Below, piece after piece: positions 1 to 64,000 of a stretch of DNA of 64,000 nt. The DNA lies in contig JAIPJX010000007.1 in the NCBI GenBank assembly GCA_021733945.1, positions 1 through 64,000 on the forward strand, read 5' to 3'. The notes below the pieces were generated by a model that was given only the letters and a program-made list of their open reading frames with translations, was not told the origin of the DNA and did no database searches. How positions within the stretch are numbered: the stretch's first letter is position 1; every line of letters begins with the position of its first letter. The position numbers and the translations under genes are program-made. Source of the DNA: Verrucomicrobiota bacterium. GTDB taxonomy: Bacteria; Verrucomicrobiota; Verrucomicrobiia; Limisphaerales; SIBE01.

Positions 1-248
1 CCACCTTCCCCCCTCTCCCATTCCAATATCGGTAGGGCGAAGCGTCCCCGCTGAGCCGTGGCCCCCCCCGGGGTCCAGATCCCTGATCGCTCACCGGGAC
101 GGTTCGCGCCACCTTCCCCCCTTTCCCTTTCCGAATATCGGTAGGGCGAAGCGTCCCCGCTGAGCCGCGAGCCGCCCGAGGTCCAGACCCCCGATCGCTC
201 ACCGGGACGGTTCGCGCCACCTTCCCTCGCGCTACCACCGTCGCGGAT
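1..248. repeat. Tandem copies of the GGTAGGGCGAAGCG hairpin element
   Basis: Two near-identical units of 108 bp lie head to tail; the motif CCACCTTCCC recurs at 1, 109 and 217. Each element runs from a left end starting GGTAGGGCGAAGCGTCCC (31 and 140) to a right end finishing GGGACGGTTCGCGCCACC (about 113 and 221). The two ends are imperfect inverted copies of each other, so a single strand could fold into a long hairpin. The same ends occur at 4203, 12501, 17362 and 23253. No coding sequence is evident before tyrS at 249. Confidence 0.85.
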
Positions 249-1529
249 CTACTCGGCCACAACGACCGTGTAATTCCGTTTTCCTTTCCGTAAAAGGAGA
301 AATTTGCCAAACAACAACTCCGTGCTTTTAAGCGATCGCTGAGGATCGATTTCACGAACATTGTTCACGTAGATGCCCCCGCCAGCGATATCCTTTCTCG
401 CCTGCCCCTTGCTCGGACTCAACTCGGCCAGAACCAACAAATCCACCAACCCGATCCCGTCCCCGTCCAACCGGGCCTTGCCGATGCGGTGGGAGGGCAC
501 CTCGCCCGCAATCTCACCAAACACACGTTCGGAGATTCCTTCCAAACCACCGCCGAACAAAACCTCGCTGGCACTGATCGCTTCGCCGACAGCGTTTTCG
601 CCATGAATCAGCGTGGTGACCGCCCGGGCCAGCGCGCGATGCGCCTCCCGGGACTCGGGCCGTTCCAGATGCGCCTTTTCCAGAGCTTCGATCTCCTGGC
701 GCTCAAGAAATGTGAAGAACTTCAAATACCGGATCACATCCCGGTCATCCGTACGCACCCAGAACTGATAAAACCGGTAAACACTTGTTTTTTCAGGATC
801 CAGCCAGATGGCACCCGATTCGGATTTACCGAACTTGGAACCATCGGCATTTGTGATCAGCGGCACGGTCAAACCAAACACCTGCCTGCCCAGCTTCTTG
901 CGGCACAGCTCGATGCCGGCCGTGATGTTCCCCCACTGATCGCTCCCACCAATCTGGAGCACGCAATCCTGCTCCCGGCAGAGGACATAAAAATCAAAAG
1001 CCTGCAGCAGCATGTAACTGAACTCCGTGTAACTGATGCCTCCGTCACGGTCCTCCATGCGCGCCCGCACACTCTCCTTGGCAACCATCATGTTGACCGA
1101 AAAATGTTTTCCGATGTCCCGCAGGAACTCCAGGAACCCGACCGGAGTCGTCCACCCGGCATTGTCCAAAAGGCAGGCCGCCGTCGGTGATTCCGAAAAA
1201 TCCAGCCAGTTTGCCAGCTGCAGCTTCAACCGGCTGATGTTCCCGGACAGGATCTCCGGGGACAACAGCTGTCGCTCGGATTTTTTGCCGCTTGGATCCC
1301 CGATGGAGCCCGTCGCGCCCCCGGCCACGGCGATGGGGCGATGCCCACAGAGCTGGAACCGACGCAATCCGAGCAGAGGCACCAGGTTGCCCACGTGCAG
1401 ACTGTCGGCCGTGGGATCGAACCCGGCATACAGCGTGATCGATCCGGATTCCATGCGCTTCTGCAGTTCGGCGGCGTCGGTGCAATCGGCGATCAGACCG
1501 CGCCAGGTTAATTCTTCAAAAATATTCAT
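249..1529 (-). CDS. tyrS: Tyrosyl-tRNA synthetase
   Basis: Charges tRNA-Tyr with tyrosine in the cytoplasm using ATP. The 426-residue product matches the usual bacterial TyrS length. It shows the class I signatures: HVGN (the HIGH motif) at residues 45-48 following GFDPTADSL, the tyrosine-binding stretch QIGGSDQWGN, and KFGKS (the KMSKS loop) at about 232-236. A C-terminal S4-like RNA-binding domain covers the last ~70 residues (SPSKGQARKDI...GIYVNNVREID). The frame is open upstream to 1568, but the ATG at 1529 (MNIFEEL) was chosen because the preceding residues are unlike the family and the protein length then fits. No strong Shine-Dalgarno is visible. It lies downstream of rpsA on the same strand but is separated from it by a hairpin terminator, so it probably has its own promoter. 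Confidence 0.97.
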   Translation of the reverse strand: MNIFEELTWRGLIADCTDAAELQKRMESGSITLYAGFDPTADSLHVGNLVPLLGLRRFQLCGHRPIAVAGGATGSIGDPSGKKSERQLLSPEILSGNISRLKLQLANWLDFSESPTAACLLDNAGWTTPVGFLEFLRDIGKHFSVNMMVAKESVRARMEDRDGGISYTEFSYMLLQAFDFYVLCREQDCVLQIGGSDQWGNITAGIELCRKKLGRQVFGLTVPLITNADGSKFGKSESGAIWLDPEKTSVYRFYQFWVRTDDRDVIRYLKFFTFLERQEIEALEKAHLERPESREAHRALARAVTTLIHGENAVGEAISASEVLFGGGLEGISERVFGEIAGEVPSHRIGKARLDGDGIGLVDLLVLAELSPSKGQARKDIAGGGIYVNNVREIDPQRSLKSTELLFGKFLLLRKGKRNYTVVVAE

Positions 1530-1573
1530 CGCGGGTAATGGGGTGTCAGATTGACGTCCGGTACACAAGCGAA

Positions 1574-1601
1574 AACGGGCAGGTGATAAAACCTGCCCGT
1601 T
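1574..1601 (-). terminator. Rho-independent terminator of rpsA
   Basis: An 11-bp perfect stem (AACGGGCAGGT / ACCTGCCCGTT) with a six-base loop lies 25 bases past the rpsA stop. On the minus strand it is followed by a short TTTTC run. Its position between rpsA and tyrS argues against simple read-through into tyrS. Confidence 0.85.
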
Positions 1602-1625
1602 CTCAAAACCGACTGAACCAGGGAA

Positions 1626-3263
1626 TTACTTCCCTTCGTCCGCAGCGTCAAACGCGTGCTGCAGGGCAACCAGATCTTCGCCCGGCTTGAGCGAATCCAG
1701 CATGGCCTGCTCGGCCTGCAGCTGCTCGTGCGAGTAGTTGGCGGCCTTGATCGAGAGCCCGATCCGGCGTTCGCCCTTGTCGATCTTGATGACACGCGCG
1801 GTGACATCCTGATCCACCTTCAGCACGTTCTTGATCTTGTCGACCCGGTCTTCGCTCACCTGGGAGATGTGCACCAACCCGTCGATGTCGTGTTCCAGTC
1901 CGATGAACGCACCGAAGCTGGCCAGCTTGGTGACCTTGCCATTGACCAGGTCGCCGACCTTGTAGAACTTGTCGATGTTGGTCCAAGGATCCTCGGTCAA
2001 CTGCTTGAGACCGAGCGAAATCCGCTGGTTGGCCTTGTCGATCTCCAGCACCACGGCCTCGATCTCGTCGCTCTTCTTGAGCACTTCGGAGGGGTGATTG
2101 ATCTTGCGGGTCCAGGAGATGTCCGAGACATGGATCATGCCGTCCAGACCGTCTTCCAGCTCGATGAACGCGCCGTAGCTGGTGAGGTTGCGGATCTTGC
2201 CCTTGACCTTGCTGTTGGCCGGGTATTTCTCCAAAGCCTGATCCCACGGATTGGTTTCCAGCTGCCGGATACCCAGGGAGATCTTCTGCTCTTCGCGGTT
2301 GATTCCCAGCACCACGGCTTCCACTTCCTGCTCGGCCTTGAGCACATCCGAGGGCTTGGCAATGCGCTTGGTCCACGAAAGCTCGGTCACATGGACCAGA
2401 CCTTCGACACCCGGCTCCAGCTCCACAAACGCACCGTAAGGCACCAGGTTGACCACGCGTCCCTTGACCTTGGCACCGACCGGGTATTTGGACTCGATCG
2501 AATCCCACGGATTGGCCAGCTTCTGCTTCAGACCCAGGCTCACACGCTCGCGCTCCTTGTTGATGTCCAGAACCACCACATCGATGTCCTGACCCACCTT
2601 GAGCAGCTCGGAGGGATGCCCGATCCGGCCCCAGCTCATGTCGGTGATATGCAACAGACCGTCCAGGCCGTTGAGGTCGATGAACGCACCGAAGTCGGTG
2701 ATGTTCTTGACCGTTCCCTTGCGGATGTCGCCCGGGGTCATTTCGGCCAGGAGCTTGGAACGTTTCTCGTTGCGCTCCTGTTCGATCAGCTCACGACGCG
2801 ACAGAACGATGTTCTGACGTTCCTGGTTGATCTTGACCACCTTGAAATCAAATGTATTGCCCACCAGCGCGGTGAGGTTTTTCGGGGGCACAATGTCAAT
2901 CTGTGAGGCAGGAAGAAACGCTTCCACCCCGATGTTGACCAGCAGACCACCCTTGACAACCGCCTTGACCCGGCCCGAAATCGTGCCGCCCTCGTTGCAG
3001 ATCGAGAGAATCTTGTCCCAGTTCTTCCGGAACTCAGCCTTTTCCTTGGACAGAACGACCATGCCGTCCCGGTCCTCGAGCTTCTCGATCAACACATCGA
3101 CCTGATCGCCGACGTTCACCGCCTTGATATCGTCAAATTCTCCGCCGGAAACCACGCCCTCGCTCTTATACCCAACGTCCACGAGGACTTCCTTGGGCCG
3201 GACTTCGATAATGACACCTGTGACAATCTCGCCTTCAGCAAAGCGCACTGTACTTTGCTTCAT
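1626..3263 (-). CDS. rpsA: 30S ribosomal protein S1
   Basis: Ribosomal protein S1 recruits mRNA to the 30S subunit. The 545-residue product contains six recognisable S1 OB-fold repeats, beginning near GEIVTGVIIEVRPKEVLVDVG, GTISGRVKAVVKGGLLVNIG, RKGTVKNITDFGAFIDL, AKVKGRVVNLVPYGAFVEL, SKVKGKIRNLTSYGAFIEL and DLVNGKVTKLASFGAFIGL. The last four carry the conserved GAF...G(L/M)(L/V/I)H signature. The ATG at 3263 is preferred because GGAAG lies five bases upstream. In-frame ATGs at 3275 and 3284 (MLTMEEAM) are possible alternatives, and the frame is open to 3398. It is followed by a strong hairpin terminator. Confidence 0.96.
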   Translation of the reverse strand: MKQSTVRFAEGEIVTGVIIEVRPKEVLVDVGYKSEGVVSGGEFDDIKAVNVGDQVDVLIEKLEDRDGMVVLSKEKAEFRKNWDKILSICNEGGTISGRVKAVVKGGLLVNIGVEAFLPASQIDIVPPKNLTALVGNTFDFKVVKINQERQNIVLSRRELIEQERNEKRSKLLAEMTPGDIRKGTVKNITDFGAFIDLNGLDGLLHITDMSWGRIGHPSELLKVGQDIDVVVLDINKERERVSLGLKQKLANPWDSIESKYPVGAKVKGRVVNLVPYGAFVELEPGVEGLVHVTELSWTKRIAKPSDVLKAEQEVEAVVLGINREEQKISLGIRQLETNPWDQALEKYPANSKVKGKIRNLTSYGAFIELEDGLDGMIHVSDISWTRKINHPSEVLKKSDEIEAVVLEIDKANQRISLGLKQLTEDPWTNIDKFYKVGDLVNGKVTKLASFGAFIGLEHDIDGLVHISQVSEDRVDKIKNVLKVDQDVTARVIKIDKGERRIGLSIKAANYSHEQLQAEQAMLDSLKPGEDLVALQHAFDAADEGK

Positions 3264-3572
3264 GGCTTCTTCCATTGTTAACATAATAGACTCAAACGAA
3301 ACGCGAATGGATCGCATGCTGCGGGAGGCTTTTCGCAGGTATTCTGAGGGTACCCACTGAAGACTCCATTGCCTAACGGACCGATCGTTGCGGGGCAACG
3401 GAGGGTTGAAGGTTAGGTTACAACGTTTACTTTTCTTTTCTCAGCCTCAAACGAAAACCGCACACACGGCCTTCAGGCAAGGGGGTAACATAGACCGTGC
3501 CATTCGGGATGCAAGAGCGAAATTTAGCATTTTTCCAATTTACGACCCCCGCCTCGCCCATTAGCCTGCGGC

Positions 3573-3872
3573 ATGTTTTCACACGTTGTCATTTTCTGGA
3601 CCAACCCCGAAAAACCAAACGCCACCGAGGAATTGCTCGCCGGGGCCGAGAAATACCTCAAACCAATTCCCGGGGTCCTTCACTTTCACATCGGCAGGAT
3701 GGCCCCCAGCCAGCGCCCCGTGGTCGATCAAACCTATCAGGTCGCTCTCAACACGACCTTTGCGTCAAAAGCCGCCCAGGACGAATACCAGGTCCACCCC
3801 CTCCACGTCGAGTTTCTGGACAAGGTCTTTAAACCAAACTGCAAACGCGTGGTTGTCTACGATTTCGAATAA
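3573..3872 (+). CDS. Dabb (stress-responsive A/B barrel) domain protein
   Basis: A 99-residue protein made of one Dabb domain, a ferredoxin-like alpha/beta barrel fold that dimerises. Family features visible are the start MFSHVVIFW, the central GVLHFHIGRMAPSQRPVVDQ stretch, and the HPLHVEFLD segment before the last beta-strand. Members are small cytoplasmic proteins often of unknown substrate; some act on or bind small hydrophobic molecules. It stands alone between rpsA and a tRNA-Gly gene, so context does not point to a pathway. The reaction, if any, cannot be named from the sequence. Confidence 0.88.
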   Translation: MFSHVVIFWTNPEKPNATEELLAGAEKYLKPIPGVLHFHIGRMAPSQRPVVDQTYQVALNTTFASKAAQDEYQVHPLHVEFLDKVFKPNCKRVVVYDFE

Positions 3873-4028
3873 ACCACCGATCTCAGCCCGGAGACGTCGC
3901 CCCGCCGACGGGCCGACGTCCCGGGAAACCCGCCTTCCGGACGGCCTTCCCCGACAAATGTCGAATTCTTCAAAAACAGGGCTTGCAATTGATTCGGGTT
4001 TCGATAGCGTCATGTCGTCTTTTCGGAT

Positions 4029-4105
4029 GCGAGCGTAGCTCAGTCTGGTAGAGCGCAACCTTGCCAAGGTTGATGTCGAGGGTTCGAATCCCTTCGCTCG
4101 CTCCA
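4029..4105 (+). tRNA. tRNA-Gly (GCC)
   Basis: Full cloverleaf: acceptor GCGAGCG pairs with CGCTCGC. The D arm is GCTC/GAGC, the anticodon arm CAACC-TTGCCAA-GGTTG gives anticodon GCC, and the T arm is GAGGG-TTCGAAT-CCCTT. Discriminator T is followed by an encoded CCA (4103-4105). Confidence 0.97.
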
Positions 4106-4202
4106 ATCTCTACCACCCCCTTTCACAAACAAACCTCCCCCAACGGTCCGGACCACTTTCCATTCTGGGAACAGGACCACTGATTTTTAACCGCCGGGGA
4201 CG

Positions 4203-4278
4203 GCTCAGCGGGGACGCTTCGCCCTACCGAAATCGGGACGGGAAATGGGGAATGGTAGCGCGAACCGTCCCGGTGAGC
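4203..4278. repeat. Hairpin element ends, inside-out copy
   Basis: Inverted left end (GCTCAGCGGGGACGCTTCGC..., finishing CCCTACC at 4228) and right end (GGTAGCGCGAACCGTCCCGG from 4254) are separated by about 25 bp. This is the junction found between neighbouring units in the tandem arrays at 1-248 and 12501-13105, in the orientation of the latter. Confidence 0.75.
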
Positions 4279-4284
4279 GATCGG

Positions 4285-4600
4285 ATGTCTGCCTCGCGGC
4301 TGGAGCAGCGGATACCGAATCGGGATCGCCTCATTTTTTCACCGGAACGTAAGTGAAGGGCCGTGTTGTTTTTTTGTAGGGTATCAGGAAAGCGGCGTCG
4401 GCGCTACGCTCTGCCGCACGCACTCCAAAACACCGTCGTTCTTTCGACCCCATGCCTTGGAATCCATCCCTATTGCAGACACCAATTCCCTGGTTCGCCC
4501 AAACCCGTCGCCCTGTGGAGTGCGGCGGGCAGAGCGAAGCGCCGACGCCGCTTTGGTCGTACCTGAAGAAGCAAACCCGTTCACTCCCAATCAGGATCCA
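4285..4600. repeat. Composite dispersed repeat with inverted GGAGTGCG...CGCTTTGG arms
   Basis: Positions 4285-4351 (GGATGTCTGCCTCGCGG through TTTTTTCACCGGAACGTA) recur almost unchanged at about 24040-24107. They are followed by an inverted copy (4389-4426) and a direct copy (4517-4556) of a ~40-bp motif running GGAGTGCG...GGCAGAGCGAAGCG...GACGCCGCTTTGG. The same motif recurs at 17601-17640 and 24168-24207. The reading frames here have no recognisable protein family. Confidence 0.8.
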
Positions 4601-4811
4601 ATTCGGTTCACCGGCAAGTTGAGGAACCCTGGAACCCTGAACTTCCGCCCCACAAACGAATGGCAGTGCCCCCACCCTGCTCCGGGATAATCACAAGTTA
4701 TTCACAATCCGGGGCTTGCATACACGAACCGGAGACATCGGTCGAAACCGGCAACGGGTTATGGATGAACACCTTCCAAAACCCGCCACACCAAAACTCC
4801 AAAAAAAGGAT

Positions 4812-4830
4812 ATACGACCGACGGTCGTAT
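4812..4830. promoter_or_regulatory. Orphan TetR-type palindromic operator candidate
   Basis: A perfect 9-bp inverted repeat around a single base: ATACGACCG-A-CGGTCGTAT. Its length, AT-rich ends and GACCG/CGGTC half-sites resemble operators of TetR-family repressors. No TetR-like gene and no intact downstream gene lie nearby, so it may be a relic. A chance palindrome or repeat-element part cannot be excluded. Confidence 0.35.
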
Positions 4831-4861
4831 CGTCAAAGTTCAGTCAAAACAAAAGTTTCTT

Positions 4862-5007
4862 TGTGGTTCTCTGCGACCTCTGCGGTCTCTGTGTTAAACC
4901 GCAGGTTCGAGCAGGACAATCGCTCAGGCTACCTCAAGAAGCTGGCGTCTCGGGCAGTCCCATGTTTTCTCTGAACGCGGAGCGCACAGAGGTCGCAGAG
5001 AACCACA
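4862..5007. repeat. Inverted repeat with CTCTGCGACCTCTG arms
   Basis: The 21-bp sequence at 4862-4882 (TGTGGTTCTCTGCGACCTCTG less its last base in quotation terms) is matched exactly in reverse complement at 4987-5007, with 104 bp between. Related 'tctctgcgtctctg' sequences occur at 6340, 6661 and 27945. The interior shows no gene. Confidence 0.8.
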
Positions 5008-5120
5008 GAGAGAGCGCTGCGGTCCGAGGCGACGGATCGAGCCCGGTCGCTCGGACTGATCCTCTCGGACTACGTGATCCAGCAAGCTGCTCAAGGATTT
5101 CAGCCTGCACGCGAACAACT

Positions 5121-5402
5121 CCCGCCAAAATGGCGGGACACAGGCTCCCCCACCCTCACCGCCATTCGTTTAAGGGATTCGGTCGTGTCACCTTGGTTTC
5201 GCGGACGGGCACTCTGCGTGGGGTCGTCGCACCGCTGGACGCGGCACCTGTCTGTCGCAGCGCGACAGACTCCACCCTGCTCCAAACCCTACCCGAATCC
5301 AGACTCCACCCGGGTCGGCAGCTGCCTCCGCCGAGGATCAACGTCGCACCGGATCGTTCACCGGGGTCGTCCGTTTGGAGTCTCTGCGGGAGAATCCTTC
5401 AC
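5121..5402. repeat. Intergenic stretch with hairpin and CCATTCGTTTAAG element
   Basis: Holds a 7-bp perfect hairpin, CCCGCCA-AAA-TGGCGGG (5121-5137), without a following T run. A copy of the 21-bp CCATTCGTTTAAGGGATTCG element (5162-5182) recurs at 17433-17479 and 23998-24018. From about 5387 it enters the GCGGGAGAATCCTTCACTTA repeat tail. No gene is supported. Confidence 0.6.
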
Positions 5403-5440
5403 TTACCTGATTCGTCCGTTTTGGGGGCGAGGTCGCTGGC
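5387..5440. repeat. GCGGGAGAATTCTTCAC repeat tail
   Basis: About 45 bp (GCGGGAGAATCCTTCACTTA then CCTGATTCGTCCG and GGCGAGG) are shared with 6361-6405 and 6722-6756. The copy overlaps the last ~14 codons of the brnA frame, so the repeat appears to have replaced or extended that gene's 3' end. Confidence 0.7.
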
Positions 5441-5672
5441 GGCCTGACTCTGACTCAAGCTTGAGCCGATCTGCGATCCAGACCTTGATGATTGCCTGGC
5501 GCGTGCCCCCCAACCGCCTGGCCTGAAGATCGAGGGCCTGGACAACCCACACCGGAGAATCCACATTCACCCGCTTCTGCTCGAAGGCGGGGCGGTGGAC
5601 GGATGAACGATCGACATGGGAGGAAATGTCTCCGACCTCATCAAAGATCCGGTCAAAGTCCTTCGCTTTCAT
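5403..5672 (-). CDS. brnA: BrnA-like antitoxin (CopG/RHH type)
   Basis: An 89-residue protein resembling BrnA antitoxins, which bind DNA through a ribbon-helix-helix domain and neutralise the RNase toxin BrnT. Visible family features are the start MKAKDFDRIFDEVGDIS, the segment KRVNVDSPVWVVQALD (beta-strand plus first helix), and RRLGGTRQAIIKVWIADRL (second helix). AGGA lies eight bases before the ATG. The usual protein stops soon after the last helix. Here about 18 extra residues (LESESGRQRPRP...) are encoded mostly by a dispersed repeat, so the C-terminus is probably not ancestral. In brnTA operons the toxin gene precedes the antitoxin; only a toxin remnant is present just upstream at 5683-5760. 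Whether it is still expressed is unknown. Confidence 0.7.
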   Translation of the reverse strand: MKAKDFDRIFDEVGDISSHVDRSSVHRPAFEQKRVNVDSPVWVVQALDLQARRLGGTRQAIIKVWIADRLKLESESGRQRPRPQNGRIR

Positions 5673-5682
5673 TGTAAAGATC

Positions 5683-5760
5683 CTAATCCCGCGCTCGCCT
5701 GACCGAAATCAGTCGGATCCCACCCTCCCGGACGGCATGTATGGCGCACACTGCGCCGGC
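5683..5760 (-). pseudogene. brnT toxin 3' remnant
   Basis: In the frame ending at the TAG at 5683-5685, ten bases before brnA, the last codons read VREGGIRLISVRRARD. This matches the C-terminal beta-strand signature of BrnT toxins (IRLIS.RRA). Upstream the frame soon meets stop codons, and the N-terminal and catalytic part of BrnT is absent. The spacing and order are those of a brnTA operon, so this is best read as a toxin gene deleted from its 5' side by the event that placed the DPP-IV-like fragment next to it. Confidence 0.6.
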
Positions 5761-5799
5761 GGGTATTTCTCTTGTGCCAGCACCCGTTAAAGCTTAAGC

Positions 5800-6217
5800 T
5801 CATTCGAGCTTTGAAGAACAAAAAAACCTCGCCCACAGGATCTGCCTCAATAAGGATGCGGCTGCCGTCCGGTGAAAACTCGTAACTTCTGATAATGAAC
5901 CGTCCGTTTTCACCGGAAGAGGCGAGCTGCGCGGCTGAAATCACCTCTGTGGATTTGCCACTTTTGGCATCATAACTCACCAGAACCTGACGGCCATTGC
6001 CTGTCTCGGTTTCAAGAACCATGTAGGCAGAACCATCCGGAATCCATTTGGCACTGAACGATTTTGCGTTGAAGGCTCTCTCCTCATAAATCGCCCGGAG
6101 TCTCTCCCTGGCCTCTGCGGGCACAACAGCCTTGCCATTGGATGGCGCTATCTTTCCTTCCTGGGCAAATAGACCGGAAATGAGGATCAGCTGAATCAGG
6201 ACCATTGTTCTTTTCAT
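5800..6217 (-). pseudogene. 5' fragment of a DPP-IV-like (S9B) peptidase gene
   Basis: The frame begins MKRTMVLIQLILISGLFAQ, a plausible Sec signal peptide. It continues with ARERLRAIYEERAFNAKSF, a short strand pattern, and YEFSPDGSRILIEAD. This is the typical start of the beta-propeller of secreted dipeptidyl-peptidase IV-like proteins. Homology stops after about 125-135 residues; the remaining frame to 5669 is unrelated sequence that runs into the brnT remnant. Full-length members exceed 700 residues and carry the catalytic alpha/beta-hydrolase at the C-terminus, so the product would have no peptidase activity. Confidence 0.65.
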
Positions 6218-6237
6218 ATCTTCTACTTAAATTGATG

Positions 6238-6946
6238 GGAACCAGGGAACTGGAGTTTAACCACGGATGGCTCGGATGGCCACAGATTCAAATGAAGGGG
6301 CCGCGCTCTGGCGAAGAAAACCCGGGAAAACAGCCGCCCCCTCTGCGTCTCTGTGCCTCCGCGGGTGAATTCTTCATTGACCTGATTCGTTCGTTGGAGG
6401 CGAGGACGCGCTTGTTGTGAATCGAAGGGGGTTGATCATTCCCGGAGACGATGTGAGTTATTCCTCACGGATGATCGACCACCGTATCCTCCCCCGTTCG
6501 CCGCTTGAATCCCGAGCCTTTCTAAAAACAGGAGCCGACGTAAGAAGGCTTTCTTCCTCAACTTCAAAACCGGTCGGTTGCCAGAGCATTTTGAGCCTCG
6601 TCACCTCGGCTCCTACCATGGAATTGGAATTCTCAGACAGGCCCTGAGAAGGAATATATCCCGCAGAGACGCTGGGACGCAGAGAGAAAGAATCCATCCC
6701 CCCTCTGCGTCTCTGCGCCTCAGCGGGAGAATTCTTCACTTACCTGATTTGTCCGGCGACATCCCCCCATCCTTCTGCTCATTTGAGCAGGGAATCAGCA
6801 AAATCCAGAAACCAGTTCCTGTCTTGCAGGGCTGAATCCGGAAGCGATCGAAGTAAGATCCGATGCCATCAACGACGTGACAGCGGGCGTCCGGGTGGGC
6901 AGCGAGCCGACACACCATTCCACCGCCCTCCAAGAATCGCGAAGCG
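6238..6946. repeat. Intergenic region with 'tctctgcgtctctgcg' palindromic repeats
   Basis: Two copies of a repeat family lie at about 6340-6405 and 6661-6756. The second holds inverted arms GACGCAGAGAG / CTCTGCGTCTC. Both end in the shared tail GCGGG(A/T)GAATTCTTCA...CCTGATT. Other open frames here have no recognisable family, and nothing supports a gene between 6757 and 6946. Confidence 0.6.
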
Positions 6947-7105
6947 TCATGGAGTGCGGTAGTCCTCTCCGCTTTCCGGCCGATCCGTGGTTCGGGAGTC
7001 CCGGAGATTGTCCGCCTGGGACCAGACGCTGAAATACGGATCACAGGCCACCAGCGGCACAGCGGTTTCAGCCACGATTCCTTCCCTGCTGGCATTTGTG
7101 ACCAT
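6947..7105 (-). pseudogene. 5' remnant of a glutaminase-like (DUF4965/DUF5127) gene
   Basis: The minus-strand frame contains AETAVPLVACDPYFSVWSQA followed by DNLRDS. The 'PLV..DPYFS.WS.AD.L' pattern is the highly conserved N-terminal motif of the secreted glutaminase GtaA-like family, whose members exceed 600 residues. About 15 codons later the frame stops at 6947, and no continuation was recognised in the other frames. There is no signal peptide in this frame, so both ends of the original gene seem lost. Confidence 0.5.
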
Positions 7106-7224
7106 GATGTGACACATTAAAATCCACCCGCATCGAAGCGGGCAAAGGAGAAAGTCGAGAACCCAACGCCCGACACGCAAATTTCGCGGCTGGTCGCGAA
7201 ACACAACCAATCAAAGGAATCAAC

Positions 7225-8205
7225 ATGATGAAATACACAGGCACACTTCAGAGGAGGATCGCCTGGGTGAGTTTTCGCTGCTTCGCGCCAGTCGCCGCAG
7301 GCGGACTACTCATCGGGTGTGCATCCGTAAATCCGGAGCCGTTCGCCCAATACCGGAGCGCCGTGCAGGAAGCACAGACCGGCATCGATGCCGCCATGTC
7401 CGTCAATTACACCTGGACACGATCCGGTTACATTGAGGGTTTCTCCAGCGACCCGGATTCGAGGTTCACACAGCTGATGATTCAGCCCGGGCAAGGCTAT
7501 GACTGGTCGCTGCCAAACCCGCCAATCTATCTTGGCGTAAAGCAAGCCCGAAGCGGTCTTGCGGAATTGAACCAGGCTTTCGCCCAATACGCCGATCTAT
7601 TGGGAAGGCTGGCAAGTCCCGATCTTGTGGACACAGCGAGTTTTGACCAACTGGCCAGGGATCTCAACCAGAATGCAACGGACGCAGCGAACGTGCTTGG
7701 GCTCGGCTCTCGTCCGGAAGGGATTGCGCTTTTCTCCGCCGCAGCATCCGAGGCCGCGCGTTTATACATCGACAACCGCAGGCAACATCACCTGAAAAGG
7801 GCCATCGAGATAAACCAAACCAATGTGGAAGATTACTCTGCTCTCTGCGTGTCGCTGCTCCACACGATTCGAGGAAACGTCAAGGCATACTATGCCGATC
7901 GAACGGAGCCGATTAAGAACGGGTGGCATTCGACCACCGGAAAAAAACGCGAAAAAAACACTGAAGCCATGCTGAACCTGAACGAGCAGTACGCGGATGT
8001 CATGCGGGTCCTGCAGGAATTGGAAGCGGCTTACAGCGCGCTGCCGGAGGGTCACGCCGACCTTGCCAGGGCGATTGAGGCACCGAAGCCTGACGTCGGC
8101 GGACTCCGGAAGCTCCAGGCCTCAGCAAAAAGACTCCAACATCTTTACGATGAACTGAAAAAAACCGCGGAAAAAGAAACGAAGCCGGAAACGCCACAGG
8201 ATTGA
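7225..8205 (+). CDS. Lipoprotein of unknown function
   Basis: A 326-residue protein with a short basic N-terminus, a hydrophobic segment and a lipobox LIGC with the lipidated Cys at residue 32, so it should be anchored to a membrane facing the periplasm. The mature part is mainly helical with a heptad-like C-terminal half (ELEAAYSALPEGHADLARA, LRKLQASAKRLQHLYDELKK) that could form coiled coils. A WTRSGYIEGF...DWSLPNPPIYLGVKQAR segment is distinctive, but I do not recognise the family. AAAGGA precedes the start by a suitable distance. The next gene begins three bases after the stop, so the two form an operon and probably act together. Confidence 0.85.
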   Translation: MMKYTGTLQRRIAWVSFRCFAPVAAGGLLIGCASVNPEPFAQYRSAVQEAQTGIDAAMSVNYTWTRSGYIEGFSSDPDSRFTQLMIQPGQGYDWSLPNPPIYLGVKQARSGLAELNQAFAQYADLLGRLASPDLVDTASFDQLARDLNQNATDAANVLGLGSRPEGIALFSAAASEAARLYIDNRRQHHLKRAIEINQTNVEDYSALCVSLLHTIRGNVKAYYADRTEPIKNGWHSTTGKKREKNTEAMLNLNEQYADVMRVLQELEAAYSALPEGHADLARAIEAPKPDVGGLRKLQASAKRLQHLYDELKKTAEKETKPETPQD

Positions 8206-8208
8206 TCC

Positions 8209-8556
8209 ATGAAACCCACCGAAAAGAACCTTCTGCTGGACAGGTTGAGCGTCTGCTACAACCGCATCAATTACCTCAAGGCGCTTTGTGAAGAGCAAGG
8301 CCTGATCGATGAAGCCGTACGGTTAGGGCGTCGAAAGGACCGTCTTAAGCTGGAGATTGACGGGCTTTTGCGCGATTTGTACCAGGATTGGATAGGCGAT
8401 GCCAGCGCGCTCAGGAAACGGCTGGATGTGTCCAACAAGGCCATCGATGCGGCTGTGAAAGACATTGAGAAGAAGATCAAACTCGCCGAGAACATCGTGA
8501 AAGTCCTTGGCTATATTGACGAGGGGATTGAGATCGCGGCCGGCCTCGTAACCTAG
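8209..8556 (+). CDS. Small coiled-coil protein of unknown function
   Basis: A 115-residue protein without a signal peptide or clear membrane segment. It is almost entirely helical and charged (LLLDRLSVCYNRINYLKALC, KDRLKLEIDGLLRDLY, AIDAAVKDIEKKIKLAENIV) with a slightly hydrophobic end (VLGYIDEGIEIAAGLVT). It lies three bases downstream of the lipoprotein gene, so translational coupling is likely and a physical partnership is plausible. No family was recognised. If it stays cytoplasmic, it cannot contact the mature lipoprotein, so its location is the key open question. Confidence 0.8.
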   Translation: MKPTEKNLLLDRLSVCYNRINYLKALCEEQGLIDEAVRLGRRKDRLKLEIDGLLRDLYQDWIGDASALRKRLDVSNKAIDAAVKDIEKKIKLAENIVKVLGYIDEGIEIAAGLVT

Positions 8557-9057
8557 TGTAACCAAATATATTTTGAAAGAATTGAAATCAGAGCCGCCAC
8601 GCCGGAGATTTTTATGAATTGACTGTCAGTGGGAGTGTTTTGAACCTCCAAAACCAAGCGGGCGTAGTTGCTGCGGCGGGTTTGTTCCATAACCCGCTCA
8701 AAAATCAGAAACGAGGACCTTTGGGTGACGAAGACCGGGAAACTGCTGCTTTGCTGTTCACAGATTGTGTCTCGAATGGTAGAATATTCCTGCTTCAGAC
8801 GATGAAGCGTCCCATGTTCAAATTCAGCGTTTTCTGGGCATGCGTTTGTTGTTTCGGTGCCGCCCCTGTGCCTCTTCCCGTTCAGGAAATTACGCGGGAC
8901 CAGTTCGGATGCAACTGCGAACGCTCGTTTTTTATACCGCAGGCCATCCAGGGAGACGGGCGAATCGCCGTGACTGGCGATCGTGCTGAGAACCGTTGCA
9001 TCGTCTCGGTTTCTCCGAGCTCGTTCCGGGCCGGAAGACCAATTATGGACAACTACC
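8557..9057. other. Intergenic, no gene supported
   Basis: About 500 bp with open frames on both strands but no recognisable protein family, no ribosome binding site in a convincing position, and no tRNA or obvious terminator. It presumably contains the promoter of the LVIVD protein gene. Confidence 0.5.
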
Positions 9058-11130
9058 ATGAATCAACATCTCTTAAATCACCGGACCACGCAGCTTCTCG
9101 CCTACGGCCTCTCGACTGCGCGATGGAAACAAGATGTCGTTTTCCAAATCCGTCGAGAACCCATCTTGGCGGCCCTGTTGTGGTTGGCGGTGCTAATCAT
9201 TCCATCGCAAACGTCCGAGGCCGATCCGGCCCCGCGACTCCTCGGAAGCTGGCCCGGGTTCACCCGTGGCGAGGCGAAGGCCACGGCCGTCGCTGGCAAC
9301 TATGCCTATGTGGTTGCCGGGAGCCTGCAAGTGATTGACGTGAGTGAGCCGGCCAAACCCCGCCGCGTTGGTGCGACTGCCGAAAGCGACGGGGAGGATG
9401 TGGCGGTCTCCGATGGGATCGCGTTTGTGGCGAGTGGTGCGAATGGTTTGCGTGTGTTCGATGTCGGCGATCCGACCCGTCCCAGGTTGATTGGAACCGT
9501 TGTGGGTCGAGGTGAAGCGTTTGCCGTGGCTTTCTCCGACCACCTAGCCTACGTGGCGGAGCACTGGCGCGAAAACGACAAGATGCAGACCGGTTTACGG
9601 GTGATCGAGGTTACCGATCCTACTCGGCCGCATTCTGTGGGGACATGGATCGGGCCCGAGGGGGGAATGTCGGTCTGGGGCTGTGATCTGGCGGTATCGG
9701 GCCGCTACGTTTATCTGACTACCACGGTGACGAAGCCACAAGACGAGACAGGCTGGCTGGTGGCAATCGACGTGAGGGATCCGAGGAATCCAATCGAAAC
9801 GGGCTGGCACGCCTTCCCCGGAAGAGTCAATGGACTGGCCGTCTCAGGTGGCTACGCCTACGTCACCGGCCGAGGACGCTGGGATGGGGCCGTGGGATAC
9901 TACCGCGACGGTCTGTCGATCATCGACGTCAGCAATCACGTGATCGACATCACCAAGGCCCCGTTCCTGCCTCGGATTGGCGGTTTCGAAACGGGCGAAT
10001 ACTCGCGGAAAGTTGCCGTGTCGGGCCCTTACGCGTATCTGGCTGACGGAAGCGGCGGGCTGCGTGTGATCGACATCACCGATCCGGTCCGGCTGATAGA
10101 AGTCGGTGCTTATGAAACATCCGGAGTCGTCGATGGTGTGGCCATCCTTGGAAACAATGCCTATCTGCTGGAAAGGCTCTGGGATGAACCCGGGTTACGA
10201 TTCCTCGGGAGACTGACGATCGTTGATATCAGCAATCCCAAGACCCCGTCCCGGATTGGGAGTGCAGACCTCAAACAACCCGCAGCCGCCATTGGCTTTT
10301 TTGGAAATTACGCATATCTGGCAAATGGGGATGCGGGCTTGCAAGTGATCGATGTTTCAGATCTGTCCAATCCAGAGCTCGTGGGAGTAAATGAAACGGG
10401 CCGAATCGTCCAGGATCTAAAAATCTCGGGCGATTACCTGTTCTTGGCTGGAGACTGGTTGGATAATGGAGGCTGGCGAAGTGGTTTGCAGGTTCTGAAT
10501 ATCGGCGACCCGATCCATCCGGAAACGGTAAGCACGGTCGAATCGAGAAACGCCTCGGCCGTGGAAGTGGCAGGGGGCTACGCGTTTGTACAGACGGGCG
10601 ATTGGGGCGGTAGTGACAGGGGAGCTTCTCCCGTTCTTTCTGTGATCGATGCCAGCAATCCCGCCAACGCACGGTTGGCAGTCGCCTATCAGTTGGACCG
10701 GGTCGGGATCCCGGCCCCGTTGAATTTGGTAATTGCCAACTTCGCCTTCAGCGGTGGAAATGTGTATGACCTTAGTGATCCCACCAGTCCAAGGCGAATC
10801 GGACGCTGGGACCGTGACGGCGGGCACTTCATAACCGAGGTCGGCGATTTTGGTTACTCGGCGGCCGGAAGCCAGGGGCTGCAGGTGATCCGGCTGCCGA
10901 TGCTTCATTTCAGCTCGAACCGCGTTCTGGACACCGGGGGCATCAAGTTTGTGCTAACCGGTGACTACGGCCAGCGTGTCCGCGTGCAGCGGAGCAAGAA
11001 CCTCGTCGATTGGGAGGAATGGAAGACCTTGACCCTGACCAGCAGTTCCGTGGAGCTGATTGATGACACGGCGGCCACGACGCAGCGATTCTACCGCGCA
11101 GTGGAAAGCGCTAACCAAGCAGCTCCCTAA
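9058..11130 (+). CDS. Secreted LVIVD-repeat beta-propeller protein
   Basis: A 690-residue exported protein. After a long basic N-terminal region, a hydrophobic stretch (PILAALLWLAVLIIPSQTSE, residues ~34-53) acts as signal or anchor. The body is a chain of about ten ~40-residue repeats of the LVIVD type, with strands such as VAVSDGIAFVASGANGLRVF and the recurring pattern 'DVSDPT.P..VG', which builds a propeller. The last ~65 residues (TGDYGQRVRVQRSKNLVDWE to FYRAVE) form the C-terminal domain common on verrucomicrobial secreted proteins and also seen at the end of the protein at 28042. The frame is open to 8983; the ATG at 9058 gives the more plausible N-terminus, though no strong ribosome binding site is visible. 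Its ligand is unknown. Confidence 0.88.
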   Translation: MNQHLLNHRTTQLLAYGLSTARWKQDVVFQIRREPILAALLWLAVLIIPSQTSEADPAPRLLGSWPGFTRGEAKATAVAGNYAYVVAGSLQVIDVSEPAKPRRVGATAESDGEDVAVSDGIAFVASGANGLRVFDVGDPTRPRLIGTVVGRGEAFAVAFSDHLAYVAEHWRENDKMQTGLRVIEVTDPTRPHSVGTWIGPEGGMSVWGCDLAVSGRYVYLTTTVTKPQDETGWLVAIDVRDPRNPIETGWHAFPGRVNGLAVSGGYAYVTGRGRWDGAVGYYRDGLSIIDVSNHVIDITKAPFLPRIGGFETGEYSRKVAVSGPYAYLADGSGGLRVIDITDPVRLIEVGAYETSGVVDGVAILGNNAYLLERLWDEPGLRFLGRLTIVDISNPKTPSRIGSADLKQPAAAIGFFGNYAYLANGDAGLQVIDVSDLSNPELVGVNETGRIVQDLKISGDYLFLAGDWLDNGGWRSGLQVLNIGDPIHPETVSTVESRNASAVEVAGGYAFVQTGDWGGSDRGASPVLSVIDASNPANARLAVAYQLDRVGIPAPLNLVIANFAFSGGNVYDLSDPTSPRRIGRWDRDGGHFITEVGDFGYSAAGSQGLQVIRLPMLHFSSNRVLDTGGIKFVLTGDYGQRVRVQRSKNLVDWEEWKTLTLTSSSVELIDDTAATTQRFYRAVESANQAAP

Positions 11131-11690
11131 CCCAAGTGCGTCAGTTGGAGGGGCATCAAAGATGCGATCGTTGTAAACATGGTCGAGAATCCCTCGGCAT
11201 TGGTGATTCGCTCCGGTTCATCCATGAAAGTGTGGGTGTGCCATCCGATGATCAGATCGATGCCACTGACTGTTGAGCCAATTCTTGATCCCCCCACCAG
11301 CCCAAGTGTGACAAACAGAGGATCAAGTGACACCTCTTTTTCCTTGGTTCCTGGACCATTTCCCTGGCGATCGGAACAGCATCCATGTGTTTTGTTTCAT
11401 CCGTCAAAAGGGGATCGACCAACCCTTTCAAGGGGACGCCCAGGCCGAACAACCCGATCTCAATACCGCCCGTTTTTATGATTTTGCGGGAAGGAAAACG
11501 GGCCTTAAGAATCGTTTTGGAGAATAAAAATGCGCCCTGGATGCACTTTGGTTTCGTGGCCACGTGGCCTCGGGTGCGGCACTTTCCGGTGGAAACACGA
11601 AACCCGGGAAGCTATCTTGCCAATTCTTGAGACCACGCATAAAATCCTGAACATGAAACGGCGTATTGCCCAGGGCCGCAGCCAGCAACC
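11130..11690 (-). pseudogene. Decayed 5'-nucleotidase / metallophosphoesterase
   Basis: Recognisable pieces appear in different minus-strand frames, in the correct order. These are ALGNTPFHVQDFMRGLKNWQ (like GNH.FD.G..GL), then KTGGIEIGLFGLGV, then CHLILCLSHLGWWGDQELAQ, and after a frameshift near 11270 GIDLIIGWHTHTFMDEP. The last two correspond to the 'LSHLG...D..LA..V.GIDLIIGGHTHT' metal-binding region of the 5'-nucleotidase (UshA-type) calcineurin-like phosphoesterases. The scattered frames and missing C-terminal domain show that it is non-functional. Confidence 0.7.
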
Positions 11691-11717
11691 AGGCACCGGT
11701 CCCAATCGAGCAACCGA

Positions 11718-12359
11718 ATGAATCGCACACTCAGTCTCAACGAATACGCTACCCCGGAGCACGCCCTGAAGTACCTGGCGCGCGCGGACGGAATTCCACA
11801 CCGAACCGAAGGGGAAGGCGTCCTGCTCGATTTTATTCCGAAGTCAGCCAGACGGATCCTCGATCTGGGAACGGGAGACGGCCGCCTGTTGGCGCTGCTT
11901 CGACTGGACCGGCCGGACGCAAGGGGCATTGCACTCGACATGTCGCCAACCATGCTGGCCGCAGCTCGCGAGAGATTTCGAGGAAACGAACAGGTCGGGG
12001 TGATTGAGCACAACCTGGATGTTCCACTGCCAGATCTGGGGCACTTTGACGTGATCGTGTCGAGCCTTGCGATCCATCATTGCACCGATGACCGCAAGAG
12101 GGCCCTCTATTCCGAAATCCATGCCGCGCTGGAACCGGGCGGAATCTTCTGCAACCTGGAACATGTGTCCTCCGCGACCGGGAACCTGCACGCCCGCTTT
12201 CTCCATGCACTTGGGATCACAGAGGCCGATGAGGACCCGTCCAACAAGCTGACCAGTGTCGAGCTGCAGATGCGGTGGCTGAGGGGGATTGGATTCGAGG
12301 AAGTGGACTGCTACTGGAAATGGCTGGAGCTTGCGCTCTTCGGAGGAGTTCGGAGATGA
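11718..12359 (+). CDS. Class I SAM-dependent methyltransferase
   Basis: A 213-residue cytoplasmic protein with a Rossmann methyltransferase fold. Motif I is ARRILDLGTGDGRLLALL (about residues 43-60), the acidic residue after strand 2 is in GIALDMSP, and motif IV/V is FDVIVSSLAIHHCTDDRK. The GGIFCNLEHV segment follows, and a C-terminal part is rich in aromatic residues (VDCYWKWLELALF). The substrate cannot be read from the sequence; related proteins modify small molecules. It stands alone: a decayed phosphoesterase lies upstream on the other strand, and repeats lie downstream. No strong Shine-Dalgarno precedes the ATG. Confidence 0.9.
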   Translation: MNRTLSLNEYATPEHALKYLARADGIPHRTEGEGVLLDFIPKSARRILDLGTGDGRLLALLRLDRPDARGIALDMSPTMLAAARERFRGNEQVGVIEHNLDVPLPDLGHFDVIVSSLAIHHCTDDRKRALYSEIHAALEPGGIFCNLEHVSSATGNLHARFLHALGITEADEDPSNKLTSVELQMRWLRGIGFEEVDCYWKWLELALFGGVRR

Positions 12360-12500
12360 ACAAGAAGCCCAGGGGATTCAGGGAGGGGGAACGCGACGCA
12401 GACAAACGCGGAGGTCCGCACTTGGGACAGAAAGCCGTTTTACATCCGCGTTGATCGGAAACCTGCGGTTGATGTTCCCCGGGGTCTGGTGCATTTGAGG

Positions 12501-13105
12501 CCGGGGACGGCTCAGCGGGGACGCTTCGCCCTACCCATATTGGAATGGGAGAGGGGGGAAGGTGGTGCGAACCGTCCCGGTGAGCGGTCAGGGACCTGGA
12601 CCTCGGGTGGCCCACGGCTCAGAGGGGACGCTTCGCCCTACCCATATTGGAATGGGAGAGGGGGGAAGGTGGTGCGAACCGTCCCGGTGAGCGGTCAGGG
12701 ACCTGGACCTCGGGTGGCCCACGGCTCAGAGGGGACGCTTCGCCCTACCGATATTGGAACGGGAGAGGGGGAAAGGTGGCGCGAACCGTCCCGGTGAGCG
12801 GTCAGGGACCTGGACCTCGGGCGACCCACGGCTCAGCGGGGACGCTTCGCCCTACCGACATTGGAACGGGAAAGGGGGAAAGGTGGCGCGAACCGTCCCG
12901 GTGAGCGGTCAGGGACCTGGACCTCGGGCGACCCACGGCTCAGCGGGGACGCTTCGCCCTACCGAGATTGGAACGGGAAAGGGGGAAAGGTGGCGCGAAC
13001 CGTCCCGGTGAGCGGTCAGGGACCTGGACCTCGGGTGGCCCACGGCTCAGCGGGGACGCTTCGCCCTACCGATATTCGAAATTGGAGAGGGAGAAAGGGG
13101 CCGAG
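12501..13105. repeat. 107-bp tandem array of hairpin-element units
   Basis: The landmark CTCAGNGGGGACGCTTCGCC recurs at 12511, 12618, 12725, 12832, 12939 and 13046, an exact 107-bp period: five full units and a truncated sixth. Each unit contains the inverted left end (GGGGACGCTTCGCCCTACC), a ~30-bp A/G-rich spacer, the inverted right end (GCGCGAACCGTCCCGGTGAG) and a core (CGGTCAGGGACCTGGACC...). Units differ at only a few positions. Because 107 is not a multiple of three, overlapping reading frames of 85 residues appear in series; they are artefacts of the repeat. Confidence 0.95.
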
Positions 13106-13364
13106 GTGACGAGGCTCCAAATGCTCTGGAAATTGCCCGGTTTGACGGCGCAGAACGGCGATTCGACAGATGGATTCACATTCAAAGCGCGGGGCCATCG
13201 CTCCATTCGTGAGCGTTTGATGACGTTTCCATCGAAACGAATCCCCAAACAAACCCAACAGGAACGGAGACCCAATCACTTGCTAACTCTTGGCATCACC
13301 CCTATTCTCGAAACTCGAAATCACCCCACCCCAACCGAGCCAAGGTGAAATCGCACCCCATTCT
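13106..13364. other. Intergenic, no gene recognised
   Basis: About 260 bp between the tandem array and the small exported protein gene. The first part (GAGGTGACGAGGCTCCAAAT, ...) resembles in reverse complement the stretch near 6580-6620 (ATTTTGAGCCTCGTCACCTC), so it may be another dispersed repeat. No coding signal was found. Confidence 0.45.
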
Positions 13365-13607
13365 ATGAAAACACCAATAGACATCAAGAGCGCATTGATC
13401 GGGCTGTCCGTCGGGGCCCTTGTGACCCTCGGGATCGCAGCCGCAGCTTCACCCGGTTCAGTTGGGCGGTATCAGATTGCTGGCACAGGAAACCACGGAC
13501 TCATCATCGATACCGCAACCGGCCAGGCGTGGCGTGGGTATTTTCCCGCGAACAGCGGAAACACCGACGGTGATTTCTTTACCGTCAAGATGGGCGGGAA
13601 AAAATGA
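13365..13607 (+). CDS. Small exported or membrane-anchored protein
   Basis: An 80-residue protein beginning MKTPIDIKSALIGLSVGALV with a hydrophobic N-terminal segment ending near AAAAS, which could be a signal peptide or membrane anchor. The rest (GRYQIAGTGNHGLIIDTATG then QAWRGYF) resembles the short 'R.Q......G.ILIDT.TG..W' modules found in small hypothetical proteins that often follow such an anchor. The function is unknown. The ATG at 13365 was chosen because the hydrophobic segment then sits at the N-terminus; the frame is open to 13290. Confidence 0.65.
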   Translation: MKTPIDIKSALIGLSVGALVTLGIAAAASPGSVGRYQIAGTGNHGLIIDTATGQAWRGYFPANSGNTDGDFFTVKMGGKK

Positions 13608-13887
13608 AACACTCAGGCTCGTGGAGAGCCCCCATGCTGATCCTTGATCGCAGCCTCTTGACCGGAGGAACCGAATTCGCAGCTGAAAAGAACCGGTGCT
13701 GACTCCTCCTTTATTCCCGCGTCATCCTTCGCCGTTTCCGCCGACGGGCTGAAACTTTGTGCAATCCCTGGTGTTCGATTTTTCATGAAACGGCATTTCG
13801 ACCGAAACGAACCCGCTCGGGTCCTTGAGCATCGGATTCACGCCGGGATGCCAGTTGGCAGAACCATCTGGAAAGACTAAAACACTC
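13608..13887. other. Intergenic, no gene recognised
   Basis: About 280 bp with no recognisable gene, tRNA or clear hairpin terminator. It may carry the promoter of the thioredoxin-like gene at 13888. Confidence 0.45.
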
Positions 13888-14622
13888 ATGAATCATCAAA
13901 TCACACTTCGGCTCTTGTCGTCCCTCGCGCTTGTCACTATTGCCGCTTCCGCTCAACAACCAGTCCAGTTACCCGGAGCACCCGTCATACCCGTCGCGCC
14001 CCCGTCGCAAACGGCATCGGAGGAGGGCGCACCACCGCGTAAGGCAATACAGGCCACACTGATCAGAAGCCTGCCCCAAACCGCGTCGACCTCCTCCGTA
14101 ACCCAGCTCGAAGTCGGAGCCATCGCACCGGATTTCATCTCGAACGATCCGAAAGGAAACGCCGTGCACCTTTCCGATTTCAAGGGCAAGGTTCTTGTCC
14201 TCGGCTTCTGGGCAACGTGATGCGGCCCGTGTCTCGCGTCGCTTCCCCACACCGAAGAAACGTCAAAACGCTTCAGGGACTCGGACGTGGTGGTTCTGGC
14301 TGTTTGCACAGGGGACACTCGGGCGAAGTTCGAGCAGTGGATGAAGGCCAATCACGCCAGGTATCCCAACATCACCTTTACATCGGATCCAAATGAACGT
14401 GATTCGGCGAACTTCGACGAGCGCGCGTCGCGGAAGCTCTACGGAGTGAGCGGAATTCCAGCGCAATTCATCATTGATCGCGACGGCAAGATTGAGGCTG
14501 TTTTGAACGGCTATCTGAATGACGATGCGCGATTGGAAGCCGGACTCGCCAGAGCGGGCATCAAAGTCGATCCTGCACTCGTCGCCAAGGGCGAAGCACA
14601 ACTGAAATCCGGAGGATCTTAG
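13888..14622 (+). pseudogene. TlpA-like thioredoxin with in-frame UGA in the active site
   Basis: The protein starts MNHQITLRLLSSLALVTIAA, a Sec signal peptide, followed by a Pro-rich linker and the thioredoxin/AhpC-like opening VGAIAPDFISNDPKGNAVHL. It then reads KVLVLGFWAT-(UGA)-CGPCLASLP. The same frame continues beyond codon 111 (14218-14220) through VVVLAVCTGD, YPNITFTSDPNERDSANFDE and the cis-Pro motif VSGIPAQFIIDRDGKIEAVL to a normal stop at 14622. Family members have Trp here (WCGPC), so a single TGG-to-TGA change explains the break. Both Cys residues and the cis-Pro are intact. It is either a recent nonsense pseudogene, a sequence error, or a read-through gene. Neighbouring genes end in TGA, so general recoding is unlikely. 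Confidence 0.75.
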
Positions 14623-14805
14623 GACACCCGACGCCCGGGCATCAACGCCCAACGGTTCGGACTTTTGTCTGCACGCCCCTGTCCCTGCAGACTTCCCGGC
14701 TCCCGCTTGGAGTGCAGCCGAATTTTCGGGAACCACGGAGTTGCCGGGCTGGTCCCGGAAGGCGTGAATGAACGAATCCGCCCTGCCCCCTGTCCAACCT
14801 CCACC

Positions 14806-15111
14806 ATGAAACGTGCACTTGTTTCGATTGAACTAAAAGACGGCTTACACCTCCGTCCGGCCACTCGGTTGGTCAAGCGTGCCATGGCATTCCAGTCCAG
14901 CATTTGGCTGAAATCCAACGAGAAAATCGCAAACGCTCGGAGCATCCTTTCGATCCTGCTTCTTTGCGCGACACTCGGCAGCCTCGTGGAGCTCGAGGCT
15001 TCCGGAGCCGATGAGGATCAAGCGCTCGCCGCAATCGCCTCTCTTCTCCAATCCGAAGACGGTTCCGGATCACCCGAAGTCTCTGGCGACCCGACCGACA
15101 CCGGAAACTGA
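14806..15111 (+). CDS. HPr family phosphocarrier protein
   Basis: A 101-residue HPr, the phosphoryl carrier of the PEP:sugar phosphotransferase system or of a regulatory PTS. The phosphorylatable His falls at residue 15 in the motif DGLHLRPATRLV (canonically GLHARPA). The regulatory Ser falls at residue 46 in NARSILSILLL, so the HPr kinase site is present too. The helix 3 signature G.DEDQALAAIASLL follows. About 15 extra polar residues trail the normal end. No enzyme I, HPr kinase or EII genes are in the window, which suggests a role in regulation rather than a local sugar transporter. The ATG at 14806 was chosen because it places His15 and Ser46 at their standard positions. Confidence 0.9.
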   Translation: MKRALVSIELKDGLHLRPATRLVKRAMAFQSSIWLKSNEKIANARSILSILLLCATLGSLVELEASGADEDQALAAIASLLQSEDGSGSPEVSGDPTDTGN

Positions 15112-15272
15112 GCCCCAACACCGCGAGGATCGGCCGAACCCGACTGCCCCTGGGCTAAAGGACAAATCCGAAACTCTATCGCTTGACCAGAAGGCTCCCA
15201 ACGTCTATAGATTTGACCTCGCTCGGGGACAGGGCCACATGTCCAACGAAATCCAGAGCGAAACAGGTGATC

Positions 15273-15362
15273 GGAGAGATGGCCGAGTGGCTTAAGGCGC
15301 AGGTTTGCTAAACCTGTGTAGGGGTAACTCTACCGAGGGTTCGAATCCCTCTCTCTCCGCCA
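15273..15362 (+). tRNA. tRNA-Ser (GCU)
   Basis: A class II tRNA with a long variable arm. Acceptor GGAGAGA pairs with TCTCTCC. The anticodon arm CAGGT-TTGCTAA-ACCTG gives anticodon GCT, the variable arm is TGTAGGGGTAACTCTACC, and the T arm is GAGGG-TTCGAAT-CCCTC. Discriminator G is followed by an encoded CCA ending at 15362. Confidence 0.97.
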
Positions 15363-15698
15363 CTTCTTCCACAAAATCAACCACTTACAACAATTTTCAG
15401 CTTCCACGCCACTTTGCGGGTAAAGACAACGAAGCGCGTGTAATTGCCTTTAAGAACGGTTTAATGGCAACTGGTTGAGGTGTTTTATGAAAACCGTGGC
15501 CGATTAGGGCCGTGCGTACCACATTCTGAGCATTCGGGATCAGGATGGCGATTCGGTTCGGTTTCCTATTCCGACATCCCGAAGAGTCTCGGCAACGGAC
15601 ATCCAACCCTCGGCCCGCATTGGAAATCCCGGAACCGCTTGTCAAACCGTTATCCTCCATGGCATATTGGATGCCGATCAACCATTCCATCTCGACTT
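15363..15698. other. Intergenic, no gene recognised
   Basis: About 335 bp between tRNA-Ser and the esterase gene. The esterase frame is open back to 15480, but the upstream residues are not protein-like. It should hold the esterase promoter; no specific box was identified with confidence. Confidence 0.45.
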
Positions 15699-17288
15699 AT
15701 GCCTTCCATCATCGACCTCCACCGAGTCAACCCCCGAAACAAACGGGTTCTCGTCGTCCTCCTGTCCGCCTGTGCGACCTGCCTTTCTTCCCTTGCCGAC
15801 GTGCGTCTCCCGGCGATCTTCGGAGATCATATGGTGCTGCAGCGGTCGCAGAAGGACCCTGTCTGGGGCTGGGCCGACGCCGGTGAAAAGGTAACGGTTG
15901 CAATCGCGGGCCAGACGCATTCGACAACCGCCGATGATCAGGGGCACTGGAAGGTCCTGCTCGATCCGATCCAAGCGATCGGGCCGTTCACTCTGTCCGT
16001 CATCGGCAGGAACCGGATTGAGCTGACCGATGTGCTCGTGGGCGAGGTCTGGGTCTGCTCCGGACAGTCCAACATGCAATGGGCGGTCAACGCCTCGAAC
16101 GACGCGGATCTGGAGACATTGACCGCCAACTTCCCCAACATCCGGCTGATCACGGTGCCGCAGGTGGGAACCCAGGAACCGCAGTCCGATTTTAAAGGCC
16201 AATGGCAGCGTTGTTCGCCGGAGACCGTCGGATCGTTCTCCGGTGTTGGGTATTTCTTCGGACGCCAACTCCACCAGACGCTCAATGTGCCGATCGGCCT
16301 GATCGACAACTCATGGGGAGGATCTTCCTGCGAAGCCTGGGTCCGACGCGATCTTCTCGAAAAGGATCTAAACTACAGGCCATTGATGGAGCGTTGGGAG
16401 GAAACCGAACGAACGTTTGATTGGGACAAAATCCAGGCAGGCTATCAGGAGGATCTGGGCAAATGGCGGGATGCAACGGCCCAAGCAAAGGCGGCCGGCA
16501 CTCCCGCCCCGCCACGACCACGCACCCCCGCCAACCCGCTCGCCGGGCAACATCGCCCCGGAAACCTTTACAACGGCGTGCTCAAACCGATCATCGGCTA
16601 CGGCATTCGCGGTGCCATCTGGTACCAGGGCGAATCCAACGCGGGCCGCGCTTACCAGTATCGGGAGCTCTTTCCGCTGATGATTCAGAACTGGCGGGAT
16701 GAATGGAAGCAGGGTGATTTCCCCTTCTACTGGGTCCAGCTGGCCGATTTCCGCGACGAAAAATCCGAACCCGCCGAAAGCGACTGGGCCGAATTGCGCG
16801 AAGCTCAGACGATGACCATGGACCGACTCCCGAATACCGGCGAAGCGGTCATCATCGACCTGGGGGAAGCCCACGACATCCACCCCCGCAACAAACAGGA
16901 TGTGGCCAAGCGACTGGCCCGACTGGCCCTGGCGCGGGATTACGACATCAACATCGTTTCCCGAAGCCCGCGCTACCAGTCGATGGAGCGAAAGGACGGA
17001 AAAATCGTGCTCACCTTCGATCATGTCGGAGATGGATTGGACACCTTTGACGTCCGTCAACCGATCGGTTTTGCCATCGCGGGCGAGGACAGGAAGTTCG
17101 TATGGGCCAAAGCTCAAATCGCCAGCAAGAACCAGCTGGAAGTCTGGAGCACCGAGGTCCCCTCACCCGTTGCCGTCCGCTATGCCTGGGCCGACAACCC
17201 GGTCTGCAACCTCCAGAACAAGGAGGGCATCCCCGCCACCCCGTTCCGCACGGACGATTGGCCTGGGATTACCGTCGACAAAAAGTAA
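15699..17288 (+). CDS. Sialate O-acetylesterase
   Basis: A 529-residue exported SGNH-hydrolase that removes O-acetyl groups from sialic acids or other acetylated glycans. After a basic start, a hydrophobic signal segment ([19 protein letters not shown]) is followed by the family's N-terminal strand region [15 protein letters not shown]. The catalytic block [14 protein letters not shown] has the nucleophile Ser at about residue 124. [16 protein letters not shown], the strongly conserved [20 protein letters not shown] and the block with the catalytic Asp/His ([13 protein letters not shown]) follow. The C-terminal PFRTDDWPG is also typical. The Cys in the signal region could be a lipobox, but the fit is weak. 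No other glycan genes adjoin it, so its substrate is not set by context. Confidence 0.93.
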
Positions 17289-17312
17289 CAGGGGTGGCAT
17301 TGCCTTCCCGTT

Positions 17313-17480
17313 CCAATAGCGGTAGGGCGAAACGCACTGCCATTCGTTTAAGAACTGAAATGGTAGGGCGAAGCGTCCTCGCTGAGCCGCTCAACCGCTT
17401 GTCGGCTCACCGGGACGGATTCGCCCTACCCTCCGAATCTCTTAAACGAATGGCACTGCCATTCGTTTAAGAGATTCGGA
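17313..17480. repeat. Nested palindromes: compact hairpin element flanked by CCATTCGTTTAAG
   Basis: A compact 69-bp copy of the hairpin element (17362-17430) has left arm GGTAGGGCGAAGCGTCCTCG, a ~13-base loop, and right arm ending ATTCGCCCTACC. It is enclosed by CCATTCGTTTAAGA (17340-17353) and its reverse complement (17440-17453). The right flank is itself half of a 47-bp near-perfect palindrome: 23 bp at 17433-17455 match 17457-17479 in reverse complement around one central base. Confidence 0.9.
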
Positions 17481-17529
17481 CCGCTCTGCGTGGGTTCGTT
17501 GCACCGCTGGACGCGGCGTTCACAGGGGA

Positions 17530-17800
17530 GTTCATTTGGAGCGAATGTCTGCAATCTGTATGGATTCTCAGGAATGGCGTCCGAAGAACGACGGTGTTTT
17601 GGAGTGCGCGCGGCAGAGCGAAGCGTCGACGCCGCTTTGGCTGTAACTGGAGAGCCCAATCTCTTTGGCACGCGAAGAGGCAAACCCACTCCCGCCTCAT
17701 TCAGCATCTCGATCCCCTCCACTGAAAACATCGAGGAATCCTCAACGAGGGCATCTCCGCACCTTGACCGCATGCCCCCTTGTGGCGAACGCCCTCCGCG
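17530..17800. repeat. Copy of the composite dispersed repeat
   Basis: The ~40-bp GGAGTGCGCGCGGCAGAGCG...CGCTTTGG motif lies at 17601-17640, preceded by a stretch like 24136-24167 (ATGGCGTC..ACGAACGAC..TGTTTTGG). It is followed by GAGGAATCCTCAACGAGG...CATCTCCGCACC (17738-17762), matching about 24280-24310. No gene is supported. Confidence 0.8.
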
Positions 17801-17842
17801 CTTATACTGGTCTGGTTAGGAGATCGAAACCCGGGTTGCTTT

Positions 17843-20800
17843 ATGACGTCCCACGTCGGAATCAACATTGGTGCGGTCACAGTCAAGGTGGTTTCCCTGA
17901 GAGACGAAGTCAGGACATCAAGGATTCGACCCCATCACGGAAGAGTTCGAGCGGTGCTCACCGAACTCCTGGCAGAACCCGAATTCCTTCACGCGGATTT
18001 CTTCGGTGTTTCCGGTCTTCTGGGGCATATCTTCGAAGTAACCGCCATTCAGAGAGCCCTGCCCGAGGTAGCCGGAGACTTTGACGCGGTGGTTTCGCTC
18101 GGGGGCGAATCGTTCCTGGTCTATCTGATTGCAGACGGACAAATCCGGGACGTGCTCTCGCACAACAAATGCGCGGCTGGCACGGGTGAATTCTTCGTGC
18201 AACAGATTGGGCGGATGGGACTGGGAATGGAGGAAGCCATCAGGCGATCGATCGGGGGAAAGGTCGTTCCCATGGCTGCACGCTGCTCGGTGCACTGCAA
18301 ATCGGACATCACGCACAAGCTCAACCGGAACGAAGCCACGCCGGAGGACGCCCTGCACACGCTGCACGACATCATGGCGGGCAAGGTCAGTGCGCTGCTC
18401 GAAAAAGCGCAGCGTCCGTTGAAACGAATCCTGTTGATCGGGGGACTCACCCGCAACGCCGCCATGCTGGCTGCATGTCGGGGCAAACAACCCGCAGCGG
18501 AACTTGTGGTGATCCCGGAAAGCCCCTGGTTCGAGGCCTGGGGAACCGCCCTGCTCACCCGGGATCAACCCCATCACCGGACGCCGAAACTTTCCGCCAT
18601 CGCCAGTCTTCAGCATCTTGCCCCGCTCAATCATTACAACGATCAGGTGCGGGTCCTGCCTCCCCCGCCCCCGCAGCCCTGCCCAGACGGACCGCTGGTT
18701 CTCGGAGTTGATGTCGGGTCCACCACCACCAAGGCCCTGCTGCTGGATCCAGCCACCCGTGCGATCGTGGCCACCGAATATGTGAGAACCAACGCCGATC
18801 CGGTGGCGGCCACCCGCCGGTGTCTCAGGAGCCTGGCGACGCAGGTTGGCGATCGCCCGATCGGACTGGTGGGGAGCACGGGATCAGCGCGCGAACTGGC
18901 GGGTGCCTATCTGGGGACCAATCATATGTACAACGAGATTTCCGCGCACGCCGCGGGGGCGCACGAGATGGAACCCGGAGTGGACACGATCTTCGAGATC
19001 GGAGGACAGGATTCCAAATACATCCACCTGGTCAATGGGGTACCGATCCAATACGCCATGAACAACGCCTGCTCAGCGGGAACCGGTTCGTTCCTTGAGG
19101 AGAGCGCGCACGGCGACCTGGGAATCGACGTCAGGCAGATCGCGGATCTGGCGCTCCAAGCCCCGGCCCCGGCCCCGTTGAAGGCCACCTGCGCGGCGTT
19201 TATCAATTCGGACATCCGGGTCGCCCAACAGGAGGGGCATTCCCAGCAGAACATTCTGGCCGGATTGGTCTATGCCATCGCAGCCAACTACCTCAACCGG
19301 GTCAAGGGCTCGCGACCAGTCGGGAACAAGGTTTTTTTCCAGGGAGGCGTTGCTCTGAATCGTGCGGTCGGAAACGCTTTCGCGGCGAGCCTCCGACGCC
19401 CCGTGGTGATTCCACCGCACCCCGAACTGCTGGGAGCGCTCGGAGTTGCGCTGCTTGCTCTGGAACGGGAAGGGACCGTTTCGGAGAACGGAAGGCGATT
19501 GCTGAGCCTGGCGAGTCCGGAATTGACCCTGGCTTCCCGGTTCACCTGCGGTGCCTGCACGATGCATTGCAGCATCGACCGGTTCCAGGTCGCCGGACGG
19601 CGGTTCCCCTTCGGCGGGCGCTGCACGTTGTATGAAAACGTGTGGAAACGCACCGAACGTGCTGCGCGCCCTCCGGATCTGGTGGACCAAAGGACCCGAC
19701 TCCTGTTTAAAGCACGCCCGGACGCCGATGGGAACAACGGCCTGCGCCTGGGCATTCCCAAGGCTCTGACCACCCACTCGTTGTATCCCCTGTATGCGGG
19801 CTTTTTCGAGGCACTGGGAATGCCGGTTGTGCTTTCGGGCATTGATCCGCAGGGGGAACGACGCTCCAACGCAGGGTTTTGTTTCCCGGCCCAGATGGCA
19901 CACGGCGCGGTGATGGACCTTGAAAACCGGGGTGTGGACCGGGTGTTTCTGCCCCATGTCTCCCATTTGCACCCGCCCTCGGTCAGCCGCAACGGATACC
20001 TCTGCCCCATCACCCAGGCCTGCCCCTATTACATGGTCAAGGCATTTCCATCAATCCAGTTTCTCTCGCCGGTGCTCGACTTCTCGCGCGGCTATGAAGC
20101 CTGTCCATCCATGGTGGAAATGGCGGTCAACGAGTTACACATCCCCAGGGAGCGGGCCCGGGCGGCGTGGGACCTCGCGGTGAAATCGCAGAACGAAACG
20201 GAAACCGCGCTCCGCGAACTTGGAGAACGAGCCCTCCAGCAGGCGCTAGCGGAAGGGAAAGCGGCAATCCTCCTCACGGGCCACAGCTACACTGCTTTCT
20301 GGGCGGAGGCTTCACAGTCGGTCTCGAGGAAACTCTCGGGCATGGGAGTCCTGACCATTCCGGCAGACTGCCTGCCGCCCGCGCGAGATGGCCCCACATC
20401 ATGGCATTTTGCCAATCAGATCCTGAACGCCACCGCCCTTGCGCGGCGGCATCCCAATTTGTTCCTGCTTTGCGTGAGCAATTTCAGCTGCACTCTGGAC
20501 GCATTCACGCAATCGGCAATCGCATCGGAAATGGGTTCCAAACCTTACTTGATCCTGGAAATGGACGCGCACACGGCCGACGCGGGGGTACAGACCCGCC
20601 TCGAGGCTTTCCTCGATGTGGTGCATAATCATCAGGCCGTGCTCCCCACCCGGGTTTGTGACCCGTTTGTTCCGTGTCGCCTTTCCGTGGACGGCCGGGT
20701 GATCCGGGCCAGCGGCGAAGTGGTTCCCATCACCGACCCGCGAGTTCGGATCTATTTCCCGAGCTTCTCACCCAGCCATTCTCAGGCAATCGCGCTGGCG

Positions 20801-22033
20801 ACCCGCTGGCTGGGCATGCACCCGGGCGAGGTCCCTCCCCTGGATCGCACCCAGCTGGCGCGGGGTCTGCAACACACGTCCGGGGGCGAATGCCTTCCTC
20901 TGCCGATCTGCATCGGTCAACTCCTCCAGGTCCACGAGAACCAGGCACCCGGCGAAATCGCCGGCTTCTTCATGGTCCGCGGCGGAGCTCCCTGTGTGGT
21001 GGATTGTTACACGGACTATTTCGACCGGTTCATCCGGGAAAACCGGTTTCCGGACCTCTTCCTGGTCAACCCGTGCGCCGAAAACAGTTATCTCGGCTTC
21101 GACCAGGCCTTTCTGGCCCGGCACCTTGCCCCGGCCCTGTTGGTAGCCGACCTCCTGGTGGAAATGGAACAGGTGGTCCGGGTAGTGGGCGCACCCGGCT
21201 CCATGCAGTCGCTTCGGACTGAGTGGACGAACCTGTTGCGTTCGAGCCAGACACTGGATCAATTCCAGGCCGCACTCCCCGGGTTCGTGGACCGCCTGGC
21301 GGCACTGCCCCGCAGGCTCGATCCCAGGGACGTTCCGCGGGTGGTGGTGACCGGCGATTTTTTCACGCGGTTCAACTCGTTCTTCATGGAGGGGGTTCCC
21401 GATCTGTACGCCCGGCACGGGATCATTCTCAAACCGGTGGACCTGACGGATCTGATGCTTTACAGCAGCTACTACCACGTTGCAGAGAGCGCCAACGGCT
21501 GGGGCTTGAGACCCGGACGACTCGCTTTTGCAAAAGCCTGCATGAGGATCGGGCATCCGGACGGCAAACTCTACCTGCAACGCTGGGCAGCGTTTATGGC
21601 CAAACGCTGGTCCGAGGGTACCTACCGGCGGCTCTTCCAAAAAACGGGTCTGTTGGTCACTTCCTCCACCGATGCCTCAGCGCCCTACGCACGCGCCTCC
21701 GAGCACATTTCGCCAACCATCTACAGCGAGATCACCCCAACCGTCGGCAAAGGCATGCAGGCGGCGGCCGAGGGCTACTCGGGCGTCATCCTCATCGGCC
21801 CATTCAACTGTCTGCCCTACCGGATCTCCGAGGCGATTCTCAGGCCCTTCTCCATCGAGTTCGGCATGCCCCTGCTCACCTGTGAAAGCGACGGCGCCGC
21901 CGTCACCCCTTCGTTCCTCCGGCAGGTCGAGGTCCACATCCGGCAGGTGTTGGAACATCACGCCCGGAATGGCGCCCGACCGCCCCTTTCCCGGAGCCTC
22001 CTTGACCGATCGGAAACCAAACAATCACGCTAG
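17843..22033 (+). CDS. Fused 2-hydroxyacyl-CoA dehydratase activase (BcrAD/BadFG plus DUF2229)
   Basis: A 1,396-residue cytoplasmic protein. It has two consecutive ASKHA ATPase domains of the HgdC/BcrAD type: residues ~1-275, starting VGINIGAVTVKVV, and ~290-560, starting LVLGVDVGSTTTKALLLD. A Cys-rich segment CGACTMHC...GGRCTLYENVW and a long DUF2229/CoA-activase region to the end follow. Activases use ATP to push an electron from a [4Fe-4S] cluster into 2-hydroxyacyl-CoA dehydratases or benzoyl-CoA reductases. Both ASKHA domains keep the cluster-type cysteines: NKCAAGTGEF with ARCSVHCKSD, and NNACSAGTGSF with KATCAAF. The ATG at 17843 puts the first phosphate-binding loop at the N-terminus. 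The stand-alone fused form is known but its substrate is undefined, and no dehydratase subunit gene adjoins it. Confidence 0.9.
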   Translation: MTSHVGINIGAVTVKVVSLRDEVRTSRIRPHHGRVRAVLTELLAEPEFLHADFFGVSGLLGHIFEVTAIQRALPEVAGDFDAVVSLGGESFLVYLIADGQIRDVLSHNKCAAGTGEFFVQQIGRMGLGMEEAIRRSIGGKVVPMAARCSVHCKSDITHKLNRNEATPEDALHTLHDIMAGKVSALLEKAQRPLKRILLIGGLTRNAAMLAACRGKQPAAELVVIPESPWFEAWGTALLTRDQPHHRTPKLSAIASLQHLAPLNHYNDQVRVLPPPPPQPCPDGPLVLGVDVGSTTTKALLLDPATRAIVATEYVRTNADPVAATRRCLRSLATQVGDRPIGLVGSTGSARELAGAYLGTNHMYNEISAHAAGAHEMEPGVDTIFEIGGQDSKYIHLVNGVPIQYAMNNACSAGTGSFLEESAHGDLGIDVRQIADLALQAPAPAPLKATCAAFINSDIRVAQQEGHSQQNILAGLVYAIAANYLNRVKGSRPVGNKVFFQGGVALNRAVGNAFAASLRRPVVIPPHPELLGALGVALLALEREGTVSENGRRLLSLASPELTLASRFTCGACTMHCSIDRFQVAGRRFPFGGRCTLYENVWKRTERAARPPDLVDQRTRLLFKARPDADGNNGLRLGIPKALTTHSLYPLYAGFFEALGMPVVLSGIDPQGERRSNAGFCFPAQMAHGAVMDLENRGVDRVFLPHVSHLHPPSVSRNGYLCPITQACPYYMVKAFPSIQFLSPVLDFSRGYEACPSMVEMAVNELHIPRERARAAWDLAVKSQNETETALRELGERALQQALAEGKAAILLTGHSYTAFWAEASQSVSRKLSGMGVLTIPADCLPPARDGPTSWHFANQILNATALARRHPNLFLLCVSNFSCTLDAFTQSAIASEMGSKPYLILEMDAHTADAGVQTRLEAFLDVVHNHQAVLPTRVCDPFVPCRLSVDGRVIRASGEVVPITDPRVRIYFPSFSPSHSQAIALATRWLGMHPGEVPPLDRTQLARGLQHTSGGECLPLPICIGQLLQVHENQAPGEIAGFFMVRGGAPCVVDCYTDYFDRFIRENRFPDLFLVNPCAENSYLGFDQAFLARHLAPALLVADLLVEMEQVVRVVGAPGSMQSLRTEWTNLLRSSQTLDQFQAALPGFVDRLAALPRRLDPRDVPRVVVTGDFFTRFNSFFMEGVPDLYARHGIILKPVDLTDLMLYSSYYHVAESANGWGLRPGRLAFAKACMRIGHPDGKLYLQRWAAFMAKRWSEGTYRRLFQKTGLLVTSSTDASAPYARASEHISPTIYSEITPTVGKGMQAAAEGYSGVILIGPFNCLPYRISEAILRPFSIEFGMPLLTCESDGAAVTPSFLRQVEVHIRQVLEHHARNGARPPLSRSLLDRSETKQSR

Positions 22034-22212
22034 ACTCGATCGTGTTCGGAAATGCGAAGGCCGACCGGAGCGACGACCGCGTTTCCGCTTTTTCGATGCG
22101 CCCGCCGAAAACCGGGGCAAACCGACGCGGGAGACGACGTTTTTGTGCTCGTTCCACCCAATCTTTTCTGGACCAAACCACATGAATGCATTAGCTCTTA
22201 GGGATAATCACT

Positions 22213-23235
22213 ATGAAATCTACAGCTCTCAGATTATTGATCCTCGGCATCGCCGGAACCATCCTTCCACCCGCCACTCAGGCGCAGTCGGCAACGCCTC
22301 AGCTCACCAGGCAGCAGAAGCAGGAATTGAGGGAGACCGCCAAGGTGGTCCTCGCACCCCTGCCCGACAAAATGCCGGGCTCCGAAAACGACACACCGGC
22401 CCGAATTGCGCTTGGGAAAAAGCTCTTTTTCGAGACAAAACTCTCCAAGAACGAAAGTATTTCCTGCAACTCCTGCCATCGGGTCGATGCGGGTCTCGGT
22501 GGCGTGGACAACGCTTCCGTGTCCTCGGGCGCTTTTGCCGAAACTGGTGATCGGAATGCTCCCACCGTCCTGAACGCCGGATTTCATCTCGCCCAGTTCT
22601 GGGATGGACGCGCGCCCAATTTGGTGGAACAGGCCAAGGGACCCATTTTAAACCCGATCGAAATGTCGATGCCCGAAGAAGCCACCGTGCTGAGCCGTTT
22701 GAATGCGGACGCCGAATACCCGGCATTGTTCCGCAGGGCATTCCCGGATCAGGGCTCGCCCGTCACCTACCAGAATCTGGCAGAAGCCATTGCAGCCTTC
22801 GAGCGCACCCTGATAACGCACGACCGTTTCGACGATTTTCTGAAAGGCGACAACGAGGCCCTTTCGGCGCTCGAACTTCAGGGACTGTTGAAGTTCACCC
22901 AGTACGGCTGCACCACCTGCCATACGGGGCCGGCAATCGGAGGTGCCCTTTACCAAAAGGTCGGCCTTGTGCATCCTTACGAAAACTTCAGTGACGTGGG
23001 TCGGGAAAAGATCACCAAGGATGAAGATGACCGGTACAAGTTCAAGGTGCCCAGCCTGCGGAACATCGCGTTGACCGCCCCGTATTTCCACGACGGCGGA
23101 GTGGCCTCGCTCGATTTTGCGGTTCGCAAGATGGCCTACATGCAACTCGGTCTTGAAATTTCAACCGAGGATACACACGCCATCGTCGCGTTCCTTAAAT
23201 CCCTCACCGACAAAGAGCGGGTCCCGGCCAAATAG
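22213..23235 (+). CDS. Di-haem cytochrome-c peroxidase (MauG/CCP family)
   Basis: A 340-residue periplasmic protein with signal peptide MKSTALRLLILGIAGTILPP... cleaved near AQA. It has two c-type haem sites, CNSCH at residues 85-89 and CTTCH at 233-237, in the order of bacterial di-haem peroxidases. The first lies in the typical LGKKLFFETKLSKNESISCN context, and the motifs RNAPTVLNAGF, FWDGRAPNL, NPIEM and VPSLRNIALTAPYFHDG are all family hallmarks. It reduces hydrogen peroxide with electrons from cytochrome c, or oxidises a partner protein as MauG does. TTAGGG lies about 10 bases before the ATG. It follows the activase gene by 180 bp on the same strand. Confidence 0.94.
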   Translation: MKSTALRLLILGIAGTILPPATQAQSATPQLTRQQKQELRETAKVVLAPLPDKMPGSENDTPARIALGKKLFFETKLSKNESISCNSCHRVDAGLGGVDNASVSSGAFAETGDRNAPTVLNAGFHLAQFWDGRAPNLVEQAKGPILNPIEMSMPEEATVLSRLNADAEYPALFRRAFPDQGSPVTYQNLAEAIAAFERTLITHDRFDDFLKGDNEALSALELQGLLKFTQYGCTTCHTGPAIGGALYQKVGLVHPYENFSDVGREKITKDEDDRYKFKVPSLRNIALTAPYFHDGGVASLDFAVRKMAYMQLGLEISTEDTHAIVAFLKSLTDKERVPAK

Positions 23236-23252
23236 CCCGAAAGAGCCCAAAA

Positions 23253-23995
23253 GGTAGGGCGAAGCGTCCCCGCTGAGCCGCCCCCCCCGGGGGGGGCATC
23301 ACCCGCTGACGCCGCCGATGACCGCAGTTTTTTTCCGTCCTCTGCGGCCCGACGCTCACCGGGACGGTTCGCGCTACCTTCCCCCCGCCCCAACGGCGGT
23401 AGGGCGAAGCGTCCCCGCTGAGCCGCCCCCCCGGGGGGGCACCAACCGCTGACGCCGCCTATGACCGCAGTTTTTTTCCGTCCTCTGCGGCCCGACGCTC
23501 ACCGGGACGGTTCGCGCCACCTTTCCCCCTCTCCCTTTCCAATCTCGGTAGGGCGAAGCGTCCCCGCTGAGCCGCGGGTGTCGGCAGGGGAGGGCTGCAG
23601 GGGATGCTCACCGGGACGGTTCGCGCTACCTTCCCCCCTCTCCCTTTCCAATTTCGGTAGGACGAAGCGTCCCCGCTGAGCCGCCCCCCCCCCAGGGGGG
23701 GCATCAACCACTGACGCCGCCGATGACCGCAGTTTTTTTTCCGTCCTCTGCGGCCCGACACTCACCGGGACGGTTCGCGCTACCTTCCCCCCGCCCCAAC
23801 GGCGGTAGGGCGAAGCGTCCGCGCTGAGCCGCGGGTGTCGGCAGGGGAGGGCTGCAGGGGATGCTCACCGGGACGGTTCGCTCCACCTTTCCCCCTCTCC
23901 CTTTCCAATTTCGGTAGGGCGAAGCGTCCGCGCTGAGCCGCTTGGCCACCCGAGATCCAAATCCCCCCCTCACTCACCGGGACGGTTCGCGCCCA
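23253..23995. repeat. Cluster of six hairpin elements with exchangeable cores
   Basis: Elements lie at about 23253-23378, 23398-23521, 23547-23630, 23656-23784, 23804-23886 and 23913-23995. All start GGTAGG(G/A)CGAAGCGTCC and end CTCACCGGGACGGTTCGC..., separated by 15-30 bp pyrimidine-rich linkers (CTTCCCCCCTCTCCCTTTCC-like). The cores fall into three types in the order B, B, A, B, A, C. B has a C-run/G-run plus GACCGCAGTTTTTTTCCGTC, A has GGGTGTCGGCAGGGGAGGGC, and C is unique. No gene is present. Confidence 0.93.
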
Positions 23996-24345
23996 TGCCA
24001 TTCGTTTAAGGGATTTGGAAGGCGGGGGTGGTCCGTTTGGATGTCTGCCTCGCGGTTGGAGCAGTGGATCCCGAATCGGGATCGCCTCATTTTTTCACCG
24101 GAACGTACGGGAAGGACCGTGTTGTTTAGGACTCCACGTCATGGCGTCGGACGAACGACCGTGTTTTGGAGTGCGCGCGGCAGAGCGCAGCGCCGACGCC
24201 GCTTTGGTCCTGCCCGAAGAGGCCAACCCGCTTATTCCCATCAGGATCCCAATCCATTCAACGGCAAGCCATGAGGAACCTCGAAATCCTCAACGAGGAC
24301 ATCTCCGCCCCCCCGCGCTACCTTCCCGCCTTGGGTGCAGGGATT
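23996..24345. repeat. Composite dispersed repeat, second long copy
   Basis: CCATTCGTTTAAGGGATTTG (23998) is followed by the GGATGTCTGCCTCGCGG...CACCGGAACGTA module (about 24040-24107, matching 4285-4351). Next comes the GGAGTGCGCGCGGCAGAGCG...GCTTTGG motif (24168-24207), then GAAATCCTCAACGAGGACAT..., matching the copy at 17738. It ends shortly before nupC, so the nupC promoter may lie inside or beside the repeat. Confidence 0.85.
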
Positions 24346-24391
24346 CCTTTTATATCTTGTGATCGGCTGGCGGGCAAAATAACTTGCCGCC

Positions 24392-25630
24392 ATGCCGCCA
24401 CAGCTCGTGAGTTTCCTGGGTCTCGCCGTCATCATTTCGTGCACCTGGGCGATCTCACGGAACCGCCGCGTATTCCCGTGGCGAACCGTCGCATGGGGCC
24501 TTGGACTGCAATGCGCCTTTGCCCTTTTGATTCTAAAAACATCGGCTGGCGTCGCGATCTTCGAAGCGGCGCGCGAAGCCACCGGCAAGATCTCCGAGTT
24601 TGCAACCGAAGGCGGGAAAATGGTCTTCGGCTCTCTGGCTGACCCGGCTTTTCTGGGAGAGAAATGGGGGCCAAACCACGCGTTTATCCTCGCGATCACC
24701 GTCACCACCACCATCGTGGTTGTTTCAGCCCTGTCGTCCCTGCTCTATCACTGGGGAATCCTTCAACGAATCGTCCGGGCGGTAGCGTTTGTGATGCAGA
24801 AATCCATGCGTACCAGCGGAAGCGAAACCCTGGCGGCAGCCGCGAATATTTTCATGGGCCAGACCGAAGCGCCGCTCCTGGTCAGACCCTACCTCCGAAC
24901 CATGACCCAAAGCGAGCTTCTCGCGATGATGACCGGAGGCATGGCCACGATCGCGGGGAGCGTCCTGATCGTATATGTTTCCTTCGGTGCCATCCCGGGG
25001 CACCTTCTCACCGCCTCGGTGATGAGCGCTCCCGCCGCCCTGATGATCGCCAAGATTCTCCTGCCGGAAACCGAGATCAGCGAGACCGCCAACCATGCCC
25101 CGTTGGTCATCGAGAAGACCGCCACAAACGGAATCGATGCCCTCTGCCAGGGTGCATCGGACGGCATGCGCCTGTCGATCAACGTGATTGCGATGTTGAT
25201 CGCGTTTGTCGCACTGATCGCGATGGCCAACTCCCTGTTACAGCTGCTTCTGTCTCCTTTTTCGATCGAATTGACCCTCCAGCAACTGGTCGGCTGGATC
25301 AACGCACCCTTCGCGTGGCTCATTGGAGTACCCGCCAAGGATTGCTCCCTGGTCGGTCAGATGCTCGGCGAACGGATCGTGCTCAACGAATTCTTCGGTT
25401 ATATGACGTTGACCCAGAACTGGGATCTGCTGGACGAACGCAGCCGCACCCTCGCCACCTACGCCCTGTGCGGGTTCGCCAACTTCGGCAGCGTGGCGAT
25501 CCAGATCGGCGGCATCGGCGTCCTGGTGCCGGAACGCCGCACCGATCTGGCACGCCTTGGCCTGCTCTCCATGGTGGGGGGGCTGCTCACCTGCTACACC
25601 ACCGCTGCCATGGTCGGCATCCTCCTGTAG
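24392..25630 (+). CDS. NupC-type concentrative nucleoside transporter
   Basis: A 412-residue inner-membrane protein of the CNT family, which imports nucleosides with protons or sodium. There are about eight hydrophobic segments, beginning VSFLGLAVIISCTWAI. Signature stretches are NIFMGQTEAPLLVRPYL (nucleoside/ion site), MMTGGMATIAGSVL, and CGFANFGSVAIQIGGIGVLV near the end, all characteristic of NupC-like carriers. The length fits the family (about 400). It is probably monocistronic: repeats lie upstream and a hairpin lies just downstream. The exact nucleoside range and the coupling ion cannot be set from sequence alone. Confidence 0.94.
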   Translation: MPPQLVSFLGLAVIISCTWAISRNRRVFPWRTVAWGLGLQCAFALLILKTSAGVAIFEAAREATGKISEFATEGGKMVFGSLADPAFLGEKWGPNHAFILAITVTTTIVVVSALSSLLYHWGILQRIVRAVAFVMQKSMRTSGSETLAAAANIFMGQTEAPLLVRPYLRTMTQSELLAMMTGGMATIAGSVLIVYVSFGAIPGHLLTASVMSAPAALMIAKILLPETEISETANHAPLVIEKTATNGIDALCQGASDGMRLSINVIAMLIAFVALIAMANSLLQLLLSPFSIELTLQQLVGWINAPFAWLIGVPAKDCSLVGQMLGERIVLNEFFGYMTLTQNWDLLDERSRTLATYALCGFANFGSVAIQIGGIGVLVPERRTDLARLGLLSMVGGLLTCYTTAAMVGILL

Positions 25631-25642
25631 GAGCCCCCCGCA

Positions 25643-25669
25643 TGCCCCGGCATCCCTCCATCCGGGGCA
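25643..25669 (+). terminator. Possible nupC terminator hairpin
   Basis: An 8-bp perfect stem TGCCCCGG / CCGGGGCA with an 11-base loop, 13 bases past the nupC stop. It lacks a clear T tract, so it may be a weak or Rho-assisted terminator. Confidence 0.45.
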
Positions 25670-25754
25670 ACCTGCCCCACCCACCGCACGACGGGTAAAA
25701 AATCACCTTTTCCTCACCTGGATCTTTGCGTAGGTTAATCGGATCCTGCACTGA

Positions 25755-26492
25755 ATGAATGTCGGAATAAAAATCGCACTCTATATCATCCTGATCTCGG
25801 GAGCTTGTTTCTTTGGTTACAAAGGATACGAAAGCTACACCAAGTTGATGGGCAACACCCCGGAAACGAAGGTTTCTCCACCCATTGAAGAACCCGTGGT
25901 GGAAAAAACCGGTGCCAGCCTGGCCACCCAGGGTTATTCACAGGTCATGGGCTACGGTGGCGGCTTCTTCATTGTTCTGCTCTGTCTGGCGTTTCTACTC
26001 AGCCACGACGTGACCAATTATCTCGGAAACCGCGTTTTGACGAGCATTTACAACGACGAAGGCGAAGGGCTGAACGATACGCAATATGAGATTGCCGAGC
26101 AGGTCTGGGCGGACGGCAACCACCTCGAAGCCATTCGTCTGATGCGCGAGTATCTCAGTGCGAACCCCAGGGAACAACATGTCGCCATCCGAATTGCGGA
26201 GATTTACGAGAAAGATCTGCAAAACAACCTCGCTGCAGCGCTGGAATACGAGGACATCCTGAAGCAGAAACTGCAACCCGAGCGCTGGGGTTGGTCGGCC
26301 ATCCATCTTTGCAATCTCTATTTCCGCCTGAATCAACCGGAAAAAGCGCTTGAGCTCCTTCGAAGAATCGACACCGAGTACGGCGACACACCGGCTGCTG
26401 AAAAGGCGCGCAAACGCCTGGCGCTTTACGAATCCGAAGCAAACCAGGAACTGGCGGACCAGCCTGCCGCCGACGAAGAGCCCCAGTCTTAG
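25755..26492 (+). CDS. Membrane-anchored TPR-like protein
   Basis: A 245-residue protein with an N-terminal hydrophobic segment (IKIALYIILISGACFFGYKG) and a second one at about residues 73-87 (GGGFFIVLLCLAFLL). A soluble part of TPR-like helical pairs follows: YEIAEQVWADGNHLEAIRLM, HVAIRIAEIYEKDLQNNLAA and WSAIHLCNLYFRLNQPEKAL. The acidic tail (ADQPAADEEPQS) is probably disordered. TPR units bind partner proteins; the partner is not known. The topology (two membrane segments, both long parts on the same side) suggests a cytoplasmic TPR domain. dapL begins 53 bp downstream on the same strand, so co-transcription is possible. Confidence 0.85.
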   Translation: MNVGIKIALYIILISGACFFGYKGYESYTKLMGNTPETKVSPPIEEPVVEKTGASLATQGYSQVMGYGGGFFIVLLCLAFLLSHDVTNYLGNRVLTSIYNDEGEGLNDTQYEIAEQVWADGNHLEAIRLMREYLSANPREQHVAIRIAEIYEKDLQNNLAAALEYEDILKQKLQPERWGWSAIHLCNLYFRLNQPEKALELLRRIDTEYGDTPAAEKARKRLALYESEANQELADQPAADEEPQS

Positions 26493-26545
26493 GACTCGCA
26501 ACGGGCCGCTGAAAACCTCCCTCGGAAAAACACATCAACTGTTCT

Positions 26546-27793
26546 ATGCCTGAATCCTACATTCAAAACCTCTTCGCCGAACGTATCGGCGGCAGCCAAT
26601 ACGGAAAATCCACCGCCATCTACAAATTCGCCAAGATCAAACGGGCCAAAGCCCAGGCGCTTGCGGCGCAACCGGGTGGCACCCTCATCGACATGGGCGT
26701 CGGCGAACCCGATGAAATGGCGTTCCCCGAGGTGGTCAACGAGCTCCACACGGAAGCCCTCAAACCGGAAAACCGCGGTTACGCGGACAACGGCGGCCCC
26801 CGATTGAAACAGGCGGCAGCCCGCTACCTGGACCGGGTCTGCGGCGTCAAGGGGATCGATGCCGAACGTCATGTCATGCATTCGATCGGCAGCAAGGCGG
26901 CCCTCTCCATCCTCCCGTCCGCACTCATCGATCCGGGTGACTACGTGGTCATGACCACCCCGGGGTATCCCGTGTTCGGCACCCATGCCAAATACTATGG
27001 AGGACACGTCCACAACCTTCCCCTGACTTCTCAGAACGGGTTTTTGCCGGACCTCGCCGGCATTCCCGCAGACGTGCTCTCGAAAACCAAGGTCATTGTC
27101 CTCAACTACCCCAACAATCCAACCGGCGCGAACGCCACCCCCGAGTTCTTCGCCAAGGCGGTGCAATTCGCCAAGGACCACAATTTGGTGGTCATCCACG
27201 ACGCCGCCTACGCCGCCCTGACATTCGAAGGTGCGCCGCTCAGTTTCCTGTCCACGCCCGGGGCCATCGACGTCGGCATCGAGCTGCATTCCACCAGCAA
27301 GAGTTTCAACATGACCGGCTGGCGCTGTGGTTTTGTCGCGGGCAACGAACTCCTGATCAAAGCCTACGGCGATGTGAAGGACAACACCGATTCGGGCCAG
27401 TTTCTGGCCATTCAAAACGCCGCGGCCTATTGTTTCGATCACCCGGAGATCACCGAAAAAATCAGCGCCAAATACTCCCGCCGAATGGACGCCCTCGTTG
27501 GGGTGCTCACCCGGTCGGGTTTCACGGCGAAAAAACCGGGAGGCTCCTTTTTCCTCTATGTGGCAGCCCCGAAAGCCGCCGTCCGAAAGAACGGGGACCG
27601 AATCGTGTTTGCGAACGGCGAGGAGGTATCCCAGTGGTTGATCACCGAAAAACTCATTTCCACCGTTCCCTGGGATGACGCCGGCCACTACCTGCGCTTC
27701 AGCGTGACCTTCTCCGCAAAAGACACCGCAGCCGAAACCGCCGTCATCGGTGAAATCGAGAAGCGCCTCTCGGATGTGACCTTCGAGTTTTAG
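26546..27793 (+). CDS. dapL: LL-diaminopimelate aminotransferase
   Basis: A 415-residue fold-type I PLP aminotransferase of the DapL group. DapL converts tetrahydrodipicolinate to LL-diaminopimelate in a single step for lysine and peptidoglycan synthesis. It shows AERIGGSQYGKST, VGEPDEMAFP, RGYADNGGP, VLNYPNNPTGA (Asn that contacts PLP), VIHDAAYAAL (Asp/Tyr on the cofactor) and the Schiff-base lysine at about residue 252 in HSTSKSFNMTGWRCGF. The pattern fits DapL better than general aspartate aminotransferases because of the N-terminal AERIGGSQY and the length. DapL is established in Verrucomicrobia, Chlamydiae and plants, consistent with the host guess. Other dap genes are not in the window. 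No strong Shine-Dalgarno is visible before the ATG. Confidence 0.9.
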   Translation: MPESYIQNLFAERIGGSQYGKSTAIYKFAKIKRAKAQALAAQPGGTLIDMGVGEPDEMAFPEVVNELHTEALKPENRGYADNGGPRLKQAAARYLDRVCGVKGIDAERHVMHSIGSKAALSILPSALIDPGDYVVMTTPGYPVFGTHAKYYGGHVHNLPLTSQNGFLPDLAGIPADVLSKTKVIVLNYPNNPTGANATPEFFAKAVQFAKDHNLVVIHDAAYAALTFEGAPLSFLSTPGAIDVGIELHSTSKSFNMTGWRCGFVAGNELLIKAYGDVKDNTDSGQFLAIQNAAAYCFDHPEITEKISAKYSRRMDALVGVLTRSGFTAKKPGGSFFLYVAAPKAAVRKNGDRIVFANGEEVSQWLITEKLISTVPWDDAGHYLRFSVTFSAKDTAAETAVIGEIEKRLSDVTFEF

Positions 27794-27944
27794 TCTAAAT
27801 CGACGGTTGGGCGAGGCACACGATTGCTCTGGGGAGCCCGGTGGCGACGGTCTCTCCGACCGGGAGCCTGAACCCCGGCACCCGCGGATGATCCAACGCG
27901 GTGCCCCCGGATTCGCTGCGTGCGCTGGCGGCACGATGATCTCT

Positions 27945-28012
27945 CACAGAGACGATCAGACGCTGAGAAAACGGACTGCAACCTCCCCTCTTTGCGTCTC
28001 CGCGTCTCTGTG
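27945..28012. repeat. Inverted repeat CACAGAGACG / CGTCTCTGTG
   Basis: A 10-bp perfect inverted repeat encloses ~48 bp and is followed by TGGGAGAAACC, like the repeat tail at 5387 and 6722. It lies between the convergent dapL and 2,746-residue protein genes, so it could also act as a bidirectional transcription barrier, though no T tract is visible. Confidence 0.65.
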
Positions 28013-28041
28013 GGAGAAACCAGATCAGACGCCCCGGGGCA

Positions 28042-31000
28042 CTATTCGATCACGATCCGATAAAACCTCAACGCGGTTGTGAGACCGTCGGGATCGGTCA
28101 CATCCACAGGGCCGGACACCGGTGCGGGAAGCAGATCGGTCCATGTGTTGAAGTCGGTTGTGAACTGCACCCGCGCCGACCGCCCCGCCGGGGCATTCAG
28201 ACGAAACGAAAATCCCGTGGTCCCGAATCGCACATCGGAGACCGGGTCCTGAACCCCCAACACCGCCAACTGGCTCTCAACAGAACCGGCAGGATTGCTC
28301 ACCACAACCGAATAGCCCCCTGCATCGCCCGCGCCGAGTCCTGTCAAAACCAGAATGGCCTCGATCGCCCCGTCAATCGGATTTCCGTCCTTCCTCCACT
28401 GGTAACTCAGGGGCCCCGCTCCGGAAGCCACCACCCTCAAACTCACGTCACTTCCAGCGATCACAACCTCATTGGAAGGCTGCAACGTGATCACCGGAAG
28501 CGTTCTGACAGTCAGCACGGCAGGTTCACTGGCGATCGACTCGGCGCCACGGCTCACCAAAACGGAATAACTCCCGGCATCGGCCGTCGTTGCTCCCGCC
28601 ACCACGTGAAACGCTCCGGTTGCACCGGGGATATCATTTCCTTGGCGCCGCCATTGATAACCAAAAGTCCCCGTTCCTGAAGCCCGAACCGCAAACACCG
28701 CCGTGCTCCCTGCCGTCACGTCCTGGCTCTGAGGCTGCTCAGCCAGACTCAGAGCCACCACCACGCTCAACCGCGCGGGCGCACTTTCCGTGGAGCCCAC
28801 CCCGTTGCTCACCACGACGGTGTAATCCCCAACATGCACCCCGCCCACCGCTGGAACAACCAGACTTGCAGCGGTCGCCCCTGGCAAATCGAGCCCGTTC
28901 AAGCGCCATTGGTAACTCAACACGCCCGCGCCAGACGCATCGACGGTGAAACCAGCCTCGCCCCCCAAAGCCACGGAAAGCGCCTGCGGGGATCGGTTGA
29001 TGACTGGCGCCTGCGTGACGGTCAACACCGCGGCCGCGCTTTGTATCTCCTGCACGCCGCTCCGCACCGTGACCGAGTACAATCCCGCATTGGTTGACTG
29101 CACACTCGGAATCTCGTACACAGCCTGGTCCGCTCCCGCGATCGGATTCCCGTCCCGCACCCACTGGTAGCCGATCGAGTCGGCTCCGCTCACAATCACC
29201 GCAAAACGCACCCGATCCCCGGGAGCGACCTCCTGATTCATCGGCGGCACACTGATCGTCACCGGAACGGTCACATCCAGCTGAGCCACCTGACTTCGCA
29301 CCACACCCGCGAAGTTCGATACGTCCACCTCGTACCGACCCGCATCCCCGGGTTGAACACTGAGAAACTGCAGGGACGCGGAGGTCGCTCCCACAATTGC
29401 GGCTCCGTCCTTGTACCATTGATACTTCAGGTCTGCGCCTCCCGAGGTGATCACGAACAGAGGCACGGCACTCCCTGCGGGCACGGACTGACTCCTCGGC
29501 TGCAGCGTGATCTCCGGAGGCTGCCCCATTTGATAACTCAACCGGGCCCGCCCGGTCACGCCCCCCGCTCCATCCACGGCAATGTAGTAGGTTCGTCCCG
29601 CGGTCACGGACAGATCCAGGACGCTCGTCCGACCGTCGCTACCGCTGTTGTTGTCGCTGCCCTCCAAAGTCAGACTGGAGAGCCCAGCACCCGTATAAAC
29701 GGCCAGAAGCGTATCAAAATCGCTGCCTTCGGTTGAGAATCGGACCACGCCTGTCTGGGTTGCCACGAACCGGATCCATTGCGACGCCCCACCGGCAAGG
29801 TGGCTGTGGTTGGGTTCGCCGGGTTCCTTCACCGAACCGTAGGTGCTGAACACGATGGTGGCGGGTGCCGCACCCTGCTGCCGCAATCCGGTGCCGCTTC
29901 GGCTCAACGCCTGCAATTGCGGACCGGGCAGTGCCGTCCCTGCGGCGTTTGCAAACTTGTCCCAGGCGGAATCCGTCAGCGTGCCCACCTGCACGGACAC
30001 CGGCGGCGTCTCGACGGACCGCGTGCCCGCGGTGACACGCACCGAATAGAGACGGGCGTCGCTCTCCTGTATATTCGTCAGGGCGAGCACCGGACCCGTG
30101 GCACCGACCACTTGCGAACCATCCGCAAACCATTGATACCTCAATCCCGGACCAGTCGCCTCAACCGCAAGCGAAGCATCGTTTCCGACCGCAACCGTGC
30201 GGCCAGCGGGGGCAGCCACAATCGTCGGCACTCGTTCGGCGGTGATCTCGAGGTTAAATCCAACCACAATCTCTCCCGTGGCGCCTGCAAAGCCGCTCAC
30301 ATTCACCAGATAGGCCGTGCCCTGCGCCGCGTTGAACAGGACGCGACTGGAGAGCGATCCTCCTCCGTCGTCGTCGCTGGCGATTTTCGTCAGGTCCGGC
30401 GCCGTTCCGGTGTAAATCGCGAGCACCGTGTCAAACGTGCTCCCAACCGTGCTGAACGTGGCAATTCCACTCTGCGGTGCCCGCCATGCAAACCAGCGAT
30501 CTCCCGTCCCCGGACTTGCGCTCCGTCGAGCAATCCCCGCCCCTGTGCCGGAAGTACTCCCGCCGTAAAACGTGCCCGAAACCTGTTCGATCGGCGCCGG
30601 GGAGTTTCCGGCGGAATTACCCGTAACCAACACCGGAAGGTTCAGCCCCAGTGGGACCGGTTGCGAAGTGACAGCACCGACCGGGTTCTGAACCACCACG
30701 GTATAACTCCCCGCGTCCGCCAACCCGACGCTGCCGAGGGTCAGGGTCGGGTTGGTCGCACCGGGGATATTCCCGCCATTCCTCTGCCATTGATACGTCA
30801 GGGGAGGGCCACCCGATGCAGCCACACTGAAACTGGAGGAGCCATTCAGCGCAATGGTCACACCCACAGGCTGGGTTTGGATCGACGGCGGTGCCAGAAC
30901 CTGCAGAGCCGCCTCCGCGCTCGGGACAGCACCCGCAACATTTCGAACCACAACCCGATACAGGCCCGCCGCATCCGGTTGAACATTTGCAAGGTCAAGC

Positions 31001-34000
31001 CCCGGCGCGGTGGCGCCCGGCAGATCGACTCCGTCCCGCTGCCACTGATAACTCAGAGGCGGCGTGCCGGTGGCGGCGACCGAAAACCGGACGGCGCTTC
31101 CATTGGGAACCGTGCGACTTGTCGGCTGGGTCAGGATCTTCACACCCGAGTTCACGGTCAGATTCGCAACCGCACTGGCCACCGGACCGGAAGCATTGCT
31201 TACAACCACCTGATATGCTCCTGCGGAGTCCGGACGCGCGTTGCCCAACCGGAACGTCGCCCCGGTCGCTCCCTCGATGTCGACTCCATTCCTGCGCCAC
31301 TGAAACGCCAGGGGTGCCGTGCCGGTGGCGGTCACCTCAAAGACGGCGGGCTCTCCTTCGATCACCGTCAGGGTCACCGGATGGGACGCGATCGTCACCG
31401 CCTGAATCACCGCCACCGTTGCAGCCTGACTCGTCACCAATCCCGCCGAATTCTCCACGCGCACCCGATATTCGCCGGCCTGGGCTCCGGAGATATTCTG
31501 AACGGAAAAATTCGGTTCCGTCGCCCCGGGAATGTCCACCCCGTTCAATTGCCACTGATGGACCAGGGGCGCCGTTCCGCTGACCACCACCTTCAACAGC
31601 ACGTTTCCTCCCGCCAAAACCGTGCGCGACTGCGGATCGCGCGTGATGACCGGAGGCCGACTCACCGTCAACAAGGCGGCCTGACTCGCACCCGACCCGC
31701 TCCCATTGCTGACCACGACCGTGTAGGCACCCGCATCATTCGGTCCAACCGCAAGCAAATTCAAAACCCTGCCATTCGCTCCAGGCATGGGGACGCCGTT
31801 GTAGAGCCATTGATACGCGATTGGCGGCGTTCCGGCAGCCGTCACGCTGAAGGAAACATCCGCCCCCTGCGCCACGGTCTGTGCGACCGGATGCTGGGTG
31901 ATGACCACCGGAGCCAACACTTCGAGCACCGCCGGCTGACTCCGGATCGTTCCCGAGGCATCACTCACATCCAAGCGGTAGTTCCCTGCCTGCCCGGACT
32001 GCACGTTGGACAACACGAGCTCCGGGTTGGTGCCACCCGGCACGGGAACCCCGTCCCGGTTCCACTCGTATGTCAGCGGCGGAGCCCCCCCCGCAACGAC
32101 ACGAAACCTGGCTTCACCACCGACCAACACCTTCTGGCTCCGGGGTTGTTCGGCAATTCGAAGAACCAGTTGAACCGTCACCTGCGCCAAGCGGCTCGAA
32201 ACCGACCCAACCCTGTTCGAAATCACGACCGAGTAGGACCCCGCGTTTTCCGATGTCACACTCGGAACCGTAAGAACAGAATTGGTGGCATTGGCGATCG
32301 CGCCTCCGTTGAAGCTCCACTGATAGCTCAACGGCTGGCTACCCGACGCGACGACACTCACCGACAGCACGGCCCCTCCCGCCACGGTCTGATCCACTGG
32401 CTGCCGAACAATCTCCGGAGCGCGCAACACCACGGTCACCGCAAACGTCACGGTGGTCCTGCCGCCGGCCGGTTCACTCGCTTCGATCGTGACGGTCGTG
32501 GTGCCGCTCTGATTCGGGGCCGGTGTCAGACGCACGGTCCGGGTGTTCCCAGTGCCTCCGAACACGATATTGCCCGACGGTATGAGGGTCGCATCACCCG
32601 ATTGCGCCCTGAGTGTCAGATTCCCGATCGGCGTGTCCGGGTCTGACACCGTAAACGCAATCAGCGCCGTCGGAGTGCCCTCCGAAGCGGTTTGATCGGC
32701 AATGGTCGACAGGACCGGCGGCTGGTTCGGCCCGGCACCGACCACGGCGACAAACGATTGCGTATCACTCAGCGAGGGAATACCTCCGTCGGCCACCACC
32801 ACCGTGATCGGATTCGATGTGCCACCCTGAGCCGGAGTCCAGGTCAACACACCACTGACCGGATCGATCACCGCTCCGGCAGGAGCACCGGCACCCAGAC
32901 TGAAGGTCAAGGAATTGGCCGGAAGATCCGAATCACTGGCAACCGCCCGAAGTGTCAGGGTATCCCCCACTCCCAATGTCTGATCCGCAAGAGGACTCAA
33001 CACAGGTGCCCGGTTCACTTCCGTCACCACGATTAAAAAACTCCCGACCGCATCGAGCGGAGACGTTCCACTGTCCACAACCCGAACCGTCACCGGGTGA
33101 GTGGCCGGCCCCTGGCTTTCGTCCGGAGTCCACGAGAACGCACCCGAAACAGGATCCAGCGCCGCACCGGCGGGACCGGATACCATTTCATACCTCAGGG
33201 GGAGATCCGGATCGACTGCGGAGAGGGACAACGCGATGGGCGATCCTTCAGCAACCGATTGCGCGGTCACTGCTGTCAAAACAGGCGGTCGGTTGGAGGG
33301 CGTCACCACGATCGTCACTTCCCGGGTGCCGCTCAGAGCCGGGCTGCCATCGTCCGTCACCCGCACGGTCACCACGTTGGTGCTGGCCAATGCCGCGACA
33401 GGTGGCGACCAGGAGAACACTCCCGTCACAGGATTGATGGCGGCACCGTCCGGAGCCCCCGCATCAAGGCTGTAGGAAAGCCTGTTTGCAGGCAAATCGC
33501 CATCACTCCCCAACACCGCAAAACTCACCGGGTTGCCCGCCTGCACGGTTTGTTCACTCACAGGCGCGATCGTGGGTGCGGCATTCACCTCGTTCACCAC
33601 GACGAGAAACGACTGGTTCGCGCTGAGCGACGGAGTGCCGTTGTCCGAAACCAACACCGAAAACTGTGTCGCAAGGGGTCCCTGGCCTTCCGTCGGGGTC
33701 CAGGATATCACACCTGTGACAGGATCGATCAGCGCCCCGGCAGGTTCCCGCCCGCTCAACGCATATCGCAGCGTTTGCGGCGGAAGGTCGGCATCGGTCG
33801 CCTGCACCTGCACCGTCAACCGTTCGCCTTCATTAACCGATTGCTCGGGAATCAGCCCGACCCGGGGAGCCAGGTTGGAGGGGGAGGCAACCACCGTAAA
33901 CGTTTTGGAATCGCTCAACGGGGGCACTCCACTGTCGGTGACCAACACGGCGATGGTATTCGTGCTGCCAACGGATCCCGGCTCGGGAGTCCAACGAAAC

Positions 34001-36282
34001 ACCCCGGTTTCCGGATCCACGGCGGCTCCCGCCGGCGCTCCGGAATGGAGACTGAACCTCAGTCCATTGGCAGGAAAATCCGGATCGGTCGCGGACAAAC
34101 GCACCGTGAGCGTGTCGCCGTTCCTCACAGTCTGATCCACGAGGGCCCCCAACACCGGCGGAGTGTTCGCCTCTCCCACCACGATTTCAAATGTCTGGGA
34201 GGCGATCAAACCGCCGGCTCCGGAATCCTGAACACTCACCGTGACGGAGTAGGTTCCAGGCCCCTGCTGTTCGCCCGGGGTCCAAAGAAACTGCCCCGTG
34301 CCCGAATCGATGGTCGCTCCGGAAGGCGCTCCAGGTCCAAGACGGAAGGCAAGTTGATTGACTGGAACATCATGATCCACAGCCTCAGCCACCAGACTGA
34401 GAGACTGCCCTTCCAGCACGGATCGCCGCCCCACCGGTGCGAGCACGGGCGGCTGATTCACCTCCGCAACCGAGATGCTGAAATCAGCCGTCGCCGTCAA
34501 GGGGGCGGGACCTCCATCCGAAACGATGACACGAACCGGATGAATGCCAGGCCCCTGGGATTCATCCGGAACCCACTGAAACTCGCCCGTGACCGGATCA
34601 ATGGAGGCGCCGGCCGGCGCGTTCGGCCCAAGACTGAAGGTAAGGCCGGTGCTCGGCAGATCCGGGTCGGCGGCCGCGATTCGGAAGGACACAGGCACGT
34701 TCTCACTGGCTGTCACATTGCCAACCGGCACCAGGACGGGCGCCTGGTTCGCTTCGAGCACATTGACCGTGAAGGTTCGGGCGGCATTAAAACCACCCGG
34801 ATCGGTCGCCCTCACTGTGATGGTGTAAACTCCAGGTCCCTGCGATTCGTCGGGCCTCCATACAAACACCCCCGACTGCCGATCAATCGAAGCCCCGGGA
34901 GGCGCACCCTCGATGGAGTAATCCAGCACATCACCATCGACATCGGTCGTCCTTGCCGCAAATCTCAACTCCGAGCCTTCCGCAAGGACCACGTTGCCAA
35001 GCGGCTCCATGACCGGCTGATCGTTCACGGGCACCACGTCCGCCAGAAAGCTCCTTACGGCGGTGTTGCCCGCCCGATCAGTCACCGTGATCGCAACTGT
35101 GGATTGCCCGTTTGCCTGGGCAACCGGCGAAATCAACATCGATCGTTCCGCGCCGGAACCGGTCAGGGTCAGCCGATCAGCCGGAATCAACTCCAGATTC
35201 GAACCTCGAATCTGGACCTCCAGCACGGGCGCATCCGTTTGGTTGTCACCGATCACAAAGGGCACGGGAAGGAATTCCGTATCTTCTGCCACCCGCTGAT
35301 CGGGAATCAAGCTGACGGTGGGTGCGCTGGCATCCACCGTGATGGGCAGTATGGGCGAAAAATGACTCTCGTTTCCGTTCGCATCCCTGGCTTTGGCGGC
35401 GATGCCGTGCAACCCGTTCGTCAGCGGAGTCGAAACCGTAACCGTCCACTGCCCCGCTGCGTCGGCCGTGGTGGACCCAATGACGGTTTCTCCATCGTAA
35501 ATCACAATCGGCAGATTCGGCTTGGACGTTCCGGAGAATGTCGGGGAGGATACATTCGTCAGATCATCCGTGTCCGAAACGCCTGAATCAGCAGCCGACA
35601 CCAGGTCCGGCACGCTCGGAGGAGGCACGACCGTGATCACGAGACGAGTGCCTTCCGTGGTCCAGGGCGCCGCAGCGGCATTGGCACCGCCGAAGAGCGT
35701 GCCGCCCAATCCTACAGCATCCCGAATCTTCAACTCCCAGACTCCGGTGGCCTGCTCCCCTTCGAACAGGACCATGCTATTGGTAGAGCTGGCATCATCC
35801 ACCTTGAAACTCCCCGTGTAAGGTGCCGATGCCTGTTCAACCGGAATCGGTGCCTCGGCGCTGAAACCCGTTTCCAAAAAACGGTTACCCCGGAGAAAAC
35901 CCTTGAGATCACCCAGCACACCGGAGGCAACCAATCGGACCGTGGTACCGGCCGGACTTCTCAACGTGATCTCCAAATCCTCAATCACCCCAAACCCGGC
36001 CGTCTGGAGGTTTAGGATCAGATCCACATCCTCAATGCCGATGGTACGATCGACGGTTCCGCTGAAGGTGGTCACACCAAACCCGAAGGGTCCCCCTTCA
36101 AAGTTAAACACCTGCGCCGAAACCCGCGCCGTCGAGACAACCCAGCCGCAGATCAGGATCGGCAGCAGGGACAAAAGGGGCACGCTCCACCCGCGTCGTG
36201 GACGCGGGGGATTCCCGCACCGGAGACGCGACAGGCAGTCACCTACAAACCGTGCAGCGTGATTCAGCACTGTTTCCTTCAT
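28042..36282 (-). CDS. Giant exported cadherin/He_PIG- and Ig-repeat protein (2,746 aa)
   Basis: An exported protein: basic N-terminus, hydrophobic segment [20 protein letters not shown] and cleavage near SAQ. The order is a proprotein-convertase P-like beta-sandwich ([20 protein letters not shown], residues ~55-230), an Ig-like module with [17 protein letters not shown], and about ten cadherin/He_PIG-type repeats ('N.APVL..V......G....F...A.D.D.P...L.....G.P.GA.IDP.TG...W.P'). About thirteen Ig-like repeats ('P..Q.V..G....F.V.A.G..PL.YQW..NG..I.GAT...L....V...DAG.Y.VVVSN') follow. Two PPC-like sandwiches ([19 protein letters not shown] and [20 protein letters not shown]) sit among the Ig repeats. 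The end is the FYR-type C-terminal domain shared with the protein at 9058. Its ATG overlaps the stop of the upstream giant gene (ATGA), predicting coupled translation. It is likely adhesive or structural at the surface; the ligand is unknown. Confidence 0.93.
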
Positions 36283-39200
36283 GTTCCCTGATCCAATTGA
36301 TTCACCATATGGGCGGCTCCAGCAGGTGCGGTTGCCTCCAGACTCAGCGCTGCAATCTCTAGCGCACCTGCCGTGCCAATGCCTTCGGAAGCCGTCAACA
36401 CCACCTGCGCCCCCACCAGCTCCGGACCAGCATCATCGGACAGTTCCTCAATGACACCCCCCGAAACAATGGTCAAAGCATTGCCCGTGGCCGTCACCAA
36501 TCCAACCGTTACATCCCCGCCGCCCGAGGTGCTCAAACGAACGTCTCCGACACCATGCGCCCTCACCAGTTCGACGGTCAGAGCCCCCTCCACGGACAAG
36601 TCAATCGAACCGTCCTGCGTGATGGCGTGTCGCACCAACAAATCCCCCTTGTTCGCAAGGATCAGGTCGCCCGCTGCAGCCTCCGCAGTCAGTTCGGAAA
36701 CTTCCGAAGAAATCGCCCCTCCCGCGACAAAGCCCACATCGGCCGACAGCGTCAGGCGATGTCCGGCAAAATTAACACCGGCCGATCCTTCGAGTTTCGA
36801 AATCGAACCGGTTGCATGCACGGTGATGTCACCGTCACGAGCCAGGATTTCAAGAACCGAAATATTGCCGCCATTTGAGGCGTTCAACAGAACCTCATGG
36901 CCGGCCCCGACCGCCCGCGCGGATTCCACCTCAAGCGAACCGTCCGCCGAAATCTCGACGGATCCATCCAACGCCACGGCTTCGTGGACCACCAGGCTCC
37001 CGGAATTCTGAATCCGGATGTCGCCGCGAAGGGTGGTGCCCGTAAACTCGGTCGCAGTCGTCCTGAGGGCCGTCCCTGTGCCAATTCCATCCTCGGCGGA
37101 TAAAACCAAAACGCCCGACACAAAATCAGCGGACGGCGGTGCCGCCATCAAAGCCCTCGCGGGAGCGAACTTCCGGACCCGGGTTGAGGTTCCAACCGCC
37201 GTCTGGGGTGTCACAGGAGCAACCCCCTCGATGGCTCCCGCGACCTTAATGGAAATGGTACCTTCAGAACCGACATCCAGAGTGCCCCCCAGGATCAACG
37301 ATCCGCCCGTTGACTCGAGACTCAGGTTCGAAGCCGTCATCCCGCCGCCAAGCGTCAGGTCTCCCCCCGCACTCACCGTGATATCAGCCCCGGGCGAAGC
37401 GCTGCTTCCGATCGTCAATGGCCCCTGATTGCTGATGGAAACATTGCTGCCGGGACCTGCGTTGAGCGAAATCTCATTCACATTGGTGGTGAGAGTGACG
37501 TTCCCCGAGGAACCGATGCTCAGCTGCCCGGCTGTCAACACACCCGGGATCGAAATGCCGCCAGCCGAGTTCAGCGAGAGGGCCGCATCACCCACATCGA
37601 TGCTCGAAAGACTCGTGATGTCCCCACCGGAAGTGAGGGCAAGATTCTGTCCGGGTTGAGTCTGCAGGTTCAGGATCACCAGCGAACCACTCACGGCGAG
37701 GTTCAAGTCGCCCGTTAATGTCGGAGCCGCGAGCACGTAATCGCCCTGAGCTTCGATGTTCAGTTCATCGCTCAGGGCTGTGGCCCCATCGGACAACCCA
37801 TCCACCGACACGATCTCCAGTTCGTCCGAGGCACCGGTCACATCGGGGCCGGTCACCAGAACCGGGTCCGGGATGGGCTGCCCGTGCTTCAGGTTGACCT
37901 TCCAGGCATCCACGTCCACGAGATCCTCGTTGTTGTCGACCGCACCCGCCGGTTCCCGAATGCTGCCGAACGCATCCAGTGTCACCTGACTGTGCGCCTT
38001 GGCCGCACCCGCCGATTCCCCGGCGATCACCTTGCCGACAAACAGATCCCCGACCGCTTCGAGCGTCACATCGTTGCCGACCGCATCCGTCGCTACACGG
38101 ACGTCCACCGCCGTCAAATCTCCACGAGCAGAGATGAACACGCTTCCGTTCTCTGCGTAAACTTCCTCAGCCACCAAACCGTCCGCTTCGCTCACTACGA
38201 TGTCGCCGCCAATCGTGGACCGGACCGACAACCGGTCCGTCCAGAGTCGAAGCGCGACGGAGGATCTTGCTTCAGCGATGGTGTGTTCAGCAATCAACAG
38301 CGGTCCATCGCCGGATTGAATCGAACCCGCCATCAACCGCGCTTCGCCCAGGGCCGCAAAGATTCCACTCGAGAGTTTCAGGGTTCCATTGGCTTGCAGG
38401 GCGATGGATCCTGTGGGATCAAAATCGTTCAGGCCACCCACAAAACCAGCGAGTAACAAATCCGTGGAAAGATTTGCTTCAACCCGGGTAGGTGCGCGCA
38501 ATTCGACATCTCCCGTCACGAAACGAGCCGATTCGATCATGATCACACCGGCATCCACAGTCCCGGCCGGCGCACTGCCCAGGGCGGTGATCCGAACCTC
38601 CGCGACCGGCGAAACAACGTCCCCGGTGATCCGAATGGAACCGTCCGAAACCAGATCAAGTCTCGTCGTCACCACAAACTCCGAGTTCAGCTCCATCAAC
38701 CCGCTGGATTCAAGGATGACGGTTTTCCCTGAAACGCGGCGTGGCAACTCGAAGCCAGCCGGGGCGCGCAAGGTTAAATACGAATCCACATGGATCACAT
38801 CGGCGGTATCGCTGCCGACTACCACCACGTTTCCTTCGAGACTCTCAAGATCCGCTCCTGCGCCCGCTCCGGTCGCGATCACGGATCGAACTTCCAACCG
38901 GTTCACACTCTGGATCGTCACCGAACCATTGGGAGCACTCACAAGAGTCAGGATCAGACCGTCGGCCGGGCTGTCGGCTGGATCGGATTCCCTTAACTCG
39001 ATGTCACCGGTTGCCGTGGAAGCATTCAGGGATCCCACGGAGACATCCAGGTCGTTGATGCCAGTCGCTGCGCGGAGCTCCAGTTCGCCGGCCACAATGC
39101 TCATTGCACCGTCGGGAGCCTTCGAAATCGCCGCTCCAGAATGAAGGATCACCGTCGGGGAACCGATCACCGGGGCCATGCCTGGATCATCAACCGGATC

Positions 39201-42200
39201 ATACCCGATCCGGATGGCCGCCCCGGCTGTCGCATTGACGGACGTCGTACCCTGCAGCGATCCGGCCAGTTCGATGCCCCCCGTGATTTCCAGAATCAAC
39301 TGATCCGCACTCAACCCGGAACCCGGCCCTTCCGTCACCGAATGAACGTTCAGCGTTTCCACCGTCAAGCTTCCGGCCACCATCTGCAGGACGTTTGCCG
39401 GTGCCTGCACCTCTCCGCGAACGATCACGTCGTCCGAAAGCAGGAGCGTGCGATCGCGGAAACTCGAATCCATACCCCGGCCTTCACCCGTCAGTCGAAT
39501 CTGGGATTCTGTGGTGGCATCACCGAGCACCATCAGGTTTCCGACGTCCGACCGACCGATCTGAACCAGCTCGAATCCATCGGCCAAAGCCGCCAGATCC
39601 CGGGTGGTCAGTTCCATGGCGCTTTCGAAGAATTCACGGGGCACATCATCGCCTGATGCGCTCTCAGCGGCCGTTCCCAAATAATAGTTCCAAACCGCGC
39701 CGCCGGCCTGAATCACCAACTTACCGGTACCGATCACCTGCCCGGCTCCCGACATCAAGTCAAGATCGTCCGCTGTCAGCGTGATGTCGCGACCAGGTGC
39801 CTGGACCACGATGTCGCCGCTGAGCAACGTCAACCTTGAGTCGGATTCGTTCAACAAAATCAACACGTCGCCCGCACCCGCCGCGACGGCGTGTACATCG
39901 TTTCCATCAGCCAGTTCGCCGAGCCAATCGCCGTTGAGCGCATCGTCCCATGGCACCTGCCCACGCCACACGGGGAGCAGTGTTTCATCCGGCAACAGGA
40001 TTCCGGCCATGCCGGGTTCCGAAAGGTCTCCCTGCACACCGAACGTCAGATCGGACTGACCTGTAATGACAATATCTCCCGAGCCTGAAGCAGAGGTCAC
40101 CGCCGAGACCATGTCGGCCCGGGCGATGATCGGGGCAACCCGTTCGCCGATGGAATTCCTGGCCTTGAGAATCAAATGTCCGGCTGCGACGAGGAGTTCG
40201 ACATCATTCTCGTTGTAGATCGAGCCGTCGGGAGCGATCAACCGGATCCAACCGCTGCCGGCACCATCCCAGGAATCGCCGGAGGACACGAGCAGATCCA
40301 CCTTCAAGTGTATATTGGCACCCTGCTCATAAGAACGCAGGTCCAGGTATCCGTCGTGCGCGGCGTTCAGCCGATGCACCAGATCGAGCGCCTTGAACGT
40401 GTCGAGAACGATGTGCCCGGCCTGAATCTCCCGGTCGTATATAAAATTCTGTGCCACGATGCGCAATCCCGTGGTCTGCAGGTTCAGAGGAACGTCTCCG
40501 ACGGAAGTCACCGTGACGTCCCCACCGAAGTCGACAATCCCCAAGGCCCCGAACTGACCCGCGTTGCCCACGATGGTCAACCGCTCGATCCCACTGTCGT
40601 ATTCAAGAATCTCGCGCCCGTTGCTGACCCGATGGGTCTCGAGGACCAGCGGATCCTGGGCTCGGGTTTGTTGCAGAACGATTTCGTCAAAGTCCCCGGC
40701 CGAATCCACAATCTTCAACCGACCCTCGCTCAACGCGGACGCAGGCCGTCCCTCTCTCACGAAATACGTATCGTTTCCGCCGGAATCCCGAATCTCGAGA
40801 ACACCCGGAGGATAATCGTCGATGTAAACAATATCGTCTCCGGTTCCGAGTGTCAGCAAACCACCCGTCGCCCCGCGCAGCCTGAATTCATCCCCGTTCG
40901 TATTGGTCACCGTGACGCCGCTGCCACGAATGGTGACTGTGAGAGGTGCCGTGACAGCGTTGAAACTCAGCTCCACGATCTCGCCCTGTTCGGTGACCCG
41001 GTTGTTTCCGTAATTGTCGGCAAAGAAGAAACTGTCATTGTTCGTACCGCCGGAAATGGTGTCATCTCCGGTTCCGCCATCCAGCAGATCATTACCGGCG
41101 CTGCCAAACAATCGGTCATCGCCAGCACCCCCGTCCAGGGTGTCATCGCCAGCGCCACCCTCCAGGGTGTCGTTGCCGTCACCGCCGCGAAGGATCCCGC
41201 CTGCGCTTCCCGCCATGAGGGAATCGTTCCCAGCCCCGCCGTCGAACTCTACGGTCACATCGTGCAGCCGGGACGCATCGAGCACATCGTTTCCGGCACC
41301 CCCGTTCATCACCACATGAGTAATGCCGTCATAACTCACATACCAGTCATCAAACTCAACATTCACCGTGCCGCCTGATCCGCTCAGGAGGAAGGTCTCG
41401 CTCCCGTCCTCGGTATTGAAATACAGCCGGTCAGCCGCCCTTGTGCCACTGTTGACGTAAAGGGTTGTTCCGTCGATCACCGCAAGAGACGGAGTCACGT
41501 CCGGAGCCAGATGCGAGAACGTCAGCAGGTTCACCCTGAGGAGATCAACGTCCAGCAACGTTCGTGTCTTCTTGAAGAACTTCATTTTCACAAACGCGCC
41601 GACGACCAGATCCAATTCCCCGAACAGATCGAACAGATTCGTGAACCCGCCGCTCTGGTAGTTCCAAAGCGTTGTCATTTCGGAAATCCGAATCTTTCCG
41701 TCAGCCTTGTAGGTCACATCCGTGACATTTCCTGAAGCATCTTTCGTCAGAACCGAGCGCCCGATGTCCTTTAGATCCAATCCAATCTTCAGTTCGACAC
41801 CACCACGCACTCCCGCGATGAACGGCCAGACCCGCAAACCAGCAGACAGCCCGATCGTCCCCTTCAACGTGAACTCGGGCTTCTCCTTGCCACCCGTTCC
41901 CTTCACAACCTTGCCGTTCTTGAACTCCGGCAGCGTGACGTCGGACACATAGAATCCATCCATGACGGCGGCGAAGCCCGCGCCGACACCCACGTTCGAA
42001 ACTCCGGCACTGATGAGCTTGCGTATCCCAAATGTGTCGTATCCGAATGCGAGATCCGCCGTTGCTTCGATCGAACCGAACGCATTGATGTTGATCGTGA
42101 ACGGCAGCGGTGCCAGCGGGATGCGCGCCAGGACAAGATCGAACTCCGCCTTAAACGAAAGCAGGGGCATTTCGTAGGTGAACAAAACCGCGTCCCCACC

Positions 42201-45200
42201 GCTGAAAATCTGCATCCAGTTGTTGATATCAAGCAGATATTCGACGAAACGGAAGCCCGATCGAGCCGTGGCGCTGCCGCCCGCGCTGCCGGAACTTTCC
42301 GCGCCCATGGATTCCGCTTCAAGAAGCTTGGAGAACTCCGCAAAATCTTCCGGAAGCGCATCGGTAATGTCATCCAAAAGCTCAAGTCCGGCGCTGTCCG
42401 CAACGAGCGTTCCCGAACCGAAGCCCCCGATATCGCCCAGAAGCACGTCCCCGTTCACACCCAGCATGGAATTCACCCGGTCCACCAGACTCAACATCTG
42501 CTCCGCCGCCTGAATGAACGACCAATTGATCGGCTTCAAACCCTTGAGCTTGAAGAGAACGTCGATCAAGCCCATCAGATTGGCCGGAGCCACCTTGAAT
42601 TTCGCGAGCCCGGGGATCTCCTTGGTCAACGCCGTGATAATCGGCCGGAACGGCTCAAGCACTCCTTCAATCCTCTCGGCAATCGGCTTGAGGAAGTCTG
42701 AAACGACACTTCCGATCTCAACCCGCAGATTCTGGATCTGAATCACCGGCTTGCTCGAACCCGTTCGGATGTCCCATCCCCAGTCCACGACCAGATCGCC
42801 CTTCAGTTTCGGAAGGCCCTTGACGGCGGCATCCACCTCCAGGGTCATTGCAAGGTTCAATTCCGCCTGAACACCGAAGTCGACCTGGAATGTGTCAGCC
42901 AGACTCGTCGACAGGATCTGCGTGGCGGTCAGACGGTTCTTCGAGTTCCCCTGATAGTTGAGGCTCAGCAAACCAAACAATCCACTGGGCTGGAAACCCA
43001 GCTCCGTCGGCGATCGATCCGTATCTTCAATCGTCGCCTTGAAGAACAAGAGTTTTCCTACGCCCTGGAACTGCGTGGTCAGATCCGGGTCCCCCGCCTC
43101 CCCGTCGAGGAAAACCGAAGCGTTCAGTTGGAGCTCGGGCGCCGCACCATCCGCATTGGTCACCAAATAAACCCCATCCGTCACGCTCAATCCAAACCCG
43201 AAATCAAAGCTCCAGCTCAGTTCGATTGCAAAACCTCCGTCGACTTTCAGGCCAAATCCGGGCACATCAATATCAAGGGGAATATCCACCCCGCCTCCAT
43301 AGAGGATTCCGCCCAGTTTCATGTCAAACTGGATGGCATCGGCGCCCTCAGGCACCTCGTCGCCCACCTGAAAATCAGCGATCTTCTGACCAGTCACATC
43401 CAACCACTCGATGCGGACGTCCGCGAAGGAAACAAATCCGTCGTGGTTTGAATCCAGCAGAATATTCAACCCATCCGGCCCCAGCAGGTTGTAGAGGGAG
43501 TCCTGAATGTATTCGATCGCCTTGCCGTTGCCGCTCAGTTTCTCCCGCAGGTCCGCGAGGAAACCCTGCCGGAACTCACGAATCATCGTCGCGGCATTCG
43601 CAAGCTTCGATCCGATCAGCGGGATGTCTTGTCCCAGGCTGCTTTCGAAAACATCCTGAATCGCTCCCAGGGTGGCATCCACGCCGTCGAGGATGAAGCT
43701 CGGATCGGTGAGGATTCCGAAGAGCGTGAACTTGCCGCCCAAATCCTGGAACGTACCCGCGATGTCCGGGAACGTGAAAAGGATCGGGTTCTCGCTCCCC
43801 TTGTCCGGCGCGTTGGCAAGGTGCTTCAGCAGTTGGGCCAGGCCTTGATCTCCATAGACCGGATTGCTTCGGATGGAGAGCGGATCGCCCAGCTTGAGTT
43901 CGGAGCTCACCACGGTGATGCTGAGCGGTAACTCAACAGCAAAGCCTCCGATCAGCTTCACTTCGATGTTCGACATCAGGTTCTCCTCGCCGATGTAGAA
44001 CCGCCCATCGTCAGTGACGCTTCCACTCTTCTGATCGATGGCAACCGTCAGCATCGCATAATCGTCCGTTGTGATGTCACCATCGCCATCAAGCACAACA
44101 GTCCCGCCGCTCACGCCCATTCGTATCGGCCCGGCGTGGAACCCAAGGGACAGGTCTTCCCCGAGCAACCGACCGCCCAGGGCAATCCGGGTGCCGAATC
44201 CGGTTCCCGGATCAAAGTCGTATAGGAAGAACCTGGGCGAACCGCCGTCTCCGGTCGCGCTCGCGTCGACGCCAATATCGAGGGACGCTTCGGCGAATGC
44301 TTCCAACAGGATCTCACCCGCGACCCCGGCCCCGCTGCTGTCCGCCAGTGTGTCGATTCCGTTCAGCTCCGAGGATCCCGATTGACCGGACATCTCTTTG
44401 AAGCTTCCCAGGTCGAGGGCGAAACCGTACGCCGCCGAGAACAGAGCATCCAGGCCGATATGAATGTCCAGGATTCCGTCCGCAATGGTCAGCGAGAACT
44501 TCTGATCGCCCGCGGACAATGAATTGTCGTCAACGATCCCAAGCGCGTTCTCAATCGCAATCTCCGCACTTCGCAACGTCCCCTCCGGATCCGCAACGGC
44601 CTGATCGAGCTTCGCCGCCAGCTGATCCACAAACGCGAAGACCTCGGCGAGTGACCGGTTGATGACCGGCAACCGTTGCGTGTAGAACGGCTGATCCGCC
44701 AGCAGGTCATTGAGGAATCCGAGTCCGATGCGAACACCGGCCACAATCTGCTCAAAGCCCAGATTCTGGAAGGCAAATGCCGTGCCGAAGTCGGGCAGAA
44801 CCACCACCACATCGTTCGGCCCGACCGTCCCGTCCGAAACAGCCTGCTCGAGATCAAACGGCACCGAGGGATCCTGTGTCACTACGGTGACCTGACTGAA
44901 GTCGGTGAGATCCTGGACGTGGATGCCGATCTCGGCCGTGGACGCGATTGGCACACTGCTGCCGCCTCCCGAGCTCACCGCAATCCCGCGCATTCCGGCA
45001 AATGCAGTACCCGCAAGCCGGAATTGCAGAGCACTGAAGAATTCTCCATTGGTCAGGTCGCGGAAGCCGAACAACTGATCGCCCGGAGTTTCCTGGGTCG
45101 GATCCCGATCAAGCGTCAACTCAGCCGTGGCGGAGACGGAAACACCCGACCCGCTACCCGCCCCGCCGGCGGTGATTCCCAACATCCCGAGTTGTGCCGC

Positions 45201-48200
45201 CACCTCAAGGTCATCGGCACTCAACGTCACGGTCCCCGTGAGTACAGATTCATCAATGAGGAAACTCAAGCCTTCGGTGCCCGTTGCTCCATCCAGATCA
45301 ACCACCAGGGTCATTCCACCCGATACATTCGCCAGCAGCGATCCCATCGCGCTCGTCGAAAGGCCAACACCGCTCGAGGCAAATCCAAAGTCGATCGGGA
45401 ACTCCAGGGGTGCCAGGTCCTTGCTGAAGCTCAGCGGAATGCGCAGTTGTTGTTCCACTGCATCATAAGTGCTTCCACTGAAGCCCGAATTGCTCAGCGC
45501 TTCCACAAGCTCCTGCAGCGTTTGAATCCGCTCCACGGGTTTGTGGACGGTCCAGGCGCGCTCGCTGACATCGACCTCGCTCGGATTGTTCAGCTCCAGG
45601 GTCTGGGCATCCACAACAGCGGCGATCACGAAGGTTCCAACGCCCTCGATCGTGATGTCCTGGTTCTCGAAGTCACTCGTGAATGAGGCACCCGATGCCG
45701 TGAATATCGCGGAATCCGCCGCCAGCACAGCTCCGGTGCCGCTCAGCAAATCCACCCGGGGCCTGTAAAAATCAATCTTCTGAACAACCTTTTCGTTGAA
45801 CGCATCCGCAAAATCCAGCACCGCATCAAGCGTCGTCTGAATGAACGGCACTCCCACGGTCAGCTTTCCGGACTCTCTCAATCCCTCCAGATAGACCAGG
45901 AAATCCGGGATCATCAGGATCACATCCGCCGCGCTGAGCGATTTGAAATTGAGCAACTCGTCGAAGTTCTCGGTTGTGAACGTGAGACCCGAACCATCAA
46001 ACAAGCTGCCACCGAAGGTCACGCGCGGCGTCCCGCCGGGCGAAAGACTCACTCCCGCCAGGGAGGCGAAGACGGGCAGATTCATGTGGATCTGGTTGTT
46101 TCCGGGATTGAACTGGAACTCGCCCCCGACAAAGGAGATGCCTCCACCGATCTCCAAACCGGCCGATGCTCGCTCGCCATCCGCATCCCCAATTCCGACA
46201 CGAAGCGGCCCGATGCCTCCCTGCAGAAGAATATCGTCCGCTGCGGCATGGGCCTGGAATGCCAGGTTGTTCAGATTAAACGCAAAGCTCGGGTTCAACA
46301 AATCCAGCGCAAGGTCGAAGTCGATCTCGGTCTGCACCGTGACATCCAGCTTGATTTCTCCATCCACCGACAGCCCGAGGTTCCGGATCCCTTCACCGAA
46401 CTGAAGCTCAAGCTGCTTGACAAAATCGATGTTCGACTTAAACGCCAGGTTGAATCCGGTCTCCGTCGGGACCACCGTCAGGCCCTGGCCATCCTCGCCG
46501 CCCAGCGTCGGTATCCAATACGCCACGAGGAAATCCACCCAACCGCGCAGTGTCGGCCCGTCGGGCCCGTAAACACCCAACGGCACCGTATCTCCCGGCA
46601 CCGGTTCCAGATTCGGTCGGAGCGCCGGGGTCAGGTAGTGCTGGGTGTAATCACCGATCCCAAGGACCGGGCTGATTCCAAAGAGCGTATCAATGGACTC
46701 CGCAAGCCCCGGAATCGGCTTCGAAATCAAATTCGGATAAATGAACCCGCCCGAGTCATCCGGTTCCGGCGCCAGACTGGCCTCGAAACCGACGAGTTTC
46801 TCCGCCGTATCATCCAGCAAACGAGCCAGCAGATCGCCCAGCAGAACATCCAGGTCCCGCACCGACCACTTCTGCACATCGTTGCCGTTCGCAAACAGAA
46901 GCTGCACAGCCGTTCCATTCACCGAAATGGTTTCATCCACTGCGGCACCGGTGTGATTCGCCTCAAACGCCAGCGTCCCGGTCACTCCCGCCACCCCTTC
47001 AATGTTCAGCGTGGCGCGGCCTTCGGCGTTCAGGGCGTAGGTGGAGCTTTGGTCGGTCGCCAGAAGCATCATCCCGAACGTTCCATCAGCCATTCCAAAC
47101 CGCGCCACTCCCGCGTCCAGGGTCGCACTCACATCGGTGGCCCCGATCAGAATTCTGGTCTCGGTCTGGGAGACATCTTCCTTCTCGAAGACAAAATTCC
47201 CGCGCAGCTTGACAAAGCCAAGCACCTCGAGTGAAAGACCGCTTCCCTCCAACCTCAGCACATTCGAGTCGTCCGCGAACACCACCGGCACCGTCTCGCG
47301 CACCACGGCAATCGATTCGTTGATCGCGCGACCGGTCGTGTTCGCCCTCACGGACACGGTCCCGGCCAGACTGACCACACTCTCAAAACCGATCAGCGCT
47401 CCCGTGCCGGACGCATCGAGTGCGTAGGTGGATTGCCCGGCGGAATCTTTCAACAGGACCATCCCGAGGCGACCATTGCTGATCTGAACCCCTTTCCGGC
47501 CGTCGGGGGTCCCAAGGAACGTTTCAACACCGGATGCACCCACCAGAATCCTGGTCTCATTGTCGTGAATGGATTGCTCAAACCCAAAGCTGCCGCTCAG
47601 CTTCACAAAACCGGCGACATCCAGGACCAGATCGGCCGATGCCCGGACAAACTGCCCCTGGTTCGCGTCGTGCCGGATCGTCAACGAGGTGCCCGTGCCG
47701 GTGAGAACATTCAACGGCGTTACCGCAAAATTAATGATCTCCTTCGCCGGATTGTTTCCATCGGGTGTGCCGCCGACCTGATTGATGGAAACGGACACCT
47801 GGTTAGCGGAGGCCGTCAACCCCGGTATGCCGACCAGTTCCACCGAATCCCCAGTGGCCGTCAACGCCGTCCAGCGGCGACCCGCCAGATCCGCATTGCC
47901 GGGTTTCGGCGTCATCAAGGCGAGGCCCAACTCCACGCCGCCCAGGGACAAACCCAGTGCATCAGTGTTGGGAGAGTCATTCGCATCAATCGTGCCGTCG
48001 TTGTTGCTGTCGAGCCGGTACGGTCCGTTGACTCCCACGAATGCATTCAGATTCGTCGCGCCGATCGCCAGCACATCCACTTGAACGGTGCGTCCGTCGG
48101 CCAACTGCACCGACCGGGTGGACTTCTCAAACCCGACGGATCCGCTGACGTGGAAAAACGAGCCGAGCGCCAGTTCGACGTCACCCGACGCACGGATCAA

Positions 48201-51200
48201 CTGCCCCTGCTGCCCGTCCATGTTGAGGGTGAGCGTCTGGTCCGGACCAATAAAGACATCGAGCGGCCGGGCCCCGAAATCCACAACGTGTCTTCCGGCG
48301 TTTCCGGAGGGCAGGCTCCCGGTCACCTGGTTGATGGTCACCGCGATGTTTCTGCCGGAAGCGGTCACTCCCGGAATCCCGAGCAGATCCAGCGACTCCG
48401 CGCCCGCCTGCAGGCCGATCCATCTCAGCCCCTCGAAGTCCGGCTGCCCGGACTTGGGCGACATAAACGCCAACCCGAATTCCGCGCCTCCCAGCGACAG
48501 TCCCTTTGCGTTCGGATTCGGCGTGTCCGTTTCGTCGATGAACCCGTCGCTGTTGCTGTCCACCCTGTAGGGTCCGCTGATTCCGGCAAAGGCATCCACG
48601 CCCGTCCCGCCGATCGTGAGCAGATCCGTCAACACCGTTGCACCACTGGCCAGCGTCACCGATACGGTCGATTTCTCGAATCCGAACGATCCATTCACAA
48701 AGAAGAAATCGCTCACACCCAGCTCGACATCCGCCGTGGCCCGAAGCAACTCACCCCGGCTGCCCGTCACGCCCACCGAAACCTCGCTGTCAATCCCGGT
48801 GACGACATCCAGGGGACGCGCCGCGAAGTCAACCACCCACGGTGCGGCTTGAGTTCCGGCCGCAACCCCGTTCACCCGGTTCACCGAAACCCGGATGTTC
48901 CGGCCGGCCATCGTGAGTTCGGGAATACCGACCAGTTCCACGGCGTTCGCGGTTGCTTCCAGGCCGAACCACGTCAATCCCTCGACATCCGCCTGGCCAG
49001 CCTTGGGATAAATGATCGCCAATCCGAACTCGACGTCATCGAGCACAAGTCCCTTGGCCCTGGCGCTCGGCACATCCCGTCCGTCAACAATGCCATCCCC
49101 GTTGCTGTCAAATTCGTAAGGTCCGTTGATCCCGGCAAACGCGTCCAAACCGGTGCCGCCGATCGTGATCACATCCGCGTTGATCAACCCGCCATTGGCC
49201 AGCTGCACCGTGCGACTCGATTTTTCGAATCCAAGCGAACCGTTCACAAAGAAGAAGTCCGAAACCGCAAGCGAGAAGGAACCACCCGCTCGTGTCAGTT
49301 CACCCCGACTGCCGGGCAAATCGATGGTATGGCTCTTGCCCGTGCCAGTGACCACTTCCAACGGCGTGGCCTGGAAATCAACTACCCGGGTGTCCGGGTC
49401 CACTCCTTCTGCCACTCCATCGACCCGGTTGATCGACACAAATACGTCGCCTGGCGTCATCCGGACCACGGACGGAATTCCCAGAACCCTTGCCGAACCA
49501 ACGCTGGCTTCAAGCGCCGTCCAGCTCATTCCCTCGACACCGGCCTGACCGGGCTTGGGCGCGAGCAGCGTCAGGGCGAATTCCACTCCGCTCAGGGACA
49601 TTCCCCTGGCATTGGGATTGGGTGTGTCGTTCGAATTGATCACGCCGTCATGGTTTGTGTCGCTCAGGTAGGGTCCATTGATTCCCACAAACGCACTCAG
49701 ATCCGAGCCCCCCATTGTCAGGGACTCCATCTCCACCACCGTGCCGTCCGCAAGGGCGAGGGAAACACTCGATTTTTCGAATCCGAGGGATCCGCCCACG
49801 TAGAAGAAGTCACCCACCGCAAGGTTGAAGTCGCCGGACACACGCACCAATCGTCCCTTGCTCCCGGGCAGGTCGAGTGGAACGGTCGTGCCTGTTCCAC
49901 TGACGATGTGCAACGGGTCGGCGGCGAAATCAATGACGCGGGATGCGGGATCGGTTTCGCCGGTGACACCGCCGACCAGGTTGATGTCCACCGCCAGGTT
50001 TCGGGCGTTGATCGTCACGCTTGGAATTCCAAGGAAATCGACCGAGCCGGCCGTGGCGGTGAGGCTCGTCCAACGCAGTCCCTCAAGCTTCGGTTGACCC
50101 GCCTTGGGAGCAAGGATCGCCAGACCAAACTCCACATTGCCGAGCGAAAGACCAATCGCGCTGCGGTTCGGTGTGTCCCCTTCGTCAATCACCCCGTTGT
50201 TGTTCGTATCAACGAGGTAGGGACCGTTGATGCCCGCGAACGCATTGAGATTCGTTCCGCCAACGGTCAGCATGTCCGTCGAGGCAACGGTGCCGTCCGC
50301 CAGGGTCACGGTCTTGCTCGATTTCTGGAATCCAAGGGAACCATTGGCATAAAAGAAGTGCCCAACTCTCAGGTCGAAGGATCCGGCGATCATCAGCAAC
50401 TTCCCGTCCTCACCCGCAAAATCCAGGGTGAACGCGTCGGCATTCGTGCCAAGGGACGCCGGCGTTTTAACGCCCACGGGGGAAGCCCCGTAATGGATGA
50501 CCGTATCTTCCGTGCTCAAGATCGACTGGGCGTGGCCGGTATTGATCGACACCGACAGGTTGCTCCCGCTGAGTTCAATATCGATGGCTTCCATTCCGAT
50601 CTGGACGGCGCTGGCCGCAGTCGCCTTCAGGCTCAGCCAGCTGCGATCGGTTCCGACCTCCCTCGCAAAACCCAGTCCGAACGCCACATCGCTCAGCGCA
50701 AACCCGAGCGCCCCAGGATTCGCAGCGGGGCCGTTTAATCCCGCAAAGGCATCCAGGCCGTTCGCACCAATCCGCCAAAACTCCGTGCTCGTCTGGGTGT
50801 TGTCCGAAAGCGACACGGTCTGGTTGCCGTTTTGCAGGACATAGGAACCGGTTGCATGGAAAAATTCAGCCGCTTGAATCGACGCATTCACCTCGTAGGT
50901 GCGGGAACCGAAGTAATCCAGATTCAGGAACATTCCCACCTTGTCGCCATCGGCCGCGGTGCCTGGTGCCACCTTCACGTCGTCAGCCGCGGGCCGTTTC
51001 CTGGTGACCAACCGCACCCGATCCTCAAGTTGGACGACTTCGAAATACAGAGAGCCGTCCCCAAACCCGAACAATCCGGCCGCCGCGGCAAACTTATCCT
51101 GGGCCGCCGCAAACATCAGAATATCGAAAACATCGCCAAGCGCCGGAAGAAACCCATTCACCAGGACGATGGAGAAACTCCCGCCAAGGGTGGCATTGCC

Positions 51201-54200
51201 CGTGACCAGCACCTGATCATAATGACCACCCACCGGAGAAGCTGACCCCCGGGTGGACGCCGGATTCACCCCCCCGATTTGAATGGTCACCGAACTGGCC
51301 GCCGCGAACGTCTGGGTTCCGTCAATCGTCAGTGTTCCCGGAGAGTTCCCCAGAGCCAGCTCACCGTTCGCCAGAAGTCCGTTGGGCGCCTTCACCAGAA
51401 CATTCACCGTACTGGTGATGAACCTGGCTCCGTTCGACAGGGTGACCTGATCTGCGGCCTCGATGGAGATCGTGCCACTCCCCGTTCGGATGGACACATT
51501 CACCGCAACGTCCGCCCCCCCGCCCTGCGCCTGAATGCGTATGGATCCCGAACCGTCGGCGCGAATTCCGGTGCCGTTCAGGGTCGTCGTTCCGTCGGTG
51601 ATGGTGATTCCTCCCGCCAGGGTGACCAGCTCCACAGATCCGTTCTCCGAGGTGATCAGGTCGCTCTGAATCACCGAAACCGGACTTGTCGTTCCGTCCG
51701 TATTGACACGGTCCACCGCCACGAAGACTTCACCCACGGACAGGCTGTTGGCTTCGAGAAGATGGATCCCGCCGCCACCGCTCCAGGCAGTCACCGTGTT
51801 CACGGACGTTTCCAATGCATTCGCACCAGGGATCAAACGCCCGATGGATCCGGCAGCCCTCAACACAAGCCCACCACCCGACACATCGGGGTGTATATCC
51901 CCGCCATCCAGGATGTTGCCTGTGGTGGAAATCAACGCGATGTTCCCGGAGCCGGCCTGCACGCCGCTCACCACCAGGTCGCGGGCCGAGACAAGCAGAA
52001 TGTTTCCGGAGCCTTCAGAAGCAGTGGTCATGATCGCCCCGTCCCCCTGAACCAACGTCCCGACCTGCGCCTCCGCGTCAATGCCTCCGGCAGGATTGAG
52101 AATGCTGGTTCCAGAAGCCTGCGACAGATCACGATGCGCGATCAAGGTCATCAGGCCATTGCCCCCCGTGATGTCCGCATTCACCGCAAGATCCCCTCCT
52201 GTGGATTCGAGACGAAGGCGACCGCCGGACCCGACGCTGATGCCTGCCGCGACCGTCAACGCACCGCCCGCGCTGACCATCAGGGTTCCCCCGGATCCGA
52301 CAGTCGCACCGGCGACCAGAAGATTCCCAGCATTCTGCAGAACCGCACCGTCCCGGGCATGGGCTTCCAGGCTGGCCACGCGGAGTCTGATCGGAGTCGC
52401 CGCCGTGCCAATGCTTCCCGAGGCCGCTGTCAAGAGCGTGCCGGGCGCCTCCACTCTTGGAGTGCCATCCAGAATCCCATCCACAATATTCGCGGCCTCG
52501 GCCGTCAAAGCCGCTGTTCCACCCGCAAGAACATGGCCCAGGCGCAGATCGCCGTTCTTTTCGGCAAGATGAACATCGCCACGAGCCATGATGGTAAGGA
52601 GTCCGTCGACATCCAGATCACTGATGAGCGGCACCCCGGCCGAACCGATCGTTCCCCCGACCAGTGTCACTGTTTTACCCACCACATTCACACTGCCATT
52701 GTTCGTGGCCGGCTGAATACTCGCGCTCGTGACCTGGAGCGTCCTCGAGCCCTTGGCCAGTCCAAGCAGAAGTGCGAACGCCGCCTTCAGCCAGACATCG
52801 CCACCACTCACTTCGACCCCATCGGTTACCGTCAATGTGTCGTGACCGGCCGCAAGCGAAACGCGACCGCCTGACCCGGACACATTCTGATTCACCGTCA
52901 ACGACCCGCTCGTATGCACGACAAACAAACCGGCATCGGTCAGTGTGACTCCCGATCCACCCACACCAATCACGAGGTCACCCTGATTCTCAATCGCAAC
53001 GGATGATCCGCCAACCGTCGCCGCCAACGACTGGATCCTGGTCCAGATCTCATCGGTTCCGCCGGTTGCATTCAGCACCAGCGCATCGGCCTCGATCACC
53101 GGTCTGCCAGCGGTGTTACTTTCGATTCGGCCACTCGCAGTCAGCGTGACTGTTCCATGGGCAAGAATCGCAGGTCCCGTCGAACCCGAGGGCGCCAGTT
53201 TGAGGTTTCCACCGGCTGCGGTCACAGTCACCGCGCCGGTGTTGCCTGCTCCCGTTTGTATCGAAACAATCGCGAGGTCTCCACCACCGGGCCGTTGGTT
53301 CAGGGTGATTCCGCCGGAGGTTCCCATGTTCGCAATCGAAACCCTGGCCAGCTCGGTCTGCAGTCCAATTGCACCTGTGGCTGCTGCGTTCAGCAGGTGG
53401 CCTCTCACAACGCTGCTCTCGCTCAATTCCAGTATCGCGCCGTTGACCGTCAGATTCACGGTGCCGCCGGATCCGACGTCGATCGTGCCCACCGAAAGGG
53501 AACCATCTGAAACAAGGTCCAGATCGCCGGAATACAACGCAGCCAGGGCGAGCACGAAACCGCCTTCACCACCGCTGCCGGACACCTTGATGTTTCCGCT
53601 CTCCTTCGATTCGAGCGTCAACTGACCACCCACCACCACCTGGACCGCACCCTCATCCACCTGGAGAATGTTTCCACCGGCGGAAAGACTCAGATTCTGA
53701 TTGGTCGCCAACACCCGGCCGTTGGCCACACGCAGTTCGCGCAGTGCGCTCAACTGAACCGCGCCGCCGGTCGGAATCGCACCCTGAACCGTCAGATCAC
53801 GCCACGCCCCCACCTGCAGGCTTCGAGGCAGTGTGCTGAGGGGATCGATCGTCACCGAACCCGTGGCGTTGAGCACCAGGTCCGTTGTGGCCCCCGCCCC
53901 GATCTGGCTCATCAGCGAGTCGTTCAGAACGACGTCGCCCAGAATCAACGTTGGGTCCAGGTTGCCGGTCACGCCACCCGTCAACGTCACACCACTCTGA
54001 CTGGCGGATATCTGCTGGTCCCCGGCCCGGAGGTTGGCGCTCGCACCAGTTAACCGGAAGTTGGATGCTGACGCGCGAATCGCGCCCAGAAACGCCCCGC
54101 CATGAATGACGCCCGAGGTGGTGTTTGTCTGCACCGATCCAATCACCACGTCGCCGGTCAGGGACGTCAGAATCACGTTTCCGCCCGCCACGACATCTGT

Positions 54201-57200
54201 CGCCGTCAATGTGCCCCCGGCAGTTGCCGCAACGGTTCCATCCGCCGCACTCACAGCGGTCAGTTCCACAGAATCGGTTTCCTGCACGAACACCTCGCCC
54301 TCGCCCGTCAGATGCGCCTGAAGCGTGTTCACATTGGTGCTGAGTTGAATCCTCCCCGACGCCGTGGCCGTCACGGAGTCCGCAGTCAGAAAGCCGGTGT
54401 ATCCCAGGACAACTCTTCCGGAATTCTGAGCGGTCAAGTTCACGCCGCCCCCTGGAGCGGTGAGCGTCATGCTCCCCAGCTCGATCGAACCTCCCGCAAG
54501 AATGTCGATCGAGTGACCGGTCTGGGTCGTCAGGCTTCCACCCACATACATGATCGCTGCGTCGCTGCGGATCGCAATATCCCCGCCCGCTTCTACAATG
54601 AGTCGATCCGCATCAATCCGTGTATTCGAAGAAGCAGCATAGGTAAACGCCCCCGACGAACGAAGGGTCGCCCGGGGTGTCGTTTCGCCATCCAGCATTC
54701 CGCCGATCAGGAACTTTCCGGCAACCGGGATGTTGCCCGTATAATCCACAGCAACGTCGGAGCGCAGCTGCGTCTCACCCACTCCGCTCAAGTCGGCCTC
54801 CAGCGCCAACGCCTCTCCGCTTGCGAGCACCAACAGAGCCGTCGCAAAAGTCGGCTGCACCGGACCGGTCGGCAGGTTGAGGGTGCCCCCGGCGCGATAT
54901 TCCGTCCGATCGGTTCCCCTCACGATGAAAAGCGTCGTGATATCCAGCGCCGCGGACAGAACCACATTTCGGAGAGTGTACCCTTCGGAAGCGGACACTG
55001 CCGGGCCGGCTTCGGACGCAACCAGCACGATGGAACCGAGATCACTCAGCAACGTCACATCGCGACCGGCCACAACGTGCTGCACATTCAGGGAGTTGAG
55101 CGCCTGAACAAACACATCCCCCAGGGGCGCCTGCACATCGGTCAGGGTCAGACCGTTCACCGCCTCGTTAAATCCGTCTGCGTGCGACAACGTCACACTT
55201 CCCGTCCCGCTACCCGCGGAAATCGAGTTCGCCGATATTCGTAATCCGGAAACATTACCCTGCGCGTGGAGCGAGACCGCATCGCCAATCACGTGCGGTG
55301 GTCCATCCGTAGAATCCACCGCAGTGATGTTTCCGCCTGCAACCAGGGTGACATTGCCGCCCGCTCTCAACGGTCCAACATCCTGGTTCACCGTGAGCCA
55401 TTGCTGCACCGGAGTCGCCGCGGCATAGGTGGCATCCCCGGTCTGAATCGCCTCGATGACAATCGTGCCCGGACCGCTGATCGTCAGCAGATCCCCTGTG
55501 ACGGACGCCGGACCCGCCAGGACACGGTACGACGCGGAAAGACCGGAACTCGCACTCGCAGCCAGAGTCAAGGTGAGCGAGGTGTGGCTGAAGGTCAGAG
55601 CATCCAAAGGAGCAAAGGTCACCGTCTGCCCCAATGTTCCCGTTCCGACGTTCTTTCGGATGATGGATCGCAACGCATCCGAATCGTCAACGGCCGTTTC
55701 CTCATTCGCCAACAACACCGGCGGTTCCCCCTCCTTCGGCCCGATCGACTGGGTGGTGGTGCCTGCGGTGGTTTCCAATTTCAAAATGGTACCACGCCCC
55801 CCCAATGCCCAGAGGTGGTTGGCATCAGCTCCCCAAATATCCCGCAAATCCTCCAGGGTGCCAGGGCTGAAGGAGCTCCACGTGCCGCCCTGCCTCTTCT
55901 GGATGGTGCCATTGCTTCCAACGGCCCAGACCGTGTCCGCATCGCTGGTCCAAATTCTGTAGAGGGTCTGGGTGGTGTTGGATGTTTCAATCACCCATTC
56001 CGTGCCGTTCCAATTGAAGATTCTTCCAGAGCTCCCGGACACCCATACATCATTTGCGTTCCGACCCCAGACGGAATAGAGCGTAAAGTTGCTTCCCGGA
56101 TCCTGAGTCTCCCAGACCGTGCCGTTCCATTTCAGAATGGTGCCACCGCTTCCCACCGCCCAGACATTGCTGCTGTCGACTCCCCACACCCCCGAAAGAC
56201 TGACGGTGGAACCGGAATCCTGCGAACTCCATGTCGTGCCGTTCCATTTGATGATCGTTCCATTGGCACCGACCGCCCAGACATTCTGCGCATCGCTTCC
56301 CCAGACACCCGAGAGCGTCGGTTTAAATGAGGACGTGCCCACCGGACTCAGGCCGGATTCCTGCGCGATCCATGAAGTGCCATCCCATTTACGAATCGTT
56401 CCGTCGACACCCACTCCCCAGATATTATTGGCATCGATTCCCCAGATGCTGTTGAGGGATTGTCCGGAACCACTCGATTCCGTCTCCCAGCTCGTTCCGT
56501 TCCATTTTACAACGGTGCTGCCGCTTCCGGTCGCCCAAATGTTGTTGGCATCAAGTCCCCAGACGGACGAAAGCGTATCGCTGAAATTGGACGCCACCCG
56601 CGTATTCCAGCCCGAACCATCCCAGGCGAGAATCACACCACCGTTCCCGACCGCCAAGACGTTGCCCGAATCCTTCGCGTAAATTCCATACAAACTGGAG
56701 CTTGTGCCGGATGTTTCGGCGGACCACGCGGACCCGTCCCATTTACGAATCGTGCCAGAGGATCCCGAAACCCACACGGCCTGCTCGCTCAGGCCGGTGA
56801 TCGCGTAAAAACTGGCGGTGGTTCCCGAACTCTGAGTTACCCACGTCGAGCCGTTCCATTTCACAATGGTTCCGCCATTCCCGACCGCCCACACGTTGTT
56901 CGCGTCCGTTCCCCAAATCCCATACAACGTCTGTGTCGTCCCGGAACTCTGAGTCACCCATGCGGTGCCATCCCATTGCGCGATCCCTCCGCTGGTTCCA
57001 ACGACCCAGACATGATTGGAATCACTGCCCCAGACTCCCAACGACGTTTGATTGCCTCCCGTGTCCTGAACTCTCCAGGCCTGACCATCCCACTTCGTGA
57101 CCCTCCCGCTCGAGCCAGCAGCCCAGATGTTGTTTACGTCGGTCCCCCAGATTCCCCTCAGCGTGTCGCTGGTGCCGGAACCTTGTTCGACCCATGCCGT

Positions 57201-60200
57201 ACCGTTCCATCGCAGGATCGTTCCGAAGCTCCCCACCGCCCAGACATTGTCGGCGTCCGTTCCCCAGACCGCATACAGGGTTCTGTCCGCCGTTGGTTCC
57301 TGGCGCAGCCACGTCGCCCCCCCGTCGCCCGTGTGCCAGAGATAACCCGTGTCCCCAACCGCCCATCCGTTCACGGCATCAACCATGGCAACGGACTGAA
57401 GGGTGGTTCCATTCTGATAAACCTCCCATTCGCTGGCCGATGTGATTTCAAACGTTGCCGATCTGGCCCCCGAGTACTCCGTATCGTTGATCGTGGCGAT
57501 CACCGTGTATTTGCCGACTTCCGTGGGACTGGTCTGGGAACCGTTGTAAGTCACGCTCACGGCGAAGCCCGCCGGCACGCTGGCAACCGCCACCTCCCGA
57601 GCACCACCGGTGTATTCCTGCCGAAGACCGCCAAAGTTGATCGTCGGATTGATCGTGAAAGTCCGATCCACCGGTTCGGCAGCCAAATACTCGTCGTTCC
57701 CGTCCTGGGTGGCGCGCACGACCACCGTTCCGAGATCGGTCGTGTAGATCGTTCGGCCATCAATCAATGCGGGTCCGCTGACAACGGAATAAGTCACGGC
57801 AAGTCCGGCACTCGAGGTCGCAAACACAGAGAACGGAGTGCCGAAATTCCTCGCGCCGCTCGAAGTAAAGCCGATTGTCTGCGTCAACTTGTCCTGAATT
57901 TCGATTTTGGTGCCTGATGTCGTCGTTGTATAACCATCGGTCGCCGCGACCCTCAGGGTTCGCGTCGCGGTGAAGGCGGCTCCGGCAATCGGAGCCGAAC
58001 CATCCGTCGGCGGATTGGCCTGGCTGGGCAACTGCCAGGCGACAGCCAACACATCCCCGCCTGTATTTTGTTTGTGCAGCACTTCCACGTAATAGGTCTC
58101 TCCGGCTGTCAGCGTGATCGTTCGCGGAGTGGGCCATTCGCTTCCCGCAAACTGATCGGATCGTTTGGCGCTAAGGCTGCTGTCCCCTGTTGAACTCAGC
58201 CATTCCCGGGTCCGGGACCAGACGGTCTCCCTGGCAATGAGTTTCTTGTTCGCCGGATTCTCGTCGTAGCTCAGGTAGAGTTCCGTTGCGTCGTCGCCGC
58301 TGACGAAGAACACATACTCACCCGTTTCAGGAGCCGTGATGTAGCCTGAAATTCTTTGTCCATAGTTGTCGCCGTAGGCACTGGGAGCTTCAAAGTCCGA
58401 CAGTAGTTCCACGACATCCGGGCTGGACGGAAATTTCCCACTGCTCAGGAGTTCGGCTGTCGTGTCTCCGGAAATACCGGTGTAGACCTCGCGCAGCAGA
58501 TGTCCCTCGGTCAATGGCGATGCGGTGTAGGTGATCCGGCCTGCCGTCGTGAAGTAGGTGTTCAACGCGCTCACCGATCCCGTGAATGTCCGCGCCGTGG
58601 GGGTTCCGCCAATCGTGATGCCCTCCGCATCCTGTCCGGAAATCGTTCCATCCCCGATGGACAACGTCACGGTCAATGTGGCCGAATCCGGATCGGAAAA
58701 AGGCGTACCCGCAAATTGCAGATCACTTGTCCTGTTCGACATCACCGTGAAACCCGCCGGAACGGAAACGACAGGCGGCAGCTGCGGAGGTTTGACCAGA
58801 ATCGTGCTTTCCGCGCTCGACGTGGAATTTCCATCGGACGCAACCAGCGTCAGAAGTTGCGGCCCCGGTCCGGTTGCTCCGGACAGATAGGTAATGTTCC
58901 CGGCCGTCGTGAAATAAGTGTTCAGATCCGCGATCGTTCCGGTGAACGTCCGCTCAAGTGCCGTTCCACTGACCGTGACCGTTCCCGTGGAGGCTGCGGA
59001 GATGGTTCCCTCGGCGACCGACACCTTCACCGTCAAACGGGCGGAATCCACATCGGCAAACGGAACCCCCAGGAATTGAAGATCGCCGACGGAACCATCA
59101 AACACGGTGAAACTGTTGGTCGCGGACACGACGGGTTGGAGATTGATGTCGCCCGGGCCCGATGCATACCGCCCGCCCTGGATCCGGCTGACCTGAATAT
59201 TGCCACCCGCCTCCAACCGAATGTCGCCTCCATCGCCGGCATCAGCCGTAATGATCAGGGCACCGGCTTCCTGCAGGATGTCGCCGATTACCGCGGTCAC
59301 GCTCACCACACCACTGCTGCCCGCCTCACCCGCGACGGGGGATACGTCGGTTGAGATCGTGGCTCCGGTTTTTTGGAGAACGCTCCGCGCCGCGCTCAAC
59401 TGGATGTTGCCCATGTTCGACCGCGCCCCTGCGAACATCACCAGATCAGACCCGGTTCCCTGCGCATCGAGGGTCACGATCCCGGCTCCGCTGGCGGACA
59501 CCGCCGCAGGATTCCCAAAGGATCCGTTCGACTCGAGAGTGATGGAACCATTGATGGTTTGAAGCAGGATCGCTCCGCCATTGGTCGTCACCAAATCGCT
59601 CTGCATCCCGTCGATCAATTCCCGGGTCACTGCGGTTTCCATAACACGCCGCACACGGATGGCGTCGGTCAGACCGACTGACACAGAATCCTGTTCGATG
59701 AGTCTGATGTCCGACCCCGCGTGCGCGGACACCCGCTGAACCGAGGTCTCCAGGGGGTTTTCAGCGCCGATTCCCAGCGGAGCCCAAAGGCGAACCGAAC
59801 CACCCGCGATATCCACATGCGCGTCACCGGCATCCGCGATCCGGCCCGTGCCCGAGATCGCGCTGAGCGCGCCAGAACCAGCGTCCACATGGGTCAGGGT
59901 CAAATCTCCATTCGCCCAGAACCGAACGTTTCCGGATCCGCCGACGTTGATCACACCCGCACCGACCGCCATGGACACCGAACCCGTCGTCGCCTCAACA
60001 TCGAGGTTCCCTGCTCCGGACGCCAGCACCACCGCGGTTGAACCGATCGAAACGTTTCGTGGCGAGAGAATCGAAACGTCGCCGGTTCCGGATTGTACGT
60101 TCGCGCCCAGAAACACATCGGAATTCGCCCCCTGAGCCTGCAGCAGTATGTTTCCGGAACCATTCGCCAGCACACCCACGCCGGCAGTGGATTCTCCTGG

Positions 60201-63200
60201 AGGCGCAACCGTAATCGTCCCGCTCGTGGTTCGAAGCACGATGGATCCGTTGAAACCCGTCACCAACCCGTTTCGGCGATCAAGGATCGGCGCGTTCGAA
60301 GTTCCCTCCGTGGCCCGGATCACACTCACCGCAACATCACCCACCTCAAGGTGATCATTCTCCAAAAGACTCAGGCCTCCGGCCCCACCAAATCCCGCCA
60401 GGACGGAAACGGCAATACGAAGTGGATTGAACTGATTCCCCAACGCACCAACGGCATTGGAAGCCGCCACAAACAAACCATCGGAGGTGACGTGGAACAT
60501 CGCATCGCCACCGGGAAGAATGTTTCCGACGTTGGACCGGATTCCCACATTGCCAAGTCCGGCATCGATGCGGACCACGCGAAGATCTGTTTGTGATTCG
60601 ATGCGGACATCCCCACCCAGCGAGCTTCCACTCGAAATCGAGGTCCCGTCGGTCTGGGTAATGCCGCCACTCCAGGAGGTAAGGTCAATGCTTCCGCCCG
60701 CAGTTTCCACATTCGCATTCACCAAAATCGAACCCGTGGCCTGCACCGAGATAAATCCCGTTCCTGCATTTGTGATGTCCCCCGCCAGAACGAGGTCACC
60801 CAGATTGATCAGCGCGATCCCGCCCCGGGTGCCGCTGGCTTCCAACTGCTCAACCGCCACTTCGATTGGGCTGTTGGCCAGCCCGATTCCACCGCCCGCA
60901 GTGCCGGAATGCACCGCCTCGAGAACCAGCGCCCTGGACCGGATCCTTGCCCCCTCGCCTCCCGGAACACCCAGGATCGAACCCGCCTCGGCAACCAGCG
61001 ACACGGATCCATTCGGAGCGTCAATCAAAACAATCCGGAGGTCACCGGAACGCTCGATCAGATGGAGATTCTGGCCAACGCTGGCAGTCAGAGTTCCATC
61101 GAGGAGATTGTTCGTGACGATCGGCATCTCAACCGATCCAACGGATCCCCTGCCCGCATTCAGCGTGATGCCATACCCCACCACGTTGGCGCTCCCGGGA
61201 ACAGAGGTGCCCAGAATTCCGTTGCCGCTTTCCAGAAGGACCGGCACCTGACCCAGAACGGATTTTAAAACCATGTCTTCACCCGACCTCAGCGTGATGT
61301 TGCCGAGCGCGGACAAACCGAGCACCTTCCCGACTTCCATCCGTCCGCCCGCATTCAGTTCAATCACGCCAGCGCTGGCCTGCACATTGGCATCCGCGTT
61401 CGTCGCGGTCAGGATCATGTCCCCGCCTGAAGCCAACCGCACGTCGCCCTCCGAACTGCTGACGGAATCCACATTCATCTGCCCGCCGGCGGTCAAGGTG
61501 ACGCCCCCCGAAGACGCGAAGATCGAGACGGCGGTCAACACCCCGTCGGCAAATCCAGAAATCGCCCCTTTGTCGGACACCACCCTTGTCGCGCCAAGAT
61601 TGCCGGCCGCTCGCAACAGAATGGCGCCATCCACAGCATGGACATCCGTCGCTGTGAGATCCCCCCGCGACTTGAGGAAAACCACCCCCAGATCGTTGGT
61701 CACGCTCAGAAAGTTGACGTCCCCCAGAGCCCCAACAATCACGTCCCCCGCCGCTGCGATCTCAACGCCGCCCGAAACCTTCACATTCACGTCGTCCTTC
61801 ACCTGGACGACGAGTTTTTCGATCGCGAACTTGTTGGTGACGAATTGGCCGTTCCGGATGGAAACCGTTCCGTCGGTGGTCCCCCAATCCGCCTCAACCC
61901 CGGCCGCAAACTCGGGAACGATCCGTTGCCAGACACGGCCGTTTCGGAACTGTTCCGGCCGAGCCAGATCGATCAAAGCATCATCGCCTTTGTAGAGGTA
62001 CAGTTCATACTCCACGGAAAGCACGTCATCACCACTGGCGCGGGATAACAGTTCTTTTTGATCCAATGGCAGGAGGCCGAAGACTTCCGGATGCGACACC
62101 GCAACGGCTTCAGAGGCGTATCCGATGGTTCCGTTGCCTCCGGGCAGCAACAGTACATCCACCGCCGTGATGTTCGAGAATTCCGCATTGCCGGAAGCGC
62201 CGTTCAGCAAGGTCGAATGCGGCAGCACGGCTTTCGCGAGGGACGATGAAACGGCGTACTTGGCCTGATCCGGAGAGAGTCCGGCCTTGGATAATTTCGC
62301 CTGCAGCAGCGCTCCGATTCCCGATTGACCGCTCGCCCGGAATTCCTCATACACCCCGTCGAGGATCGATCCCGACACCGTACGAAGTGTTACCTTGCCG
62401 TTCTCGGATTCGACGGAAGCCGTTGCGCCTTCCCAGAAGTCCGGACGAACCAACAGCAGATCGCCATCGGTTTCGATGAGATGGATGTCACCCTTCGCCA
62501 ACGCGGCGATCCCTCCGGCCTTCGCAGCACCGGAGTCAACGCGCGCGTTGATGGAACCTTCCAGGGATTGAAGTTCAATCCGGTTGCCACGAATGATCGA
62601 GTCTTCGCCCACAAAGCTGATTCCGTGCTTGGCGGTGATCATCACGTCGCCCCCGGTCGTGACGATTTGGCCGATCTCGATGAAGTTCGTCGCGTTGTCC
62701 TTCGACACGGCGGTCAGCGTGATGTTGCCTGTCGCCGACACAAAGGTCGGCCCCTTGCCCCCCTCGATGTTCATCGTGACCGATCCCAGGCCGATCACCT
62801 GCTCGACATGCCCGAAAACCGCAGCCGTAGGGCTGCTTGAGATCGTGCCGCCTGAACTAAAAGACATGCTCCGCGCGGAAGCCGGTTCTTCCACGGTGCC
62901 GGTGAGAACCAGATCTCCAGGTGTGGTGATGTCGAGACCGGGATTGTTCTGCTTCAGGAATTGAATACGAACCGGGTAATCGGCCTTCAGCACGTGGGTG
63001 TAATAGTCTTTGACGCCCTGCACCGTGGTCGTGATCGTGCGATAGGTCTTCTGCTTGAGGAATCCGCCACCCTCGGTTTCATTGACGAGCGTGATCGTCG
63101 TGTTCGCGTAGTCGCTGTCGTACTTCTTCAAGTCCACATCTTCGAACGTCGCAAAGCGCGAAACATTCTCGACCAATTCCCAGGAACCTGCATCGCTGTA

Positions 63201-64000
63201 ATCCTGGTCGCCGAGATTGATGTCCGCACTTTCGCCGATATAGCGATACACCGGATTTAATCCCGCCAAACTCGAATCGAAGACATTCCGAACCTGACTC
63301 ACGTTCTGGACAACGTCGACCGTCTCGTCGTTGTAACGAATATACTGCACGCCGTAAACGGCACCCGGCACCCAGGCGGGCAGTCCGTCGTTTGCAGCCG
63401 CCGGGAGTTCGGAATCCAAAAGCGGCGTGTTGTCTGTGAACGCAAAATCCGTCGAGATCTTGTTCTCGTCCTTGACCAATGCGTCGGCCTCGAAGAACCC
63501 GAAATCGAAGGCCTTGTTCTCATACACCTCCACCGTCGTTTGAGTGGCTTCCTGGCCTTCGGTCCAAAGGTAGTACCTGCCCTGCGCGGGTGTGTAGTAG
63601 AATTCGTCCGAAATCTGGTGGGTCTGGGTGGCCCCGTCCGTGTAGGTGATCTTCCCGCCTTCCAAAACACCCTGCGAACGCTGCTCAGTGATGGTTTCGT
63701 CTTTGATTGAATAAACAATCTTTTGCAGCGTGACGGAGTCCGTGATGCTGATCTGACCTGACTGACCGCTGTCGAGATCCATGACACCCAGAACCAACGC
63801 AAAAGGACTTTCGTTGTTGATCTCCACATGCGGATTACCGTCGGCAACGACCAGCTTTCCATTGCCTGTGCTCAGCATTTGTCCGGTCAGCGTGATCCGC
63901 CCCGCCTGAGCCACAAAATCGTCGATCACAATCTGCCCGTTCACCGCATCGAAGTATCCGGAGAGCGTCTGACCGTCATTGGCGACATCCAGTCCGCTCT
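36279..64000 (-). CDS. Giant mosaic surface/secreted protein, 5' end outside the window
   Basis: Open without a stop from the window edge to the TGA at 36279: at least 9,239 codons. The N-terminus lies outside the window. Reading from the N-terminal side: a domain with [20 protein letters not shown], long filamentous-haemagglutinin-like beta-helix stretches ('..GDI.L.A.GDL....'), two cadherin-like TSDLQF repeats, a PA14 domain (~58500-57985), an MBG-type Ig domain (~57660-57440), 14 propeller repeats (~57410-55770) and more beta-helix. Next come an autotransporter-like [13 protein letters not shown]...GDVFDIL segment, eight ~183-residue repeats (~50900-46900), an alpha/beta section with threefold internal similarity (~46800-42480), RTX repeats (~41330-41010) and a final ~1,580-residue beta-helix. 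No membrane translocator or sorting motif is seen at the C-terminus. It is probably a matrix or contact protein. Confidence 0.95.
41010..41330 (-). repeat. RTX calcium-binding nonapeptides inside the giant protein
   Basis: At least eight GGxGxDxLx-type units: [62 protein letters not shown] and GGTNNDSFF. Such repeats form a calcium-dependent beta-roll. They lie about 1,580 residues before the C-terminus, not at the end as in classical type I-secreted toxins. Confidence 0.93.
42480..46800 (-). other. Alpha/beta section of the giant protein with ~370-residue periodicity
   Basis: Unlike its beta-helical flanks, this part alternates strands with amphipathic helices. A pattern of 'PDF/PDI ... (L/I)P(V/L)I..(T/S/K)L' followed by a helix with F/L heptads occurs three times. 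The examples are [19 protein letters not shown] (~45830), [20 protein letters not shown] (~44660) and [19 protein letters not shown] (~43600). [14 protein letters not shown] calcium-loop motif lies near 43430. No domain name is offered. Confidence 0.6.
46900..50900 (-). repeat. Eight ~183-residue repeats, five with calcium-loop motifs
   Basis: Each repeat holds a strand-rich start ending 'F(F/V)..(G/N)GS.GFEKS', then 'L.(I/V)G.(T/S).L.AF.GINGPY', a D-x-[DN]-x-[DN]G-type loop, 'G(L/M)SL..VEFGLAL..PK.GQ', and 'LRW.(A/S)L.A......GIP......N..V.IN'. The FEKS landmark falls near 50335, 49785, 49235, 48685 and 48135 (550-bp period). Diverged copies lie near 50830, 47590 and 47195. The loops read [48 protein letters not shown] and [12 protein letters not shown]. 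Confidence 0.9.
55770..57410 (-). repeat. Fourteen ~39-residue propeller repeats in the giant protein
   Basis: Consensus 'TL.(G/S)(V/I)[24 protein letters not shown]' repeated 14 times, including the first divergent copy ([20 protein letters not shown]) and the last ([20 protein letters not shown]). Repeats of this type form blades; 14 blades would fit two consecutive seven-bladed propellers. Confidence 0.9.
57985..58500 (-). other. PA14 domain of the giant protein
   Basis: Starts [19 protein letters not shown] and includes [20 protein letters not shown] with [14 protein letters not shown], then [20 protein letters not shown]. This is the characteristic PA14 beta-barrel pattern ('G.I..P..G.Y.F...SDD...L'). 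PA14 domains usually bind carbohydrate, often with calcium held by the DD pair. It is followed by an MBG-type domain ([17 protein letters not shown]). Confidence 0.88.

Follow-up and report, generated by a model that had tools for sequence, protein, structure and literature searches.

The locus considered here lies in the window, by which we mean the whole 64,000-nucleotide stretch of contig JAIPJX010000007.1 that was analysed, and comprises, on the minus strand, a complete brnA antitoxin gene, the remnant of a brnT toxin gene and a fragment of a peptidase gene. The brnA gene (5403..5672) has 89 codons and encodes a full-length orphan antitoxin of 89 aa. Its product matches the NCBIfam BrnA antitoxin model NF047399 over positions 1–70 of 70 with 96.2 bits against a curated cut-off of 60, so that both the whole-protein score and the complete coverage of the model place it within this family. 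It is also the only NF047399 match at E ≤ 0.001 in the assembly (5,406,135 bases in 225 contigs). Pfam yielded no significant match to BrnA, PADLOC no match at all and a search of solved structures nothing credible. An AGGA is located 8 bases 5' of the brnA ATG, and the start of the gene overlaps the stop of an upstream chimeric ORF (5669..6217) as ATGA, suggesting that brnA may still be translated. A scan of 5300–6500 for a single promoter type, sigma-70-like, found none. Similarly, Rfam detected no RNA element near brnA: in positions 4000–9000 one tRNA alone scored above its gathering score, and three miRNA-family matches at 6651–6735 stayed far below theirs. The last codons of brnA, at its 3' end, overlap a dispersed repeat of about 43 bases, which is found in the window at 5330–5475, 6357–6409 and 6719–6755. 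A 146-base query gave 16 matches to this repeat in the genome, including the query itself, some of them tightly clustered on contigs C215 and C37; the repeat matches span 5382–5424.

The frame 5' of brnA, which ends ...VREGGIRLISVRRARD-stop, had been read in the first-pass annotation as the C-terminus of BrnT, and a profile search of this frame was set beforehand as the test capable of refuting that assignment. As a probe we used a BrnT profile based on 66 full-length relatives located 5' of BrnA homologs. It matches VCAIHAVREGGIRLISVRRARD (5751..5686, minus strand), corresponding to model positions 57–78 of 85, with 18.9 bits and E 1.6e-4. Of all six-frame pieces of ≥10 residues in the window (2039 in total), this one scores highest, the runner-up reaching 5.0 bits. 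When the 600 bases preceding brnA were dinucleotide-shuffled 1000 times, the score never exceeded 7.2 bits. In the case of Pfam PF04365, a hand-cut 28-residue piece was matched over 21 of 77 positions with E 0.0014 and 19.3 bits, below the Pfam cut-off of 34.5. All 20 members of the BrnT alignment of relatives match PF04365, and the alignment finds 7vd7 and 3u97 among solved structures. The upstream frame is thus BrnT-like, as the annotation had held. Nevertheless, the segment contains no full-length BrnT domain above the gathering score and represents a remnant, not a member gene of the family.

The stop at which the first-pass annotation had ended brnT is premature, although the BrnT tail preceding it is real. 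The upstream frame reads ...AVCAIHAVREGGIRLISVRRARD-stop-DLYNESEGL-stop, i.e., beyond the TAG that follows RARD the brnT frame continues as DLYNESEGL-TGA into the start of brnA (5653..5685, minus strand). Intact relatives have similar ends (...EEVALYESEGL in L008 and ...EEVALYEGEGL in L012), with the brnT stop likewise located inside brnA. Because the early stop is followed by a frame running on to the usual stop of the family within brnA, we regard 5751–5686 as a brnT remnant. The residues EIPA, similar to a conserved BrnT stretch, were considered as an upstream extension of the remnant and left out, since they fall outside the profile match and the underlying bases resemble a sequence on contig C193. 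With only model positions 57–78 of 85 left, there is no intact brnT directly upstream of brnA, as a functional type II brnTA module would have, and the earlier description of an antitoxin kept and a toxin lost holds. As reported for BrnT/BrnA of Brucella abortus (PMC5086665, PMC11980606), the toxin gene precedes the antitoxin gene and BrnT corresponds to PF04365; unlike B. abortus BrnT, the toxin of the window is cut down to its C-terminal end. Ribonuclease activity of BrnT is reported to require Asp6, Glu7, Lys9, Arg41 and Glu78 (PMC5086665). Judging from these residue numbers, taken unaligned, the first four should fall in the lost part and Glu78 should lie at or after the premature stop.

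Upstream of the remnant, positions 5831..6217 (minus strand) encode an N-terminal fragment of a DPP-IV/S9 peptidase, equivalent for example to residues 42–158 of the relative L031, which has DPPIV_N and Peptidase_S9 domains. The ORF containing it runs past the peptidase homology to 5669. This ORF was matched at E ≤ 0.001 in 22 of 116 genomes of the same order, its own genome counted, and most of the matches lie in open frames that are roughly 650 to 1090 residues long. When ten relatives were aligned to the window by tblastn, the peptidase homology ended at 5831–5852 in nine; the tenth, L041, has a blastp match and no tblastn match at the fragment. The first-pass annotation had the peptidase replacing the rest of the toxin. 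The fragment is indeed found upstream; however, it does not abut brnT, the two homologies being separated by about 80 bases that are assigned to neither gene. The remainder of the peptidase gave no credible match elsewhere in the window, where everything outside 5831–6217 had E 0.11 or worse, and for a second copy of the peptidase N-terminus the genome contains just a weak 30-residue match on contig C10. We give next to no credence to the idea that the chimeric ORF encodes a new partner of BrnA, the ORF and brnA constituting a new pair. Their ATGA overlap would suit such an arrangement, but the ORF begins as the peptidase N-terminus, goes on as sequence out of frame with brnT and has no Pfam or NCBIfam match. 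Beside the peptidase/brnT junction, positions 5759–5785 weakly resemble a stretch of contig C193 (L152, 728–760; 30 of 34 aligned bases, E 0.0056), where the copy overlaps the end of an ORF. A repeated hairpin element is not supported as an interpretation of this stretch: a pattern derived from both copies, and hence not independent of them, finds only those two, and shuffled sequences fold as well as either copy (z −0.23 and 0.40).

According to the first-pass annotation, an intact brnT was to be sought genome-wide, as a toxin that this BrnA might neutralise. None was found in the assembly, which is 90% complete and consists of 225 contigs. A PF04365 search at E ≤ 0.001 revealed no BrnT (all seven of seven candidates were scored, and the remnant itself was also missed), and the same was true of the BrnT family alignment searched against this genome at E ≤ 1e-10 (14 of 34 candidates scored). 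Given the completeness of 90%, a BrnT copy may lie in the missing part. The number of contigs, the incompleteness and the resemblance of the short stretch beside the junction to C193 would also fit an assembly chimera, in which the end of a peptidase contig was misjoined to the end of a brnTA contig and the strain carries an intact module. We consider such a misjoin highly improbable: the leftover brnT tail has a premature stop as well, the assembly yielded neither a second brnA nor a second brnT, and other genomes show similar truncations with other breakpoints.

These other genomes come from a survey in which 91 BrnA-bearing loci were collected among the matches listed by genome searches. 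Twelve were dropped, namely, L002 (equal to L001), L024 (same proteins as L023), L005, L006, L050 and L051 (partial or weak BrnA), L048 and L049 (weak), L028 (a run of N), L030 and L047 (brnA also broken) and L076 (contig start). Among the 79 loci kept from the matches listed, brnA is preceded by a complete BrnT frame in 63 but not in the remaining 16, the window included, as classified by eye from the match table; without the window, the latter are 15 of 78. Breakpoints differ among the 16. Nine retain only a 3' piece of brnT, starting at model position 57 in the window, 47 in L020, 75 in L027 (a weak match, E 0.2), 37 in L029, 50 in L044, 61 in L074, 28 in L100, 63 in L115 and 65 in L120. 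L102 has both ends of brnT with the middle missing, L091 has a 5' piece only, and in L087 brnT matches the whole model bar a single internal stop (model position 25), with a full-length brnA downstream. No BrnT was detected within 600 bases in L004, L017, L043 and L090. The BrnA match begins at model position 1–3 in 15 of the 16 orphans and at position 7 in L043. The only other genome of the genus in the family search (L153, G001:C144) likewise carries a brnA without BrnT within 600 bases, located near ORFs that by eye look like HicAB.

On the BrnT side, 30 loci were sampled from among the best-scoring matches, and 26 of them have BrnA downstream. In L146 and L149, BrnT is followed by an ORF with a BrnA-like start and a different end (by eye), and in L148 by an ORF with a partial BrnA match (positions 4–29) and a differing end. 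No BrnA was found downstream in L147, which is itself an incomplete BrnT (positions 7–82). BrnTA fusions with HTH in place of RHH domains are mentioned in PMC11980606. By these counts, loss of BrnT with retention of BrnA recurs; the asymmetry with respect to the BrnT side is suggestive only, because both samples were largely chosen by score and are not random. A survey of 334 Pseudomonas genomes reports that 23% of brnTA loci have no intact toxin ORF and that some antitoxin homologs are entirely without a neighbouring toxin gene (PMC7280312). As in Pseudomonas, the antitoxin is kept and the toxin truncated or absent (23% there, 16 of 79 here); unlike in the Pseudomonas loci as that survey presents them, the broken end of brnT in the window is preceded by a peptidase fragment. 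Orphan antitoxins are described as abundant in Klebsiella and Escherichia coli, where they are proposed to be anti-addiction factors, regulators or relics (PMC7192599, PMC10790755), and orphans of both kinds, toxins as well as antitoxins, appear in a marine survey (PMC12654330). The antitoxin of the window is unpaired like those of Klebsiella and E. coli and open to the same candidate explanations; by contrast, those cases come from other hosts and include many other antitoxin groups. Decay of brnT with BrnA kept is therefore of a kind already described and is repeated in the family, to which the window adds a case.

The fate of BrnA after toxin loss was considered in a tree of 79 sequences and 73 columns, many forks of which are unresolved. 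The end branch of the window BrnA is 0.47 long, versus 0.04–0.09 for the other members of its starred set, its nearest paired relatives L072 and L075 and the orphan L074. The orphan label requires 14 changes on the tree versus 14.9 for shuffled labels, and the starred branches force only two. A single old orphan lineage was rejected, as the label shows no sign of clustering in this tree with its many unresolved forks. Seven of 71 residues of the window BrnA are rare, being found in <2% of the 75 rows outside the starred set. When each of the 79 rows was left out in turn, eight, including the window, had at least as many rare residues, and five of the seven others are paired with intact BrnT. 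Two of the seven rare residues of the window BrnA, at alignment columns 56 and 73 (numbering from 0), are changes of F to S and of V to G within the C-terminal half, which, following PMC11980606, should be the RHH domain. The leave-one-out score of the window BrnA is 170, with eight of 63 paired rows below it. Orphan BrnAs (n = 16) score lower than paired ones (n = 63), with medians of 188.6 versus 210.6 (Mann–Whitney p 0.026, ignoring relatedness), and remain lower among rows above 165 only (p 0.008, again ignoring relatedness); orphans L020, L074, L100, L102 and L115 score level with paired BrnAs. Taken together, the long branch, the rare residues and the lower orphan scores lean towards drift of the window BrnA. 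Against drift, its frame is open throughout and its 96 bits are far above the family cut-off.

Two functional explanations for an orphan BrnA have to be weighed against these data. The protein could have been recruited to regulate transcription elsewhere by means of its RHH domain, a role of the kind suggested for orphan antitoxins (PMC10790755). However, some of its rare residues are in the C-terminal part, and the sequence preceding the brnT start, the expected place of the module's own operator, is gone; we find such a recruitment very unlikely. Alternatively, BrnA could be retained as an anti-addiction factor neutralising BrnT of incoming plasmids or phages with a homologous module, as has been proposed for orphan antitoxins generally (PMC7192599). 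BrnA is full length, and relatives of it occur on plasmids (27 of 72,556 records) and on a Synechococcus phage (one of 50,697 records). The 12 plasmid matches listed of the 27 have 49–58% identity, ten of these 12 rows have a 'BrnT family toxin' annotated at the match, and some of the plasmids are about 4.6 kb. Since BrnA relatives accompanied by BrnT lie on plasmids, an anti-addiction role is possible in principle. Yet there is no sign of stronger constraint on the window BrnA, which shows a long branch and rare residues instead, and no plasmid of a near relative of the window genome was seen among the plasmid matches. We thus consider this role unlikely.

In our opinion, the locus is probably a decayed brnTA module, and its orphan BrnA most likely has no dedicated function and is drifting. 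We infer that during decay of the toxin-antitoxin module a rearrangement brought the 5' portion of an S9 peptidase gene in front of the brnT 3' end and deleted about two thirds of the toxin, that a premature stop would then have arisen in the leftover brnT tail, and that the antitoxin gene would have remained full length throughout. A full-length brnA is what one would predict if toxin-first loss does no harm whereas antitoxin-first loss does. A more general variant has about as little chance as the anti-addiction role: loci of this kind would repeatedly arrive at one final state, where the brnT 3' end may hold the translation start region of brnA or an internal promoter, so that BrnA would still be made and immunise against mobile brnTA, the window being one instance. 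With one clear case and a small survey, the present analysis adds to the view that decay of toxin-antitoxin modules begins with the toxin. Were orphan BrnAs active, they would provide cheap immunity against mobile addiction modules.

Follow-up and report, generated by a model that had tools for sequence, protein, structure and literature searches.

Six paired repeats and the hairpins at their ends

The window, that is the whole stretch of 64,000 nucleotides analysed here, carries six elements at positions 23253-23995, each composed of a left repeat (L-REP), a core and a right repeat (R-REP). Left ends were located at 23253, 23398, 23547, 23656, 23804 and 23913, and six right ends were found as well:

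23253-23378, plus strand: element B1, L-REP hairpin (23254-23279), 71-nt B core, R-REP hairpin with its tag at 23377 on the minus strand
23398-23521, plus strand: element B2, L-REP, B core, R-REP tagged GTGG
23547-23630, plus strand: element A1, L-REP, 29-nt A core, R-REP
23656-23784, plus strand: element B3, L-REP, B core, R-REP
23804-23887, plus strand: element A2, core exactly that of A1, end variants and upstream spacer unlike those of A1
23913-23995, plus strand: element C, core of the commonest type in the genome, right REP without tag

The first-pass annotation had described six elements with a common left and right end, and all of them lie at the coordinates it gave. One correction concerns the right tag of the last element (C), which is gone: the sequence there is GCGCCCAT where GCGCTACC was expected. 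The cores follow one another as B, B, A, B, A, C, as had been stated. No two of the cores A, B and C are related in sequence, and they are therefore not drifted versions of one core; a common origin by drift was rejected for these three types.

Each end is a GTAG-tagged hairpin of 25-26 nt, with a 7-bp stem, a conserved GA/GA internal loop and a TCC(N) closing loop. The L end consists of GTAG plus GGC-GA-AGCG-tcc(n)-CGCT-GA-GCC (tccc loop in the consensus), and the R end, read inward, of GTAG plus CGC-GA-ACCG-tcc-CGGT-GA-GCG. A single end forms the hairpin when folded alone. The differences between L and R fall on paired stem positions and are changed on both sides of each hairpin.

Genome statistics were taken from 1.95 Mb (36% of the genome), picked partly for holding matches. 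The two diagnostic positions were G/G in 188 heads, C/C in 151 and neither in 26 others, in agreement with the fixed end differences noted earlier. The inner diagnostic pair was Watson-Crick in 340 of 357 heads (shuffled mean 172, maximum 197) and the outer pair in 285 of 357 (shuffled mean 163, maximum 194); in these counts loop length was fitted copy by copy, and many copies are related and hence not independent events. GA/GA was retained in 324 of the 357 heads, and all seven pairs were intact in 247. The GTAG tag was present in 169 of 188 L heads, and the 151 R heads carried GTAG in 73 cases and GTGG in 64. A search for the structure gave 69 hairpins in 449 kb and zero in the reversed sequence.

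The constant "mismatches" of the ends are compensatory pairs within each end's own stem, and L and R are two REP types differing by compensatory base pairs. The ends stay distinct because each is its own hairpin. Of the earlier description of the ends as imperfect inverted repeats, the distinctness was retained, whereas the mismatched arms of one long palindrome had to be replaced by two separate compensated REP hairpins.

Copies, pairing and core types in the window and the genome

Searching with GGTAGNGCGAANCGTCC at no more than 2 mismatches gave 31 matches in the window vs. 0.22 in shuffles. Further copies in the window are as follows:

31-221, plus strand: two further complete L-core-R elements (31-113 and 140-221) of the commonest core type
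4202-4280, no single strand: L-REP (minus strand, tag at 4227) and R-REP (plus strand, tag at 4255) with the tags inside, ~100 nt after a tRNA gene
12509-13070, minus strand: five complete elements arrayed at intervals of 25 nt, and one additional L-REP
17362-17388, plus strand: L-REP, then the first part of a third REP variant (GGCTCACCGGGACGGATT...)

An Rfam scan returned two tRNAs only. The window also holds a 2746-aa ORF (28042-36282, minus strand) with repeated immunoglobulin-like and cadherin-like stretches, as judged by eye from the translation.

The genome is a fragmented 5.4-Mb assembly of 225 contigs that breaks at arrays. A genome-wide search with the end motif GTAGGGCGAAGCGTCC (at most 2 mismatches) found 445 matches vs. 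11 for the reversed pattern, confirming a dispersed family. Exact heads numbered 325 in this genome, compared with 0-5 in 96 relatives. The location is mostly intergenic, with 29% of heads inside ORFs of at least 150 aa vs. 87% of random positions. By rough gene calls, the elements lie between convergent and codirectional gene pairs in 21 and 20 cases, respectively, vs. 9 for divergent pairs.

Among pairs with the tags outside, L/R combinations outnumbered same-type ones by 85 to 15 in the 1.95 Mb. Purely L/R loci accounted for 46 of 68; a same-type pair was present in 11 and the third REP variant in 7. This variant has one additional stem base (GTAGGGCGAATCCGTCCCGGTGAGCC) and is paired with L-REPs at several loci, for example L207:10388-10498 and L046:17895-18020.

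Greedy clustering of the cores at 62% identity resulted in types with 42, 32 and 14 members, and in some rarer types. The commonest type includes core C and the second commonest core A, and core B is rare. We rejected the B core as a repeat in its own right, full-length copies being found at three loci only (the window and contigs C3 and C41; 8 copies); in the 1.95 Mb, the good B-core matches adjoin REPs. Core clusters were mixed in 9 of 18 multi-unit arrays, and array spacers were constant. The octamer ATCCGTGG is over-represented (146 vs. 28 in the reversed sequence of the 1.95 Mb) and forms the core of elements with both ends of R type (core clusters 4 and 7, e.g., L246:7821-7937).

RAYT genes and a second REP family

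The first-pass annotation had proposed looking for a RAYT-like transposase, and one exists in the same genome (G000) on contig C24 (L055:16597-17073, minus strand, 158 aa). L/R elements lie on both sides of it, with REP heads at 16399, 16477 and 16511 and at 17133, 17211 and 17257. The protein scored 77.3 bits against NF047646, just below the NCBIfam cut-off of 80, and its sole PDB match was TnpA-REP (4er8, E = 2e-4), a distant similarity. None of the relatives departs from D76-H77-x-H79 or Y130, and these residues aligned with 4er8; the tyrosine aligned to Y130 is Y115 of TnpA-REP, counted along the 4er8 chain, and Y115 is the catalytic residue of that enzyme (PMC8266576). The C24 RAYT keeps the HUH and Tyr catalytic residues and, judged from its sequence, looks intact. 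A RAYT-type protein that has the HUH motif and the tyrosine, encoded between copies of the same REPs, gives the C24 locus the make-up of a REPtron.

Both RAYTs of this genome were found by homology to the RAYT of an Opitutus MAG (NF047646, 90 bits), which has REPs of the same hairpin class on its flanks. Pfam PF01797 was tried as a transposase finder and abandoned: it detected mainly IS200-like proteins of 330-370 aa, and both RAYTs were missing from its matches. No L/R elements were found near the Pfam Y1_Tnp matches of this genome. Multi-copy IS200-like/RAYT-like proteins of ~330-370 aa (MRRPRFKLS...LMSNHFH...) occur at L031-L041 with no GTAG REPs of this class nearby, and one member of that protein family scored 59 bits against NF047646, below the cut-off.

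Hairpins of this class were found near 6 of 16 RAYT-like loci; several of the others had different GTAG/GTGG hairpins, and for the rest none were found. Related RAYTs of other Verrucomicrobiota are accompanied by this hairpin class with differently compensated stems. The loci of other Y1_Tnp matches gave 3 such hairpins in 118 kb. A pattern that left the inner stem free picked up this hairpin in six further genomes, there with stems compensated in other ways; the two free inner pairs were Watson-Crick in 93 and 94 of the 97 copies transcribed from the listing. A genome of the same genus had one exact head and RAYT-like matches that were weaker only, which fits dependence on the RAYT in this single comparison. 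At its candidate orthologous site, where the downstream gene is kept and the upstream gene differs, a search for REPs of this hairpin class gave none.

The second RAYT lies on contig C215 (L327:2759-3232; NF047646, 89 bits) and is flanked by GGTAGC-GTTTGTCGC-gct-GCGACAAAC and GGTGGA-GTCTGTCGC-gct-GCGACAGAC. This second REP family also forms an L/R pair, in which a compensatory T-A/C-G change separates the two hairpins; the family is unrelated to the first and has the same asymmetric design. The second REPtron (L327:2285-3621) comprises L/R pairs with a core of ~93 nt and adjoins an 11-nt tandem repeat (ACTCCACCCTA).

Class assignment, proposed mode of spread and known systems

We assign the six repeats, at a probability of about 0.9, to a lineage-specific REP/BIME family of non-autonomous REP-core-REP units that a RAYT has disseminated and recombination rearranged. 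The repeats are tagged short palindromes, high in copy number and dispersed between genes, and they form inverted pairs with variable linkers, often in tandem, as in the GTAG super-family. Inverted pairs of two REP types, and more than one spacer type per family, are known from REP/BIME elements (PMC3733652, PMC8266576). A departure from REP/BIME by swapped interiors, as first suggested, is not supported, since heterodimers and several spacer types were already described in these two papers. The suggested handed mobile cassette family is supported in its dispersal, its two distinct ends and its exchangeable cores, and not in being set apart from REP/BIME.

It is established for E. coli and for further model systems that TnpA-REP recognises and cleaves GTAG hairpins in single-stranded form (PMC8266576). 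The RAYT of the present genome (TnpA-REP, HUH/Tyr single-strand endonuclease) would likewise recognise the tagged hairpins on single-stranded DNA, cut beside them and spread the REP-core-REP unit to intergenic sites. The repeats would then serve as recombination substrates: unequal exchange could generate tandem arrays, and exchange within the near-identical ends could swap the cores. The two A cores of the window, identical yet behind different spacers and with different end variants, are as expected from such exchange. Cleavage and transposition are inferred, as are the exchange of cores via the ends and any selective reason for the L/R pairs; movement is suggested by the RAYT linkage, the dispersal and the lineage-specific copy number.

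Possibly the family is immobile now, with spread in the past and only recombination at present (array expansion, gene conversion, core swapping), and the repeats may have been retained to mark the ends of transcripts or to bind proteins. The constant array spacers and the favoured convergent and codirectional gene pairs would fit such a history, but the RAYT has kept its catalytic residues and the majority of hairpins their seven pairs, and we hold present immobility to be the less probable state. It is a question of present activity, and the REP/BIME class is unaffected by it.

It is rather unlikely that the L/R difference itself is functional and that the units are true cassettes with cores exchanged by the RAYT. 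The RAYT might need different left and right hairpins, like IS200/IS605 transposases, or selection might favour compensated heterodimers, in which the small hairpins are kept and the stability of the long palindrome is nearly halved. The idea of palindrome avoidance comes from PMC3733652. Folded as long hairpins, all 77 natural elements compared were less stable than their symmetric counterparts (means -23.1 vs. -42.4 and -39.8 kcal/mol); any mismatch would lower this stability, and therefore palindrome avoidance is plausible and selection is not demonstrated by folding. The preference for heterodimers over homodimers has no obvious explanation (PMC3733652), and the present genome, whose two unrelated REP families are both asymmetric via compensatory pairs, offers a clean case for this question.

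MITE-like or integron-like cassettes, the handed ends being sites of a DDE transposase or site-specific recombinase and the cores their cargo, would also have handed ends, interchangeable cores and one A core recurring between different ends and spacers. Such cassettes are very improbable here, given the GTAG tag and own compensated hairpin on each end and the fact that the gene found beside the elements is a RAYT; a DDE transposase or integrase in association with them was not noticed in passing. Assembly is difficult where several contigs start or end in arrays, but chance or an assembly artefact is practically dismissed by the 445 vs. 11 matches, the covariation and the same hairpin class in independent genomes.

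The REP/BIME assignment places the repeats in a known class. The verrucomicrobium Opitutus terrae is rich in GTAG REPs (Di Nocera et al., 2013; PMC3733652), and since GTAG REPs were thereby already reported from the phylum, the present family is a further case and no new system. It adds REPtrons with intact-looking RAYTs documented in an uncultured verrucomicrobial lineage. With the GTAG REPs, including those of O. terrae (PMC3733652), it has in common the unpaired GTAG/GTGG tag, a short hairpin with imperfect pairing, sub-families whose stem changes are complementary, inverted pairs and heterodimers, variable spacers, clusters that include flanking DNA, linked tyrosine transposases and presence in Verrucomicrobia. 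Compared by description only, the stem sequence and the GA/GA loop may be particular to the present lineage.

The E. coli BIMEs (y, z1, z2) with TnpA-REP (PMC8266576) likewise have two REP types face to face, a conserved two-base stem mismatch, variable linkers, tandem BIME arrays and a RAYT in the genome. The mismatch is GA/GA here and AA/GC in E. coli, and the present RAYT is only distantly similar to TnpA-REP. Pseudomonas REPINs (PMC3116915) also consist of inverted REP pairs as the dispersed unit, whereas the units described here usually combine two different REP types and enclose several unrelated core types.

What the first reader, a model, noticed from the sequence alone, without database searches (positions are those of the whole stretch)
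36279..64000. A single gene of more than 27.7 kb encoding a mosaic surface protein
The frame is uninterrupted for at least 9,239 codons and still open at the window edge, ranking it among very large bacterial genes. At least seven architectures follow one another: beta-helix, PA14, MBG, propellers, calcium-loop repeats, an alpha/beta section and RTX. The absence of frameshifts in so long a repeat-rich gene, while neighbouring accessory genes are decaying, implies strong selection.
Basis: partly seen in the sequence, partly recalled or inferred. Interest (0 to 1): 0.85.

Follow-up and report, generated by a model that had tools for sequence, protein, structure and literature searches.

The report
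Giant LEPR-XLL surface protein, 14,542 residues
The gene is real and even longer than reported (a complete 43.6-kb gene for a 1.48-megadalton, cysteine-free, probably surface-exposed protein); it belongs to a little-studied cross-phylum family of giants whose N-terminal LEPR motif goes hand in hand, in other genomes, with what looks like an undescribed export machine built around a SecA-like motor.

Summary
Observation confirmed and extended. The frame runs past the window to an ATG at contig position 79907: 14,542 aa, 1.48 MDa, pI 4.3, no cysteine, no internal stop. PA14, MBG, RTX and LktA-type repeats are supported by curated profiles; 39-residue Trp repeats, 183-residue calcium-loop repeats and a conserved alpha/beta section by sequence. 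It is a new member of a known kind: NCBIfam LEPR-XLL giants (NF012209 + NF012206), found as 12-20 kaa frames in proteobacterial isolates and in Planctomycetota and Verrucomicrobiota. Its conserved section groups with the cross-phylum giants, not with its own order's ~6-kaa relatives.

The unexpected part lies outside the window. Across 196 genomes of its order, LEPR co-occurs with one operon: TolC-like protein, two adaptors, M50-protease/adaptor fusion, SecA-like ATPase, no ABC transporter (32 both, 7+7 single, 150 neither; Fisher p=3e-23). At 22 LEPR loci it lies 2-6 kb away. Conversely, on complete plasmids six of six giants beside the operon (one lacking the SecA-like gene) begin with (L/F/M/I)EPRxLLxAD. 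I propose LEPR-XLL is this exporter's leader. Weak point: the operon is absent from this genome's 90%-complete assembly, though a same-genus genome carries part of it.

The parts
36279..64000 (-). Giant LEPR-XLL gene, the part inside the window (aa ~5304-14,542). The gene continues on contig C92 to its ATG at 79907 (14,542 aa in all).
59208..64000 (-). beta-helix-like stretch A, window part (aa ~5304-6900); the LktA_tand_53 repeats (aa ~500-4300) and the LEPR motif (aa 9-27, contig ~79827-79883) lie beyond the window
58518..59150 (-). two cadherin-like repeats (aa ~6920-7130, 53-55% identical to each other)
   Evidence: self-match; fold name is inference
58014..58382 (-). PA14 domain (aa 7176-7297)
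   Evidence: PF07691, 35-40 bits, cut-off 24
57432..57644 (-). MBG_3 domain (aa 7422-7492)
   Evidence: PF18887, 70 bits, cut-off 25
55728..57410 (-). Trp-rich repeats, mostly 39 aa apart (aa ~7500-8060), probable beta-propeller
   Evidence: propeller fold inferred
51348..55370 (-). beta-helix-like stretch B (aa 8180-9520)
51048..51344 (-). second copy (aa 9522-9620) of the strand module at aa ~228-327 (YDQL.V.G...)
46758..50810 (-). 183-aa repeats with calcium-type loops at aa 9900, 10083, 10267, 10450, 10633
41298..46760 (-). conserved alpha/beta section (aa 11,050-12,870), the family's most conserved part found; last 829 aa modelled with pTM 0.70 and no PDB match
40878..41300 (-). RTX calcium-binding nonapeptide repeats (aa 12,870-13,010), internal
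   Evidence: PF00353, 39 bits, cut-off 23; GG.G.D motifs
36282..40880 (-). beta-helix-like stretch C, ending in mid-repeat without the non-repetitive tail of relatives
28042..36282 (-). downstream gene, 2,746 aa: Sec-type signal peptide by eye, P-domain, He_PIG, 11 Ig_3 domains; its ATG overlaps the giant's TGA (ATGA 36279-36282), so probably co-transcribed

Best explanation
It is a giant, extracellular, calcium-binding filamentous adhesin (or surface coat/stalk) of the LEPR-XLL family in an uncultured verrucomicrobial bacterium. Proposed mechanism: the LEPR-XLL leader (here EALEPRLLLSAD) is recognised by a dedicated exporter made of a SecA-like ATPase without the SecA scaffold/wing domain, an M50 protease fused to a HlyD-type adaptor, two further adaptors and a TolC-like outer-membrane channel. 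The SecA-like motor (instead of an ABC transporter) threads the unfolded, cysteine-free chain through one conduit, the M50 site cuts the leader, and calcium folds the RTX, calcium-loop and beta-helix segments outside, giving a long fibre whose PA14, MBG and Trp-repeat domains bind surfaces or glycans. SHOWN here: the complete gene, its composition and domains, its family, the tree position, and the statistical and physical link between LEPR proteins and the operon in other genomes. INFERRED: surface location, adhesion, that the operon exports LEPR proteins, leader cleavage, and that this genome has the operon in an unassembled part.
For: Complete 14,542-aa frame, 0 Cys, pI 4.28. LEPR-8K and LktA_tand_53 above cut-offs. 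Homologous section in Planctomycetota, Pseudomonadota, Cyanobacteriota and others, in frames up to 12-20 kaa; loci of the cross-phylum clade have 0-3 Cys in their longest open segment (one exception with 8), against 4-10 in nearly all loci of the verrucomicrobial type. Tree: giant in the cross-phylum clade (100*), own 4,392-aa paralogue in the verrucomicrobial clade. Operon beside LEPR genes (22 loci at 2.2-5.8 kb). Co-occurrence in the order: 32/7/7/150, p=3e-23; by family 17/4/3/38, p=7e-9. Reverse test from complete plasmids: 6 of 6 adjacent giants start with an EPRxLLxAD motif, four of them not annotated as LEPR. M50 site HExxH and NPLxRFDG, and SecA motifs GEGKT, DEAD, AGRGTDI conserved. 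No canonical HlyD over cut-off in G000, G001, G048, G018, all LEPR carriers. Same-genus G001 has the SecA-like gene (808 bits) with the end of the M50 fusion at a contig edge.
Against: The operon is not in the assembled 90% of this genome. Some LEPR carriers lack the operon and some operon carriers lack LEPR; Thalassospira lacks the SecA-like gene next to it. No structure or domain proves adhesion. The giant ends in mid-repeat without the C-terminal tail of relatives, so this copy may be shortened. Co-occurrence is not proof of transport.
Confidence: 0.6

Rival explanations
1. A classical RTX adhesin exported by an ordinary type I system (ABC transporter, HlyD, TolC) through a C-terminal signal; LEPR is only a conserved N-terminal anchor.
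For: RTX repeats above cut-off; acidic, Cys-free; proteobacterial carriers also hold canonical HlyD genes.
Against: RTX lies about 1,530 aa before the C-terminus and the C-terminus is beta-helix-like; best HlyD in this genome 48 bits against a cut-off of 209, likewise nothing near the cut-off in G001, G048 or G018, and no hit in G140.
Confidence: 0.17
2. The operon and LEPR giants share genomes for another reason: the operon is a RiPP-type maturation and peptide export system, and LEPR proteins travel by Sec.
For: The M50 half resembles daptide/epipeptide maturation proteases; NCBI calls it 'PqqD family peptide modification chaperone' on plasmids.
Against: In 22 loci plus the plasmids the neighbour is a LEPR protein, usually a giant; no radical-SAM or precursor gene was annotated beside it on the plasmids read; LEPR N-termini show no evident hydrophobic core.
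Confidence: 0.13
3. The copy in this genome is a decaying or truncated giant with no functional export, kept open by chance or recent arrival.
For: Stop in mid-repeat, no C-terminal tail; exporter not found; the nearest homologue (G043) is split into two frames.
Against: Not one stop in 14,542 codons, uniform codon-position composition, pN/pS well below 1 in the conserved section and repeats.
Confidence: 0.1

Closest known systems
NCBIfam LEPR-XLL giants (NF012209 LEPR-8K with NF012206 LktA_tand_53); a ~8,000-aa Vibrio member is mentioned in PMC10868602
   Same: N-terminal LEPR-XLL, LktA-type repeats, RTX, huge size
   Different: Nearly twice the length the family name suggests, no cysteine; conserved alpha/beta section described here; gene carried by a verrucomicrobium
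Giant ORFs of Omnitrophota (39,678 aa; PMC10066038) and huge proteins of the PVC superphylum (PMC11573180)
   Same: Very large single genes in PVC bacteria, some with predicted adhesive extracellular domains
   Different: The Omnitrophota giant has 42 predicted TM helices; homology between the two was not tested here
Type I secretion (HlyB/HlyD/TolC) with RTX adhesins
   Same: TolC-like channel and HlyD-type adaptors beside the substrate gene in relatives; RTX repeats
   Different: SecA-like ATPase and M50-adaptor fusion take the place of the ABC transporter; N-terminal leader instead of C-terminal signal (proposed)
Accessory Sec systems (SecA2) that export serine-rich repeat adhesins
   Same: A second SecA apparently devoted to very large surface proteins
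   Different: Below SecA2 cut-offs, no scaffold/wing domain hit, and linked to TolC and adaptors

Membership tests
NCBIfam NF012209 LEPR-8K (LEPR-XLL) | N-terminal LEPR-XLL segment over the curated cut-off (17 bits) | tested here: met
   27.7 bits at aa 9-27; 33.9 bits in the genome search
NCBIfam NF012206 LktA_tand_53 | tandem 53-residue repeats over cut-off (50 bits) | tested here: met
   371.8 bits, 19 stretches
RTX protein of a type I secretion system | RTX nonapeptide repeats | tested here: met
   PF00353 39.1 bits, cut-off 23
RTX protein of a type I secretion system | RTX block close to a C-terminal secretion signal | tested here: not met
   RTX ends ~1,530 aa before the C-terminus, followed by beta-helix-like repeats
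RTX protein of a type I secretion system | cognate HlyD-type adaptor in the genome | tested here: not met
   best TIGR01843 48 bits, cut-off 208.65, in a 90%-complete assembly
Two-partner secretion / FHA exoprotein | N-terminal TPS haemagglutination domain | tested here: not met
   no such Pfam or NCBIfam hit in aa 1-5000
Autotransporter | C-terminal beta-barrel | tested here: not met
   no such hit in aa 9543-14542
T9SS, PEP-CTERM or LPXTG surface protein | C-terminal sorting signal | tested here: not met
   no hit in the C-terminal 5000 aa
LEPR-linked SecA-like / M50-adaptor / TolC operon (this report) | operon present in the same genome | tested here: inconclusive
   not found in the 90%-complete assembly; contig ends 461 bp upstream of the giant; same-genus G001 has part of it
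LEPR-linked SecA-like / M50-adaptor / TolC operon (this report) | operon and LEPR co-occur across genomes | tested here: met
   32/7/7/150 over 196 genomes, p=3e-23
LEPR-linked SecA-like / M50-adaptor / TolC operon (this report) | operon needed for export of LEPR proteins | not testable with these tools
   needs deletion and localisation experiments
SecA2 accessory Sec motor | score above SecA/SecA2 cut-offs and SecA scaffold/wing domain | tested here: not met
   relatives' SecA-like 442-627 bits against 800 (TIGR00963) and 388-512 against 930 (TIGR03714); no scaffold/wing domain among the Pfam hits

The most novel reading that the evidence does not exclude
LEPR-XLL is the leader of a secretion system not described in the library or profile collections searched here: an ABC-less, TolC-type conduit driven by a SecA-like ATPase, with an M50-protease/adaptor fusion that processes the leader, dedicated to cysteine-poor proteins up to about 20,000 residues and spread across Verrucomicrobiota, Pseudomonadota and, in a divergent form, Planctomycetota. 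The window's gene is one of its substrates.
Probability: 0.55. Interest if true: 0.88.

Novelty: new variant of a known kind. Interest (0 to 1): 0.72.

Why it matters
How bacteria move proteins of over a megadalton across two membranes without a known transporter is open. LEPR-XLL has been a label of unknown purpose on giants; linking it to one operon gives it a testable function and gives the giants of many environmental bacteria a candidate export route. The conserved alpha/beta section (829 aa, fairly confident model, no PDB match) is a good target for a possible new fold.

Tried and rejected
Canonical type I export: no HlyD over cut-off in this genome. TPS, autotransporter and C-terminal sorting signals: no hits. 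Candidate exporter at G000:C55 (665-aa frame): only 35-36 bits to the operon models, probably a generic efflux system. Structure of the first alpha/beta half: pTM 0.39, unusable, and its Foldseek list is noise. Second half: pTM 0.70, but TM-scores to the PDB matches listed are all 0.16 or lower, so no fold assigned; the only sequence match in PDB is a weak one to an EF-hand protein. dN/dS of the giant against G043: dS saturated. Same-genus giant G001:C117: at least 7,500 aa and shares the N-terminus (37-41%), but its modules are shuffled, so no orthologue-level comparison was possible. Literature: LEPR-XLL in two papers only; several searches for a SecA/M50/TolC adhesin exporter found nothing relevant, in an open-access library that lacks most subscription papers. 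PqqD-like domain in the M50 fusion: only in NCBI product names; Pfam did not confirm it.
Full report
OBSERVATION. The window is bases 1-64000 of a contig of 80,368 bp in a 5.4-Mb, 225-contig, 90.4%-complete genome. The reported frame is open from its TGA at 36279-36281 through the window edge. Reading on it reaches an ATG at contig 79907 with TAG immediately before it. The protein is 14,542 aa, 1.483 MDa, pI 4.28, with no cysteine. GC at the three codon positions keeps one pattern along its whole length, so it is one coding frame.

ANATOMY (aa; aa i lies at contig 79907-3(i-1)). 9-27 LEPR-XLL (NF012209). About 228-327 strand module, repeated at 9522-9620. About 500-4300 LktA_tand_53 beta-helix repeats with super-repeats about 680-710 aa apart, carrying inserted 'Y..IG...QDYSD' units. 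4350-6900 further beta-helix-like sequence. 6920-7130 two cadherin-like repeats. 7176-7297 PA14 and 7422-7492 MBG_3. About 7500-8060 Trp-rich repeats mostly 39 aa apart. 8180-9520 beta-helix-like. 9700-11,050 183-aa repeats with calcium-type loops. 11,050-12,870 alpha/beta section. 12,870-13,010 RTX. 13,010-14,542 beta-helix-like, ending in mid-repeat; relatives carry a non-repetitive tail there. Fold names without a profile hit are inferences from sequence.

FAMILY. The alpha/beta section is the conserved heart: aa 12,042-12,870 aligns with homologues in Verrucomicrobiota, Planctomycetota, Pseudomonadota, Cyanobacteriota, Elusimicrobiota and others. Many lie in open frames of 12,000-20,000 aa, including cultured strains of Donghicola, Poseidonocella, Thioclava and Limnohabitans. 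Record titles of same-order relatives (Limisphaera sp. SKYG106, Pedosphaera sp. Baikal; matched through contig lengths) place the host in the Verrucomicrobiota, near Limisphaera/Pedosphaera. A tree of 89 rows splits into a mostly verrucomicrobial clade, many of whose members sit in frames of about 6,000 aa and which includes this genome's own 4,392-aa LEPR paralogue on contig C134, and a cross-phylum clade with the window's giant. The giant pairs there with a same-order copy (97*) and then a Desulfobacterales copy (99*). Inheritance of two ancient types or transfer between phyla both fit; the tree alone does not decide. The same-genus giant G001:C117 shares the N-terminus but has shuffled modules.

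SELECTION. dN/dS over 2,683-2,805 codons around the conserved section is 0.09 (Limnohabitans-type pairs), 0.08 (Poseidonocella/Thioclava) and 0.06 (two verrucomicrobial copies). For the window's gene itself only saturated or internal-repeat comparisons were possible.

EXPORT. The N-terminus is not an evident Sec signal peptide by eye: a basic stretch followed by LE(P/Q/E/D/S)RxL(L/M)S(A/G), 11-41 residues from the first Met. Around LEPR giants of proteobacteria I found the same neighbours repeatedly: a TolC-like protein, a short and a long HlyD-type adaptor, an M50-protease/adaptor fusion of about 720 aa, a SecA-like ATPase of about 690 aa, and often SapC and DUF3467. No ABC transporter is among the conserved neighbours. 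The same operon, in the order TolC - short adaptor - long adaptor - M50 fusion - SecA-like, occurs in Verrucomicrobiota. The SecA-like protein scores 750-1,060 bits in the main group, against about 310-460 for ordinary SecA frames of about 930-1,220 aa; Planctomycetota have a divergent form at 555-575 bits. It keeps Walker A and B and AGRGTDI but shows no scaffold/wing domain hit and no C-terminal zinc motif. The M50 half keeps HExxH and NPLxRFDG.

TESTS OF THE LINK. (a) 196 genomes of the order: both 32, LEPR only 7, M50 fusion only 7 (counting matches over 250 bits), neither 150; Fisher p=3e-23. Collapsed to families, 17/4/3/38, p=7e-9 (the family counts were tallied by hand from the listed tables, with 62 families as the total). 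(b) Distance: at 22 LEPR loci the M50 fusion lies 2.2-5.8 kb from the LEPR frame. (c) Reverse prediction in another data set: starting from the M50 fusion in complete plasmids, the adjacent giants of Pseudosulfitobacter, Methylosinus, Mesorhizobium, Pontibrevibacter and Alisedimentitalea all begin with an (L/F/M)EPRxLLxAD leader, four of them annotated only as Ig-like, LamG or calcium-binding proteins. Thalassospira (IEPRILLSAD) was reached through the conserved giant section and has no SecA-like gene beside it. (d) The three cyanobacterial carriers and Roseibacillus, which hold the giant's section but no LEPR hit, have no full M50 fusion (one partial 96-bit match in Cyanothece) and only an ordinary-type SecA. 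These are associations between genes, not proof of transport.

THIS GENOME. It has two LEPR proteins but neither the M50 fusion nor the SecA-like gene in the assembly. The contig ends 461 bp before the giant's start, on the side where the operon sits divergently in G104, G188 and G160. Same-genus G001 carries the SecA-like gene with the end of the M50 fusion at a contig edge, and family members G002 and G005 carry both genes. So presence here is likely but unproven.

STRUCTURE. The 829-aa section was modelled with 43 aligned sequences: pLDDT 81.5, pTM 0.70, long strands of 15-20 residues interleaved with helices. Foldseek against the PDB listed no match with a TM-score above about 0.16. The upstream half was not modelled reliably.

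NOVELTY. The giant itself is a new member of a known kind. Longer bacterial genes are known (39,678 aa in Omnitrophota, PMC10066038), and huge proteins are known to be enriched in PVC phyla (PMC11573180). The variant lies in the export route: no profile-library model for the SecA-like or M50-fusion proteins reached its cut-off, and no paper found in the held library describes such a system. That library lacks most subscription papers.

Noticed in passing
G000:C134:34792 onward (L151-L152): A second LEPR-XLL protein in the same genome, in a 4,392-aa frame, belonging to the verrucomicrobial family that is conserved across the order (many members ~6 kaa).
   Followed up: partly
window 28042-36282 (-): Ig/He_PIG/P-domain protein of 2,746 aa whose start overlaps the giant's stop (ATGA); possible partner of the giant.
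   Followed up: partly
window 36279-36420: The giant stops in mid-repeat; no beta-helix continuation is visible in the other frames downstream. Natural end or shortening by recombination is open.
   Followed up: partly
G133:C10 (126-kb contig, Poseidonocella sedimentorum): The M50 fusion gene is split over the two contig ends, suggesting a circular plasmid that carries the giant and its operon.
   Followed up: no
L199 (Citrobacter freundii IncHI1B/IncP plasmid), hits in E. coli plasmids: A weaker version of the operon without a SecA-like gene (TolC, adaptors, M50 fusion at 272 bits) sits beside a 4,465-aa Ig-like protein on an enterobacterial plasmid; its relation to the RSP-type Ig proteins of IncHI plasmids (PMC6764697, reported there as exported by the conjugative type IV system) was not examined.
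   Followed up: no
L174 (G043:C385): The closest homologue of the giant's conserved section (58-61% identity) is split into two overlapping frames in a MAG contig; frameshift or assembly error.
   Followed up: partly
L130, L142, L144, L148, L149, L197: SapC (PF07277) genes recur beside LEPR giants in proteobacteria; role unknown.
   Followed up: no
G103:C1:958944 (one-contig genome): A 20,890-aa LEPR frame and three more LEPR proteins in one genome of the same order, with one exporter operon.
   Followed up: no
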